Shown piece after piece: positions 1-64,000 of a DNA stretch of 64,000 bases. Position 1 is the first letter of the stretch, and each line of letters starts with the position of its first letter. The DNA is taken from NCBI GenBank assembly GCA_034231615.1, contig CM067306.1:45762094-45826093 (forward strand). Direction: 5' to 3'. Position numbers and translations under genes: made by a program. Below the pieces are notes generated by a model. It saw only the letters and a list, made by a program, of their open reading frames with translations, was not told where the DNA came from and did not search any database. This DNA comes from Meghimatium bilineatum (lineage: Eukaryota; Mollusca; Gastropoda; Stylommatophora; Philomycidae).

Positions 1-643
1 AGTTTAGTATGTCAGAACTCGTTGTATTCTGGCATATTACTCACAAATTCATTGTACTGAAGCTTACTACACTAGAATTGAATGTATTCTGGTCAATTAC
101 ACATGATTTCGTTGTATTGCAGCTTAATACTTCAGAGCACTGGCGTATTAAACACGAATTGGGAGTATTGCAGTTTAGTACGCCAAAACTCGTTGTATTC
201 TAGGATATTACTAACAAATTGGGTGCACTGAAACTTACTACACCACAATTCAGTGTTAGCTGATCACAAATATGGTATCTTGTAGTTTACTTCGTCAGAA
301 CTGGCGTTACACACGAATTGGGTGTATTGCAGTTTAGTACGTATGAACTCGTTGTATTCTGGCATATTACTCACAAATTCATTGTACTGAAGCTTACTAG
401 ACTAGAATTGAGTGTATACTGGCCCATTACACATGATTTCGATGTATTGCAGCTTAATACTTCAGAACACTGGCGTATTAAACACGAATTGGGAGTATTG
501 CAGTTTACTACAACTCGTTGTATTGTGGCATATTACTCACTAATGTGGTGTACTAAAGATTACTACACCACAACACAGTTTGCTTGTCACAAATATGTAT
601 GTTGTAGCTTACGTCGTTAGAACTGGCGTTACACACGAATTGA
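1..643 (+). repeat. Partial module L-Sa-L-Sc (start truncated)
   Basis: L 1-162 (first 9 bp missing), Sa 163-321, L 322-492, Sc 493-643 (151 bp). Matches 8,486-9,128 almost exactly except that the Sc tail has ACGTCGTTAG, an Sb-like ending, followed by an Sb-partner L. Confidence 0.88.
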
Positions 644-1636
644 GTGTATTGCAGTTTAGTATGTCAGAACTCGTTGTATTCTGGCATATTACTCACAAAT
701 TCATTGTACTGAAGCTTACTACACTAGAATTGAATGTATTCTGGTCAATTACACATGATTTCGTTGTATTGCAGCTTAATACTTCAGAAACTGGTGTATT
801 AAACACGAATTGGGAGTATTGCATTTAGTACGCCAAAACTCGTTGTATTCTGGCATATTAATCACAAATTCATTGTACTGAAGCTTACTACACTAGAATT
901 GAGTGTATACTGGCCTATTGCACATGATTTCGTTGTATTGCAGCTTAATACTTCAGAACACTGGAGTATACACACAAGTTGGGTGTACTGCAGTTTAGTA
1001 CACCAAAAATCGTTGTATTCTGGCATATTACTCACTAATTTGGTGTACTGAAGCTTACTACACCACAACTACGTGTTTGCTTGTCACAAATATGGTATGT
1101 TGTAGCTTACTTCGTTAGAACTGGCGTTACACACGAATTGAGTGTATTGCATTTTAGTACGTCAGAACTCGTTGTATTCTGGCATATTACTCACAAATTC
1201 ATTGTACTGAAGCTTACTACACTAGAATCGAATGTATTCTGGTCAATTACACATGATTTCGTTGTATTGCAGCTTAATACTTCAGAAACTGGTGTATTAA
1301 ACACGAATTGGGAGTATTGCAGTTTAGTACGCCAAAACTCGTTGTATTCTGGCATATTAATCACAAATTCATTGTACTGAAGCTTACTACACTAGAATTG
1401 AGTGTATACTGGCCTATTGCACATGATTTCGTTGTATTGCAGCTTAATACTTCAGAACACTGGCGTATTAAACACGAATTGGGAGTATTGCAGTTTACTA
1501 CACCAACTCGTTGTATTGTGGCATATTACTCACTAATGTGGTGTACTGAAGATTACTACACCACAACACAGTTTGCTTGTCACAAATATGTATGTTGTAG
1601 CTTACTTCGTTAGAACTGGCGTTACACACGAATTGA
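644..1636 (+). repeat. Module LLSLLS, 993 bp
   Basis: Monomer lengths 170+169+159+170+171+154. Two L carry CAGAAACTGGTG (1-bp loss in E). The first S is Sb-like with C ending CACAACTAC. Confidence 0.87.
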
Positions 1637-2305
1637 GTATATTGCAGTTTAGTACGTCAGAACTTAGTTGTATTCTGGCATATTACTCACAAATTCATTG
1701 TACTGAAGCTTACTACACGAGAATTGAGTATATTCTGGCCCATTACACATGATTTCGTTGTATTGCAGCTTCATACGTCAGAACACTGGCGTATACACAC
1801 GAATTGGGTGTTCTGCAGTTTAGTACACCAAAACTCGTTGTATTCTGGTATATTAATCACAAATTCAATGTACTGAAGCTTACTATACTAGAATTGAGTG
1901 TATACTGGCATATTGCACATGACTTCGTTGTATTGCAGCTTAATACGTCAGAACACTGGCGTATTACACAGGAATTGGCTGTATTGCAGTGTAGTACGCC
2001 AAAACTCGTTGTATTCTGGAATATTACTCACACATTCATTGTAGTGAAGCTTACTAGACTAGAATTGAGTGTATACTGGCCCATTACACATTATTTCGTT
2101 GTATTGCAGCTTAATACTTCAGAACACTGGGGTATTAAACACGAATTGGGAGTATTGCAGTTTACTACACCAACTCGTTGTATTGTGGCATATTACTCAC
2201 TAATGTATGGTGTACTGAAAATTACTACACCACAACACAGTTTGCTTGTCACAAATATGTATGTTGTAGCTTACTTCGTTAGAACTGGCTTTACACACGA
2301 ATTGA
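1637..2305 (+). repeat. Module LLLS, 669 bp
   Basis: Lengths 171+171+171+156, the same architecture as 15,430-16,098 and 17,603-18,271. First L has a 31-bp A part (GAACTTAG) offset by a 50-bp E; the Sc is 156 bp with TAATGTATGGTG. Confidence 0.85.
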
Positions 2306-4799
2306 GTGTATTGCAGTTTAGTACGTCAGAACTCGTTGTATTCTGGCATATTACTCACAAATTCATTGTACTGAAGCTTACTACACTAGAATTGAGTATA
2401 TTCTGGCCCATTACACATGATTTCGTTGTATTGCAGCTTCATACGTCAGAACACTGGCGTATACACACGAATTGGGTGTTCTGCAGTTTAGTACACCAAA
2501 ACTCGTTGTATTCTGGCATATTAATCACAAATTCAATGTACTGAAGCTTACTATACTAGAATTGAGTGTATACTGGCCTATTGCACATGATTTCGTTGTA
2601 TTGCAGCTTAATACGTCAGAACACTGGCGTATTACACAAGAATTGGGTGTATTGCAGTGTAGTACGCCAAAACTCGTTGTATTCTGGAATATTACTCACA
2701 CATTCATTGTAGTGAAGCTTACTACACTAGAATTGAGTGTATACTGGCCTATTGCACATGATTTCGTTGTATTGCAGCTTAATACTTCAGAACACTGTCG
2801 TATACACAAGAATTGGGTGTATTGCAGTTTAGTACGCCAAAACTTGTTGTATTCTGGAATATTACTCACAAATTCATTGCACTGAAGCTTACTACACTAG
2901 AATTGAGTGTATAGAGGCCTATTGCACATGATTTCTTTGTATTGCAGCTTAATAGGTCAGATCACTGGCGTATCACACAGGAATTTGGTGTATTCCAGTT
3001 TAGTACGGCAAACCTCGTTGTATTCTGGCATATTACAAATTCATTGTACTGAAACTTACTACACTAGAATTGAGTATATTCTGGCCCATTACACATGATT
3101 TCGTTGTATTGCAGCTTAATACGTCAGATCACTGGCGTATCACACAGGAATTTGGTGTATTCCAGTTTAGTACGGCAAACCTCGTTGTATTCTGGCATAT
3201 TACTCACTAATTTGGTGTACTGAAGCTTACTACACCATAACTCAGTGTTTGCTTGTCACAAATATGGTATGTTGTAGCTTACGTCGTTAGAACTGGCGTT
3301 ACACACGAATTGAGTGTATTGCAGTTTAGTATGTCAGAACTCGTTGTATTCTGGCATATTACTCACAAATTCATTGTACTGAAGCTTACTACACTAGAAT
3401 TGAGTGTATAGAGTCCTATTGCACATGATTTCGTTGTATTGCAGCTTAATACGTCAGAACACTGGCGTATTACACACGAATTGGGTGTATTGCAGTTTAG
3501 TACACCAAAACTCGTTGTATTCTGGCATATTACTCACTAATTTGGTGTACTGTAGCTTACTACACCATAACTCAGTGTTTGCTTGTCACAAATATGGTAT
3601 GTTGTAGCTTACGTCGTTAGAACTGGCGTTACACACGAATTGAGTGTATTGCAGTTTAGTATGTCAGAACTCGTTGTATTCTGGCATATTACTCACAAAT
3701 TCATTGTACTGAAGCTTACTACACTAGAATTGAATGTATTCTGGTCAATTACACATGATTTCGTTGTATTGCAGCTTAATACTTCAGAGCACTGGCGTAT
3801 TAAACACGAATTGGGAGTATTGCAGTTTAGTACGCCAAAACTCGTTGTATTCTAGGATATTACTAACACATTGGGTGCACTGAAACTTACTACACCACAA
3901 TTCAGTGTTAGCTGATCACAAATATGGTATCTTGTAGTTTACTTCGTCAGAACTGGCGTTACACACGAATTGGGTGTATTGCAGTTTAGTTAGTATGAAC
4001 TCGTTGTATTCTGGCATATTACTCACAAATTCATTGTACTGAAGCTTACTAGACTAGAATTGAGTGTATACTGGCCCATTACACATGATTTCGTTGTATT
4101 GCAGCTTAATACGTCAGAACACTGGCGTATCACATAGGAATTTGGTGTATTCCAGTTTAGTACGGCAAACCTCGTTGTATTCTGGCATATTACTCACAAA
4201 TTCATTGTACTGAAGCTTACTACACTAGAATTGAGTATGTTCTGGCCCATTACACATGATTTCTTTGTATTGCAGGTTAATACGTCAGAACACTGGCGTA
4301 TTACACACGAATTGGGTTTATTGCAGTTTAGTACACCAAAACTCGTTGTATTCTGGCATATTACTCACTAATTTGGTGTACTGAAGCTTACTACACCATA
4401 ACTCAGTGTTTGCTTGTCACAAATATGGTATGTTGTAGCTTACGTCGTTAGAACTGGCGATACACACGAATTGAGTGTATTGCAGTTTAGTATGTCAGAA
4501 CTCGTTGTATTCTGGCATATTACTCACAAATTCATTGTACTGAAGCTTACTAGACTAGAATTGAGTGTATACTGGCCCATTACACATGATTTCGTTGTAT
4601 TGCAGCTTAATACTTCAGAACACTGGCGTATTAAACACGAATTGGGAGTATTGTAGTTTACTACACCAACTCGTTGTATTGTGGCATATTACTCACTAAT
4701 GTGGTGTACTAAAGATTACTACACCACAACACAGTTTGCTTGTCACAAATATGTATGTTGTAGCTTACTTCGTTAGAACTGGCGTTACACACGAATTGA
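2306..4799 (+). repeat. Module of 15 monomers, 2,494 bp
   Basis: Order LLLLLSLSLSLLSLS, lengths 170,171,170,171,167,159,171,159,171,159,171,171,159,171,154. It is the longest interval without an Sc in the window. The 167-bp L (2,988-3,154) has a 4-bp loss in B (TATTACAAATTCA) shared with 12.45 and 22.75 kb. Several Sb-L pairs occur in series. Confidence 0.87.
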
Positions 4800-6303
4800 G
4801 TGTATTGCAGTTTAGTACGTCAGAACTCGTTGTATTCTGGCATATTACTCACAAATTCATTGTACTGAAGCTTACTACACTAGAGTTGAGTATATTCTGG
4901 CCCATTACACATGATTTCGTTGTATTGCAGCTTCATACGTCAGAACACTTGCGTATTACACACGAATTGGGTGTACTGCAGTTTAGTACGCCAAAACTTG
5001 TTGTATTCTGGAATATTACTCACAAATTCATTGTACTGAAGCTTACTACACTAGAATTGAATGTATTCTGGTCAATTACACATGATTTCGTTGTATTGCA
5101 GCTTAATACTTCAGAACACGTGTATTAAACACGAATTGGGAGTAGTGCAGTTTAGTACGCCAAAAATCGTTGTATTCTGGCATATTAATCACAAATTCAT
5201 TGCACTAAAGCTTACTACACTAGAATTGAGTGTATAGAGTCCTATTGCACATGATTTCTTTGTATTGCAGCTTAATACGTCAGAACACTGGCGTATCACA
5301 TAGGAATTTGGTGTATTCCAGTTTAGTACGGCAAACCTCGTTGTATTCTGGCATATTACTCACAAATTCATTGTACTGAAGCTTACTACACTAGAATTGA
5401 GTATATTCTGGTCAATTACACATGATTTCGTTGTATTGCAGCTTAATACTTCAGAACACGTGTATTAAACACGAATTGGGAGTAGTGCAGTTTAGTACGC
5501 CAAAAATCGTTGTATTCTGGCATATTAATCACAAATTCATTGCACTGAAGCTTACTACACTAGAATTGAGTGTATAGAGTCCTATTGCACATGATTTCTT
5601 TGTATTGCAGCTTAATACGTCAGAACACTGGCGTATCACATAGGAATTTGGTGTATTCCAGTTTAGTACGGCAAACCTCGTTGTATTCTGGCATATTACT
5701 CACAAATTCATTGTACTGAAGCTTACTACACTAGAATTGAGTATATTCTGGCCCATTACACATGATTTCGTTGTATTGCAGCTTAATACTTCAGAACACT
5801 GGCGTATTAAACACGAAGTAGGAGTATTGCAGTTTAGTACTCCAAACTCGTTGTATTCTAGGATATTACTAACAAATTGGGTGCACTGAAACTTACTACA
5901 CCACAATTCAGTGTTAGCTGATCACAAATATGGTATCTTGTAGTTTACTTCGTCAGAACTGGCGTTACACACGAATTGGGTGTATTGCAGTTTAGTACGT
6001 ATGAACTCGTTGTATTCTGGCATATTACTCACAAATTCTTTGTACTGAAGCTTACTAGACTAGAATTGAGTGTATACTGGCCCATTACACATGATTTCGT
6101 TGTATTGCAGCTTAATACTTGAGAACACTGGCGTATTAAACACGAATTGGGAGTATTGCAGTTTACTACACCAACTCGTTGTATTGTGGCATATTACTCA
6201 CTAATGTGGTGTGCTGAAGATTACTACACCACAACACAGTTTGCTTGTCACAAATATGTATGTTGTAGCTTACTTCGTTAGACTGGCGTTACACACGAAT
6301 TGA
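4800..6303 (+). repeat. Module LLLLLLSLS, 1,504 bp
   Basis: Lengths 171+169+171+169+171+171+158+171+153. The L pair carrying ACACGTGTATTAAACACG (2-bp loss) followed by the GTGTATAGAG L is present twice, giving a run of six L. It has right-type markers (CACGAAGTAGG, TACTCCAAACTCG) far from the right half. Sc lost one base (CGTTAGACTGG). Confidence 0.87.
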
Positions 6304-7636
6304 GTGTATTGCAGTTTAGTACGTCAGAACTCGTTGTATTCTGGCATATTACTCACAAATACATTGTACTGAAGCTTACTAAACTAGAATTGAGTATATT
6401 CTGGCCCATTACACATGATTTCGTTGTATTGCAGCTTCATACGTCAGAACACTGGCGTATACACAAGAATTGGGTGTATTGCAGTGTAGTACGCCAACTC
6501 TCGTTGTATTCTGGAATATTATACATTCATTGTAGTGAAGCTTACTACACTAGAATTGAGTGTATACTGGCGTATTGCACATGATTTCGTTGTATTGCAG
6601 CTTAATACTTCAGAACACTGGCGTATGCACAAGAATTGGGTGTACTGCAGTTTAGTACGCCAAAACTTGTTGTATTCTGGAATATTACTCACAAATTCAT
6701 TGTACTGAAGCTTACTACACTAGAATTGAGTGTATTCTGGCCTATTACACTTGATTTCGTTCTAGTGCAGCTTAAAACGTCAGAATACTTGCGTATTACG
6801 CACGAATTGGGTGTATTGCAGTTTAAGTACACCAAAACTCGTTGCATTCTGGCAGATTACTCACTAATTTGGTGTACTGAAGCTTACTACACCACAACTC
6901 AGTGTTTGCTTGTCACAAATATGGTATGTTGTAGCTTACTTCGTTAGAACTGGCGTTACACACGAATTGAGTGTATTGCAGTTTAGTACGTCAGAACTCG
7001 TTGTATTCTGGCATATTACTCACAAATTCATTGTACTGAAGCTTACTACACTAGAATTGAATGTATTCTGGTCAATTACACATGATTTCGTTGTATTGCC
7101 TCTTAATACTTCAGAACACTGGCGTATTAAACACGAATTGGGAGTATTGCAGTTTAGTACGTATGAACTCGTTGTATTCTGGCATATTAATCACATATTC
7201 ATTGCACTGAAGCTTACTACACTAGAATTGAGTGTATACTGGCCTATTGCGCATGATTTCGTTGTATTGCAGCTTAATACGTCAGAAAACTGGCGCATCA
7301 CATACGAATTGGGTGTATTCCAGTTTAGTACGCCTAAACTCGTTGTATTCTGGCATATTACTCACAAATTCATTGTAAAGCTTACTACACTAGAATTGAG
7401 TGTATACTGGACCATTACACATTATTTCGTTGTATTGCAGCTTAATAATTCAGAACACTGGCGTATTAAACACGAATTGGGAGTATTGCAGTTTACTACA
7501 CCAACTCGTTGTATTGTGGCATATTACTCACTAATGTATGGTGTACTGAAGATTACTACACCACAACACAGTTTGCTTGTCACAAATATGTATGTTGTAG
7601 CTTACTTCGTTAGAACTGGCGTTACACACGAATTGA
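6304..7636 (+). repeat. Module LLLSLLLS, 1,333 bp
   Basis: Lengths 170+166+171+160+171+171+168+156. Contains an early Sd copy (6,811-6,970). The 168-bp L has a 27-bp C part (TTGTAAAGCTTAC), a marker shared with about 15,170 and 25,465. Confidence 0.86.
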
Positions 7637-9128
7637 GTGTATTGCAGTTTAGTACGTCAGAACTCGTTGTATTCTGGCATATTACTCACAAATTCATTGT
7701 ACTGAAGCTTACTACACTAGAATTGAGTATATTCTGGCCCATTACACATGATTTCGTTGTATTGCAGCTTCATACGTCAGAACACTGGCGTATTACACAA
7801 GAATTGGGTGTATTGCAGTGTAGTACGCCAAAACTCGTTGTATTCTGGAATATTACTCACACATTCATTGTAGTGAAGCTTACTACACTAGAATTGAGTG
7901 TATACTGGCCTATTGCACATGATTTCGTTGTATTGCAGCTTAATACTTCAGAACACTGTCGTATACACAAGAATTGGGTGTATTGCAGTTTAGTACGCCA
8001 AAACTTGTTGTATTCTGGAATATTACTCACAAATTCATTGCACTGAAGCTTACTACACTATAATTGAGTGTATAGAGTCCTATTGCACATGATTTCTTTG
8101 TATTGCAGCTTAATACGTCAGATCACTGGCGTATCACACAGGAATTTGGTGTATTCCAGTTTAGTACGGCAAACCTCGTTGTATTCTGGCATATTACTCA
8201 CAAATTCATTGTACTGAAGCTTACTACACTAGAATTGAGTATATTCTGGCCCATTACACATGATTTCGTTGTATTGCAGCAATACGTCAGAACACTGGCG
8301 TATTACACACGAATTGGGTGTATTCCAGTTTAGTACGGCAAACCTCGTTGTATTCTGGCATATTACTCACTAATTTGGTGTACTGAAGCTTACTACACCA
8401 TAACTCAGTGTTTGCTTGTCACAAATATGGTATGTTGTAGCTTACGTCGTTAGAACTGGCGTTACACACGAATTGAGTGTATTGCAGTTTAGTATGTCAG
8501 AACTCGTTGTATTCTGGCATATTACTCACAAATTCATTGTACTGAAGCTTACTACACTAGAATTGAATGTATTCTGGTCAATTACACATGATTTCGTTGT
8601 ATTGCAGCTTAATACTTCAGAGCACTGGCGTATTAAACACGAATTGGGAGTATTGCAGTTTAGTACGCCAAAACTCGTTGTATTCTAGGATATTACTAAC
8701 AAATTGGGTGCACTGAAACTTACTACACCACAATTCAGTGTTAGCTGATCACAAATATGGTATCTTGTAGTTTACTTCGTCAGAACTGGCGTTACACACG
8801 AATTGGGTGTATTGCAGTTTAGTACGTATGAACTCGTTGTATTCTGGCATATTACTCACAAATTCATTGTACTGAAGCTTACTAGACTAGAATTGAGTGT
8901 ATACTGGCCCATTACACATGATTTCGATGTATTGCAGCTTAATACTTCAGAACACTGGCGTATTAAACACGAATTGGGAGTATTGCAGTTTACTACAACT
9001 CGTTGTATTGTGGCATATTACTCACTAATGTGGTGTACTAAAGATTACTACACCACAACACAGTTTGCTTGTCACAAATATGTATGTTGTAGCTTACTTC
9101 GTTAGAACTGGCGTTACACACGAATTGA
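7637..9128 (+). repeat. 9-mer HOR LLLLSLSLS, left type, 1,492 bp (unit 1)
   Basis: First of three tandem 1,492-bp units. Monomers in order: L, L, L, L, Sb, L, Sa, L, Sc. The edge of the 10,295-bp super-unit falls inside it at 8,318. Confidence 0.93.
9097..9113 (+). other. CENP-B-box-like 17-mer in S monomer tail (weak)
   Basis: CTTCGTTAGAACTGGCG matches 12 of 17 positions of the mammalian CENP-B box YTTCGTTGGAARCGGGA, including the left TTCGTT and the central GAA. The essential right half CGGG is TGGC here, so binding by a canonical CENP-B is not expected. The string recurs in Sc and Sd; Sa has a CTTCGTCAG and Sb a CGTCGTTAG version. It is an observation of resemblance, not a proven site. 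Confidence 0.25.
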
Positions 9129-9299
9129 GTGTATTGCAGTTTAGTACGTCAGAACTCGTTGTATTCTGGCATATTACTCACAAATTCATTGTACTGAAGC
9201 TTACTACACTAGAATTGAGTATATTCTGGCCCATTACACATGATTTCGTTGTATTGCAGCTTCATACGTCAGAACACTGGCGTATTACACAAGAATTGG
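9129..9299 (+). repeat. Exemplar long monomer L (171 bp, six ~30-bp sub-repeats)
   Basis: Sub-repeats: A 9129-9158 (starts GTGTATTGCAGTTTAGTACG), B 9159-9188 (TTGTATTCTGGCATATTACT), C 9189-9218 (TTGTACTGAAGCTTACTACA), D 9219-9248 (TATTCTGGCCCATTACACAT inside), E1 9249-9278 (TTGTATTGCAGCTTCATACG), E2 9279-9299 (GGCGTATTACACAAGAATTG). All share the pattern T-G-T-A-T/C-T-n-n-n-G-G/C, an ATTAC/TTAC core and an AATT or CTCG end. E2 aligns with the last 21 bp of B, so it looks like a sub-repeat lacking its first 9 bp. A HindIII site lies in C at 9197-9202 and recurs in nearly every L. Consensus L is ~37% GC with five CpG. Length variants (165-170 bp) come from small deletions, mostly in B, C and E. 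Confidence 0.93.
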
Positions 9300-9809
9300 G
9301 TGTATTGCAGTGTAGTACGCCAAAACTCGTTGTATTCAGGAATATTACTCACACATTCATTGTAGTGAAGCTTACTACACTAGAATTGAGTGTATACTGG
9401 CCTATTGCACATGATTTCGTTGTATTGCAGCTTAATACTTCAGAACACTGTCGTATACACAAGAATTGGGTGTATTGCAGTTTAGTACGCCAAAACTTGT
9501 TGTATTCTGGAATATTACTCACAAATTTATTGCACTGAAGCTTACTACACTATAATTGAGTGTATAGAGTCCTATTGCACATGATTTCTTTGTATTGCAG
9601 CTTAATACGTCAGATCACTGGCGTATCACACAGGAATTTGGTGTATTCCAGTTTAGTACGGCAAACCTCGTTGTATTCTGGCATATTACTCACAAATTCA
9701 TTGTACTGAAGCTTACTACACTAGAATTGAGTATATTCTGGCCCATTACACATGATTTCGTTGTATTGCAGCAATACGTCAGAACACTGGCGTATTACAC
9801 ACGAATTGG

Positions 9810-9968
9810 GTGTATTCCAGTTTAGTACGGCAAACCTCGTTGTATTCTGGCATATTACTCACTAATTTGGTGTACTGAAGCTTACTACACCATAACTCAG
9901 TGTTTGCTTGTCACAAATATGGTATGTTGTAGCTTACGTCGTTAGAACTGGCGTTACACACGAATTGA
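9810..9968 (+). repeat. Exemplar short monomer Sb (159 bp)
   Basis: 30+30+30 bp A-C parts plus a 69-bp tail starting GTGTTTGCTTGTCACAAATA and continuing with TGGTATG. B ends CACTAATTTG and C ends ACACCATAACTCA, both typical of S monomers. The HindIII site in C is kept. In the left-half 9-mers it is followed by an L whose A part contains TAGTATGTCAG; the same pairing is seen at 37,887-38,216 in the right half. Confidence 0.9.
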
Positions 9969-10139
9969 GTGTATTGCAGTTTAGTATGTCAGAACTCGTT
10001 GTATTCTGGCATATTACTCACAAATTCATTGTACTGAAGCTTACTACACTAGAATTGAATGTATTCTGGTCAATTACACATGATTTCGTTGTATTGCAGC
10101 TTAATACTTCAGAGCACTGGCGTATTAAACACGAATTGG

Positions 10140-10298
10140 GAGTATTGCAGTTTAGTACGCCAAAACTCGTTGTATTCTAGGATATTACTAACAAATTGGG
10201 TGCACTGAAACTTACTACACCACAATTCAGTGTTAGCTGATCACAAATATGGTATCTTGTAGTTTACTTCGTCAGAACTGGCGTTACACACGAATTGG
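10140..10298 (+). repeat. Exemplar short monomer Sa (159 bp)
   Basis: A, B and C parts are 30 bp each, then a 69-bp tail replaces the 81-bp D-E1-E2 of L. The tail starts GTGTTAGCTGATCACAAATA, and the GCTGATCAC with a TGATCA palindrome is diagnostic of this subtype. C reads GTGCACTGAAACTTAC, so the HindIII site is lost. Sa appears about once per 9-mer. In the right half it is 158 bp in most copies because its A part lost one base (TACTCCAAACTCG). The tail contains CTTCGTCAGAACTGGCG, a partial CENP-B-box-like string. Confidence 0.9.
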
Positions 10299-10469
10299 GT
10301 GTATTGCAGTTTAGTACGTATGAACTCGTTGTATTCTGGCATATTACTCACAAATTCATTGTACTGAAGCTTACTAGACTAGAATTGAGTGTATACTGGC
10401 CCATTACACATGATTTCGTTGTATTGCAGCTTAATACTTCAGAACACTGGCGTATTAAACACGAATTGG

Positions 10470-10620
10470 GAGTATTGCAGTTTACTACAACTCGTTGTAT
10501 TGTGGCATATTACTCACTAATGTGGTGTACTAAAGATTACTACACCACAACACAGTTTACTTGTCACAAATATGTATGTTGTAGCTTACTTCGTTAGAAC
10601 TGGCGTTACACACGAATTGA
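10470..10620 (+). repeat. Exemplar short monomer Sc (151 bp), module end marker
   Basis: A part 25 bp here (TTTACTACAACTCG), 28 bp in most other copies (TTTACTACACCAACTCG in the left half, TTTACTAAACCAACTCG in many right-half copies). B begins TTGTATTGTGGCATATTACT, C contains AAAGATTAC or GAAGATTAC in place of the HindIII site, and the tail is 66 bp with AAATATGTATG. I find 50 copies and used their ends to delimit modules. A 145-bp version with a 9-bp deletion (GTGGCACTAATG) occurs near 39,747, 44,380 and 58,186. Confidence 0.9.
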
Positions 10621-12112
10621 GTGTATTGCAGTTTAGTACGTCAGAACTCGTTGTATTCTGGCATATTACTCACAAATTCATTGTACTGAAGCTTACTACA
10701 CTAGAATTGAGTATATTCTGGCCCATTACACATGATTTCGTTGTATTGCAGCTTCATACGTCAGAACACTGGCGTATTACACAAGAATTGGGTGTATTGC
10801 AGTGTAGTACGCCAAAACTCGTTGTATTCTGGAATATTACTCACACATTCATTGTAGTGAAGCTTACTACACTAGAATTGAGTGTATACTGGCCTATTGC
10901 ACATGATTTCGTTGTATTGCAGCTTAATACTTCAGAACACTGTCGTATACACAAGAATTGGGTGTATTGCAGTTTAGTACGCCAAAACTTGTTGTATTCT
11001 GGAATATTACTCACAAATTCATTGCACTGAAGCTTACTACACTATAATTGAGTGTATAGAGTCCTATTGCACATGATTTCTTTGTATTGCAGCTTAATAC
11101 GTCAGATCACTGGCGTATCACACAGGAATTTGGTGTATTCCAGTTTAGTACGGCAAACCTCGTTGTATTCTGGCATATTACTCACAAATTCATTGTACTG
11201 AAGCTTACTACACTAGAATTGAGTATATTCTGGCCCATTACACATGATTTCGTTGTATTGCAGCAATACGTCAGAACACTGGCGTATTACACACGAATTG
11301 GGTGTATTCCAGTTTAGTACGGCAAACCTCGTTGTATTCTGGCATATTACTCACTAATTTGGTGTACTGAAGCTTACTACACCATAACTCAGTGTTTGCT
11401 TGTCACAAATATGGTATGTTGTAGCTTACGTCGTTAGAACTGGCGTTACACACGAATTGAGTGTATTGCAGTTTAGTATGTCAGAACTCGTTGTATTCTG
11501 GCATATTACTCACAAATTCATTGTACTGAAGCTTACTACACTAGAATTGAATGTATTCTGGTCAATTACACATGATTTCGTTGTATTGCAGCTTAATACT
11601 TCAGAGCACTGGCGTATTAAACACGAATTGGGAGTATTGCAGTTTAGTACGCCAAAACTCGTTGTATTCTAGGATATTACTAACAAATTGGGTGCACTGA
11701 AACTTACTACACCACAATTCAGTGTTAGCTGATCACAAATATGGTATCTTGTAGTTTACTTCGTCAGAACTGGCGTTACACACGAATTGGGTGTATTGCA
11801 GTTTAGTACGTATGAACTCGTTGTATTCTGGCATATTACTCACAAATTCATTGTACTGAAGCTTACTAGACTAGAATTGAGTGTATACTGGCCCATTACA
11901 CATGATTTCGTTGTATTGCAGCTTAATACTTCAGAACACTGGCGTATTAAACACGAATTGGGAGTATTGCAGTTTACTACAACTCGTTGTATTGTGGCAT
12001 ATTACTCACTAATGTGGTGTACTAAAGATTACTACACCACAACACAGTTTGCTTGTCACAAATATGTATGTTGTAGCTTACTTCGTTAGAACTGAGGTTA
12101 CACACGAATTGA
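10621..12112 (+). repeat. 9-mer HOR LLLLSLSLS, left type, 1,492 bp (unit 3)
   Basis: Same monomer order and length as the preceding unit. Differences from unit 2 are scattered substitutions, for example TTTCGTTG versus TTTCGATG in some copies of the eighth monomer across the array. Confidence 0.93.
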
Positions 12113-14267
12113 GTGTATTGCAGTTTAGTACGTCAGAACTCGTTGTATTCTGGCATATTACTCACAAATTCATTGTACTGAAGCTTATTACACTAGAATT
12201 GAGTATATTCTGGCCCATTACACATGATTTCGTTGTATTGCAGCTTCATACGTCAGAACAATTGCGTATTACACAAGAATTGGGTGTATTGCAGTGTAGT
12301 ACGCCAAAACTCGTTGTATTCAGGAATATTACTCACACATTCATTGTAGTGAAGCTTACTACACTAGAATTGAGTGTATACTGGCCTATTGCACATGATT
12401 TCGTTGTATTGCAGCTTAATACTTCAGAACACTGTCGTATACACAGGAATTTGGTGTATTCCAGTTTAGTACGGCAAACCTCGTTGTATTCTGGCATATT
12501 ACAAATTCATTGTACTGAAGCTTACTACACTAGAATTGAGTATATTCTGGCCCATTACACATGATTTCGTTGTATTGCAGCTTAATACGTCAGATCACTG
12601 GCGTATCACACAGGAATTTGGTGTATTCCAGTTTAGTACGGCAAACCTCGTTGTATTCTGGCATATTACTCACTAATTTGGTGTACTGAAGCTTACTACA
12701 CCATAACTCAGTGTTTGCTTGTCACAAATATGGTATGTTGTAGCTTACGTCATTAGAACTGGCGTTACACACGAATTGAGTGTATTGCAGTTTAGTATGT
12801 CAGAACTCGTTGTATTCTGGCATATTACTCACAAATTCATTGTACTGAAGCTTACTAGACTAGAATTGAGTATATTCTGGCCCATTACACATGATTTCGT
12901 TGTATTGCAGCTTCATACGTCAGAACACGTGCGTATTACACACAAATTGGGTGTACTGCAGTTTAGTACGCCAAAACTTGTTGTATTCTGGCATATTAAT
13001 CACAAATTCATTGCACTGAAGCTTACTACACTAGAATTGAGTGTATAGAGTCCTATTGCACATGATTTCTTTGTATTGCAGCTTAATACGTCAGAACACT
13101 GGCGTATCACATAGGAATTTGGTGTATTCCAGTTTAGTACGGCAAACCTCGTTGTATTCTGGCATATTACTCACAAATTCATTGTACTGAAGCTTACTAC
13201 ACTAGAATTGAGTATATTCTGGCCCATTACACATGATTTCGTTGTATTGCAGCTTAATACGTCAGAACACTGGCGTATTACACACGAATTGGGTGTATTG
13301 CAGTTTAGTACACCAAAACTCGTTGTATTCTGGCATATTACTCACTAATTTGGTGTACTGAAGCTTACTACACCATAACTCAGTGTTTGCTTGTCACAAA
13401 TATGGTATTTTGTAGCTTACGTCGTTAGAACTGGCGTTACACACGAATTGAGTGTATTGCAGTTTAGTATGTCAGAACTCGTTGTATTCTGGCATATTAC
13501 TCACAAATTCATTGTACTGAAGCTTACTACACTAGAATTGAATGTATTCTGGTCAATTACACATGATTTCGTTGTATTGCAGCTTAATACTTCAGAGCAC
13601 TGGCGTATTAAACACGAGTTGGGAGTATTGCAGTTTAGTACGCCAAAACTCGTTGTATTCTAGGATATTACTAACAAATTTGGTGCACTGAAACTTACTA
13701 CACCACAATTCAGTGTTAGCTGATCACAAATATGGTATCTTGTAGTTTACTTCGTCAGAACTGGCGTTACACACGAATTGGGTGTATTGCAGTTTAGTTA
13801 GTATGAACTCGTTGTATTCTGGCATATTACTCACAAATTCATTGTACTGAAGCTTACTAGACTAGAATTGAGTGTATACTGGCCCATTTCGTTGTATTGC
13901 AGCTTAATACGTCAGAACACTGGCGTATCACATAGGAATTTGGTGTATTCCAGTTTAGTACGGCAAACCTCGTTGTATTCTGGCATATTACTCACAAATT
14001 CATTGTACTGAAGCTTACTACACTAGAATTGAGTATATTCTGGCCCATTACACATGATTTCGTTGTATTGCAGCTTAATACTTCAGAACACTGGCGTATT
14101 AAACACGAAATGGGAGTATTGCAGTTTACTACACCAACTCGTTGTATTGTGGCATATTACTCACTAATGTGGTGTACTAAAGATTACTACACCACAACAC
14201 AGTTTGCTTGTCACAAATATGTATGTTGTAGCTTACTTCGTTAGAACTGGCGTTACACACGAATTGA
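12113..14267 (+). repeat. Module of 13 monomers, 2,155 bp (copy 1)
   Basis: Order LLLSLLLSLSLLS, lengths 171,170,167,159,171,171,171,159,171,159,161,171,154. The 161-bp L (13,782-13,942) lost 10 bp in D (GGCCCATTTCG), a marker found only here and 10,295 bp downstream. Confidence 0.9.
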
Positions 14268-15429
14268 GTGTATTGCAGTTTAGTACGTCAGAACTCGTTG
14301 TATTCTGGCATATTACTCACAAATTCATTGTACTGAAGCTTACTACACTAGAGTTGAGTATATTCTGGCCCATTACACATGATTTCGTTGTATTGCAGCT
14401 TCATACGTCAGAACACTTGCGTATTACACACGAATTGGGTGTACTGCAGTTTAGTACGCCAAAACTTGTTGTATTCTGGAATATTACTCACAAATTCATT
14501 GTACTGAAGCTTACTACACTAGAATTGAGTGTATTCTGGCCTATTACACTTGATTTCGTTGTAGTGCAGCTTAAAACGTCAGAATACTTGCGTATTACGC
14601 ACGAATTGGGTGTATTGCAGTTTAAGTACACCAAAACTCGTTGCATTCTGGCAGATTACTCACTAATTTGTGTACTGAAGCTTACTACACCACAACTCAG
14701 TGTTTGCTTGTCACAAATATGGTATGTTGTAGCTTACTTCGTTAGAACTGGCGTTACACGCGAATTGAGTGTATTGCAGTTTAGTACGTCAGAACTCGTT
14801 GTATTCTGGCATATTACTCACAAATTCATTGTACTGAAGCTTACTACACTAGAATTGAATGTATTCTGGTCAATTACACATGATTTCGTTGTATTGCCTC
14901 TTAATACTTCAGAACACTGGCGTATTAAACACGAATTGGGTGTATTGCAGTTTAGTACGTATGAACTCGTTGTATTCTGGCATATTAATCACATATTCAT
15001 TGCACTGAAGCTTACTACACTAGAATTGAGTGTATACTGGCCTATTGCGCATGATTTCGTTGTATTGCAGCTTAATACGTCAGAAAACTGGCGCATCACA
15101 TACGAATTGGGTGTATTCCAGTTTAGTACGCCTAAACTCGTTGTATTCTGGCATATTACTCACAAATTCATTGTAAAGCTTACTACACTAGAATTGAGTA
15201 TATTCTGGCCCATTATACATGATTTCGTTGTATTGCATCTTCATACGTCAGAACACTGGAGTATACACAAATTGGGAGTATTGCAGTTTACTACACCAAC
15301 TCGTTGTATTGTGGCATATTACTCACTAATGTGGTGTACTGAAGATTACTACACCACAACACAGTTTGCTTGTCACAAATATGTATGTTGTAGCTTACTT
15401 CGTTAGAACTGGCGTTACACACGAATTGA
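14268..15429 (+). repeat. Module LLSLLLS, 1,162 bp (copy 1)
   Basis: Lengths 171+171+159+171+171+165+154. The S is Sd-like (31-bp A part, 29-bp C part). The 165-bp L combines the 27-bp C part with a 48-bp E. A single frame stays open across the whole module (see rejected items). Confidence 0.9.
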
Positions 15430-16098
15430 GTGTATTGCAGTTTAGTACGTCAGAACTTAGTTGTATTCTGGCATATTACTCACAAATTCATTGTACTGAA
15501 GCTTACTACACGAGAATTGAGTATATTCTGGCCCATTACACATGATTTCGTTGTATTGCAGCTTCATACGTCAGAACACTGGCGTACACACACGAATGGG
15601 GTGTTCTGCAGTTTAGTACACCAAAACTCGTTGTATTCTGGTATATTAATCACAAATTCAATGTACTGAAGCTTACTATACTAGAATTGAGTGTATACTG
15701 GCATATTGCACATGACTTCGTTGTATTGCAGCTTAATACGTCAGAACACTGGCGTATTACACAAGAATTGGCTGTATTGCAGTGTAGTACGCCAAAACTC
15801 GTTGTATTCTGGAATATTACTCACACATTCATTGTAGTGAAGCTTACTAGACTAGAATTGAGTGTATACTGGCCCATTACACATTATTTCGTTGTATTGC
15901 AGCTTAATACTTCAGAACACTGGCGTATTAAACACGAATTGGGAGTATTGCAGTTTACTACACCAACTCGTTGTATTGTGGCATATTACTCACTAATGTA
16001 TGGTGTACTGAAGATTACTACACCACAACACAGTTTGCTTGTCACAAATATGTATGTTGTAGCTTACTTCGTTAGAACTGGCGTTACACACGAATTGA
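15430..16098 (+). repeat. Module LLLS, 669 bp (copy 1)
   Basis: 171+171+171+156. First L has GAACTTAG in A and CACGAGAATTG in C. Confidence 0.9.
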
Positions 16099-17602
16099 GT
16101 GTATTGCAGTTTAGTACGTCAGAACTCGTTGTATTCTGGCATATTACTCACAAATTCATGTACTGAAGCTTACTACACTAGAATTGAGTATATTCTGGTC
16201 CATTACACATGATTTCGTTGTATTGCAGCTTCATACGTCATAACACTGGCGTATACACACGAATTGGGTGTTCTGCAGTTTAGTACACCAAAACTCGTTG
16301 TATTCTGGCATATTAATCACAAATTCAATGTACTGAAGCTTACTATACTAGAATTGAGTGTATACTGGCCTATTGAACATGATTTCGTTGTATTGCAGCT
16401 TAATACATCAGAACACTGGCGTATTACACAAGAATTGGGTGTATTGCAGTGTAGTACGCCAAAACTCGTTGTATTCTGGAATATTACTCACACATTCATT
16501 GTAGTGAAGCTTACTACACTAGAATTGAGTGTATGCTGGCCTATTGCACATGATTTCGTTGTATTGCAGCTTAATACTTCAGAACACTGTCGTATACACA
16601 AGAATTGGGTGTATTGCAGTTTAGTACGCCAAAACTTGTTGTATTCTGGAATATTACTCACAAATTCATTGCACTGAAGCTTACTACACTATAATTGAGT
16701 GTATAGAGTCCTATTGCACATGATTTCTTTGTATTGCAGCTTAATACGTCAGATCACTGGCGTATCACACAGGAATTTGGTGTATTCCAGTTTAGTACGG
16801 CAAACCTCGTTGTATTCTGGCATATTACTCACAAATTCATTGTACTGAAGCTTACTACACTAGAATTGAGTATATTCTGGCCCATTACACATGATTTCGT
16901 TGTATTGCAGCAATACTTCAGAGCACTGGCGTATTAAACACGAATTGGGAGTATTGCAGTTTAGTACGCCAAAACTCGTTGTATTCTAGGATATTACTAA
17001 CAAATTGGGTGCACTGAAACTTACTACACCACAATTCAGTGTTAGCTGATCACAAATATGGTATCTTGTAGTTTACTTCGTCAGAACTGGCGTTACACAC
17101 GAATTGGGTGTATTGCAGTTTAGTACGTATGAACTCGTTGTATTCTGGCATATTACTCACAAATTCATTGTACTGAAGCTTACTAGACTAGAATTGAGTA
17201 TATTCTGGCCCATTACACATGATTTCGTTGTATTGCAGCTTAATACTTCAGAAACTGGTGTATTAAACACGAATTGGGAGTATTGCAGTTTAGTACGCCA
17301 AAACTCGTTGTATTCTGGCATATTAATCACAAATTCATTGTACTGAAGCTTACTACACTAGAATTGAGTGTATACTGGCCTATTGCACATGATTTCGTTG
17401 TATTGCAGCTTAATACTTCAGAACACTGGCGTATTAAACACGAATTGGGAGTATTGCAGTTTACTACACCAACTCGTTGTATTGTGGCATATTACTCATT
17501 AATGTGGTGTACTGAAGATTACTACACCACAACACAGTTTGCTTGTCACAAATATGTATGTTGTAGCTTACTTCGTTAGAACTGGCGTTACACACGAATT
17601 GA
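16099..17602 (+). repeat. Module LLLLLSLLS, 1,504 bp (copy 1)
   Basis: Lengths 169+171+170+171+169+159+170+171+154. The fourth and fifth L join a left-type 9-mer start to an Sa-L pair, so Sb and its partner L are skipped relative to the 9-mer. Confidence 0.89.
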
Positions 17603-18271
17603 GTGTATTGCAGTTTAGTACGTCAGAACTTAGTTGTATTCTGGCATATTACTCACAAATTCATTGTACTGAAGCTTACTACACGAGAATTGAGTATATT
17701 CTGGCCCATTACACATGATTTCGTTGTATTGCAGCTTCATACGTCAGAACACTGGCGTACACACACGAATTGGGTGTTCTGCAGTTTAGTACACCAAACC
17801 TCGTTGTATTCTGGTATATTAATCACAAATTCAATGTACTGAAGCTTACTATACTAGAATTGAGTGTATACTGGCATATTGCACATGACTTCATTGTATT
17901 GCAGCTTAATACGTCAGAACACTGGCGTATTACACAAGAATTGGCTGTATTGCAGTGTAGTACGCCAAAACTCGTTGTATTCTGGAATATTACTCACACA
18001 TTCATTGTAGTGAAGCTTACTAGACTAGAATTGAGTGTATACTGGCCCATTACACATTATTTCGTTGTATTGCAGCTTAATACTTCAGAACACTGGCGTA
18101 TTAAACACGAATTGGGAGTATTGCAGTTTACTACACCAACTCGTTGTATTGTGGCATATTACTCACTAATGTATGGTGTACTGAAGATTACTACACCACA
18201 ACACAGTTTGCTTGTCACAAATATGTATGTTGTAGCTTACTTCGTTAGAACTGGCGTTACACACGAATTGA
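17603..18271 (+). repeat. Module LLLS, 669 bp (copy 1, second in series)
   Basis: 171+171+171+156. Close to 15,430-16,098 but with CCAAACCTCG in the second L. The same sequence type reappears at about 42.9 and 47.5 kb. Confidence 0.9.
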
Positions 18272-19423
18272 GTGTATTGCAGTTTAGTACGTCAGAACTC
18301 GTTGTATTCTGGAATATTACTCACACATTCATTGTAGTGAAGCTTACTACACTAGAATTGAGTGTATACTGGCCTATTGCACATGATTTCGTTGTATTGC
18401 AGCTTAATACTTCAGAACACTGTCGTATACACAAGAATTGGGTGTATTGCAGTTTAGTACGCCAAAACTTGTTGTATTCTGGAATATTACTCACAAATTC
18501 ATTGCACTGAAGCTTACTACACTATAATTGAGTGTATAGAGTCCTATTGCACATGATTTCTTTGTATTGCAGCTTAATACGTCAGATCACTGGCGTATCA
18601 CACAGGAATTTGGTGTATTCCAGTTTAGTACGGCAAACCTCGTTGTATTCTGGCATATTACTCACTAATTTGGTGTACTGAAGCTTACTACACCATAACT
18701 CAGTGTTTGCTTGTCACAAATATGGTATGTTGTAGCTTACGTCGTTAGAACTGGCGTTACACACGAATTGAGTGTATTGCAGTTTAGTATGTCAGAACTC
18801 GTTGTATTCTGGCATATTACTCACAAATTCATTGTACTGAAGCTTACTACACTAGAATTGAATGTATTCTGGTCAATTACACATGATTTCGTTGTATTGC
18901 AGCTTAATACTTCAGAGCACTGGCGTATTAAACACGAATTGGGAGTATTGCAGTTTAGTACGCCAAAACTCGTTGTATTCTAGGATATTACTAACAAATT
19001 GGGTGCACTGAAACTTACTACACCACAATTCAGTGTTAGCTGATCACAAATATGGTATCTTGTAGTTTACTTCGTCAGAACTGGCGTTACACACGAATTG
19101 GGTGTATTGCAGTTTAGTACGTATGAACTCGTTGTATTCTGGCATATTACTCACAAATTCATTGTACTGAAGCTTACTAGACTAGAATTGAGTGTATACT
19201 GGCCCATTACACATGATTTCGATGTATTGCAGCTTAATACTTCAGAACACTGGCGTATTAAACACGAATTGGGAGTATTGCAGTTTACTACAACTCGTTG
19301 TATTGTGGCATATTACTCACTAATGTGGTGTACTAAAGATTACTACACCACAACACAGTTTGCTTGTCACAAATATGTATGTTGTAGCTTACTTCGTTAG
19401 AACTGGCGTTACACACGAATTGA
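18272..19423 (+). repeat. Module LLSLSLS, 1,152 bp, a 9-mer lacking two L
   Basis: Lengths 170+171+159+171+159+171+151. Its first monomer is a hybrid: A part of the first 9-mer L fused to the rest of the second L (GTATTCTGGAATATTACTCA). The fourth L is also absent. The two losses (171 and 169 bp) account for 1,492 minus 340. The super-unit junction at 18,613 lies at the Sb monomer. Confidence 0.9.
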
Positions 19424-20915
19424 GTGTATTGCAGTTTAGTACGTCAGAACTCGTTGTATTCTGGCATATTACTCACAAATTCATTGTACTGAAGCTTACT
19501 ACACTAGAATTGAGTATATTCTGGCCCATTACACATGATTTCGTTGTATTGCAGCTTCATACGTCAGAACACTGGCTTATTACACAAGAATTGGGTGTAT
19601 TGCAGTGTAGTACGCCAAAACTCGTTGTATTCAGGAATATTACTCACACATTCATTGTAGTGAAGCTTACTACACTAGAATTGAGTGTATACTGGCCTAT
19701 TGCACATGATTTCGTTGTATTGCAGCTTAATACTTCAGAACACTGTCGTATACACAAGAATTGGGTGTATTGCAGTTTAGTACGCCAAAACTTGTTGTAT
19801 TCTGGAATATTACTCACAAATTCATTGCACTGAAGCTTACTACACTATAATTGAGTGTATAGAGTCCTATTGCACATGATTTCTTTGTATTGCAGCTTAA
19901 TACGTCAGATCACTGGCGTATCACACAGGAATTTGGTGTATTCCAGTTTAGTACGGCAAACCTCGTTGTATTCTGGCATATTACTCACAAATTCATTGTA
20001 CTGAAGCTTACTACACTAGAATTGAGTATATTCTGGCCCATTACACATGATTTCGTTGTATTGCAGCAATACGTCAGAACACTGGCGTATTACACACGAA
20101 TTGGGTGTATTCCAGTTTAGTACGGCAAACCTCGTTGTATTCTGGCATATTACTCACTAATTTGGTGTACTGAAGCTTACTACACCATAACTCAGTGTTT
20201 GCTTGTCACAAATATGGTATGTTGTAGCTTACGTCGTTAGAACTGGCGTTACACACGAATTGAGTGTATTGCAGTTTAGTATGTCAGAACTCGTTGTATT
20301 CTGGCATATTACTCACAAATTCATTGTACTGAAGCTTACTACACTAGAATTGAATGTATTCTGGTCAATTACACATGATTTCGTTGTATTGCAGCTTAAT
20401 ACTTCAGAGCACTGGCGTATTAAACACGAATTGGGAGTATTGCAGTTTAGTACGCCAAAACTCGTTGTATTCTAGGATATTACTAACAAATTGGGTGCAC
20501 TGAAACTTACTACACCACAATTCAGTGTTAGCTGATCACAAATATGGTATCTTGTAGTTTACTTCGTCAGAACTGGCGTTACACACGAATTGGGTGTATT
20601 GCAGTTTAGTACGTATGAACTCGTTGTATTCTGGCATATTACTCACAAATTCATTGTACTGAAGCTTACTAGACTAGAATTGAGTGTATACTGGCCCATT
20701 ACACATGATTTCGTTGTATTGCAGCTTAATACTTCAGAACACTGGCGTATTAAACACGAATTGGGAGTATTGCAGTTTACTACAACTCGTTGTATTGTGG
20801 CATATTACTCACTAATGTGGTGTACTAAAGATTACTACACCACAACACAGTTTGCTTGTCACAAATATGTATGTTGTAGCTTACTTCGTTAGAACTGGCG
20901 TTACACACGAATTGA
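19424..20915 (+). repeat. 9-mer HOR, left type, 1,492 bp (super-unit copy 2)
   Basis: Counterpart of 9,129-10,620, order LLLL-Sb-L-Sa-L-Sc. Confidence 0.93.
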
Positions 20916-22407
20916 GTGTATTGCAGTTTAGTACGTCAGAACTCGTTGTATTCTGGCATATTACTCACAAATTCATTGTACTGAAGCTTACTACACTAGA
21001 ATTGAGTATATTCTGGCCCATTACACATGATTTCGTTGTATTGCAGCTTCATACGTCAGAACACTGGCGTATTACACAAGAATTGGGTGTATTGCAGTGT
21101 AGTACGCCAAAACTCGTTGTATTCTGGAATATTACTCACACATTCATTGTAGTGAAGCTTACTACACTAGAATTGAGTGTATACTGGCCTATTGCACATG
21201 ATTTCGTTGTATTGCAGCTTAATACTTCAGAACACTGTCGTATACACAAGAATTGGGTGTATTGCAGTTTAGTACGCCAAAACTTGTTGTATTCTGGAAT
21301 ATTACTCACAAATTCATTGCACTGAAGCTTACTACACTATAATTGAGTGTATAGAGTCCTATTGCACATGATTTCTTTGTATTGCAGCTTAATACGTCAG
21401 ATCACTGGCGTATCACACAGGAATTTGGTGTATTCCAGTTTAGTACGGCAAACCTCGTTGTATTCTGGCATATTACTCACAAATTCATTGTACTGAAGCT
21501 TACTACACTAGAATTGAGTATATTCTGGCCCATTACACATGATTTCGTTGTATTGCAGCAATACGTCAGAACACTGGCGTATTACACACGAATTGGGTGT
21601 ATTCCAGTTTAGTACGGCAAACCTCGTTGTATTCTGGCATATTACTCACTAATTTGGTGTACTGAAGCTTACTACACCATAACTCAGTGTTTGCTTGTCA
21701 CAAATATGGTATGTTGTAGCTTACGTCGTTAGAACTGGCGTTACACACGAATTGAGTGTATTGCAGTTTAGTATGTCAGAACTCGTTGTATTCTGGCATA
21801 TTACTCACAAATTCATTGTACTGAAGCTTACTACACTAGAATTGAATGTATTCTGGTCAATTACACATGATTTCGTTGTATTGCAGCTTAATACTTCAGA
21901 GCACTGGCGTATTAAACACGAATTGGGAGTATTGCAGTTTAGTACGCCAAAACTCGTTGTATTCTAGGATATTACTAACAAATTGGGTGCACTGAAACTT
22001 ACTACACCACAATTCAGTGTTAGCTGATCACAAATATGGTATCTTGTAGTTTACTTCGTCAGAACTGGCGTTACACACGAATTGGGTGTATTGCAGTTTA
22101 GTACGTATGAACTCGTTGTATTCTGGCATATTACTCACAAATTCATTGTACTGAAGCTTACTAGACTAGAATTGAGTGTATACTGGCCCATTACACATGA
22201 TTTCGTTGTATTGCAGCTTAATACTTCAGAACACTGGCGTATTAAACACGAATTGGGAGTATTGCAGTTTACTACAACTCGTTGTATTGTGGCATATTAC
22301 TCACTAATGTGGTGTACTAAAGATTACTACACCACAACACAGTTTGCTTGTCACAAATATGTATGTTGTAGCTTACTTCGTTAGAACTGGCGTTACACAC
22401 GAATTGA
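20916..22407 (+). repeat. 9-mer HOR, left type, 1,492 bp (super-unit copy 2)
   Basis: Counterpart of 10,621-12,112. Confidence 0.93.
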
Positions 22408-24562
22408 GTGTATTGCAGTTTAGTACGTCAGAACTCGTTGTATTCTGGCATATTACTCACAAATTCATTGTACTGAAGCTTACTACACTAGAATTGAGTA
22501 TATTCTGGCCCATTACACATGATTTCGTTGTATTGCAGCTTCATACGTCAGAACAATTGCGTATTACACAAGAATTGGGTGTATTGCAGTGTAGTACGCC
22601 AAAACTCGTTGTATTCAGGAATATTACTCACACATTCATTGTAGTGAAGCTTACTACACTAGAATTGAGTGTATACTGGCCTATTGCACATGATTTCGTT
22701 GTATTGCAGCTTAATACTTCAGAACACTGTCGTATACACAGGAATTTGGTGTATTCCAGTTTAGTACGGCAAACCTCGTTGTATTCTGGCATATTACAAA
22801 TTCATTGTACTGAAGCTTACTACACTAGAATTGAGTATATTCTGGCCCATTACACATGATTTCGTTGTATTGCAGCTTAATACGTCAGATCACTGGCGTA
22901 TCACACAGGAATTTGGTGTATTCCAGTTTAGTACGGCAAACCTCGTTGTATTCTGGCATATTACTCACTAATTTGGTGTACTGAAGCTTACTACACCATA
23001 ACTCAGTGTTTGCTTGTCACAAATATGGTATGTTGTAGCTTACGTCATTAGAACTGGCGTTACACACGAATTGAGTGTATTGCAGTTTAGTATGTCAGAA
23101 CTCGTTGTATTCTGGCATATTACTCACAAATTCATTGTACTGAAGCTTACTAGACTAGAATTGAGTATATTCTGGCCCATTACACATGATTTCGTTGTAT
23201 TGCAGCTTCATACGTCAGAACACGTGCGTATTACACACGAATTGGGTGTACTGCAGTTTAGTACGCCAAAACTTGTTGTATTCTGGCATATTAATCACAA
23301 ATTCATTGCACTGAAGCTTACTACACTAGAATTGAGTGTATAGAGTCCTATTGCACATGATTTCTTTGTATTGCAGCTTAATACGTCAGAACACTGGCGT
23401 ATCACATAGGAATTTGGTGTATTCCAGTTTAGTACGGCAAACCTCGTTGTATTCTGGCATATTACTCACAAATTCATTGTACTGAAGCTTACTACACTAG
23501 ATTTGAGTATATTCTGGCCCATTACACATGATTTCGTTGTATTGCAGCTTAATACGTCAGAACACTGGCGTATTACACACGAATTGGGTGTATTGCAGTT
23601 TAGTACACCAAAACTCGTTGTATTCTGGCATATTACTCACTAATTTGGTGTACTGAAGCTTACTACACCATAACTCAGTGTTTGCTTGTCACAAATATGG
23701 TATTTTGTAGCTTACGTCGTTAGAACTGGCGTTACACACGAATTGAGTGTATTGCAGTTTAGTATGTCAGAACTCGTTGTATTCTGGCATATTACTCACA
23801 AATTCATTGTACTGAAGCTTACTACACTAGAATTGAATGTATTCTGGTCAATTACACATGATTTCGTTGTATTGCAGCTTAATACTTCAGAGCACTGGCG
23901 TATTAAACACGAGTTGGGAGTATTGCAGTTTAGTACGCCAAAACTCGTTGTATTCTAGGATATTACTAACAAATTTGGTGCACTGAAACTTACTACACCA
24001 CAATTCAGTGTTAGCTGATCACAAATATGGTATCTTGTAGTTTACTTCGTCAGAACTGGCGTTACACACGAATTGGGTGTATTGCAGTTTAGTTAGTATG
24101 AACTCGTTGTATTCTGGCATATTACTCACAAATTCATTGTACTGAAGCTTACTAGACTAGAATTGAGTGTATACTGGCCCATTTCGTTGTATTGCAGCTT
24201 AATACGTCAGAACACTGGCGTATCACATAGGAATTTGGTGTATTCCAGTTTAGTACGGCAAACCTCGTTGTATTCTGGCATATTACTCACAAATTCATTG
24301 TACTGAAGCTTACTACACTAGAATTGAGTATATTCTGGCCCATTACACATGATTTCGTTGTATTGCAGCTTAATACTTCAGAACACTGGCGTATTAAACA
24401 CGAAATGGGAGTATTGCAGTTTACTACACCAACTCGTTGTATTGTGGCATATTACTCACTAATGTGGTGTACTAAAGATTACTACACCACAACACAGTTT
24501 GCTTGTCACAAATATGTATGTTGTAGCTTACTTCGTTAGAACTGGCGTTACACACGAATTGA
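22408..24562 (+). repeat. Module of 13 monomers, 2,155 bp (copy 2)
   Basis: Counterpart of 12,113-14,267, including the 10-bp D deletion near 24,164 and the 4-bp B deletion near 22,790. Confidence 0.92.
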
Positions 24563-25724
24563 GTGTATTGCAGTTTAGTACGTCAGAACTCGTTGTATTC
24601 TGGCATATTACTCACAAATTCATTGTACTGAAGCTTACTACACTAGAGTTGAGTATATTCTGGCCCATTACACATGATTTCGTTGTATTGCAGCTTCATA
24701 CGTCAGAACACTTGCGTATTACACACGAATTGGGTGTACTGCAGTTTAGTACGCCAAAACTTGTTGTATTCTGGAATATTACTCACAAATTCATTGTACT
24801 GAAGCTTACTACACTAGAATTGAGTGTATTCTGGCCTATTACACTTGATTTCGTTGTAGTGCAGCTTAAAACGTCAGAATACTTGCGTATTACGCACGAA
24901 TTGGGTGTATTGCAGTTTAAGTACACCAAAACTCGTTGCATTCTGGCAGATTACTCACTAATTTGTGTACTGAAGCTTACTACACCACAACTCAGTGTTT
25001 GCTTGTCACAAATATGGTATGTTGTAGCTTACTTCGTTAGAACTGGCGTTACACGCGAATTGAGTGTATTGCAGTTTAGTACGTCAGAACTCGTTGTATT
25101 CTGGCATATTACTCACAAATTCATTGTACTGAAGCTTACTACACTAGAATTGAATGTATTCTGGTCAATTACACATGATTTCGTTGTATTGCCTCTTAAT
25201 ACTTCAGAACACTGGCGTATTAAACACGAATTGGGAGTATTGCAGTTTAGTACGTATGAACTCGTTGTATTCTGGCATATTAATCACATATTCATTGCAC
25301 TGAAGCTTACTACACTAGAATTGAGTGTATACTGGCCTATTGCGCATGATTTCGTTGTATTGCAGCTTAATACGTCAGAAAACTGGCGCATCACATACGA
25401 ATTGGGTGTATTCCAGTTTAGTACGCCTAAACTCGTTGTATTCTGGCATATTACTCACAAATTCATTGTAAAGCTTACTACACTAGAATTGAGTATATTC
25501 TGGCCCATTATACATGATTTCGTTGTATTGCATCTTCATACGTCAGAACACTGGAGTATACACAAATTGGGAGTATTGCAGTTTACTACACCAACTCGTT
25601 GTATTGTGGCATATTACTCACTAATGTGGTGTACTGAAGATTACTACACCACAACACAGTTTGCTTGTCACAAATATGTATGTTGTAGCTTACTTCGTTA
25701 GAACTGGCGTTACACACGAATTGA
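24563..25724 (+). repeat. Module LLSLLLS, 1,162 bp (copy 2)
   Basis: Counterpart of 14,268-15,429; one noted difference is GGGAGTATT near 25,236 versus GGGTGTATT near 14,941. Confidence 0.92.
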
Positions 25725-26393
25725 GTGTATTGCAGTTTAGTACGTCAGAACTTAGTTGTATTCTGGCATATTACTCACAAATTCATTGTACTGAAGCTTA
25801 CTACACGAGAATTGAGTATATTCTGGCCCATTACACATGATTTCGTTGTATTGCAGCTTCATACGTCAGAACACTGGCGTACACACACGAATGGGGTGTT
25901 CTGCAGTTTAGTACACCAAAACTCGTTGTATTCTGGTATATTAATCACAAATTCAATGTACTGAAGCTTACTATACTAGAATTGAGTGTATACTGGCATA
26001 TTGCACATGACTTCGTTGTATTGCAGCTTAATACGTCAGAACACTGGCGTATTACACACGAATTGGCTGTATTGCAGTGTAGTACGCCAAAACTCGTTGT
26101 ATTCTGGAATATTACTCACACATTCATTGTAGTGAAGCTTACTAGACTAGAATTGAGTGTATACTGGCCCATTACACATTATTTCGTTGTATTGCAGCTT
26201 AATACTTCAGAACACTGGCGTATTAAACACGAATTGGGAGTATTGCAGTTTACTACACCAACTCGTTGTATTGTGGCATATTACTCACTAATGTATGGTG
26301 TACTGAAGATTACTACACCACAACACAGTTTGCTTGTCACAAATATGTATGTTGTAGCTTACTTCGTTAGAACTGGCGTTACACACGAATTGA
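25725..26393 (+). repeat. Module LLLS, 669 bp (copy 2)
   Basis: Counterpart of 15,430-16,098. Confidence 0.92.
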
Positions 26394-27897
26394 GTGTATT
26401 GCAGTTTAGTACGTCAGAACTCGTTGTATTCTGGCATATTACTCACAAATTCATGTACTGAAGCTTACTACACTAGAATTGAGTATATTCTGGTCCATTA
26501 CACATGATTTCGTTGTATTGCAGCTTCATACGTCATAACACTGGCGTATACACACGAATTGGGTGTTCTGCAGTTTAGTACACCAAAACTCGTTGTATTC
26601 TGGCATATTAATCACAAATTCAATGTACTGAAGCTTACTATACTAGAATTGAGTGTATACTGGCCTATTGAACATGATTTCGTTGTATTGCAGCTTAATA
26701 CATCAGAACACTGGCGTATTACACAAGAATTGGGTGTATTGCAGTGTAGTACGCCAAAACTCGTTGTATTCTGGAATATTACTCACACATTCATTGTAGT
26801 GAAGCTTACTACACTAGAATTGAGTGTATGCTGGCCTATTGCACATGATTTCGTTGTATTGCAGCTTAATACTTCAGAACACTGTCGTATACACAAGAAT
26901 TGGGTGTATTGCAGTTTAGTACGCCAAAACTTGTTGTATTCTGGAATATTACTCACAAATTCATTGCACTGAAGCTTACTACACTATAATTGAGTGTATA
27001 GAGTCCTATTGCACATGATTTCTTTGTATTGCAGCTTAATACGTCAGATCACTGGCGTATCACACAGGAATTTGGTGTATTCCAGTTTAGTACGGCAAAC
27101 CTCGTTGTATTCTGGCATATTACTCACAAATTCATTGTACTGAAGCTTACTACACTAGAATTGAGTATATTCTGGCCCATTACACATGATTTCGTTGTAT
27201 TGCAGCAATACTTCAGAGCACTGGCGTATTAAACACGAATTGGGAGTATTGCAGTTTAGTACGCCAAAACTCGTTGTATTCTAGGATATTACTAACAAAT
27301 TGGGTGCACTGAAACTTACTACACCACAATTCAGTGTTAGCTGATCACAAATATGGTATCTTGTAGTTTACTTCGTCAGAACTGGCGTTACACACGAATT
27401 GGGTGTATTGCAGTTTAGTACGTATGAACTCGTTGTATTCTGGCATATTACTCACAAATTCATTGTACTGAAGCTTACTAGACTAGAATTGAGTATATTC
27501 TGGCCCATTACACATGATTTCGTTGTATTGCAGCTTAATACTTCAGAAACTGGTGTATTAAACACGAATTGGGAGTATTGCAGTTTAGTACGCCAAAACT
27601 CGTTGTATTCTGGCATATTAATCACAAATTCATTGTACTGAAGCTTACTACACTAGAATTGAGTGTATACTGGCCTATTGCACATGATTTCGTTGTATTG
27701 CAGCTTAATACTTCAGAACACTGGCGTATTAAACACGAATTGGGAGTATTGCAGTTTACTACACCAACTCGTTGTATTGTGGCATATTACTCATTAATGT
27801 GGTGTACTGAAGATTACTACACCACAACACAGTTTGCTTGTCACAAATATGTATGTTGTAGCTTACTTCGTTAGAACTGGCGTTACACACGAATTGA
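26394..27897 (+). repeat. Module LLLLLSLLS, 1,504 bp (copy 2)
   Basis: Counterpart of 16,099-17,602. Confidence 0.92.
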
Positions 27898-28566
27898 GTG
27901 TATTGCAGTTTAGTACGTCAGAACTTAGTTGTATTCTGGCATATTACTCACAAATTCATTGTACTGAAGCTTACTACACGAGAATTGAGTATATTCTGGC
28001 CCATTACACATGATTTCGTTGTATTGCAGCTTCATACGTCAGAACACTGGCGTACACACACGAATTGGGTGTTCTGCAGTTTAGTACACCAAACCTCGTT
28101 GTATTCTGGTATATTAATCACAAATTCAATGTACTGAAGCTTACTATACTAGAATTGAGTGTATACTGGCATATTGCACATGACTTCATTGTATTGCAGC
28201 TTAATACGTCAGAACACTGGCGTATTACACAAGAATTGGCTGTATTGCAGTGTAGTACGCCAAAACTCGTTGTATTCTGGAATATTACTCACACATTCAT
28301 TGTAGTGAAGCTTACTAGACTAGAATTGAGTGTATACTGGCCCATTACACATTATTTCGTTGTATTGCAGCTTAATACTTCAGAACACTGGCGTATTAAA
28401 CACGAATTGGGAGTATTGCAGTTTACTACACCAACTCGTTGTATTGTGGCATATTACTCACTAATGTATGGTGTACTGAAGATTACTACACCACAACACA
28501 GTTTGCTTGTCACAAATATGTATGTTGTAGCTTACTTCGTTAGAACTGGCGTTACACACGAATTGA
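27898..28566 (+). repeat. Module LLLS, 669 bp (copy 2)
   Basis: Counterpart of 17,603-18,271. From about 27,930 onward this sequence is also the start of the ~20-kb-spaced duplication (about 42.92 and 47.51 kb). Confidence 0.92.
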
Positions 28567-29721
28567 GTGTATTGCAGTTTAGTACGTCAGAACTCGTTGT
28601 ATTCTGGAATATTACTCACACATTCATTGTAGTGAAGCTTACTACACTAGAATTGAGTGTATACTGGCCTATTGCACATGATTTCGTTGTATTGCAGCTT
28701 AATACTTCAGAACACTGTCGTATACACAAGAATTGGGTGTATTGCAGTTTAGTACGCCAAAACTTGTTGTATTCTGGAATATTACTCACAAATTCATTGC
28801 ACTGAAGCTTACTACACTATAATTGAGTGTATAGAGTCCTATTGCACATGATTTCTTTGTATTGCAGCTTAATACGTCAGATCACTGGCGTATCACACAG
28901 GAATTTGGTGTATTCCAGTTTAGTACGGCAAACCTCGTTGTATTCTGGCATATTACTCACTAATTTGGTGTACTGAAGCTTACTACACCATAACTCAGTG
29001 TTTGCTTGTCACAAATATGGTATGTTGTAGCTTACGTCGTTAGAACTGGCGTTACACACGAATTGAGTGTATTGCAGTTTAGTATGTCAGAACTCGTTGT
29101 ATTCTGGCATATTACTCACAAATTCATTGTACTGAAGCTTACTACACTAGAATTGAATGTATTCTGGTCAATTACACATGATTTCGTTGTATTGCAGCTT
29201 AATACTTCAGAGCACTGGCGTATTAAACACGAATTGGGAGTATTGCAGTTTAGTACGCCAAAACTCGTTGTATTCTAGGATATTACTAACAAATTGGGTG
29301 CACTGAAACTTACTACACCACAATTCAGTGTTAGCTGATCACAAATATGGTATCTTGTAGTTTACTTCGTCAGAACTGGCGTTACACACGAATTGGGTGT
29401 ATTGCAGTTTAGTACGTATGAACTCGTTGTATTCTGGCATATTACTCACAAATTCATTGTACTGAAGCTTACTAGACTAGAATTGAGTGTATACTGGCCC
29501 ATTACACATGATTTCGATGTATTGCAGCTTAATACTTCAGAACACTGGCGTATTAAACACGAATTGGGAGTATTGCAGTTTACTACACCAACTCGTTGTA
29601 TTGTGGCATATTACTCACTAATGTGGTGTACTAAAGATTACTACACCACAACACAGTTTGCTTGTCACAAATATGTATGTTGTAGCTTACTTCGTTAGAA
29701 CTGGCGTTACACACGAATTGA
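28567..29721 (+). repeat. Module LLSLSLS, 1,155 bp
   Basis: As 18,272-19,423 but the Sc is 154 bp (CTACACCAACTCG), which explains the extra 3 bp and marks where the third super-unit copy starts to differ. Confidence 0.9.
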
Positions 29722-29868
29722 GTGTATTGCAGTTTAGTACGTCAGAACTCGTTGTATTCTGGCATATTACTCACAAATTCATTGTACTGAAGCTTACTAC
29801 ACTAGAATTGAGTATATTCTGGCCCATTACACATGATTTCGTTGTATTGCAGCTTCATACGTCAGAAC
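28908..29868 (+). repeat. 10,295-bp super-unit, truncated copy 3
   Basis: The 10,295-bp periodicity continues without gaps to 29,587. There the Sc monomer has CTACACCAACTCG rather than CTACAACTCG (3-bp difference), and similarity then continues at an offset of 10,298 to about 29,868. Beyond that point (CACTTGCGTA versus CACTGGCTTA) the sequence passes into the Sd-containing 5-mer zone. Confidence 0.85.
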
Positions 29869-30223
29869 ACTTGCGTATTACACACGAATTGGGTGTACTG
29901 CAGTTTAGTACGCCAAAACTTGTTGTATTCTGGAATATTACTCACAAATTCATTGTACTGAAGCTTACTACACTAGAATTGAGTGTATTCTGGCCTATTA
30001 CACTTGATTTCGTTGTAGTGCAGCTTAAAACGTCAGAACACTTGCGTATTACACACGAATTGGGTGTATTGCAGTTTAAGTACACCAAAACTCGTTGCAT
30101 TCTGGCAGATTACTCACTAATTTGGTGTACTGAAGCTTACTACACCACAACTCAGTGTTTGCTTGTCACAAATATCGTATGTTGTAGCTTACTTCGTTAG
30201 AACTGGCGTTACACACGAATTGA

Positions 30224-31064
30224 GTGTATTGCAGTTTAGTACGTCAGAACTCGTTGTATTCTGGCATATTACTCACAAATTCATTGTACTGAAGCTTACT
30301 ACACTAGAATTGAATGTATTCTGGTCAATTACACATGATTTCGTTGTATTGCAGAATACTTCAGAACACTGGTGTATTAAACACGCATTGGGAGTAGTGC
30401 AGTTTAGTACGCCAGAACTCGTTGTATTCTGGCATATTAATCACAAATTCATTGCACTGAAGCTTACTACACTAGAATTGAGTGTATAGAGGCCTATTGC
30501 ACATGATTTCTTTGTATTGCAGCTTAATACGTCAGAACACTGGCGTATCACATAGGAATTTGGTGTATTCCAGTTTAGTACGGCAAACCTCGTTGTATTC
30601 TGGCATATTACTCACAAATTCATTGTACTGAAGCTTACTACACTAGAATTGAGTATATTCTGGCCCATTACACATGATTTCGTTGTATTGCAGCTTCATA
30701 CGTCAGAACACTTGCGTATTACACACGAATTGGGTGTACTGCACTTTAGTACGCCAAAACTTGTTGTATTCTGGAATATTACTCACAAATTCATTGTACT
30801 GAAGCTTACTACACTAGAATTGAGTGTATTCTGGCCTATTACACTTGATTTCGTTGTAGTGCAGCTTAAAACGTCAGAACACTTGCGTATTACACACGAA
30901 TTGGGTGTATTGCAGTTTAAGTACACCAAAACTCGTTGCATTCTGGCAGATTACTCACTAATTTGGTGTACTGAAGCTTACTACACCACAACTCAGTGTT
31001 TGCTTGTCACAAATATCGTATGTTGTAGCTTACTTCGTTAGAACTGGCGTTACACACGAATTGA
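30224..31064 (+). repeat. 5-mer HOR LLLLSd, 841 bp
   Basis: Lengths 168+171+171+171+160. The first L has a 48-bp E (TTGCAGAATACTTC, CACGCATTGG). The start of a second unit follows at 31,065. Equivalent units lie at 49,804-50,644 and 51,311-52,151. Confidence 0.92.
30905..31064 (+). repeat. Exemplar short monomer Sd (160 bp)
   Basis: A part is 31 bp owing to an extra A (TTTAAGTACACC), B contains TTGCATTCTGGCAGATTACT, C keeps HindIII, and the tail is 69 bp with AAATATCGTATG. Older-looking copies at 6,811-6,970 and 14,610-14,768 have AAATATGGTATG instead. Sd closes the 841-bp 5-mer unit and is concentrated at 29.7-32.3 kb and 49.6-53.4 kb. Confidence 0.88.
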
Positions 31065-31730
31065 GTGTATTGCAGTTTAGTACGTCAGAACTCGTTGTAT
31101 TCTGGCATATTACTCACAAATTCATTGTACTGAAGCTTACTACACTAGAATTGAATGTATTCTGGTCAATTACACATGATTTCGTTGTATTGCAGAATAC
31201 TTCAGAACACTGGTGTATTAAACACGCATTGGGAGTAGTGCAGTTTAGTACGCCAGAACTCGTTGTATTCTGGCATATTAATCACAAATTCATTGCACTG
31301 AAGCTTACTACACTAGAATTGAGTGTATAGAGGCCTATTGCACATGATTTCTTTGTATTGCAGCTTAATACGTCAGAACACTGGCGTATCACATAGGAAT
31401 TTGGTGTATTCCAGTTTAGTACGGCAAACCTCGTTGTATTCTGGCATATTACTCACAAATTCATTGTACTGAAGCTTACTACACTAGAATTGAGTATATT
31501 CTGGCCCATTACACATGATTTCGTTGTATTGCAGCTTAATACGTCAGAACACTGGCGTATTACACACGAATTGGGTGTATTGCAGTTTAGTACACCAAAA
31601 CTCGTTGTATTCTGGCATATTACTCACTAATTTAGTGTACTGAAGCTTACTACACCACAACACAGTTTGCTTGTCACAAATATGTATGTTGTAGCTTACT
31701 TCGTTAGAACTGGCGTTACACACGAATTGA

Positions 31731-33229
31731 GTGTATTGCAGTTTAGTACGTCAGAACTCGTTGTATTCTGGCATATTACTTACAAATTCATTGTACTGAA
31801 GCTTACTACACTAGAATTGAGTATATTCTGGCCCATTACACATGATTTCGTTGTATTGCAGCTTCATACGTCAGAACACTTGCGTATTACACACGAATTG
31901 GGTGTACTGCAGTTTAGTACGCCAAAACTTGTTGTATTCTGGAATATTACTCACAAATTCATTGTACTGAAGCTTACTACACTAGAATTGAGTGTATTCT
32001 GGCCTATTACACTTGATTTCGTTGTAGTGCAGCTTAAAACGTCAGAACACTTGCGTATTACACACGAATTGGGTGTATTGCAGTTTAAGTACACCAAAAC
32101 TCGTTGCATTCTGGCAGATTACTCACTAATTTGGTGTACTGAAGCTTACTACACCACAACTCAGTGTTTGCTTGTCACAAATATCGTATGTTGTAGCTTA
32201 CTTCGTTAGAACTGGCGTTACACACGAATTGAGTGTATTGCAGTTTAGTACGTCAGAACTCGTTGTATTCTGGCATATTACTCACAAATTCATTGTACTG
32301 AAGCTTACTACACTAGAATTGAATGTATTCTGGTCAATTACACATGATTTCGTTGTATTGCAGCTTAATACTTCAGAACACTGGTGTATTAAACACGAAT
32401 TGGGAGTAGTGCAGTTTAGTACGCCAAAACTCGTTGTATTCTGGCATATTAATCACAAATTCATTGCACTGAAGCTTACTACACTAGAATTGAGTGTATA
32501 GAGGCCTATTGCACATGATTTCTTTGTATTGCAGCTTAATACGTCAGAACACTGGCGTATCACATAGGAATTTGGTGTATTCCAGTTTAGTACGGCAAAC
32601 CTCGTTGTATTCTGGCATATTACTCACAAATTCATTGTACTGAAGCTTACTACACTAGAATTGAGTATATTCTGGCCCATTACACATGATTTCGTTGTAT
32701 TGCAGCTTAATACGTCAGAACACTGGCGTATTACACACGAATTGGGTGTATTGCAGTTTAGTACACCAAAACTCGTTGTATTCTGGCATATTAGTCACTA
32801 ATTTGGTGTACTGAAGCTTACTACACCATAACTCAGTGTTTGCTTGTCACAAATATGGTATGTTGTAGCTTACGTCGTTAGAACTGGCGTTACACACGAA
32901 TTGAGTGTATTGCAGTTTAGTATGTCAGAACTCGTTGTATTCTGGCATATTACTCACAAATTCATTGTACTGAAGCTTACTAGACTAGAATTGAGTGTAT
33001 ACTGGCCCATTACACATGATTTCGATGTATTGCAGCTTAATACTTCAGAACACTGGCGTATTAAACACGAATTGGGAGTATTACAGTTTACTAAACCAAC
33101 TCGTTGTATTGTGGCATATTACTCACTAATGTGGTGTACTAAAGATTACTACACCACAACACAGTTTGCTTGTCACAAATATGTATGTTGTAGCTTACTT
33201 CGTTAGAACTGGCGTTACACACGAATTGA
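31731..33229 (+). repeat. Module LLSLLLSLS, 1,499 bp
   Basis: Lengths 171+171+160+171+171+171+159+171+154, with Sd, Sb and Sc in that order. First module in the window where Sc carries CTAAACCAACTCG, the right-half marker. Confidence 0.9.
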
Positions 33230-34726
33230 GTGTATTGCAGTTTAGTACGTCAGAACTCGTTGTATTCTGGCATATTACTCACAAATTCATTGTACTGAAG
33301 CTTACTACACTAGAATTGAGTATATTCTGGCCCATTACACATGATTTCGTTGTATTGCAGCTTAATACGTCAGAACACTGGCGTATTACACACGAATTGG
33401 GTGTATTGCAGTTTAGTACACCAAAACTCGTTGTATTCTGGCATATTACTCACTAATTTGGTGTACTGAAGCTTACTACACCATAACTCAGTGTTTGCTT
33501 GTCACAAATATGGTATGTTGTAGCTTACGTCGTTAGAACTGGCGTTACACACGAATTGAGTGTATTGCAGTTTAGTATGTCAGAACTCGTTGTATTCTGG
33601 CATATTCCTCACAAATTCATTGTACTGAAGCTTACTAGACTAGAATTGAGTGTATACTGGCCCATTACACATGATTTCGTTGTATTGCAGCTTCATACGT
33701 CAGAACACTTGCGTATTACACACGAATTGGGTGTACTGCAGTTTAGTACGCCAAAACTTGTTGTATTCTGGAATATTTCTCACAAATTCATTGTACTGAA
33801 GCTTACTACACTAGAATTGAATGTATTCTGGTCAATTACACATGATTTCGTTGTATTGCAGCTTAATACTTCAGAACACGTGTATTAAACACGAATTGGG
33901 AGTAGTGCAGTTTAGTACGCCAAAACTCGTTGTATTCTGGCATATTAATCACAAATTCATTGCACTGAAGCTTACTACACTAGAATTGAGTGTATAGAGT
34001 CCTATTGCACATGATTTCTTTGTATTGCAGCTTAATACGTCAGAACACTGGCGTATCACATAGGAATTTGGTGTATTCCAGTTTAGTACGGCAAACCTCG
34101 TTGTATTCTGGCATATTACTCACAAATTCATTGTACTGAAGCTTACTACACTAGAATTGAGTATATTCTGGCCCATTACACATGATTTCGTTGTATTGCA
34201 GCTTAATACTTCAGAACACTGGCGTATTAAACACGAAGTAGGAGTATTGTAGTTTGGTACGCCAAAACTCGTTGTTATTCTAGGATATTACTAACAAATT
34301 GGGTGAACTGAAACTTACTACACCACAATTCAGTGTTAGCTGATCACAAATATGGTATATTGTAGTTTACTTCGTCAGAACTGGCGTTACACACGAATTG
34401 GGTGTATTGCAGTTTAGTACGTATGAACTCGTTGTATTCTGGCATATTACTCACAAATTCATTGTACTGAAGCTTACTAGACTAGAATTGAGTGTATACT
34501 GGCCCATTACACATTATTTCGTTGTATTGCAGCTTAATACTTCAGAACACTGGCGTATTAAACACGAATTGGGAGTATTGCAGTTTACTACACCAACTCG
34601 TTGTATTGTGGCATATTACTCACTAATGTGGTGTACTGAAGATTACTACACCACAACACAGTTTGCTTGTCACAAATATGTATGTTGTAGCTTACTTCGT
34701 TAGAACTGGCGTTACACACGAATTGA
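33230..34726 (+). repeat. Module LSLLLLSLS, 1,497 bp
   Basis: Lengths 171+159+171+169+171+171+160+171+154 with Sb, Sa, Sc. It is a rotated arrangement of the 9-mer: the Sb-L pair comes before the LLL run. Sa is 160 bp owing to an inserted T (CGTTGTTATTC). Confidence 0.9.
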
Positions 34727-35381
34727 GTGTATTGCAGTTTAGTACGTCAGAACTCGTTGTATTCTGGCATATTACTCACAAATTCATTGTACTGAAGCTT
34801 ACTACACTAGAATTGAGTATATTCTGGCCCATTACACATGATTTCGTTGTATTGCAGCTTAATACGTCAGAACACTGGCGTATTACACACGAATTGGGTG
34901 TATTGCAGTTTAGTACACCAAAACTCGTTGTATTCTGGCATATTACTCACTAATTTGGTGTACTGAAGCTTACTACACCATAACTCAGTGTTTGCTTGTC
35001 ACAAATATGGTATGTTGTAGCTTACGTCGTTAGAACTGGCGTTACACACGAATTGAGTGTATTGCAGTTTAGTATGTCAGAACTCGTTGTATTCTGGCAT
35101 ATTACTCACAAATTCATTGTACTGAAGCTTACTAGACTAGAATTGAGTGTATACTGGCCCATTACACATGATTTCGTTGTATTGCAGCTTAATACTTCAG
35201 AACACTGGCGTATTAAACACGAATTGGGAGTATTGCAGTTTACTAAACCAACTCGTTGTATTGTGGCATATTACTCACTAATGTGGTGTACTAAAGATTA
35301 CTACACCACAACACAGTTTGCTTGTCACAAATATGTATGTTGTAGCTTACTTCGTTAGAACTGGCGTTACACACGAATTGA
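34727..35381 (+). repeat. 4-mer HOR LSLS, 655 bp
   Basis: 171+159+171+154 (L, Sb, L, Sc). Same composition as the second part of the 9-mer. Confidence 0.92.
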
Positions 35382-36875
35382 GTGTATTGCAGTTTAGTAC
35401 GTCAGAACTCGTTGTATTCTGGCATATTACTCACAAATTCGTTGTACTGAAGCTTACTACACTAGAGTTGAGTATGTTCTGGCCCATTACACATGATTTC
35501 GTTGTATTGCAGCTTCATACGTCAGAACACTTGGGTATTACACACGAATTGGGTGTACTGCAGTTTAGTACGCCAAAACTTGTTGTATTCTGGAATATTA
35601 CTCACAAATTCATTGTACTGAAGCTTACTACACTAGAATTGAATGTATTCTGGTCAATTACACATGATTTCGTTGTATTGCAGCTTAATACTTCAGAACA
35701 CGTGTATTAAACACGAATTGGGAGTAGTGCAGTTTAGTACGCCAAAACTCGTTGTATTCTGGCATATTAATCACAAATTCATTGCACTGAAGCTTACTAC
35801 ACTAGAATTGAGTGTATAGAGTCCTATTGCACATGATTTCTTTGTATTGCAGCTTAATACGTCAGAACACTGGCGTATCACATAGGAATTTGGTGTATTC
35901 CAGTTAATACGGCAAACCTCGTTGTATTCTGGCATATTACTCACAAATTCATTGTACTGAAGCTTACTACACTAGAATTGAGTATATTCTGGCCCATTAC
36001 ACATGATTTCGTTGTATTGCAGCTTAATACTTCAGAACACTGGCGTATTAAACACGAAGTAGGAGTATTGCAGTTTAGTACTCCAAACTCGTTGTATTCT
36101 AGGATATTACTAACAAATTGGGTGCACTGAAACTTACTACACCACAATTCAGTGTTAGCTGATCACAAATATGGTATCTTGTAGTTTACTTCGTCAGAAC
36201 TGGCGTTACACACGAATTGGGTGTATTGCAGTTTAGTACGTATGAACTCGTTGTATTCTGGCATATTACTCACAAATTCATTGTACTGAAGCTTACTACA
36301 CTAGAATTGAATGTATACTGGCCTATTGCACATGATTTCGTTGTATTGCAGCTTAATACTTCAGAACACTGGCGTATTAAACACGAAGTAGGAGTATTGC
36401 AGTTTGGTACGCCAAAACTCGTTGTATTCTGGCATATTACTCACTAATTTGGTGTACTGAAGCTTACTACACCATAACTCAGTGTTTGCTTGTCACAAAT
36501 ATGGTATGTTGTAGCTTACGTCGTTAGATCTGACGTTACACACGAATTGAGTGTATTGCAGTTTAGTATGTCAGAACTCGTTGTATTCTGGCATATTACT
36601 CACAAATTCATTGTACTGAAGCTTACTAGACTAGAATTGCGTGTATACTGGCCCATTACACATGATTTCGTTGTATTGCAGCTTAATACTTCAGAACACT
36701 GGCGTATTAAACACGAATTGGGAGTATTGCAGTTTACTAAACCAACTCGTTGTATTGTGGCATATTACTCACTAATGTGGTGTACTAAAGATTACTACAC
36801 CACAACACAGTTTGCTTGTCACAAATATGTATGTTGTAGCTTACTTCGTTAGAACTGGCGTTACACACGAATTGA
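35382..36875 (+). repeat. 9-mer HOR LLLLSLSLS, right type, 1,494 bp
   Basis: As the 1,495-bp reference but the fourth L lost one base in A (CCAGTTAATACGG). Confidence 0.92.
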
Positions 36876-38370
36876 GTGTATTGCAGTTTAGTACGTCAGA
36901 ACTCGTTGTATTCTGGCATATTACTCACAAATTCATTGTACTGAAGCTTACTACACTAGAGTTGAGTATATTCTGGCCCATTACACATGATTTCGTTGTA
37001 TTGCAGCTTCATACGTCAGAACACTTGCGTATTACACACGAATTGGGTGTACTGCAGTTTAGTACGCCAAAACTTGTTGTATTCTGGAATATTACTCACA
37101 AATTCATTGTACTGAAGCTTACTACACTAGAATTGAATGTATTCTGGTCAATTACACATGATTTCGTTGTATTGCAGCTTAATACTTCAGAACACGTGTA
37201 TTAAACACGAATTGGAAGTAGTGCAGTTTAGTACGCCAAAACTCATTGTATTCTGGCATATTAATCACAAATTCATTGCACTGAAGCTTACTACACTAGA
37301 ATTGAGTGTATAGAGTCCTATTGCACATGATTTCTTTGTATTGCAGCTTAATACGTCAGAACACTGGCGTATCACATAGGAATTTGGTGTATTCCAGTTT
37401 AGTACGGCAAACCTCGTTGTATTCTGGCATATTACTCACAAATTCATTGTACTGAAGCTTACTACACTAGAATTGAGTATATTCTGGCCCATTACACATG
37501 ATTTCGTTGTATTGCAGCTTAATACTTCAGAACACTGGCGTATTAAACACGAAGTAGGAGTATTGCAGTTTAGTACTCCAAACTCGTTGTATTCTAGGAT
37601 ATTACTAACAAATTGGGTGCACTGAAACTTACTACACCACAATTCAGTGTTAGCTGATCACAAATATGGTATCTTGTAGTTTACTTCGTCAGAACTGGCG
37701 TTACACACGAATTGGGTGTATTGCAGTTTAGTACGTATGAACTCGTTGTATTCTGGCATATTACTCACAAATTCATTGTACTGAAGCTTACTACACTAGA
37801 ATTGAATGTATACTGGCCTATTGCACATGATTTCGTTGTATTGCAGCTTAATACTTCAGAACACTGGCGTATTAAACACGAAGTAGGAGTATTGCAGTTT
37901 GGTACGCCAAAACTCGTTGTATTCTGGCATATTACTCACTAATTTGGTGTACTGAAGCTTACTACACCATAACTCAGTGTTTGCTTGTCACAAATATGGT
38001 ATGTTGTAGCTTACGTCGTTAGATCTGACGTTACACACGAATTGAGTGTATTGCAGTTTAGTATGTCAGAACTCGTTGTATTCTGGCATATTACTCACAA
38101 ATTCATTGTACTGAAGCTTACTAGACTAGAATTGCGTGTATACTGGCCCATTACACATGATTTCGTTGTATTGCAGCTTAATACTTCAGAACACTGGCGT
38201 ATTAAACACGAATTGGGAGTATTGCAGTTTACTAAACCAACTCGTTGTATTGTGGCATATTACTCACTAATGTGGTGTACTAAAGATTACTACACCACAA
38301 CACAGTTTGCTTGTCACAAATATGTATGTTGTAGCTTACTTCGTTAGAACTGGCGTTACACACGAATTGA
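36876..38370 (+). repeat. 9-mer HOR LLLLSLSLS, right type, 1,495 bp (reference)
   Basis: L 36876-37046, L 37047-37215, L 37216-37386, L 37387-37557, Sa 37558-37715, L 37716-37886, Sb 37887-38045, L 38046-38216, Sc 38217-38370. Lengths 171+169+171+171+158+171+159+171+154 sum to 1,495. The first five equal the 5-mer class (840 bp) and the last four the 655-bp 4-mer. Order of Sa-L and Sb-L is reversed relative to the left type. Confidence 0.94.
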
Positions 38371-39856
38371 GTGTATTGCAGTTTAGTACGTCAGAACTCG
38401 TTGTATTCTGGCATATTACTCACAAATTCATTGTACTGAAGCTTACTACACTAGAGTTGAGTATATTCTGGATCATTACACATGATTTCGTTGTATTGCA
38501 GCTTCATACGTCAGAACACTTGCGTATTACACACGAATTGGGTGTACTGCAGTTTAGTACGCCAAAACTTGTTGTATTCTGGAATATTACTCACAAATTC
38601 ATTGTACTGAAGCTTACTACACTAGAATTGAATGTATTCTGGTCAATTACACATGATTTCGTTGTATTGCAGCTTAATACTTCAGAACACGTGTATTAAA
38701 CACGAATTGGAAGTAGTGCAGTTTAGTACGCCAAAACTCATTGTATTCTGGCATATTAATCACAAATTCATTGCACTGAAGCTTACTACACTAGAATTGA
38801 GTGTATAGAGTCCTATTGCACATGATTTCTTTGTATTGCAGCTTAATACGTCAGAACACTGGCGTATCACATAGGAATTTGGTGTATTCCAGTTTAGTAC
38901 GGCAAACCTCGTTGTATTCTGGCATATTACTCACAAATTCATTGTACTGAAGCTTACTACACTAGAATTGAGTATATTCTGGCCCATTACACATGATTTC
39001 GTTGTATTGCAGCTTAATACTTCAGAACACTGGCGTATTAAACACGAAGTAGGAGTATTGCAGTTTAGTACTCCAAACTCGTTGTATTCTAGGATATTAC
39101 TAACAAATTGGGTGCACTGAAACTTACTACACCACAATTCAGTGTTAGCTGATCACAAATATGGTATCTTGTAGTTTACTTCGTCAGAACTGGCGTTACA
39201 CACGAACTGGGTGTATTGCAGTTTAGTACGTATGAACTCGTTGTATTCTGGCATATTACTCACAAATTCATTGTACTGAAGCTTACTACACTAGAATTGA
39301 ATGTATACTGGCCTATTGCACATGATTTCGTTGTATTGCAGCTTAATACTTCAGAACACTGGCGTATTAAACACGAAGTAGGAGTATTGTAGTTTGGTAC
39401 GCCAAAACTCGTTGTATTCTAGGATATTACTAACAAATTGGGTGAACTGAAACTTACTACACCACAATTCAGTGTTAGCTGATCACAAATATGGTATATT
39501 GTAGTTTACTTCGTCAGAACTGGCGTTACACACGAATTGGGTGTATTGCAGTTTAGTACGTATGAACTCGTTGTATTCTGGCATATTACTCACAAATTCA
39601 TTGTACTGAAGCTTACTAGACTAGAATTGAGTGTATACTGGCCCATTACACATGATTTCGTTGTATTGCAGCTTAATACTTCAGAACACTGGCGTATTAA
39701 ACACGAATTGGGAGTATTGCAGTTTACTACACCAACTCGTTGTATTGTGGCACTAATGTGGTGTACTGAAGATTACTACACCACAACACAGTTTGCTTGT
39801 CACAAATATGTATGTTGTAGCTTACTTCGTTAGAACTGGCGTTACACACGAATTGA
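38371..39856 (+). repeat. 9-mer HOR LLLLSLSLS, Sa-Sa variant, 1,486 bp
   Basis: Lengths 171+169+171+171+158+171+159+171+145. The Sb-L pair is replaced by a second Sa-L pair, and Sc has the 9-bp deletion. Confidence 0.91.
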
Positions 39857-40511
39857 GTGTATTGCAGTTTAGTACGTCAGAACTCGTTGTATTCTGGCAT
39901 ATTACTCACAAATTCATTGTACTGAAGCTTACTACACTAGAATTGAGTATATTCTGGCCCATTACACATGATTTCGTTGTATTGCAGCTTAATACGTCAG
40001 AACACTGGCGTATTACACACGAATTGGGTGTATTGCAGTTTAGTACACCAAAACTCGCTGTATTCTGGCATATTACTCACTAATTTGGTGTACTGAAGCT
40101 TACTACACCATAACTCAGTGTTTGCTTGTCACAAATATGGTATGTTGTAGCTTACGTCGTTAGAACTGGCGTTACACACGAATTGAGTGTATTGCAGTTT
40201 AGTATGTCAGAACTCGTTGTATTCTGGCATATTACTCACAAATTCATTGTACTGAAGCTTACTAGACTAGAATTGAGTGTATACTGGCCCATTACACATG
40301 ATTTCGTTGTATTGCAGCTTAATACTTCAGAACACTGGCGTATTAAACACGAATTGGGAGTATTGCAGTTTACTAAACCAACTCGTTGTATTGTGGCATA
40401 TTACTCACTAATGTGGTGTACTAAAGATTACTACACCACAACACAGTTTGCTTGTCACAAATATGTATGTTGTAGCTTACTTCGTTAGAACTGGCGTTAC
40501 ACACGAATTGA
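39857..40511 (+). repeat. 4-mer HOR LSLS, 655 bp
   Basis: L, Sb, L, Sc. Carries AACTCGCTG in Sb, shared with about 44,690 and 58,492. Confidence 0.92.
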
Positions 40512-42006
40512 GTGTATTGCAGTTTAGTACGTCAGAACTCGTTGTATTCTGGCATATTACTCACAAATTCATTGTACTGAAGCTTACTACACTAGAGTTG
40601 AGTATATTCTGGCCCATTACACATGATTTCGTTGTATTGCAGCTTCATACGTCAGAACACTTGCGTATTACACACGAATTGGGTGTACTGCAGTTTAGTA
40701 CGCCAAAACTTGTTGTATTCTGGAATATTACTCACAAATTCATTGTACTGAAGCTTACTACACTAGAATTGAATGTATTCTGGTCAATTACACATGATTT
40801 CGTTGTATTGCAGCTTAATACTTCAGAACACGTGTATTAAACACGAATTGGGAGTAGTGCAGTTTAGTACGCCAAAACTCGTTGTATTCTGGCATATTAA
40901 TCACAAATTCATTGCACTGAAGCTTACTACACTAGAATTGAGTGTATAGAGTCCTATTGCACATGATTTCTTTGTATTGCAGCTTAATACGTCAGAACAC
41001 TGGCGTATCACATAGGAATTTGGTGTATTCCAGTTTAGTACGGCAAACCTCGTTGTATTCTGGCATATTACTCACAAATTCATTGTACTGAAGCTTACTA
41101 CACTAGAATTGAGTATATTCTGGCCCATTACACATGATTTCGTTGTATTGCAGCTTAATACTTCAGAACACTGGCGTATTAAACACGAAGTAGGAGTATT
41201 GCAGTTTAGTACTCCAAACTCGTTGTATTCTAGGATATTACTAACAAATTGGGTGCACTGAAACTTACTACACCACAATTCAGTGTTAGCTGATCACAAA
41301 TATGGTATCTTGTAGTTTACTTCGTCAGAACTGGCGTTACACACGAATTGGGTGTATTGCAGTTTAGTACGTATGAACTCGTTGTATTCTGGCATATTAC
41401 TCACAAATTCATTGTACTGAAGCTTACTACACTAGAATTGAATGTATACTGGCCTATTGCACATGATTTCGTTGTATTGCAGCTTAATACTTCAGAACAC
41501 TGGCGTATTAAACACGAAGTAGGAGTATTGCAGTTTGGTACGCCAAAACTCGTTGTATTCTAGGATATTACTAACAAATTGGGTGAACTGAAACTTACTA
41601 CACCACAATTCAGTGTTAGCTGATCACAAATATGGTATATTGTAGTTTACTTCGTCAGAACTGGCGTTACACACGAATTGGGTGTACTGCAGTTTAGTAC
41701 GTATGAACTCGTTGTATTCTGGCATATTACTCACAAATTCATTGTACTGAAGCTTACTAGACTAGAATTGAGTGTATACTGGCCCATTACACATGATTTC
41801 GTTGTATTGCAGCTTAATACTTCAGAACACTGGCGTATTAAACACGAATTGGGAGTATTGCAGTTTACTACACCAACTCGTTGTATTGTGGCATATTACT
41901 CACTAATGTGGTGTACTGAAGATTACTACACCACAACACAGTTTGCTTGTCACAAATATGTATGTTGTAGCTTACTTCGTTAGAACTGGCGTTACACACG
42001 AATTGA
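40512..42006 (+). repeat. 9-mer HOR, Sa-Sa variant, 1,495 bp
   Basis: Lengths 171+169+171+171+158+171+159+171+154 with Sa in both internal S positions. Confidence 0.91.
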
Positions 42007-43514
42007 GTGTATTGCAGTTTAGTACGTCAGAACTCGTTGTATTCTGGCATATTACTCACAAATTCATTGTACTGAAGCTTACTACACTAGAGTTGAGTAT
42101 ATTCTGGCCCATTACACATGATTTCGTTGTATTGCAGCTTCATACGTCAGAACACTTGCGTATTACACACGAATTGGGTGTACTGCAGTTTAGTACGCCA
42201 AAACTTGTTGTATTCTGGAATATTACTCACAAATTCATTGTACTGAAGCTTACTACACTAGAATTGAATGTATTCTGGTCAATTACACATGATTTCGTTG
42301 TATTGCAGCTTAATACTTCAGAACACGTGTATTAAACACGAATTGGGAGTAGTGCAGTTTAGTACGCCAAAACTCGTTGTATTCTGGCATATTAATCACA
42401 AATTCATTGCACTGAAGCTTACTACACTAGAATTGAGTGTATAGAGTCCTATTGCACATGATTTCTTTGTATTGCAGCTTAATACGTCAGAACACTGGCG
42501 TATCACATAGGAATTTGGTGTATTCCAGTTTAGTACGGCAAACCTCGTTGTATTCTGGCATATTACTCACAAATTCATTGTACTGAAGCTTACTACACTA
42601 GAATTGAGTATATTCTGGCCCATTACACATGATTTCGTTGTATTGCAGCTTAATACTTCAGAACACTGGCGTATTAAACACGAAGTAGGAGTATTGCAGT
42701 TTAGTACTCCAAACTCGTTGTATTCTAGGATATTACTAACAAATTGGGTGCACTGAAACTTACTACACCACAATTCAGTGTTAGCTGATCACAAATATGG
42801 TATCTTGTAGTTTACTTCGTCAGAACTGGCGTTACACACGAATTGGGTGTATTGCAGTTTAGTACGTATGAACTCGTTGTATTCTGGCATATTACTCACA
42901 AATTCATTGTACTGAAGCTTACTACACGAGAATTGAGTATATTCTGGCCCATTACACATGATTTCGTTGTATTGCAGCTTCATACGTCAGAACACTGGCG
43001 TACACACACGAATTGGGTGTTCTGCAGTTTAGTACACCAAACCTCGTTGTATTCTGGTATATTAATCACAAATTCAATGTACTGAAGCTTACTATACTAG
43101 AATTGAGTGTATACTGGCATATTGCACATGACTTCGTTGTATTGCAGCTTAATACGTCAGAACACTGGCGTATTACACAAGAATTGGCTGTATTGCAGTG
43201 TAGTACGCCAAAACTCGTTGTATTCTGGAATATTACTCACACATTCATTGTAGTGAAGCTTACTAGACTAGAATTGAGTGTATACTGGCCCATTACACAT
43301 TATTTCGTTGTATTGCAGCTTAATACTTCAGAACACTGGCGTATTAAACACGAATTGGGAGTATTGCAGTTTACTACACCAACTCGTTGTATTGTGGCAT
43401 ATTACTCACTAATGTATGGTGTACTGAAGATTACTACACCACAACACAGTTTGCTTGTCACAAATATGTATGTTGTAGCTTACTTCGTTAGAACTGGCGT
43501 TACACACGAATTGA
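42007..43514 (+). repeat. Module LLLLSLLLS, 1,508 bp, right-left chimera
   Basis: 171+169+171+171+158 (right-type 5-mer part) then 170+171+171+156, the left-type LLLS module. The switch lies in the L at about 42,847-43,016, where a right-type A is followed by left-type CACGAGAATTG. Confidence 0.91.
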
Positions 43515-44489
43515 GTGTATTCCAGTTTAGTACGGCAAACCTCGTTGTATTCTGGCATATTACTCACAAATTCATTGTACTGAAGCTTACTACACTAGAA
43601 TTGAGTATATTCTGGCCCATTACACATGATTTCGTTGTATTGCAGCTTAATACTTCAGAACACTGGCGTATTAAACACGAAGTAGGAGTATTGCAGTTTA
43701 GTACTCCAAACTCGTTGTATTCTAGGATATTACTAACAAATTGGGTGCACTGAAACTTACTACACCACAATTCAGTGTTAGCTGATCACAAATATGGTAT
43801 CTTGTAGTTTACTTCGTCAGAACTGGCGTTACACACGAACTGGGTGTATTGCAGTTTAGTACGTATGAACTCGTTGTATTCTGGCATATTACTCACAAAT
43901 TCATTGTACTGAAGCTTACTACACTAGAATTGAATGTATACTGGCCTATTGCACATGATTTCGTTGTATTGCAGCTTAATACTTCAGAACACTGGCGTAT
44001 TAAACACGAAGTAGGAGTATTGTAGTTTGGTACGCCAAAACTCGTTGTATTCTAGGATATTACTAACAAATTGGGTGAACTGAAACTTACTACACCACAA
44101 TTCAGTGTTAGCTGATCACAAATATGGTATATTGTAGTTTACTTCGTCAGAACTGGCGTTACACACGAATTGGGTGTATTGCAGTTTAGTACGTATGAAC
44201 TCGTTGTATTCTGGCATATTACTCACAAATTCATTGTACTGAAGCTTACTAGACTAGAATTGAGTGTATACTGGCCCATTACACATGATTTCGTTGTATT
44301 GCAGCTTAATACTTCAGAACACTGGCGTATTAAACACGAATTGGGAGTATTGCAGTTTACTACACCAACTCGTTGTATTGTGGCACTAATGTGGTGTACT
44401 GAAGATTACTACACCACAACACAGTTTGCTTGTCACAAATATGTATGTTGTAGCTTACTTCGTTAGAACTGGCGTTACACACGAATTGA
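43515..44489 (+). repeat. Module LSLSLS, 975 bp
   Basis: 171+158+171+159+171+145. It begins at the fourth L of the 9-mer because the 4,633-bp block junction falls here. Confidence 0.91.
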
Positions 44490-45144
44490 GTGTATTGCAG
44501 TTTAGTACGTCAGAACTCGTTGTATTCTGGCATATTACTCACAAATTCATTGTACTGAAGCTTACTACACTAGAATTGAGTATATTCTGGCCCATTACAC
44601 ATGATTTCGTTGTATTGCAGCTTAATACGTCAGAACACTTGCGTATTACACACGAATTGGGTGTATTGCAGTTTAGTACACCAAAACTCGCTGTATTCTG
44701 GCATATTACTCACTAATTTGGTGTACTGAAGCTTACTACACCATAACTCAGTGTTTGCTTGTCACAAATATGGTATGTTGTAGCTTACGTCGTTAGAACT
44801 GGCGTTACACACGAATTGAGTGTATTGCAGTTTAGTATGTCAGAACTCGTTGTATTCTGGCATATTACTCACAAATTCATTGTACTGAAGCTTACTAGAC
44901 TAGAATTGAGTGTATACTGGCCCATTACACATGATTTCGTTGTATTGCAGCTTAATACTTCAGAACACTGGCGTATTAAACACGAATTGGGAGTATTGCA
45001 GTTTACTAAACCAACTCGTTGTATTGTGGCATATTACTCACTAATGTGGTGTACTAAAGATTACTACACCACAACACAGTTTGCTTGTCACAAATATGTA
45101 TGTTGTAGCTTACTTCGTTAGAACTGGCGTTACACACGAATTGA
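44490..45144 (+). repeat. 4-mer HOR LSLS, 655 bp
   Basis: Counterpart of 39,857-40,511. Confidence 0.92.
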
Positions 45145-46639
45145 GTGTATTGCAGTTTAGTACGTCAGAACTCGTTGTATTCTGGCATATTACTCACAAA
45201 TTCATTGTACTGAAGCTTACTACACTAGAGTTGAGTATATTCTGGCCCATTACACATGATTTCGTTGTATTGCAGCTTCATACGTCAGAACACTTGCGTA
45301 TTACACACGAATTGGGTGTACTGCAGTTTAGTACGCCAAAACTTGTTGTATTCTGGAATATTACTCACAAATTCATTGTACTGAAGCTTACTACACTAGA
45401 ATTGAATGTATTCTGGTCAATTACACATGATTTCGTTGTATTGCAGCTTAATACTTCAGAACACGTGTATTAAACACGAATTGGGAGTAGTGCAGTTTAG
45501 TACGCCAAAACTCGTTGTATTCTGGCATATTAATCACAAATTCATTGCACTGAAGCTTACTACACTAGAATTGAGTGTATAGAGTCCTATTGCACATGAT
45601 TTCTTTGTATTGCAGCTTAATACGTCAGAACACTGGCGTATCACATAGGAATTTGGTGTATTCCAGTTTAGTACGGCAAACCTCGTTGTATTCTGGCATA
45701 TTACTCACAAATTCATTGTACTGAAGCTTACTACACTAGAATTGAGTATATTCTGGCCCATTACACATGATTTCGTTGTATTGCAGCTTAATACTTCAGA
45801 ACACTGGCGTATTAAACACGAAGTAGGAGTATTGCAGTTTAGTACTCCAAACTCGTTGTATTCTAGGATATTACTAACAAATTGGGTGCACTGAAACTTA
45901 CTACACCACAATTCAGTGTTAGCTGATCACAAATATGGTATCTTGTAGTTTACTTCGTCAGAACTGGCGTTACACACGAATTGGGTGTATTGCAGTTTAG
46001 TACGTATGAACTCGTTGTATTCTGGCATATTACTCACAAATTCATTGTACTGAAGCTTACTACACTAGAATTGAATGTATACTGGCCTATTGCACATGAT
46101 TTCGTTGTATTGCAGCTTAATACTTCAGAACACTGGCGTATTAAACACGAAGTAGGAGTATTGCAGTTTGGTACGCCAAAACTCGTTGTATTCTAGGATA
46201 TTACTAACAAATTGGGTGAACTGAAACTTACTACACCACAATTCAGTGTTAGCTGATCACAAATATGGTATATTGTAGTTTACTTCGTCAGAACTGGCGT
46301 TACACACGAATTGGGTGTACTGCAGTTTAGTACGTATGAACTCGTTGTATTCTGGCATATTACTCACAAATTCATTGTACTGAAGCTTACTAGACTAGAA
46401 TTGAGTGTATACTGGCCCATTACACATGATTTCGTTGTATTGCAGCTTAATACTTCAGAACACTGGCGTATTAAACACGAATTGGGAGTATTGCAGTTTA
46501 CTACACCAACTCGTTGTATTGTGGCATATTACTCACTAATGTGGTGTACTGAAGATTACTACACCACAACACAGTTTGCTTGTCACAAATATGTATGTTG
46601 TAGCTTACTTCGTTAGAACTGGCGTTACACACGAATTGA
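45145..46639 (+). repeat. 9-mer HOR, Sa-Sa variant, 1,495 bp
   Basis: Counterpart of 40,512-42,006. Confidence 0.92.
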
Positions 46640-48147
46640 GTGTATTGCAGTTTAGTACGTCAGAACTCGTTGTATTCTGGCATATTACTCACAAATTCAT
46701 TGTACTGAAGCTTACTACACTAGAGTTGAGTATATTCTGGCCCATTACACATGATTTCGTTGTATTGCAGCTTCATACGTCAGAACACTTGCGTATTACA
46801 CACGAATTGGGTGTACTGCAGTTTATTACGCCAAAACTTGTTGTATTCTGGAATATTACTCACAAATTCATTGTACTGAAGCTTACTACACTAGAATTGA
46901 ATGTATTCTGGTCAATTACACATGATTTCGTTGTATTGCAGCTTAATACTTCAGAACACGTGTATTAAACACGAATTGGGAGTAGTGCAGTTTAGTACGC
47001 CAAAACTCGTTGTATTCTGGCATATTAATCACAAATTCATTGCACTGAAGCTTACTACACTAGAATTGAGTGTATAGAGTCCTATTGCACATGATTTCTT
47101 TGTATTGCAGCTTAATACGTCAGAACACTGGCGTATCACATAGGAATTTGGTGTATTCCAGTTTAGTACGGCAAACCTCGTTGTATTCTGGCATATTACT
47201 CACAAATTCATTGTACTGAAGCTTACTACACTAGAATTGAGTATATTCTGGCCCATTACACATGATTTCGTTGTATTGCAGCTTAATACTTCAGAACACT
47301 GGCGTATTAAACACGAAGTAGGAGTATTGCAGTTTAGTACTCCAAACTCGTTGTATTCTAGGATATTACTAACAAATTGGGTGCACTGAAACTTACTACA
47401 CCACAATTCAGTGTTAGCTGATCACAAATATGGTATCTTGTAGTTTACTTCGTCAGAACTGGCGTTACACACGAATTGGGTGTATTGCAGTTTAGTACGT
47501 ATGAACTCGTTGTATTCTGGCATATTACTCACAAATTCATTGTACTGAAGCTTACTACACGAGAATTGAGTATATTCTGGCCCATTACACATGATTTCGT
47601 TGTATTGCAGCTTCATACGTCAGAACACTGGCGTACACACACGAATTGGGTGTTCTGCAGTTTAGTACACCAAACCTCGTTGTATTCTGGTATATTAATC
47701 ACAAATTCAATGTACTGAAGCTTACTATACTAGAATTGAGTGTATACTGGCATATTGCACATGACTTCGTTGTATTGCAGCTTAATACGTCAGAACACTG
47801 GCGTATTACACAAGAATTGGCTGTATTGCAGTGTAGTACGCCAAAACTCGTTGTATTCTGGAATATTACTCACACATTCATTGTAGTGAAGCTTACTAGA
47901 CTAGAATTGAGTGTATACTGGCCCATTACACATTATTTCGTTGTATTGCAGCTTAATACTTCAGAACACTGGCGTATTAAACACGAATTGAGAGTATTGC
48001 AGTTTACTACACCAACTCGTTGTATTGTGGCATATTACTCACTAATGTATGGTGTACTGAAGATTACTACACCACAACACAGTTTGCTTGTCACAAATAT
48101 GTATGTTGTAGCTTACTTCGTTAGAACTGGCGTTACACACGAATTGA
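46640..48147 (+). repeat. Module LLLLSLLLS, 1,508 bp, right-left chimera
   Basis: Counterpart of 42,007-43,514. Confidence 0.92.
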
Positions 48148-49472
48148 GTGTATTGCAGTTTAGTACGTCAGAACTCGTTGTATTATGGCATATTACTCAC
48201 AAATTCATTGTACTGAAGCTTACTACACTAGAATTGAGTATATTCTGGCCCATTACACATGATTTCGTTGTATTGCAGCTTCATACGTCAGAACACTGGC
48301 GTATACACAAGAATTGGGTGTATTGCAGTGTAGTACGCCAAAACTCGTTGTATTCTGGAATATTACTCACACATTCATTGTAGTGAAGCTTACTACACTA
48401 GAATTGAGTGTATACTGGCCTATTGCACATGATTTCGTTGTATTGCAGCTTAATACTTCAGAACACTGTCGTATACACAAGAATTGGGTGTATTGCAGTT
48501 TAGTACGCCAAAATTTGTTGTATTCTGGAATATTACTCACAAATTCATTGCACTGAAGCTTACTACACTATAATTGAGTGTATAGAGTCCTATTGCACAT
48601 GATTTCTTTGTATTGCAGCTTAATACGTCAGATCACTGGCGTATCACACAGGAATTTGGTGTATTCCAGTTTAGTACGGCAAACCTCGTTGTATTCTGGC
48701 ATATTACTCACTAATTTGGTGTACTGAAGCTTACTACACCATAACTCAGTGTTTGCTTGTCACAAATATGGTATGTTGTAGCTTACGTCGTTAGAACTGG
48801 CGTTACACACGAATTGAGTGTATTGCAGTTTAGTATGTCAGAACTCGTTGTATTCTGGCATATTACTCACAAATTCATTGTACTGAAGCTTACTACACTA
48901 GAATTGAATGTATTCTGGTCAATTACACATGATTTCGTTGTATTGCAGCTTAATACTTCAGAGCACTGGCGTATTAAACACGAATTGGGAGTATTGCAGT
49001 TTAGTACGCCAAAACTCGTTGTATTCTAGGATATTACTAACAAATTGGGTGCACTGAAACTTACTACACCACAATTCAGTGTTAGCTGATCACAAATATG
49101 GTATCTTGTAGTTTACTTCGTCAGAACTGGCGTTACACACGAATTGGGTGTATTGCAGTTTAGTACGTATGAACTCGTTGTATTCTGGCATATTACTCAC
49201 AAATTCATTGTACTGAAGCTTACTAGACTAGAATTGAGTGTATACTGGCCCATTACACATGATTTCGATGTATTGCAGCTTAATACTTCAGAACACTGGC
49301 GTATTAAACACGAATTGGGAGTATTGCAGTTTACTACACCAACTCGTTGTATTGTGGCATATTACTCACTAATGTGGTGTACTAAAGATTACTACACCAC
49401 AACACAGTTTGCTTGTCACAAATATGTATGTTGTAGCTTACTTCGTTAGAACTGGCGTTACACACGAATTGA
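48148..49472 (+). repeat. Module LLLSLSLS, 1,325 bp
   Basis: 170+170+171+159+171+159+171+154. Equals 28,567-29,721 plus one 170-bp L: the first two L are separate here, whereas they are fused at 28,567. A private GTATTATGGCA change lies near 48,183. Confidence 0.9.
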
Positions 49473-51310
49473 GTGTATTGCAGTTTAGTACGTCAGAACT
49501 CGTTGTATTCTGGCATATTACTCACAAATTCATTGTACTGAAGCTTACTACACTAGAATTGAGTGTATTCTGGCCTATTACACTTGATTTCGTTGTAGTG
49601 CAGCTTAAAACGTCAGAACACTTGCGTATTACACACGAATTGGGTGTATTGCAGTTTAAGTACACCAAAACTCGTTGCATTCTGGCAGATTACTCACTAA
49701 TTTGGTGTACTGAAGCTTACTACACCACAACTCAGTGTTTGCTTGTCACAAATATCGTATGTTGTAGCTTACTTCGTTAGAACTGGCGTTACACACGAAT
49801 TGAGTGTATTGCAGTTTAGTACGTCAGAACTCGTTGTATTCTGGCATATTACTCACAAATTCATTGTACTGAAGCTTACTACACTAGAATTGAATGTATT
49901 CTGGTCAATTACACATGATTTCGTTGTATTGCAGAATACTTCAGAACACTGGTGTATTAAACACGCATTGGGAGTAGTGCAGTTTAGTACGCCAGAACTC
50001 GTTGTATTCTGGCATATTAATCACAAATTCATTGCACTGAAGCTTACTACACTAGAATTGAGTGTATAGAGGCCTATTGCACATGATTTCTTTGTATTGC
50101 AGCTTAATACGTCAGAACACTGGCGTATCACATAGGAATTTGGTGTATTCCAGTTTAGTACGGCAAACCTCGTTGTATTCTGGCATATTACTCACAAATT
50201 CATTGTACTGAAGCTTACTACACTAGAATTGAGTATATTCTGGCCCATTACACATGATTTCGTTGTATTGCAGCTTCATACGTCAGAACACTTGCGTATT
50301 ACACACGAATTGGGTGTACTGCACTTTAGTACGCCAAAACTTGTTGTATTCTGGAATATTACTCACAAATTCATTGTACTGAAGCTTACTACACTAGAAT
50401 TGAGTGTATTCTGGCCTATTACACTTGATTTCGTTGTAGTGCAGCTTAAAACGTCAGAACACTTGCGTATTACACACGAATTGGGTGTATTGCAGTTTAA
50501 GTACACCAAAACTCGTTGCATTCTGGCAGATTACTCACTAATTTGGTGTACTGAAGCTTACTACACCACAACTCAGTGTTTGCTTGTCACAAATATCGTA
50601 TGTTGTAGCTTACTTCGTTAGAACTGGCGTTACACACGAATTGAGTGTATTGCAGTTTAGTACGTCAGAACTCGTTGTATTCTGGCATATTACTCACAAA
50701 TTCATTGTACTGAAGCTTACTACACTAGAATTGAATGTATTCTGGTCAATTACACATGATTTCGTTGTATTGCAGAATACTTCAGAACACTGGTGTATTA
50801 AACACGCATTGGGAGTAGTGCAGTTTAGTACGCCAGAACTCGTTGTATTCTGGCATATTAATCACAAATTCATTGCACTGAAGCTTACTACACTAGAATT
50901 GAGTGTATAGAGGCCTATTGCACATGATTTCTTTGTATTGCAGCTTAATACGTCAGAACACTGGCGTATCACATAGGAATTTGGTGTATTCCAGTTTAGT
51001 ACGGCAAACCTCGTTGTATTCTGGCATATTACTCACAAATTCATTGTACTGAAGCTTACTACACTAGAATTGAGTATATTCTGGCCCATTACACATGATT
51101 TCGTTGTATTGCAGCTTAATACGTCAGAACACTGGCGTATTACACACGAATTGGGTGTATTGCAGTTTAGTACACCAAAACTCGTTGTATTCTGGCATAT
51201 TACTCACTAATTTAGTGTACTGAAGCTTACTACACCACAACACAGTTTGCTTGTCACAAATATGTATGTTGTAGCTTACTTCGTTAGAACTGGCGTTACA
51301 CACGAATTGA
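49473..51310 (+). repeat. Module of 11 monomers with Sd, 1,838 bp
   Basis: L171 Sd160, then 841-bp 5-mer (49,804-50,644), then L168 L171 L171 Sc156. Equals 29,722-31,730 minus one 171-bp L, through a fusion in the first L. Confidence 0.9.
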
Positions 51311-52817
51311 GTGTATTGCAGTTTAGTACGTCAGAACTCGTTGTATTCTGGCATATTACTCACAAATTCATTGTACTGAAGCTTACTACACTAGAATTGA
51401 ATGTATTCTGGTCAATTACACATGATTTCGTTGTATTGCAGAATACTTCAGAACACTGGTGTATTAAACACGCATTGGGAGTAGTGCAGTTTAGTACGCC
51501 AGAACTCGTTGTATTCTGGCATATTAGTCACAAATTCATTGCACTGAAGCTTACTACACTAGAATTGAGTGTATAGAGGCCTATTGCAAATGATTTCTTT
51601 GTATTGCAGCGTAATACGTCAGAACACTGGCGTATCACATAGGAATTTTGTGTATTCCAGTTTAGTACGGCAAACCTCGTTGTATTCTGGCATATTACTC
51701 ACAAATTCATTGTACTGAAGCTTACTACACTAGAATTGAGTATATTCTGGCCCATTACACATGATTTCGTTGTATTGCAGCTTCATACGTCAGAACACTT
51801 GCGTATTACACACGAATTGGGTGTACTGCACTTTAGTACGCCAAAACTTGTTGTATTCTGGAATATTACTCACAAATTCATTGTACTGAAGCTTACTACA
51901 CTAGAATTGAGTGTATTCTGGCCTATTACACTTGATTTCGTTGTAGTGCAGCTTAAAACGTCAGAACACTTGCGTATTACACACGAATTGGGTGTATTGC
52001 AGTTTAAGTACACCAAAACTCGTTGCATTCTGGCAGATTACTCACTAATTTGGTGTACTGAAGCTTACTACACCACAACTCAGTGTTTGCTTCTCACAAA
52101 TATCGTATGTTGTAGCTTACTTCGTTAGAACTGGCGTTACACACGAATTGAGTGTATTGCAGTTTAGTACGTCAGAACTCGTTGTATTCTGGCATATTAC
52201 TCACAAATTCATTGTACTGAAGCTTACTACACTAGAATTGAATGTATTCTGGTCAATTACACATGATTTCGTTGTATTGCAGAATACTTCAGAACACTGG
52301 TGTATTAAACACGCATTGGGAGTAGTGCAGTTTAGTACGCCAGAACTCGTTGTATTCTGGCATATTAATCACAAATTCATTGCACTGAAGCTTACTACAC
52401 TAGAATTGAGTGTATAGAGGCCTATTGCACATGATTTCTTTGTATTGCAGCTTAATACGTCAGAACACTGGCGTATCACATAGGAATTTGGTGTATTCCA
52501 GTTTAGTACGGCAAACCTCGTTGTATTCTGGCATATTACTCACAAATTCATTGTACTGAAGCTTACTACACTAGAATTGAGTATATTCTGGCCCATTACA
52601 CATGATTTCGTTGTATTGCAGCTTAATACGTCAGAACACTGGCGTATTACACACGAATTGGGTGTATTGCAGTTTAGTACACCAAAACTCGTTGTATTCT
52701 GGCATATTACTCACTAATTTAGTGTACTGAAGCTTACTACACCACAACACAGTTTGCTTGTCACAAATATGTATGTTGTAGCTTACTTCGTTAGAACTGG
52801 CGTTACACACGAATTGA
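51311..52817 (+). repeat. Module LLLLSdLLLSc, 1,507 bp, extra tandem copy
   Basis: 168+171+171+171+160+168+171+171+156, repeating 49,804-51,310. Not present at the matching place in the first segment. Has several private substitutions (ATTAGTCAC near 51,526, GCAAATGATTTC near 51,587, CAGCGTAAT near 51,608, TTTTGTGTATTCC near 51,646, CTTCTCACAA near 52,091). Confidence 0.9.
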
Positions 52818-54316
52818 GTGTATTGCAGTTTAGTACGTCAGAACTCGTTGTATTCTGGCATATTACTTACAAATTCATTGTACTGAAGCTTACTACACTA
52901 GAATTGAGTATATTCTGGCCCATTACACATGATTTCGTTGTATTGCAGCTTCATACGTCAGAACACTTGCGTATTACACACGAATTGGGTGTACTGCAGT
53001 TTAGTACGCCAAAACTTGTTGTATTCTGGAATATTACTCACAAATTCATTGTACTGAAGCTTACTACACTAGAATTGAGTGTATTCTGGCCTATTACACT
53101 TGATTTCGTTGTAGTGCAGCTTAAAACGTCAGAACACTTGCGTATTACACACGAATTGGGTGTATTGCAGTTTAAGTACACCAAAACTCGTTGCATTCTG
53201 GCAGATTACTCACTAATTTGGTGTACTGAAGCGTACTACACCACAACTCAGTGTTTGCTTGTCACAAATATCGTATGTTGTAGCTTACTTCGTTAGAACT
53301 GGCGTTACACACGAATTGAGTGTATTGCAGTTTAGTACGTCAGAACTCGTTGTATTCTGGCATATTACTCACAAATTCATTGTACTGAAGCTTACTACAC
53401 TAGAATTGAATGTATTCTGGTCAATTACACATGATTTCGTTGTATTGCAGCTTAATACTTCAGAACACTGGTGTATTAAACACGAATTGGGAGTAGTGCA
53501 GTTTAGTACGCCAAAACTCGTTGTATTCTGGCATATTAATCACAAATTCATTGCACTGAAGCTTACTACACTAGAATTGAGTGTATAGAGGCCTATTGCA
53601 CATGATTTCTTTGTATTGCAGCTTAATACGTCAGAACACTGGCGTATCACATAGGAATTTGGTGTATTCCAGTTTAGTACGGCAAACCTCGTTGTATTCT
53701 GGCATATTACTCACAAATTCATTGTACTGAAGCTTACTACACTAGAATTGAGTATATTCTGGCCCATTACACATGATTTCGTTGTATTGCAGCTTAATAC
53801 GTCAGAACACTGGCGTATTACACACGAATTGGGTGTATTGCAGTTTAGTACACCAAAACTCGTTGTATTCTGGCATATTAGTCACTAATTTGGTGTACTG
53901 AAGCTTACTACACCATAACTCAGTGTTTGCTTGTCACAAATATGGTATGTTGTAGCTTACGTCGTTAGAACTGGCGTTACACACGAATTGAGTGTATTGC
54001 AGTTTAGTATGTCAGAACTCGTTGTATTCTGGCATATTACTCACAAATTCATTGTACTGAAGCTTACTAGACTAGAATTGAGTGTATACTGGCCCATTAC
54101 ACATGATTTCGTTGTATTGCAGCTTAATACTTCAGAACACTGGCGTATTAAACACGAATTGGGAGTATTACAGTTTACTAAACCAACTCGTTGTATTGTG
54201 GCATATTACTCACTAATGTGGTGTACTAAAGATTACTACACCACAACACAGTTTGCTTGTCACAAATATGTATGTTGTAGCTTACTTCGTTAGAACTGGC
54301 GTTACACACGAATTGA
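52818..54316 (+). repeat. Module LLSLLLSLS, 1,499 bp
   Basis: Counterpart of 31,731-33,229. The shared TACTTACAAATTC variant and GGGAGTATTACAG confirm the pairing. Confidence 0.92.
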
Positions 54317-55311
54317 GTGTATTGCAGTTTAGTACGTCAGAACTCGTTGTATTCTGGCATATTACTCACAAATTCATTGTACTGAAGCTTACTACACTAG
54401 AATTGAGTATATTCTGGCCCATTACACATGATTTCGTTGTATTGCAGCTTAATACGTCAGAACACTGGCGTATTACACACGAATTGGGTGTATTGCAGTT
54501 TAGTACACCAAAACTCGTTGTATTCTGGCATATTACTCACTAATTTGGTGTACTGAAGCTTACTACACCATAACTCAGTGTTTGCTTGTCACAAATATGG
54601 TATGTTGTAGCTTACGTCGTTAGAACTGGCGTTACACACGAATTGAGTGTATTGCAGTTTAGTATGTCAGAACTCGTTGTATTCTGGCATATTACTCACA
54701 AATTCATTGTACTGAAGCTTACTAGACTAGAATTGAGTGTATACTGGCCCATTACACATGATTTCGTTGTATTGCAGCTTCATACGTCAGAACACTTGCG
54801 TATTACACACGAATTGGGTGTACTGCAGTTTAGTACGCCAAAACTTGTTGTATTCTGGAATATTTCTCACAAATTCATTGTACTGAAGCTTACTACACTA
54901 GAATTGAATGTATTCTGGTCAATTACACATGATTTCGTTGTATTGCAGCTTAATACTTCAGAACACGTGTATTAAACACGAATTGGGAGTAGTGCAGTTT
55001 AGTACGCCAAAACTCGTTGTATTCTGGCATATTAATCACAAATTCATTGCACTGAAGCTTACTACACTAGAATTGAGTGTATAGAGTCCTATTGCACATG
55101 ATTTCGTTGTATTGCAGCTTAATACTTCAGAACACTGGCGTATTAAACACGAATTGGGAGTATTGCAGTTTACTAAACCAACTCGTTGTATTGTGGCATA
55201 TTACTCACTAATGTGGTGTACTAAAGATTACTACACCACAACACAGTTTGCTTGTCACAAATATGTATGTTGTAGCTTACTTCGTTAGAACTGGCGTTAC
55301 ACACGAATTGA
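54317..55311 (+). repeat. Module LSLLLS, 995 bp, internally deleted
   Basis: 171+159+171+169+171+154. Compared with 33,230-35,381 it lacks 1,157 bp. The join is inside the fifth monomer, where GTGTATAGAGTCC is followed directly by GATTTCGTTG and a first-class E part. Confidence 0.9.
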
Positions 55312-56806
55312 GTGTATTGCAGTTTAGTACGTCAGAACTCGTTGTATTCTGGCATATTACTCACAAATTCATTGTACTGAAGCTTACTACACTAGAGTTG
55401 AGTATGTTCTGGCCCATTACACATGATTTCGTTGTATTGCAGCTTCATACGTCAGAACACTTGGGTATTACACACGAATTGGGTGTACTGCAGTTTAGTA
55501 CGCCAAAACTTGTTGTATTCTGGAATATTACTCACAAATTCATTGTACTGAAGCTTACTACACTAGAATTGAATGTATTCTGGTCAATTACACATGATTT
55601 CGTTGTATTGCAGCTTAATACTTCAGAACACGTGTATTAAACACGAATTGGGAGTAGTGCAGTTTAGTACGCCAAAACTCGTTGTATTCTGGCATATTAA
55701 TCACAAATTCATTGCACTGAAGCTTACTACACTAGAATTGAGTGTATAGAGTCCTATTGCACATGATTTCTTTGTATTGCAGCTTAATACGTCAGAACAC
55801 TGGCGTATCACATAGGAATTTGGTGTATTCCAGTTTAGTACGGCAAACCTCGTTGTATTCTGGCATATTACTCACAAATTCATTGTACTGAAGCTTACTA
55901 CACTAGAATTGAGTATATTCTGGCCCATTACACATGATTTCGTTGTATTGCAGCTTAATACTTCAGAACACTGGCGTATTAAACACGAAGTAGGAGTATT
56001 GCAGTTTAGTACTCCAAACTCGTTGTATTCTAGGATATTACTAACAAATTGGGTGCACTGAAACTTACTACACCACAATTCAGTGTTAGCTGATCACAAA
56101 TATGGTATCTTGTAGTTTACTTCGTCAGAACTGGCGTTACACACGAATTGGGTGTATTGCAGTTTAGTACGTATGAACTCGTTGTATTCTGGCATATTAC
56201 TCACAAATTCATTGTACTGAAGCTTACTACACTAGAATTGAATGTATACTGGCCTATTGCACATGATTTCGTTGTATTGCAGCTTAATACTTCAGAACAC
56301 TGGCGTATTAAACACGAAGTAGGAGTATTGCAGTTTGGTACGCCAAAACTCGTTGTATTCTGGCATATTACTCACTAATTTGGTGTACTGAAGCTTACTA
56401 CACCATAACTCAGTGTTTGCTTGTCACAAATATGGTATGTTGTAGCTTACGTCGTTAGATCTGACGTTACACACGAATTGAGTGTATTGCAGTTTAGTAT
56501 GTCAGAACTCGTTGTATTCTGGCATATTACTCACAAATTCATTGTACTGAAGCTTACTAGACTAGAATTGAGTGTATACTGGCCCATTACACATGATTTC
56601 GTTGTATTGCAGCTTAATACTTCAGAACACTGGCGTATTAAACACGAATTGGGAGTATTGCAGTTTACTAAACCTACTCGTTGTATTGTGGCATATTACT
56701 CACTAATGTGGTGTACTAAAGATTACTACACCACAACACAGTTTGCTTGTCACAAATATGTATGTTGTAGCTTACTTCGTTAGAACTGGCGTTACACACG
56801 AATTGA
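55312..56806 (+). repeat. 9-mer HOR, right type, 1,495 bp
   Basis: Counterpart of 35,382-36,875; both carry CACTTGGGTATT. Confidence 0.92.
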
Positions 56807-58292
56807 GTGTATTGCAGTTTAGTACGTCAGAACTCGTTGTATTCTGGCATATTACTCACAAATTCATTGTACTGAAGCTTACTACACTAGAGTTGAGTAT
56901 ATTCTGGCCCATTACACATGATTTCGTTGTATTGCAGCTTCATACGTCAGAACACTTGCGTATTACACACGAATTGGGTGTACTGCAGTTTAGTACGCCA
57001 AAACTTGTTGTATTCTGGAATATTACTCACAAATTCATTGTACTGAAGCTTACTACACTAGAATTGAATGTATTCTGGTCAATTACACATGATTTCGTTG
57101 TATTGCAGCTTAATACTTCAGAACACGTGTATTAAACACGAATTGGAAGTAGTGCAGTTTAGTACGCCAAAACTCGTTGTATTCTGGCATATTAATCACA
57201 AATTCATTGCACTGAAGCTTACTACACTAGAATTGAGTGTATAGAGTCCTATTGCACATGATTTCTTTGTATTGCAGCTTAATACGTCAGAACACTGGCG
57301 TATCACATAGGAATTTGGTGTATTCCAGTTTAGTACGGCAAACCTCGTTGTATTCTGGCATATTACTCACAAATTCATTGTACTGAAGCTTACTACACTA
57401 GAATTGAGTATATTCTGGCCCATTACACATGATTTCGTTGTATTGCAGCTTAATACTTCAGAACACTGGCGTATTAAACACGAAGTAGGAGTATTGCAGT
57501 TTAGTACTCCAAACTCGTTGTATTCTAGGATATTACTAACAAATTGGGTGCACTGAAACTTACTACACCACAATTCAGTGTTAGCTGATCACAAATATGG
57601 TATCTTGTAGTTTACTTCGTCAGAACTGGCGTTACACACGAATTGGGTGTATTGCAGTTTAGTACGTATGAACTCGTTGTATTCTGGCATATTACTCACA
57701 AATTCATTGTACTGAAGCTTACTACACTAGAATTGAATGTATACTGGCCTATTGCACATGATTTCGTTGTATTGCAGCTTAATACTTCAGAACACTGGCG
57801 TATTAAACACGAAGTAGGAGTATTGTAGTTTGGTACGCCAAAACTCGTTGTATTCTAGGATATTACTAACAAATTGGGTGAACTGAAACTTACTACACCA
57901 CAATTCAGTGTTAGCTGATCACAAATATGGTATATTGTAGTTTACTTCGTCAGAACTGGCGTTACACACGAATTGGGTGTATTGCACTTTAGTACGTATG
58001 AACTCGTTGTATTCTGGCATATTACTCACAAATTCATTGTACTGAAGCTTACTAGACTAGAATTGAGTGTATACTGGCCCATTACACATGATTTCGTTGT
58101 ATTGCAGCTTAATACTTCAGAACACTGGCGTATTAAACACGAATTGGGAGTATTGCAGTTTACTACACCAACTCGTTGTATTGTGGCACTAATGTGGTGT
58201 ACTGAAGATTACTACACCACAACACAGTTTGCTTGTCACAAATATGTATGTTGTAGCTTACTTCGTTAGAACTGGCGTTACACACGAATTGA
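56807..58292 (+). repeat. 9-mer HOR, Sa-Sa variant, 1,486 bp
   Basis: Counterpart of 38,371-39,856 with the same 9-bp Sc deletion. One full 9-mer (36,876-38,370) is missing between this and the previous pair. Confidence 0.92.
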
Positions 58293-58947
58293 GTGTATTG
58301 CAGTTTAGTACGTCAGAACTCGTTGTATTCTGGCATATTACTCACAAATTCATTGTACTGAAGCTTACTACACTAGAATTGAGTATATTCTGGCCCATTA
58401 CACATGATTTCGTTGTATTGCAGCTTAATACGTCAGAACACTGGCGTATTACACACGAATTGGGTGTATTGCAGTTTAGTACACCAAAACTCGCTGTATT
58501 CTGGCATATTACTCACTAATTTGGTGTACTGAAGCTTACTACACCATAACTCAGTGTTTGCTTGTCACAAATATGGTATGCTGTAGCTTACGTCGTTAGA
58601 ACTGGCGTTACACACGAATTGAGTGTATTGCAGTTTAGTATGTCAGAACTCGTTGTATTCTGGCATATTACTCACAAATTCATTGTACTGAAGCTTACTA
58701 GACTAGAATTGAGTGTATACTGGCCCATTACACATGATTTCGTTGTATTGCAGCTTAATACTTCAGAACACTGGCGTATTAAACACGAATTGGGAGTATT
58801 GCAGTTTACTAAACCAACTCGTTGTATTGTGGCATATTACTCACTAATGTGGTGTACTAAAGATTACTACACCACAACACAGTTTGCTTGTCACAAATAT
58901 GTATGTTGTAGCTTACTTCGTTAGAACTGGCGTTACACACGAATTGA
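58293..58947 (+). repeat. 4-mer HOR LSLS, 655 bp
   Basis: Counterpart of 39,857-40,511. Confidence 0.92.
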
Positions 58948-60442
58948 GTGTATTGCAGTTTAGTACGTCAGAACTCGTTGTATTCTGGCATATTACTCAC
59001 AAATTCATTGTACTGAAGCTTACTACACTAGAGTTGAGTATATTCTGGCCCATTACACATGATTTCGTTGTATTGCAGCTTCATACGTCAGAACACTTGC
59101 GTATTACACACGAATTGGGTGTACTGCAGTTTAGTACGCCAAAACTTGTTGTATTCTGGAATATTACTCACAAATTCATTGTACTGAAGCTTACTACACT
59201 AGAATTGAATGTATTCTGGTCAATTACACATGATTTCGTTGTATTGCAGCTTAATACTTCAGAACACGTGTATTAAACACGAATTGGGAGTAGTGCAGTT
59301 TAGTACGCCAAAACTCGTTGTATTCTGGCATATTAATCACAAATTCATTGCACTGAAGCTTACTACACTAGAATTGAGTGTATAGAGTCCTATTGCACAT
59401 GATTTCTATGTATTGCAGCTTAATACGTCAGAACACTGGCGTATCACATAGGAATTTGGTGTATTCCAGTTTAGTACGGCAAACCTCGTTGTATTCTGGC
59501 ATATTACTCACAAATTCATTGTACTGAAGCTTACTACACTAGAATTGAGTATATTCTGGCCCATTACACATGATTTCGTTGTATTGCAGCTTAATACTTC
59601 AGAACACTGGCGTATTAAACACGAAGTAGGAGTATTGCAGTTTAGTACTCCAAACTCGTTGTATTCTAGGATATTACTAACAAATTGGGTGCACTGAAAC
59701 TTACTACACCACAATTCAGTGTTAGCTGATCACAAATATGGTATCTTGTAGTTTACTTCGTCAGAACTGGCGTTACACACGAATTGGGTGTATTGCAGTT
59801 TAGTACGTATGAACTCGTTGTATTCTGGCATATTACTCACAAATTCATTGTACTGAAGCTTACTACACTAGAATTGAATGTATACTGGCCTATTGCACAT
59901 GATTTCGTTGTATTGCAGCTTAATACTTCAGAACACTGGCGTATTAAACACGAAGTAGGAGTATTGCAGTTTGGTACGCCAAAACTCGTTGTATTCTAGG
60001 ATATTACTAACAAATTGGGTGAACTGAAACTTACTACACCACAATTCAGTGTTAGCTGATCACAAATATGGTATATTGTAGTTTACTTCGTCAGAACTGG
60101 CGTTACACACGAATTGGGTGTACTGCAGTTTAGTACGTATGAACTCGTTGTATTCTGGCATATTACTCACAAATTCATTGTACTGAAGCTTACTAGACTA
60201 GAATTGAGTGTATACTGGCCCATTACACATGATTTCGTTGTATTGCAGCTTAATACTTCAGAACACTGGCGTATTAAACACGAATTGGGAGTATTGCAGT
60301 TTACTACACCAACTCGTTGTATTGTGGCATATTACTCACTAATGTGGTGTACTGAAGATTACTACACCACAACACAGTTTGCTTGTCACAAATATGTATG
60401 TTGTAGCTTACTTCGTTAGAACTGGCGTTACACACGAATTGA
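58948..60442 (+). repeat. 9-mer HOR, Sa-Sa variant, 1,495 bp
   Basis: Counterpart of 40,512-42,006. Confidence 0.92.
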
Positions 60443-61607
60443 GTGTATTGCAGTTTAGTACGTCAGAACTCGTTGTATTCTGGCATATTACTCACAAATT
60501 CATTGTACTGAAGCTTACTACACTAGAGTTGAGTATATTCTGGCCCATTACACATGATTTCGTTGTATTGCAGCTTCATACGTCAGAACACTTGCGTATT
60601 ACACACGAATTGGGTGTACTGCAGTTTAGTACGCCAAAACTTGTTGTATTCTGGAATATTACTCACAAATTCATTGTACTGAAGCTTACTACACTAGAAT
60701 TGAATGTATTCTGGTCAATTACACATGATTTCGTTGTATTGCAGCTTAATACTTCAGAACACGTGTATTAAACACGAATTGGGAGTAGTGCAGTTTAGTA
60801 CGCCAAAACTCGTTGTATTCTGGCATATTAATCACAAATTCATTGCACTGAAGCTTACTACACTAGAATTGAGTGTATAGAGTCCTATTGCACATGATTT
60901 CTTTGTATTGCAGCTTAATACGTCAGAACACTGGCGTATCACATAGGAATTTGGTGTATTCCAGTTTAGTACGGCAAACCTCGTTGTATTCTGGCATATT
61001 ACTCACAAATTCATTGTACTGAAGCTTACTACACTAGAATTGAGTATATTCTGGCCCATTACACATGATTTCGTTGTATTGCAGCTTAATACTTCAGAAC
61101 ACTGGCGTATTAAACACGAAGTAGGAGTATTGCAGTTTAGTACTCCAAACTCGTTGTATTCTAGGATATTACTAACAAATTGGGTGCACTGAAACTTACT
61201 ACACCACAATTCAGTGTTAGCTGATCACAAATATGGTATCTTGTAGTTTACTTCGTCAGAACTGGCGTTACACACGAATTGGGTGTATTGCAGTTTAGTA
61301 CGTATGAACTCGTTGTATTCTGGCATATTACTCACAAATTCATTGTACTGAAGCTTACTACACTAGAATTGAATGTATACTGGCCTATTGCACATGATTT
61401 CGTTGTATTGCAGCTTAATACTTCAGAACACTGGCGTATTAAACACGAATTGGGAGTATTACAGTTTACTAAACCAACTCGTTGTATTGTGGCATATTAC
61501 TCACTAATGTGGTGTACTAAAGATTACTACACCACAACACAGTTTGCTTGTCACAAATATGTATGTTGTAGCTTACTTCGTTAGAACTGGCGTTACACAC
61601 GAATTGA
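60443..61607 (+). repeat. Module LLLLSLS, 1,165 bp
   Basis: 171+169+171+171+158+171+154. Follows 42,007 to about 42,920, then differs: the sixth monomer continues into an Sc with ATTACAGTTTACTAAACC, the form seen near 33,078 and 54,161. Confidence 0.9.
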
Positions 61608-62262
61608 GTGTATTGCAGTTTAGTACGTCAGAACTCGTTGTATTCTGGCATATTACTCACAAATTCATTGTACTGAAGCTTACTACACTAGAATTGAGTA
61701 TATTCTGGCCCATTACACATGATTTCGTTGTATTGCAGCTTAATACGTCAGAACACTGGCGTATTACACACGAATTGGGTGTATTGCAGTTTAGTACACC
61801 AAAACTCGTTGTATTCTGGCATATTACTCACTAATTTGGTGTACTGAAGCTTACTACACCATAACTCAGTGTTTGCTTGTCACAAATATGGTATGTTGTA
61901 GCTTACGTCGTTAGAACTGGCGTTACACACGAATTGAGTGTATTGCAGTTTAGTATGTCAGAACTCGTTGTATTCTGGCATATTACTCACAAATTCATTG
62001 TACTGAAGCTTACTAGACTAGAATTGAGTGTATACTGGCCCATTACACATGATTTCGTTGTATTGCAGCTTAATACTTCAGAACACTGGCGTATTAAACA
62101 CGAATTGGGAGTATTGCAGTTTACTAAACCAACTCGTTGTATTGTGGCATATTACTCACTAATGTGGTGTACTAAAGATTACTACACCACAACACAGTTT
62201 GCTTGTCACAAATATGTATGTTGTAGCTTACTTCGTTAGAACTGGCGTTACACACGAATTGA
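61608..62262 (+). repeat. 4-mer HOR LSLS, 655 bp
   Basis: 171+159+171+154 (L, Sb, L, Sc). Confidence 0.92.
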
Positions 62263-63098
62263 GTGTATTGCAGTTTAGTACGTCAGAACTCGTTGTATTC
62301 TGGCATATTACTCACAAATTCATTGTACTGAAGCTTACTACACTAGAGTTGAGTATATTCTGGCCCATTACACATGATTTCGTTGTATTGCAGCTTCATA
62401 CGTCAGAACACTTGCGTATTACACACGAATTGGGTGTACTGCAGTTTAGTACGCCAAAACTTGTTGTATTCTGGAATATTTCTCACAAATTCATTGTACT
62501 GAAGCTTACTACACTAGAATTGAATGTATTCTGGTCAATTACACATGATTTCGTTGTATTGCAGCTTAATACTTCAGAACACGTGTATTAAACACGAATT
62601 GGGAGTAGTGCAGTTTAGTACGCCAAAACTCGTTGTATTCTGGCATATTAATCACAAATTCATTGCACTGAAGCTTACTACACTAGAATTGAGTGTATAG
62701 AGTCCTATTGCACATGATTTCTTTGTATTGCAGCTTAATACGTCAGAACACTGGCGTATCACATAGGAATTTGGTGTATTCCAGTTTAGTACGGCAAACC
62801 TCGTTGTATTCTGGCATATTACTCACAAATTCATTGTACTGAAGCTTACTAGACTAGAATTGAGTGTATACTGGCCCATTACACATTATTTCGTTGTATT
62901 GCAGCTTAATACTTCAGAACACTGGCGTATTAAACACGAATTGGGAGTATTGCAGTTTACTACACCAACTCGTTGTATTGTGGCATATTACTCACTAATG
63001 TGGTGTACTGAAGATTACTACACCACAACACAGTTTGCTTGTCACAAATATGTATGTTGTAGCTTACTTCGTTAGAACTGGCGTTACACACGAATTGA
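62263..63098 (+). repeat. 5-mer module LLLLSc, 836 bp
   Basis: 171+169+171+171+154. The fourth L joins the CCAGTTTAGTACGG A part to the ACATTATTTCG D part seen near 34,510, so Sa and one L were lost here. Confidence 0.9.
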
Positions 63099-63753
63099 GT
63101 GTATTGCAGTTTAGTACGTCAGAACTCGTTGTATTCTGGCATATTACTCACAAATTCATTGTACTGAAGCTTACTACACTAGAATTGAGTATATTCTGGC
63201 CCATTACACATGATTTCGTTGTATTGCAGCTTAATACGTCAGAACACTGGCGTATTACACACGAATTGGGTGTATTGCAGTTTAGTACACCAAAACTCGT
63301 TGTATTCTGGCATATTACTCACTAATTTGGTGTACTGAAGCTTACTACACCATAACTCAGTGTTTGCTTGTCACAAATATGGTATGTTGTAGCTTACGTC
63401 GTTAGAACTGGCGTTACACACGAATTGAGTGTATTGCAGTTTAGTATGTCAGAACTCGTTGTATTCTGGCATATTACTCACAAATTCATTGTACTGAAGC
63501 TTACTAGACTAGAATTGAGTGTATACTGGCCCATTACACATGATTTCGTTGTATTGCAGCTTAATACTTCAGAACACTGGCGTATTAAACACGAATTGGG
63601 AGTATTGCAGTTTACTAAACCAACTCGTTGTATTGTGGCATATTACTCACTAATGTGGTGTACTAAAGATTACTACACCACAACACAGTTTGCTTGTCAC
63701 AAATATGTATGTTGTAGCTTACTTCGTTAGAACTGGCGTTACACACGAATTGA
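63099..63753 (+). repeat. 4-mer HOR LSLS, 655 bp
   Basis: 171+159+171+154 (L, Sb, L, Sc), like 34,727-35,381. Confidence 0.92.
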
Positions 63754-64000
63754 GTGTATTGCAGTTTAGTACGTCAGAACTCGTTGTATTCTGGCATATT
63801 ACTCACAAATTCATTGTACTGAAGCTTACTACACTAGAGTTGAGTATATTCTGGCCCATTACACATGATTTCGTTGTATTGCAGCTTCATACGTCAGAAC
63901 ACTTGCGTATTACACACGAATTGGGTGTACTGCAGTTTAGTACGCCAAAACTTGTTGTATTCTGGAATATTACTCACAAATTCATTGTACTGAAGCTTAC
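63754..64000 (+). repeat. Partial module, cut by the window end
   Basis: One complete L (63,754-63,924) and the first 76 bp of a second L, matching the start of a right-type 9-mer. Confidence 0.88.

What the first reader, a model, noticed from the sequence alone, without database searches (positions are those of the whole stretch)
1..64000. Satellite with tandem structure nested at six length scales
Periods seen directly: ~30 bp sub-repeats, 171/159-bp monomers, 655/841/1,492-1,495-bp HORs, a 4,633-bp block, a 10,295-bp super-unit and a ~20-kb-spaced segment. Each level is built from the one below with exact additive lengths. Few satellites are resolved this deeply in one contiguous window, and I do not recognise the family.
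Basis: partly seen in the sequence, partly recalled or inferred. Interest (0 to 1): 0.75.

Follow-up and report, generated by a model that had tools for sequence, protein, structure and literature searches.

The report
Multi-level tandem satellite DNA array
The whole 64-kb window looks like one eukaryotic satellite array whose short repeat has been duplicated again and again in larger blocks, a well-known way for such DNA to evolve, although the family could not be matched to a named one here.

Summary
The window is tandem satellite throughout, in one orientation: 385 whole monomers, 262 of a ~171-bp type (L) and 123 of a ~159-bp type (S). The L monomer is built of 30-bp sub-repeats. Tandem periods are real at 841 bp (5 monomers), 1,492-1,507 bp (9), 4,633 bp (28) and 10,295 bp (62); a ~20-kb segment pair carries internal indels. 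Three parts fail: 655 bp is not a tandem period; the 4,633- and 10,295-bp units are not nested; "exact additive lengths" follows from any in-register tiling. Best explanation: ordinary satellite evolution by repeated in-register unequal exchange. The 10,295-bp duplication keeps a 681-bp block identical at left edge, junction and right edge. A neutral simulation nests at least as deeply. A 58-mer alphoid unit is published. No likeness to alphoid satellite and no CENP-B box beyond chance. Host, location and family name stay open: no repeat database was on hand and the own-genome search did not complete. Oddity: S is never next to S (0 of 384 pairs, 39.2 expected).

The parts
1..64000 (+). One satellite array, both window ends open; 385 whole monomers at 16-63,948: 262 L (consensus 171 bp) and 123 S (consensus 159 bp) by similarity
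1840..2010 (+). Example of one 171-bp L period, cut by the anchor (60+111); the L consensus reads as five 30-bp units and one of 21 bp
   Evidence: for the spacing; for the consensus: five full sub-repeats agree at 17-24 of 30 positions, shuffled mean 8.1
7503..12481 (+). Nine-mer A, ~1,492 bp (S14 L0 S1 L2 S3 L23 L11 L12 L30), about 3.3 copies; about 2.8 copies again from 18,637
8317..29587 (+). 10,295-bp (62-monomer) tandem duplication, about 2.1 copies; 10 differences in 10,976 compared bases
8317..8997 (+). 681-bp block identical to 18,612-19,292 (junction) and 28,907-29,587 (right edge); likely exchange substrate of the 10,295-bp duplication
29746..31427 (+). Five-mer, 841 bp (L18 L25 S26 L39 L20), two copies (2.2 by the <=3% run); a second run starts at 49,497
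34922..39405 (+). Nine-mer B, 1,494/1,495 bp (S14 L2 S3 L18 L19 L20 L22 S1 L44), three copies by the <=3% run; further partial copies to the right
38906..48171 (+). 4,633-bp (28-monomer) tandem duplication, two copies; exact matches to the two parents overlap at 43,515-43,521, at the same monomer phase
28591..64000 (+). ~20-kb segment pair (28.6-48.3 kb and 48.3-64 kb), offsets 19,751 / 20,421 / 21,087 / 18,436 / ~17,115 with internal gains and losses; second copy runs off the window

Best explanation
This is an ordinary satellite DNA array with higher-order repeats, almost certainly eukaryotic (inference from its kind). A ~30-bp unit was multiplied to 60 bp and then to ~171 bp; a diverged ~159-bp variant (S) joined it. 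The array has since been reshaped by repeated in-register exchange between mispaired repeats (unequal sister-chromatid exchange, or break-induced replication with out-of-register strand invasion). Each exchange duplicates or deletes a block of whole monomers. Shown here: the anatomy, the in-register tiling, the near-identity of the large blocks, and the identical blocks at the edges of the 10,295-bp duplication. Inferred: the exchange mechanism, the growth from sub-repeats, and a location in centromeric or other heterochromatin.
For: Monomers tile 63.9 kb with no insert. The 10,295-bp duplication has a 681-bp block identical at left edge, junction and right edge, as exchange between two homologous blocks predicts. 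At the 4,633-bp junction the exact matches to the two parents overlap by 7 bp at the same monomer phase. 18 of 48 monomer classes carried my in-register mosaic flag (at least 4 fewer mismatches than the nearest single class, at most 2 left); no null was run for this. Identity tiers: 30-mers 17-24 of 30; L against L 90.8% and L against S consensus 77%; tandem blocks of 5 or more monomers about 99.0-99.9% (edges included). Neutral in-register duplication/deletion, at the mutation setting nearest to the L-L diversity, gave nesting depth 2-4 in 36 of 36 runs against 2 observed by the same measure. Precedent: Smith's unequal-crossover model (in the review PMC8122249, passages); array expansion by break-induced replication (PMC11034957, outline and abstract).
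Against: Nothing here separates unequal crossover from break-induced replication or rolling-circle reinsertion. The largest tandem lag (62) exceeds the simulated medians (20-44 at that setting; maxima were not printed), and at higher mutation settings simulated depth fell to as low as 1. The complete absence of adjacent S monomers is not expected from random breakpoints, and strict like-with-like exchange is contradicted by the 4,633-bp junction, where an S3 body meets the last 24 bases of an L20. The identity of the edge blocks could be later gene conversion rather than the substrate. An assembly error in the near-identical blocks cannot be excluded without reads.
Confidence: 0.85

Rival explanations
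1. The L/S order and the large units are kept by selection, for example because a protein must bind at a set spacing, as the CENP-B box sits in alternate alphoid monomers.
For: S is never followed by S in 384 neighbour pairs (39.2 expected for random order), while L-L occurs 138 times in 39 distinct class junctions. Variation along L is uneven: 10-bp steps range from 0.7% to 15.9% over 104 distinct L. L and S share outer segments (7 substitutions in 96 positions) and differ in the middle (20 in 63).
Against: Exchange of like with like keeps S isolated without selection (0.99-1.0 of 200 simulated runs per setting had no S-S). No CENP-B box beyond chance: best 10 of 17 in L (414 of 500 base shuffles as good) and 12 of 17 in S (31 of 500). 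Uneven variation could be local gene conversion.
Confidence: 0.1
2. It is a repeated coding region (tandem-repeat protein), since one forward frame of L has no stop and the longest stop-to-stop frame is 412 codons.
For: The 97 stop-to-stop frames of at least 100 aa are all on the + strand, longest 412 aa. The L consensus has no stop in its third forward frame, and variation is slightly highest at the third codon position of that frame (0.070 against 0.058 and 0.054, not tested for significance). 107 of 125 length-called S monomers are divisible by three.
Against: Only 131 of 260 length-called L monomers are divisible by three; 123 of 125 length-called S monomers and 40 of 125 171-bp L monomers carry a stop in that frame. 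The Pfam scan of the 412-aa frame gave one hit, E 0.046, below the curated cut-off.
Confidence: 0.01
3. The large near-identical blocks are assembly artefacts (a repeat graph walked twice).
For: The 10,295-bp copies differ at only 10 of 10,976 sites, all in the first 7.5 kb, and 3,528 bp are identical without a break.
Against: The copies do have 10 interior base differences; the monomers before the two copies differ (L30 before the first, L12 before the second); the ~20-kb pair carries several distinct gains and losses.
Confidence: 0.08

Closest known systems
Alphoid (alpha) satellite with cascading higher-order repeats, e.g. orangutan Y 58-mer (PMC12428378, passages) and human chromosome 3 17-mer and 36-mer (PMC11157248, passages)
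   Same: 171-bp monomer length, monomer types repeated within one higher-order unit, higher-order copies far more alike than monomers, similar unit size (58 against 62 monomers) and low copy divergence (0.25% there, 0.09% between the two copies here).
   Different: No sequence likeness to an alphoid consensus recalled from memory; no CENP-B box beyond chance; visible 30-bp sub-repeats; two length classes; only about two copies of the largest unit in the window, where the orangutan array has dozens or more.
Other animal and plant satellites with higher-order repeats (survey PMC4053949, passages: clear cases 'in 76 ...', the passage was cut there)
   Same: Same organisation and the same presumed mode of growth.
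   Different: The sequence family could not be matched to any named one with the collections on hand.

Membership tests
Satellite DNA with higher-order repeats (general class) | Long head-to-tail array of a monomer in one orientation | tested here: met
   385 whole monomers on one strand, no insert
Satellite DNA with higher-order repeats (general class) | Multi-monomer units that repeat in tandem with much higher identity than monomers within a unit | tested here: met
   Lags 5, 9, 28, 62 at <=3% divergence; L-L mean identity 90.8%
Cascading higher-order repeat (usage of PMC11157248) | The same monomer type occurs more than once inside one unit | tested here: met
   62-mer has 29 classes, 28-mer has 14 (classes at a 2.5% cut, while that paper uses 5%)
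Cascading higher-order repeat (usage of PMC11157248) | Array of many canonical copies | tested here: inconclusive
   Only about 2 copies each of the 62-mer and 28-mer in this window; the array runs past both window ends
Alphoid (alpha) satellite | Sequence similarity to the alphoid consensus | tested here: not met
   L score 18 against shuffle mean 17.8 (144 of 300 as good); S 15 against 17.3 (284 of 300) (consensus recalled from memory)
Alphoid (alpha) satellite | CENP-B box in alternate monomers | tested here: not met
   Best full-box match 10 of 17 (L) and 12 of 17 (S), not beyond shuffles. Nine-base core: 363 sites at up to 2 mismatches against 36.8 expected; the 200 sites listed all have 2 mismatches, 163 were not shown. 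Box recalled from memory
Centromeric satellite | Carries centromeric nucleosomes (CENP-A/CENH3) | not testable with these tools
   Needs ChIP or FISH
Coding tandem repeat | Reading frame kept across copies | tested here: not met
   131 of 260 L divisible by three; stops in 123 of 125 S and 40 of 125 171-bp L

The most novel reading that the evidence does not exclude
An unnamed satellite family whose two monomer types follow a strict rule, S never next to S, kept by selection or by a like-with-like recombination rule. If the rule holds across whole arrays, recombination rules could be read directly from array grammar.
Probability: 0.12. Interest if true: 0.5.

Novelty: new member of a known kind. 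Interest (0 to 1): 0.25.

Why it matters
Several generations of satellite growth (30 bp, 60 bp, monomer, 5-, 9-, 28- and 62-mer, ~20-kb blocks) can be read in one stretch, with a duplication whose likely exchange substrate (681 identical bases) is still visible. That makes it a good test case for models of satellite evolution, but the kind of structure is known. The S-isolation rule is the one item worth a follow-up.

Tried and rejected
Rejected: coding repeat; alphoid membership; known RNA family (Rfam gathering search of the window, 0 matches); strong hairpin (L consensus as single-stranded DNA, z -1.12, 25 of 200 shuffles as stable); a larger-is-younger rule for the blocks. That last idea failed: after I trimmed block edges by eye, the differences listed give about 0.65 per kb for 4,633, 0.9 for 10,295, 1 for 841, 1.5 for nine-mer B, 2.1 for the 18,436 and 21,087 offsets of the ~20-kb pair and about 3.3 for 1,507; untrimmed, 4.4 for nine-mer A, 7.1 for 2,141 and 6.9 for the 19,751 stretch. 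This is not monotonic in size.

Led nowhere: distant BLAST of 1,501 bases against plasmids and phages (no match); exact-pattern scans of viral contigs and prokaryote genome contigs, 0 matches each; six 14-17-base strings in the paper library (0 papers). Paper searches: 171/159 bp (one human X paper, listing only); nested/cascading; HindIII 171 bp (the survey PMC4053949, then passages); sub-repeats (nine papers, listing; one of them, PMC11157248, then passages); insect long-read; Tribolium and higher order repeats (seven papers, listing; PMC8122249 then passages); nested with unequal crossing-over (PMC8502840, then passages); HindIII 170 bp with 30-bp subrepeats. HindIII sites occur at monomer spacing (302 sites, commonest spacing 171); I recalled HindIII satellites of some fish and insects but had no sequence to compare.

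Limits: monomer classes depend on a 2.5% average-linkage cut (48 classes; 86 at 1%, 24 at 5%). The simulations draw block lengths log-uniformly by my choice, and the nesting measure counts whole-monomer levels only, not the 30- and 60-bp ones. One count was mended on review: mosaic-flagged classes are 18 of 48.

Full report
What is there. The 64-kb window is a single satellite array in one orientation. G+C stays at 0.369-0.379 in every 2-kb step. A period spectrum from ungapped self-matching has its peaks at, among others, 171, 60, 30, 10,295, 330, 18,436, 1,495, 3,636, 21,087, 655 and 4,633 bp over a median of 0.266. An anchor-based cut gives 385 whole monomers between 16 and 63,948 with no insert; 144 of the 385 sequences are distinct. 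Called by length there are 260 L (consensus 171 bp) and 125 S (consensus 159 bp). Called by similarity to the two consensus sequences there are 262 L and 123 S, two 161-bp monomers moving to L. Mean identity of random pairs is 90.8% among L, 90.5% among S and 70.4% between L and S; the two consensus sequences are 77% alike.

Sub-repeats. Rotated to start at TACTCAC, the L consensus splits into five 30-bp units and one of 21 bp. The five full units agree at 17-24 of 30 positions, against a mean of 8.1 for a shuffled unit. The highest agreements are between alternate units (0-2: 22, 2-4: 24, 0-4 and 1-5: 21), so I read the working unit as a 60-bp pair and the monomer as 60+51+60 (inference). This fits the 60-, 51- and 111-bp spacings. 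The global spectrum alone hardly separates the two (0.443 at 60, 0.435 at 30).

Higher-order units. With 48 monomer classes (2.5% cut), runs of at least one full period at <=3% divergence occur at lags 2 (one run of two monomers), 5 (841 bp, two places), 9 (1,492-1,507 bp, four places), 28 (4,633 bp) and 62 (10,295 bp). Shuffling monomer order in 60 trials never gave a run above 5 monomers or a tandem lag above 3. The 655-bp period is not a tandem unit: at 3% there is no lag-4 run of a full period, at 5% one at 669 bp, at 8% four at 667-670 bp. The ~20-kb level is a segment pair, 28.6-48.3 kb against 48.3-64 kb. Of 119 monomers in the first and 94 in the second, 80 align by class, with offsets 19,751, 20,421, 21,087, 18,436, 17,118 and 17,114 (and one single monomer at 18,095) and several block gains and losses between them. 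The 4,633-bp pair lies in its first copy only; the 10,295-bp pair lies almost wholly to its left, overlapping it by about 1 kb. The scales are real but do not make a single six-step ladder.

How it probably arose. The 10,295-bp copies differ at 10 of 10,976 compared bases, and a 681-bp block is identical at the left edge, the junction and the right edge (8,317; 18,612; 28,907). This is what exchange between two mispaired homologous blocks leaves. At the 4,633-bp junction the exact match to the right parent ends at 43,521 and that to the left parent begins at 43,515, at the same monomer phase in both. 18 of 48 classes carried a two-parent, in-register mosaic flag (no null model was run, so this is weak support). 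A neutral simulation of in-register duplication and deletion, at the mutation setting whose diversity is nearest to that among L, gave a nesting depth of 2-4 in all 36 runs, against 2 for the window by the same measure; the median number of distinct tandem lags was 8.5-10 against 5. At the two higher mutation settings depth was 1-4. The observed largest lag, 62, is above the simulated medians of 20-44 at the nearest setting. So nesting as such needs no special mechanism. This is the classic unequal-crossover account (Smith, in the review PMC8122249, passages); break-induced replication is a live alternative (PMC11034957, outline and abstract). The two cannot be told apart from this sequence.

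An oddity. S is never followed by S: 0 of 384 neighbour pairs, 39.2 expected for random order, while L-L occurs 138 times in 39 distinct class junctions. In simulation from the observed order, random breakpoints break the rule quickly (0.62 of 200 runs free of S-S after 5 events, 0.015 after 50), whereas exchange of like with like keeps it (1.0 after 5 to 50 events, 0.99 after 100). This suggests exchange directed by homology. It is not strict, because at the 4,633-bp junction an S3 body meets the last 24 bases of an L20, in the part that L and S share (7 substitutions in 96 outer positions, 20 in 63 in the middle). Selection on the order is possible but untested.

What it is not. No Rfam family at gathering threshold. 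Not coding: the open forward frame of L is lost in 129 of 260 L monomers by lengths not divisible by three, and stops fall in 123 of 125 S and 40 of 125 171-bp L; the Pfam scan gave one hit below its cut-off. Against this reading, variation is slightly highest at the third codon position (0.070 against 0.058 and 0.054), untested. Not alphoid: the likeness of L and S to a recalled alphoid consensus is at shuffle level, and matches to the CENP-B box are not beyond shuffles of the monomers, the S match being the nearer to significance (31 of 500). The 363 two-mismatch hits, against 36.8 expected, come from a few weak sites that recur in the monomers; 200 were listed, each with 2 mismatches.

What is known. 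Survey PMC4053949 (passages) reports clear higher-order repeats in 76 cases (the passage was cut after the number). 'Cascading' units, in which a monomer type recurs inside one unit, are described for human chromosome 3 (PMC11157248, passages), and a 58-mer with 0.25% divergence for the orangutan Y (PMC12428378, passages); a 59-mer is in the title of PMC11276891 (listing only). The window's 62-mer (29 classes) and 28-mer (14 classes) fit that description, except that only about two copies of each are seen. The family itself was not found in plasmids, phages, viral contigs or prokaryote genomes, which is expected for eukaryotic DNA and says nothing about novelty. Host, chromosome position and family name are unresolved, because the own-genome search did not complete (12 tries) and no repeat database was on hand.

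Verdict. New member of a known kind; modest interest.

Noticed in passing
16-63,948: S monomers are never neighbours (0 of 384 pairs) although L monomers often are; homology-directed exchange or selection on order.
   Followed up: partly
39,734; 44,367; 58,170: Three 147-bp S variants (class S45): one in each 4,633-bp copy and one in the second ~20-kb segment.
   Followed up: no
whole window: 302 HindIII sites, commonest spacing 171 bp, so a HindIII digest would show a ~170-bp ladder.
   Followed up: no
whole window, + strand: The 97 stop-to-stop frames of 100 aa or more all lie on the + strand because one frame of L is free of stops; the frame is not kept across monomers.
   Followed up: yes
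15,765-19,292 and 26,060-29,587: 3,528 bp of perfect identity between the 10,295-bp copies; all 10 differences lie in the first 7.5 kb.
   Followed up: no
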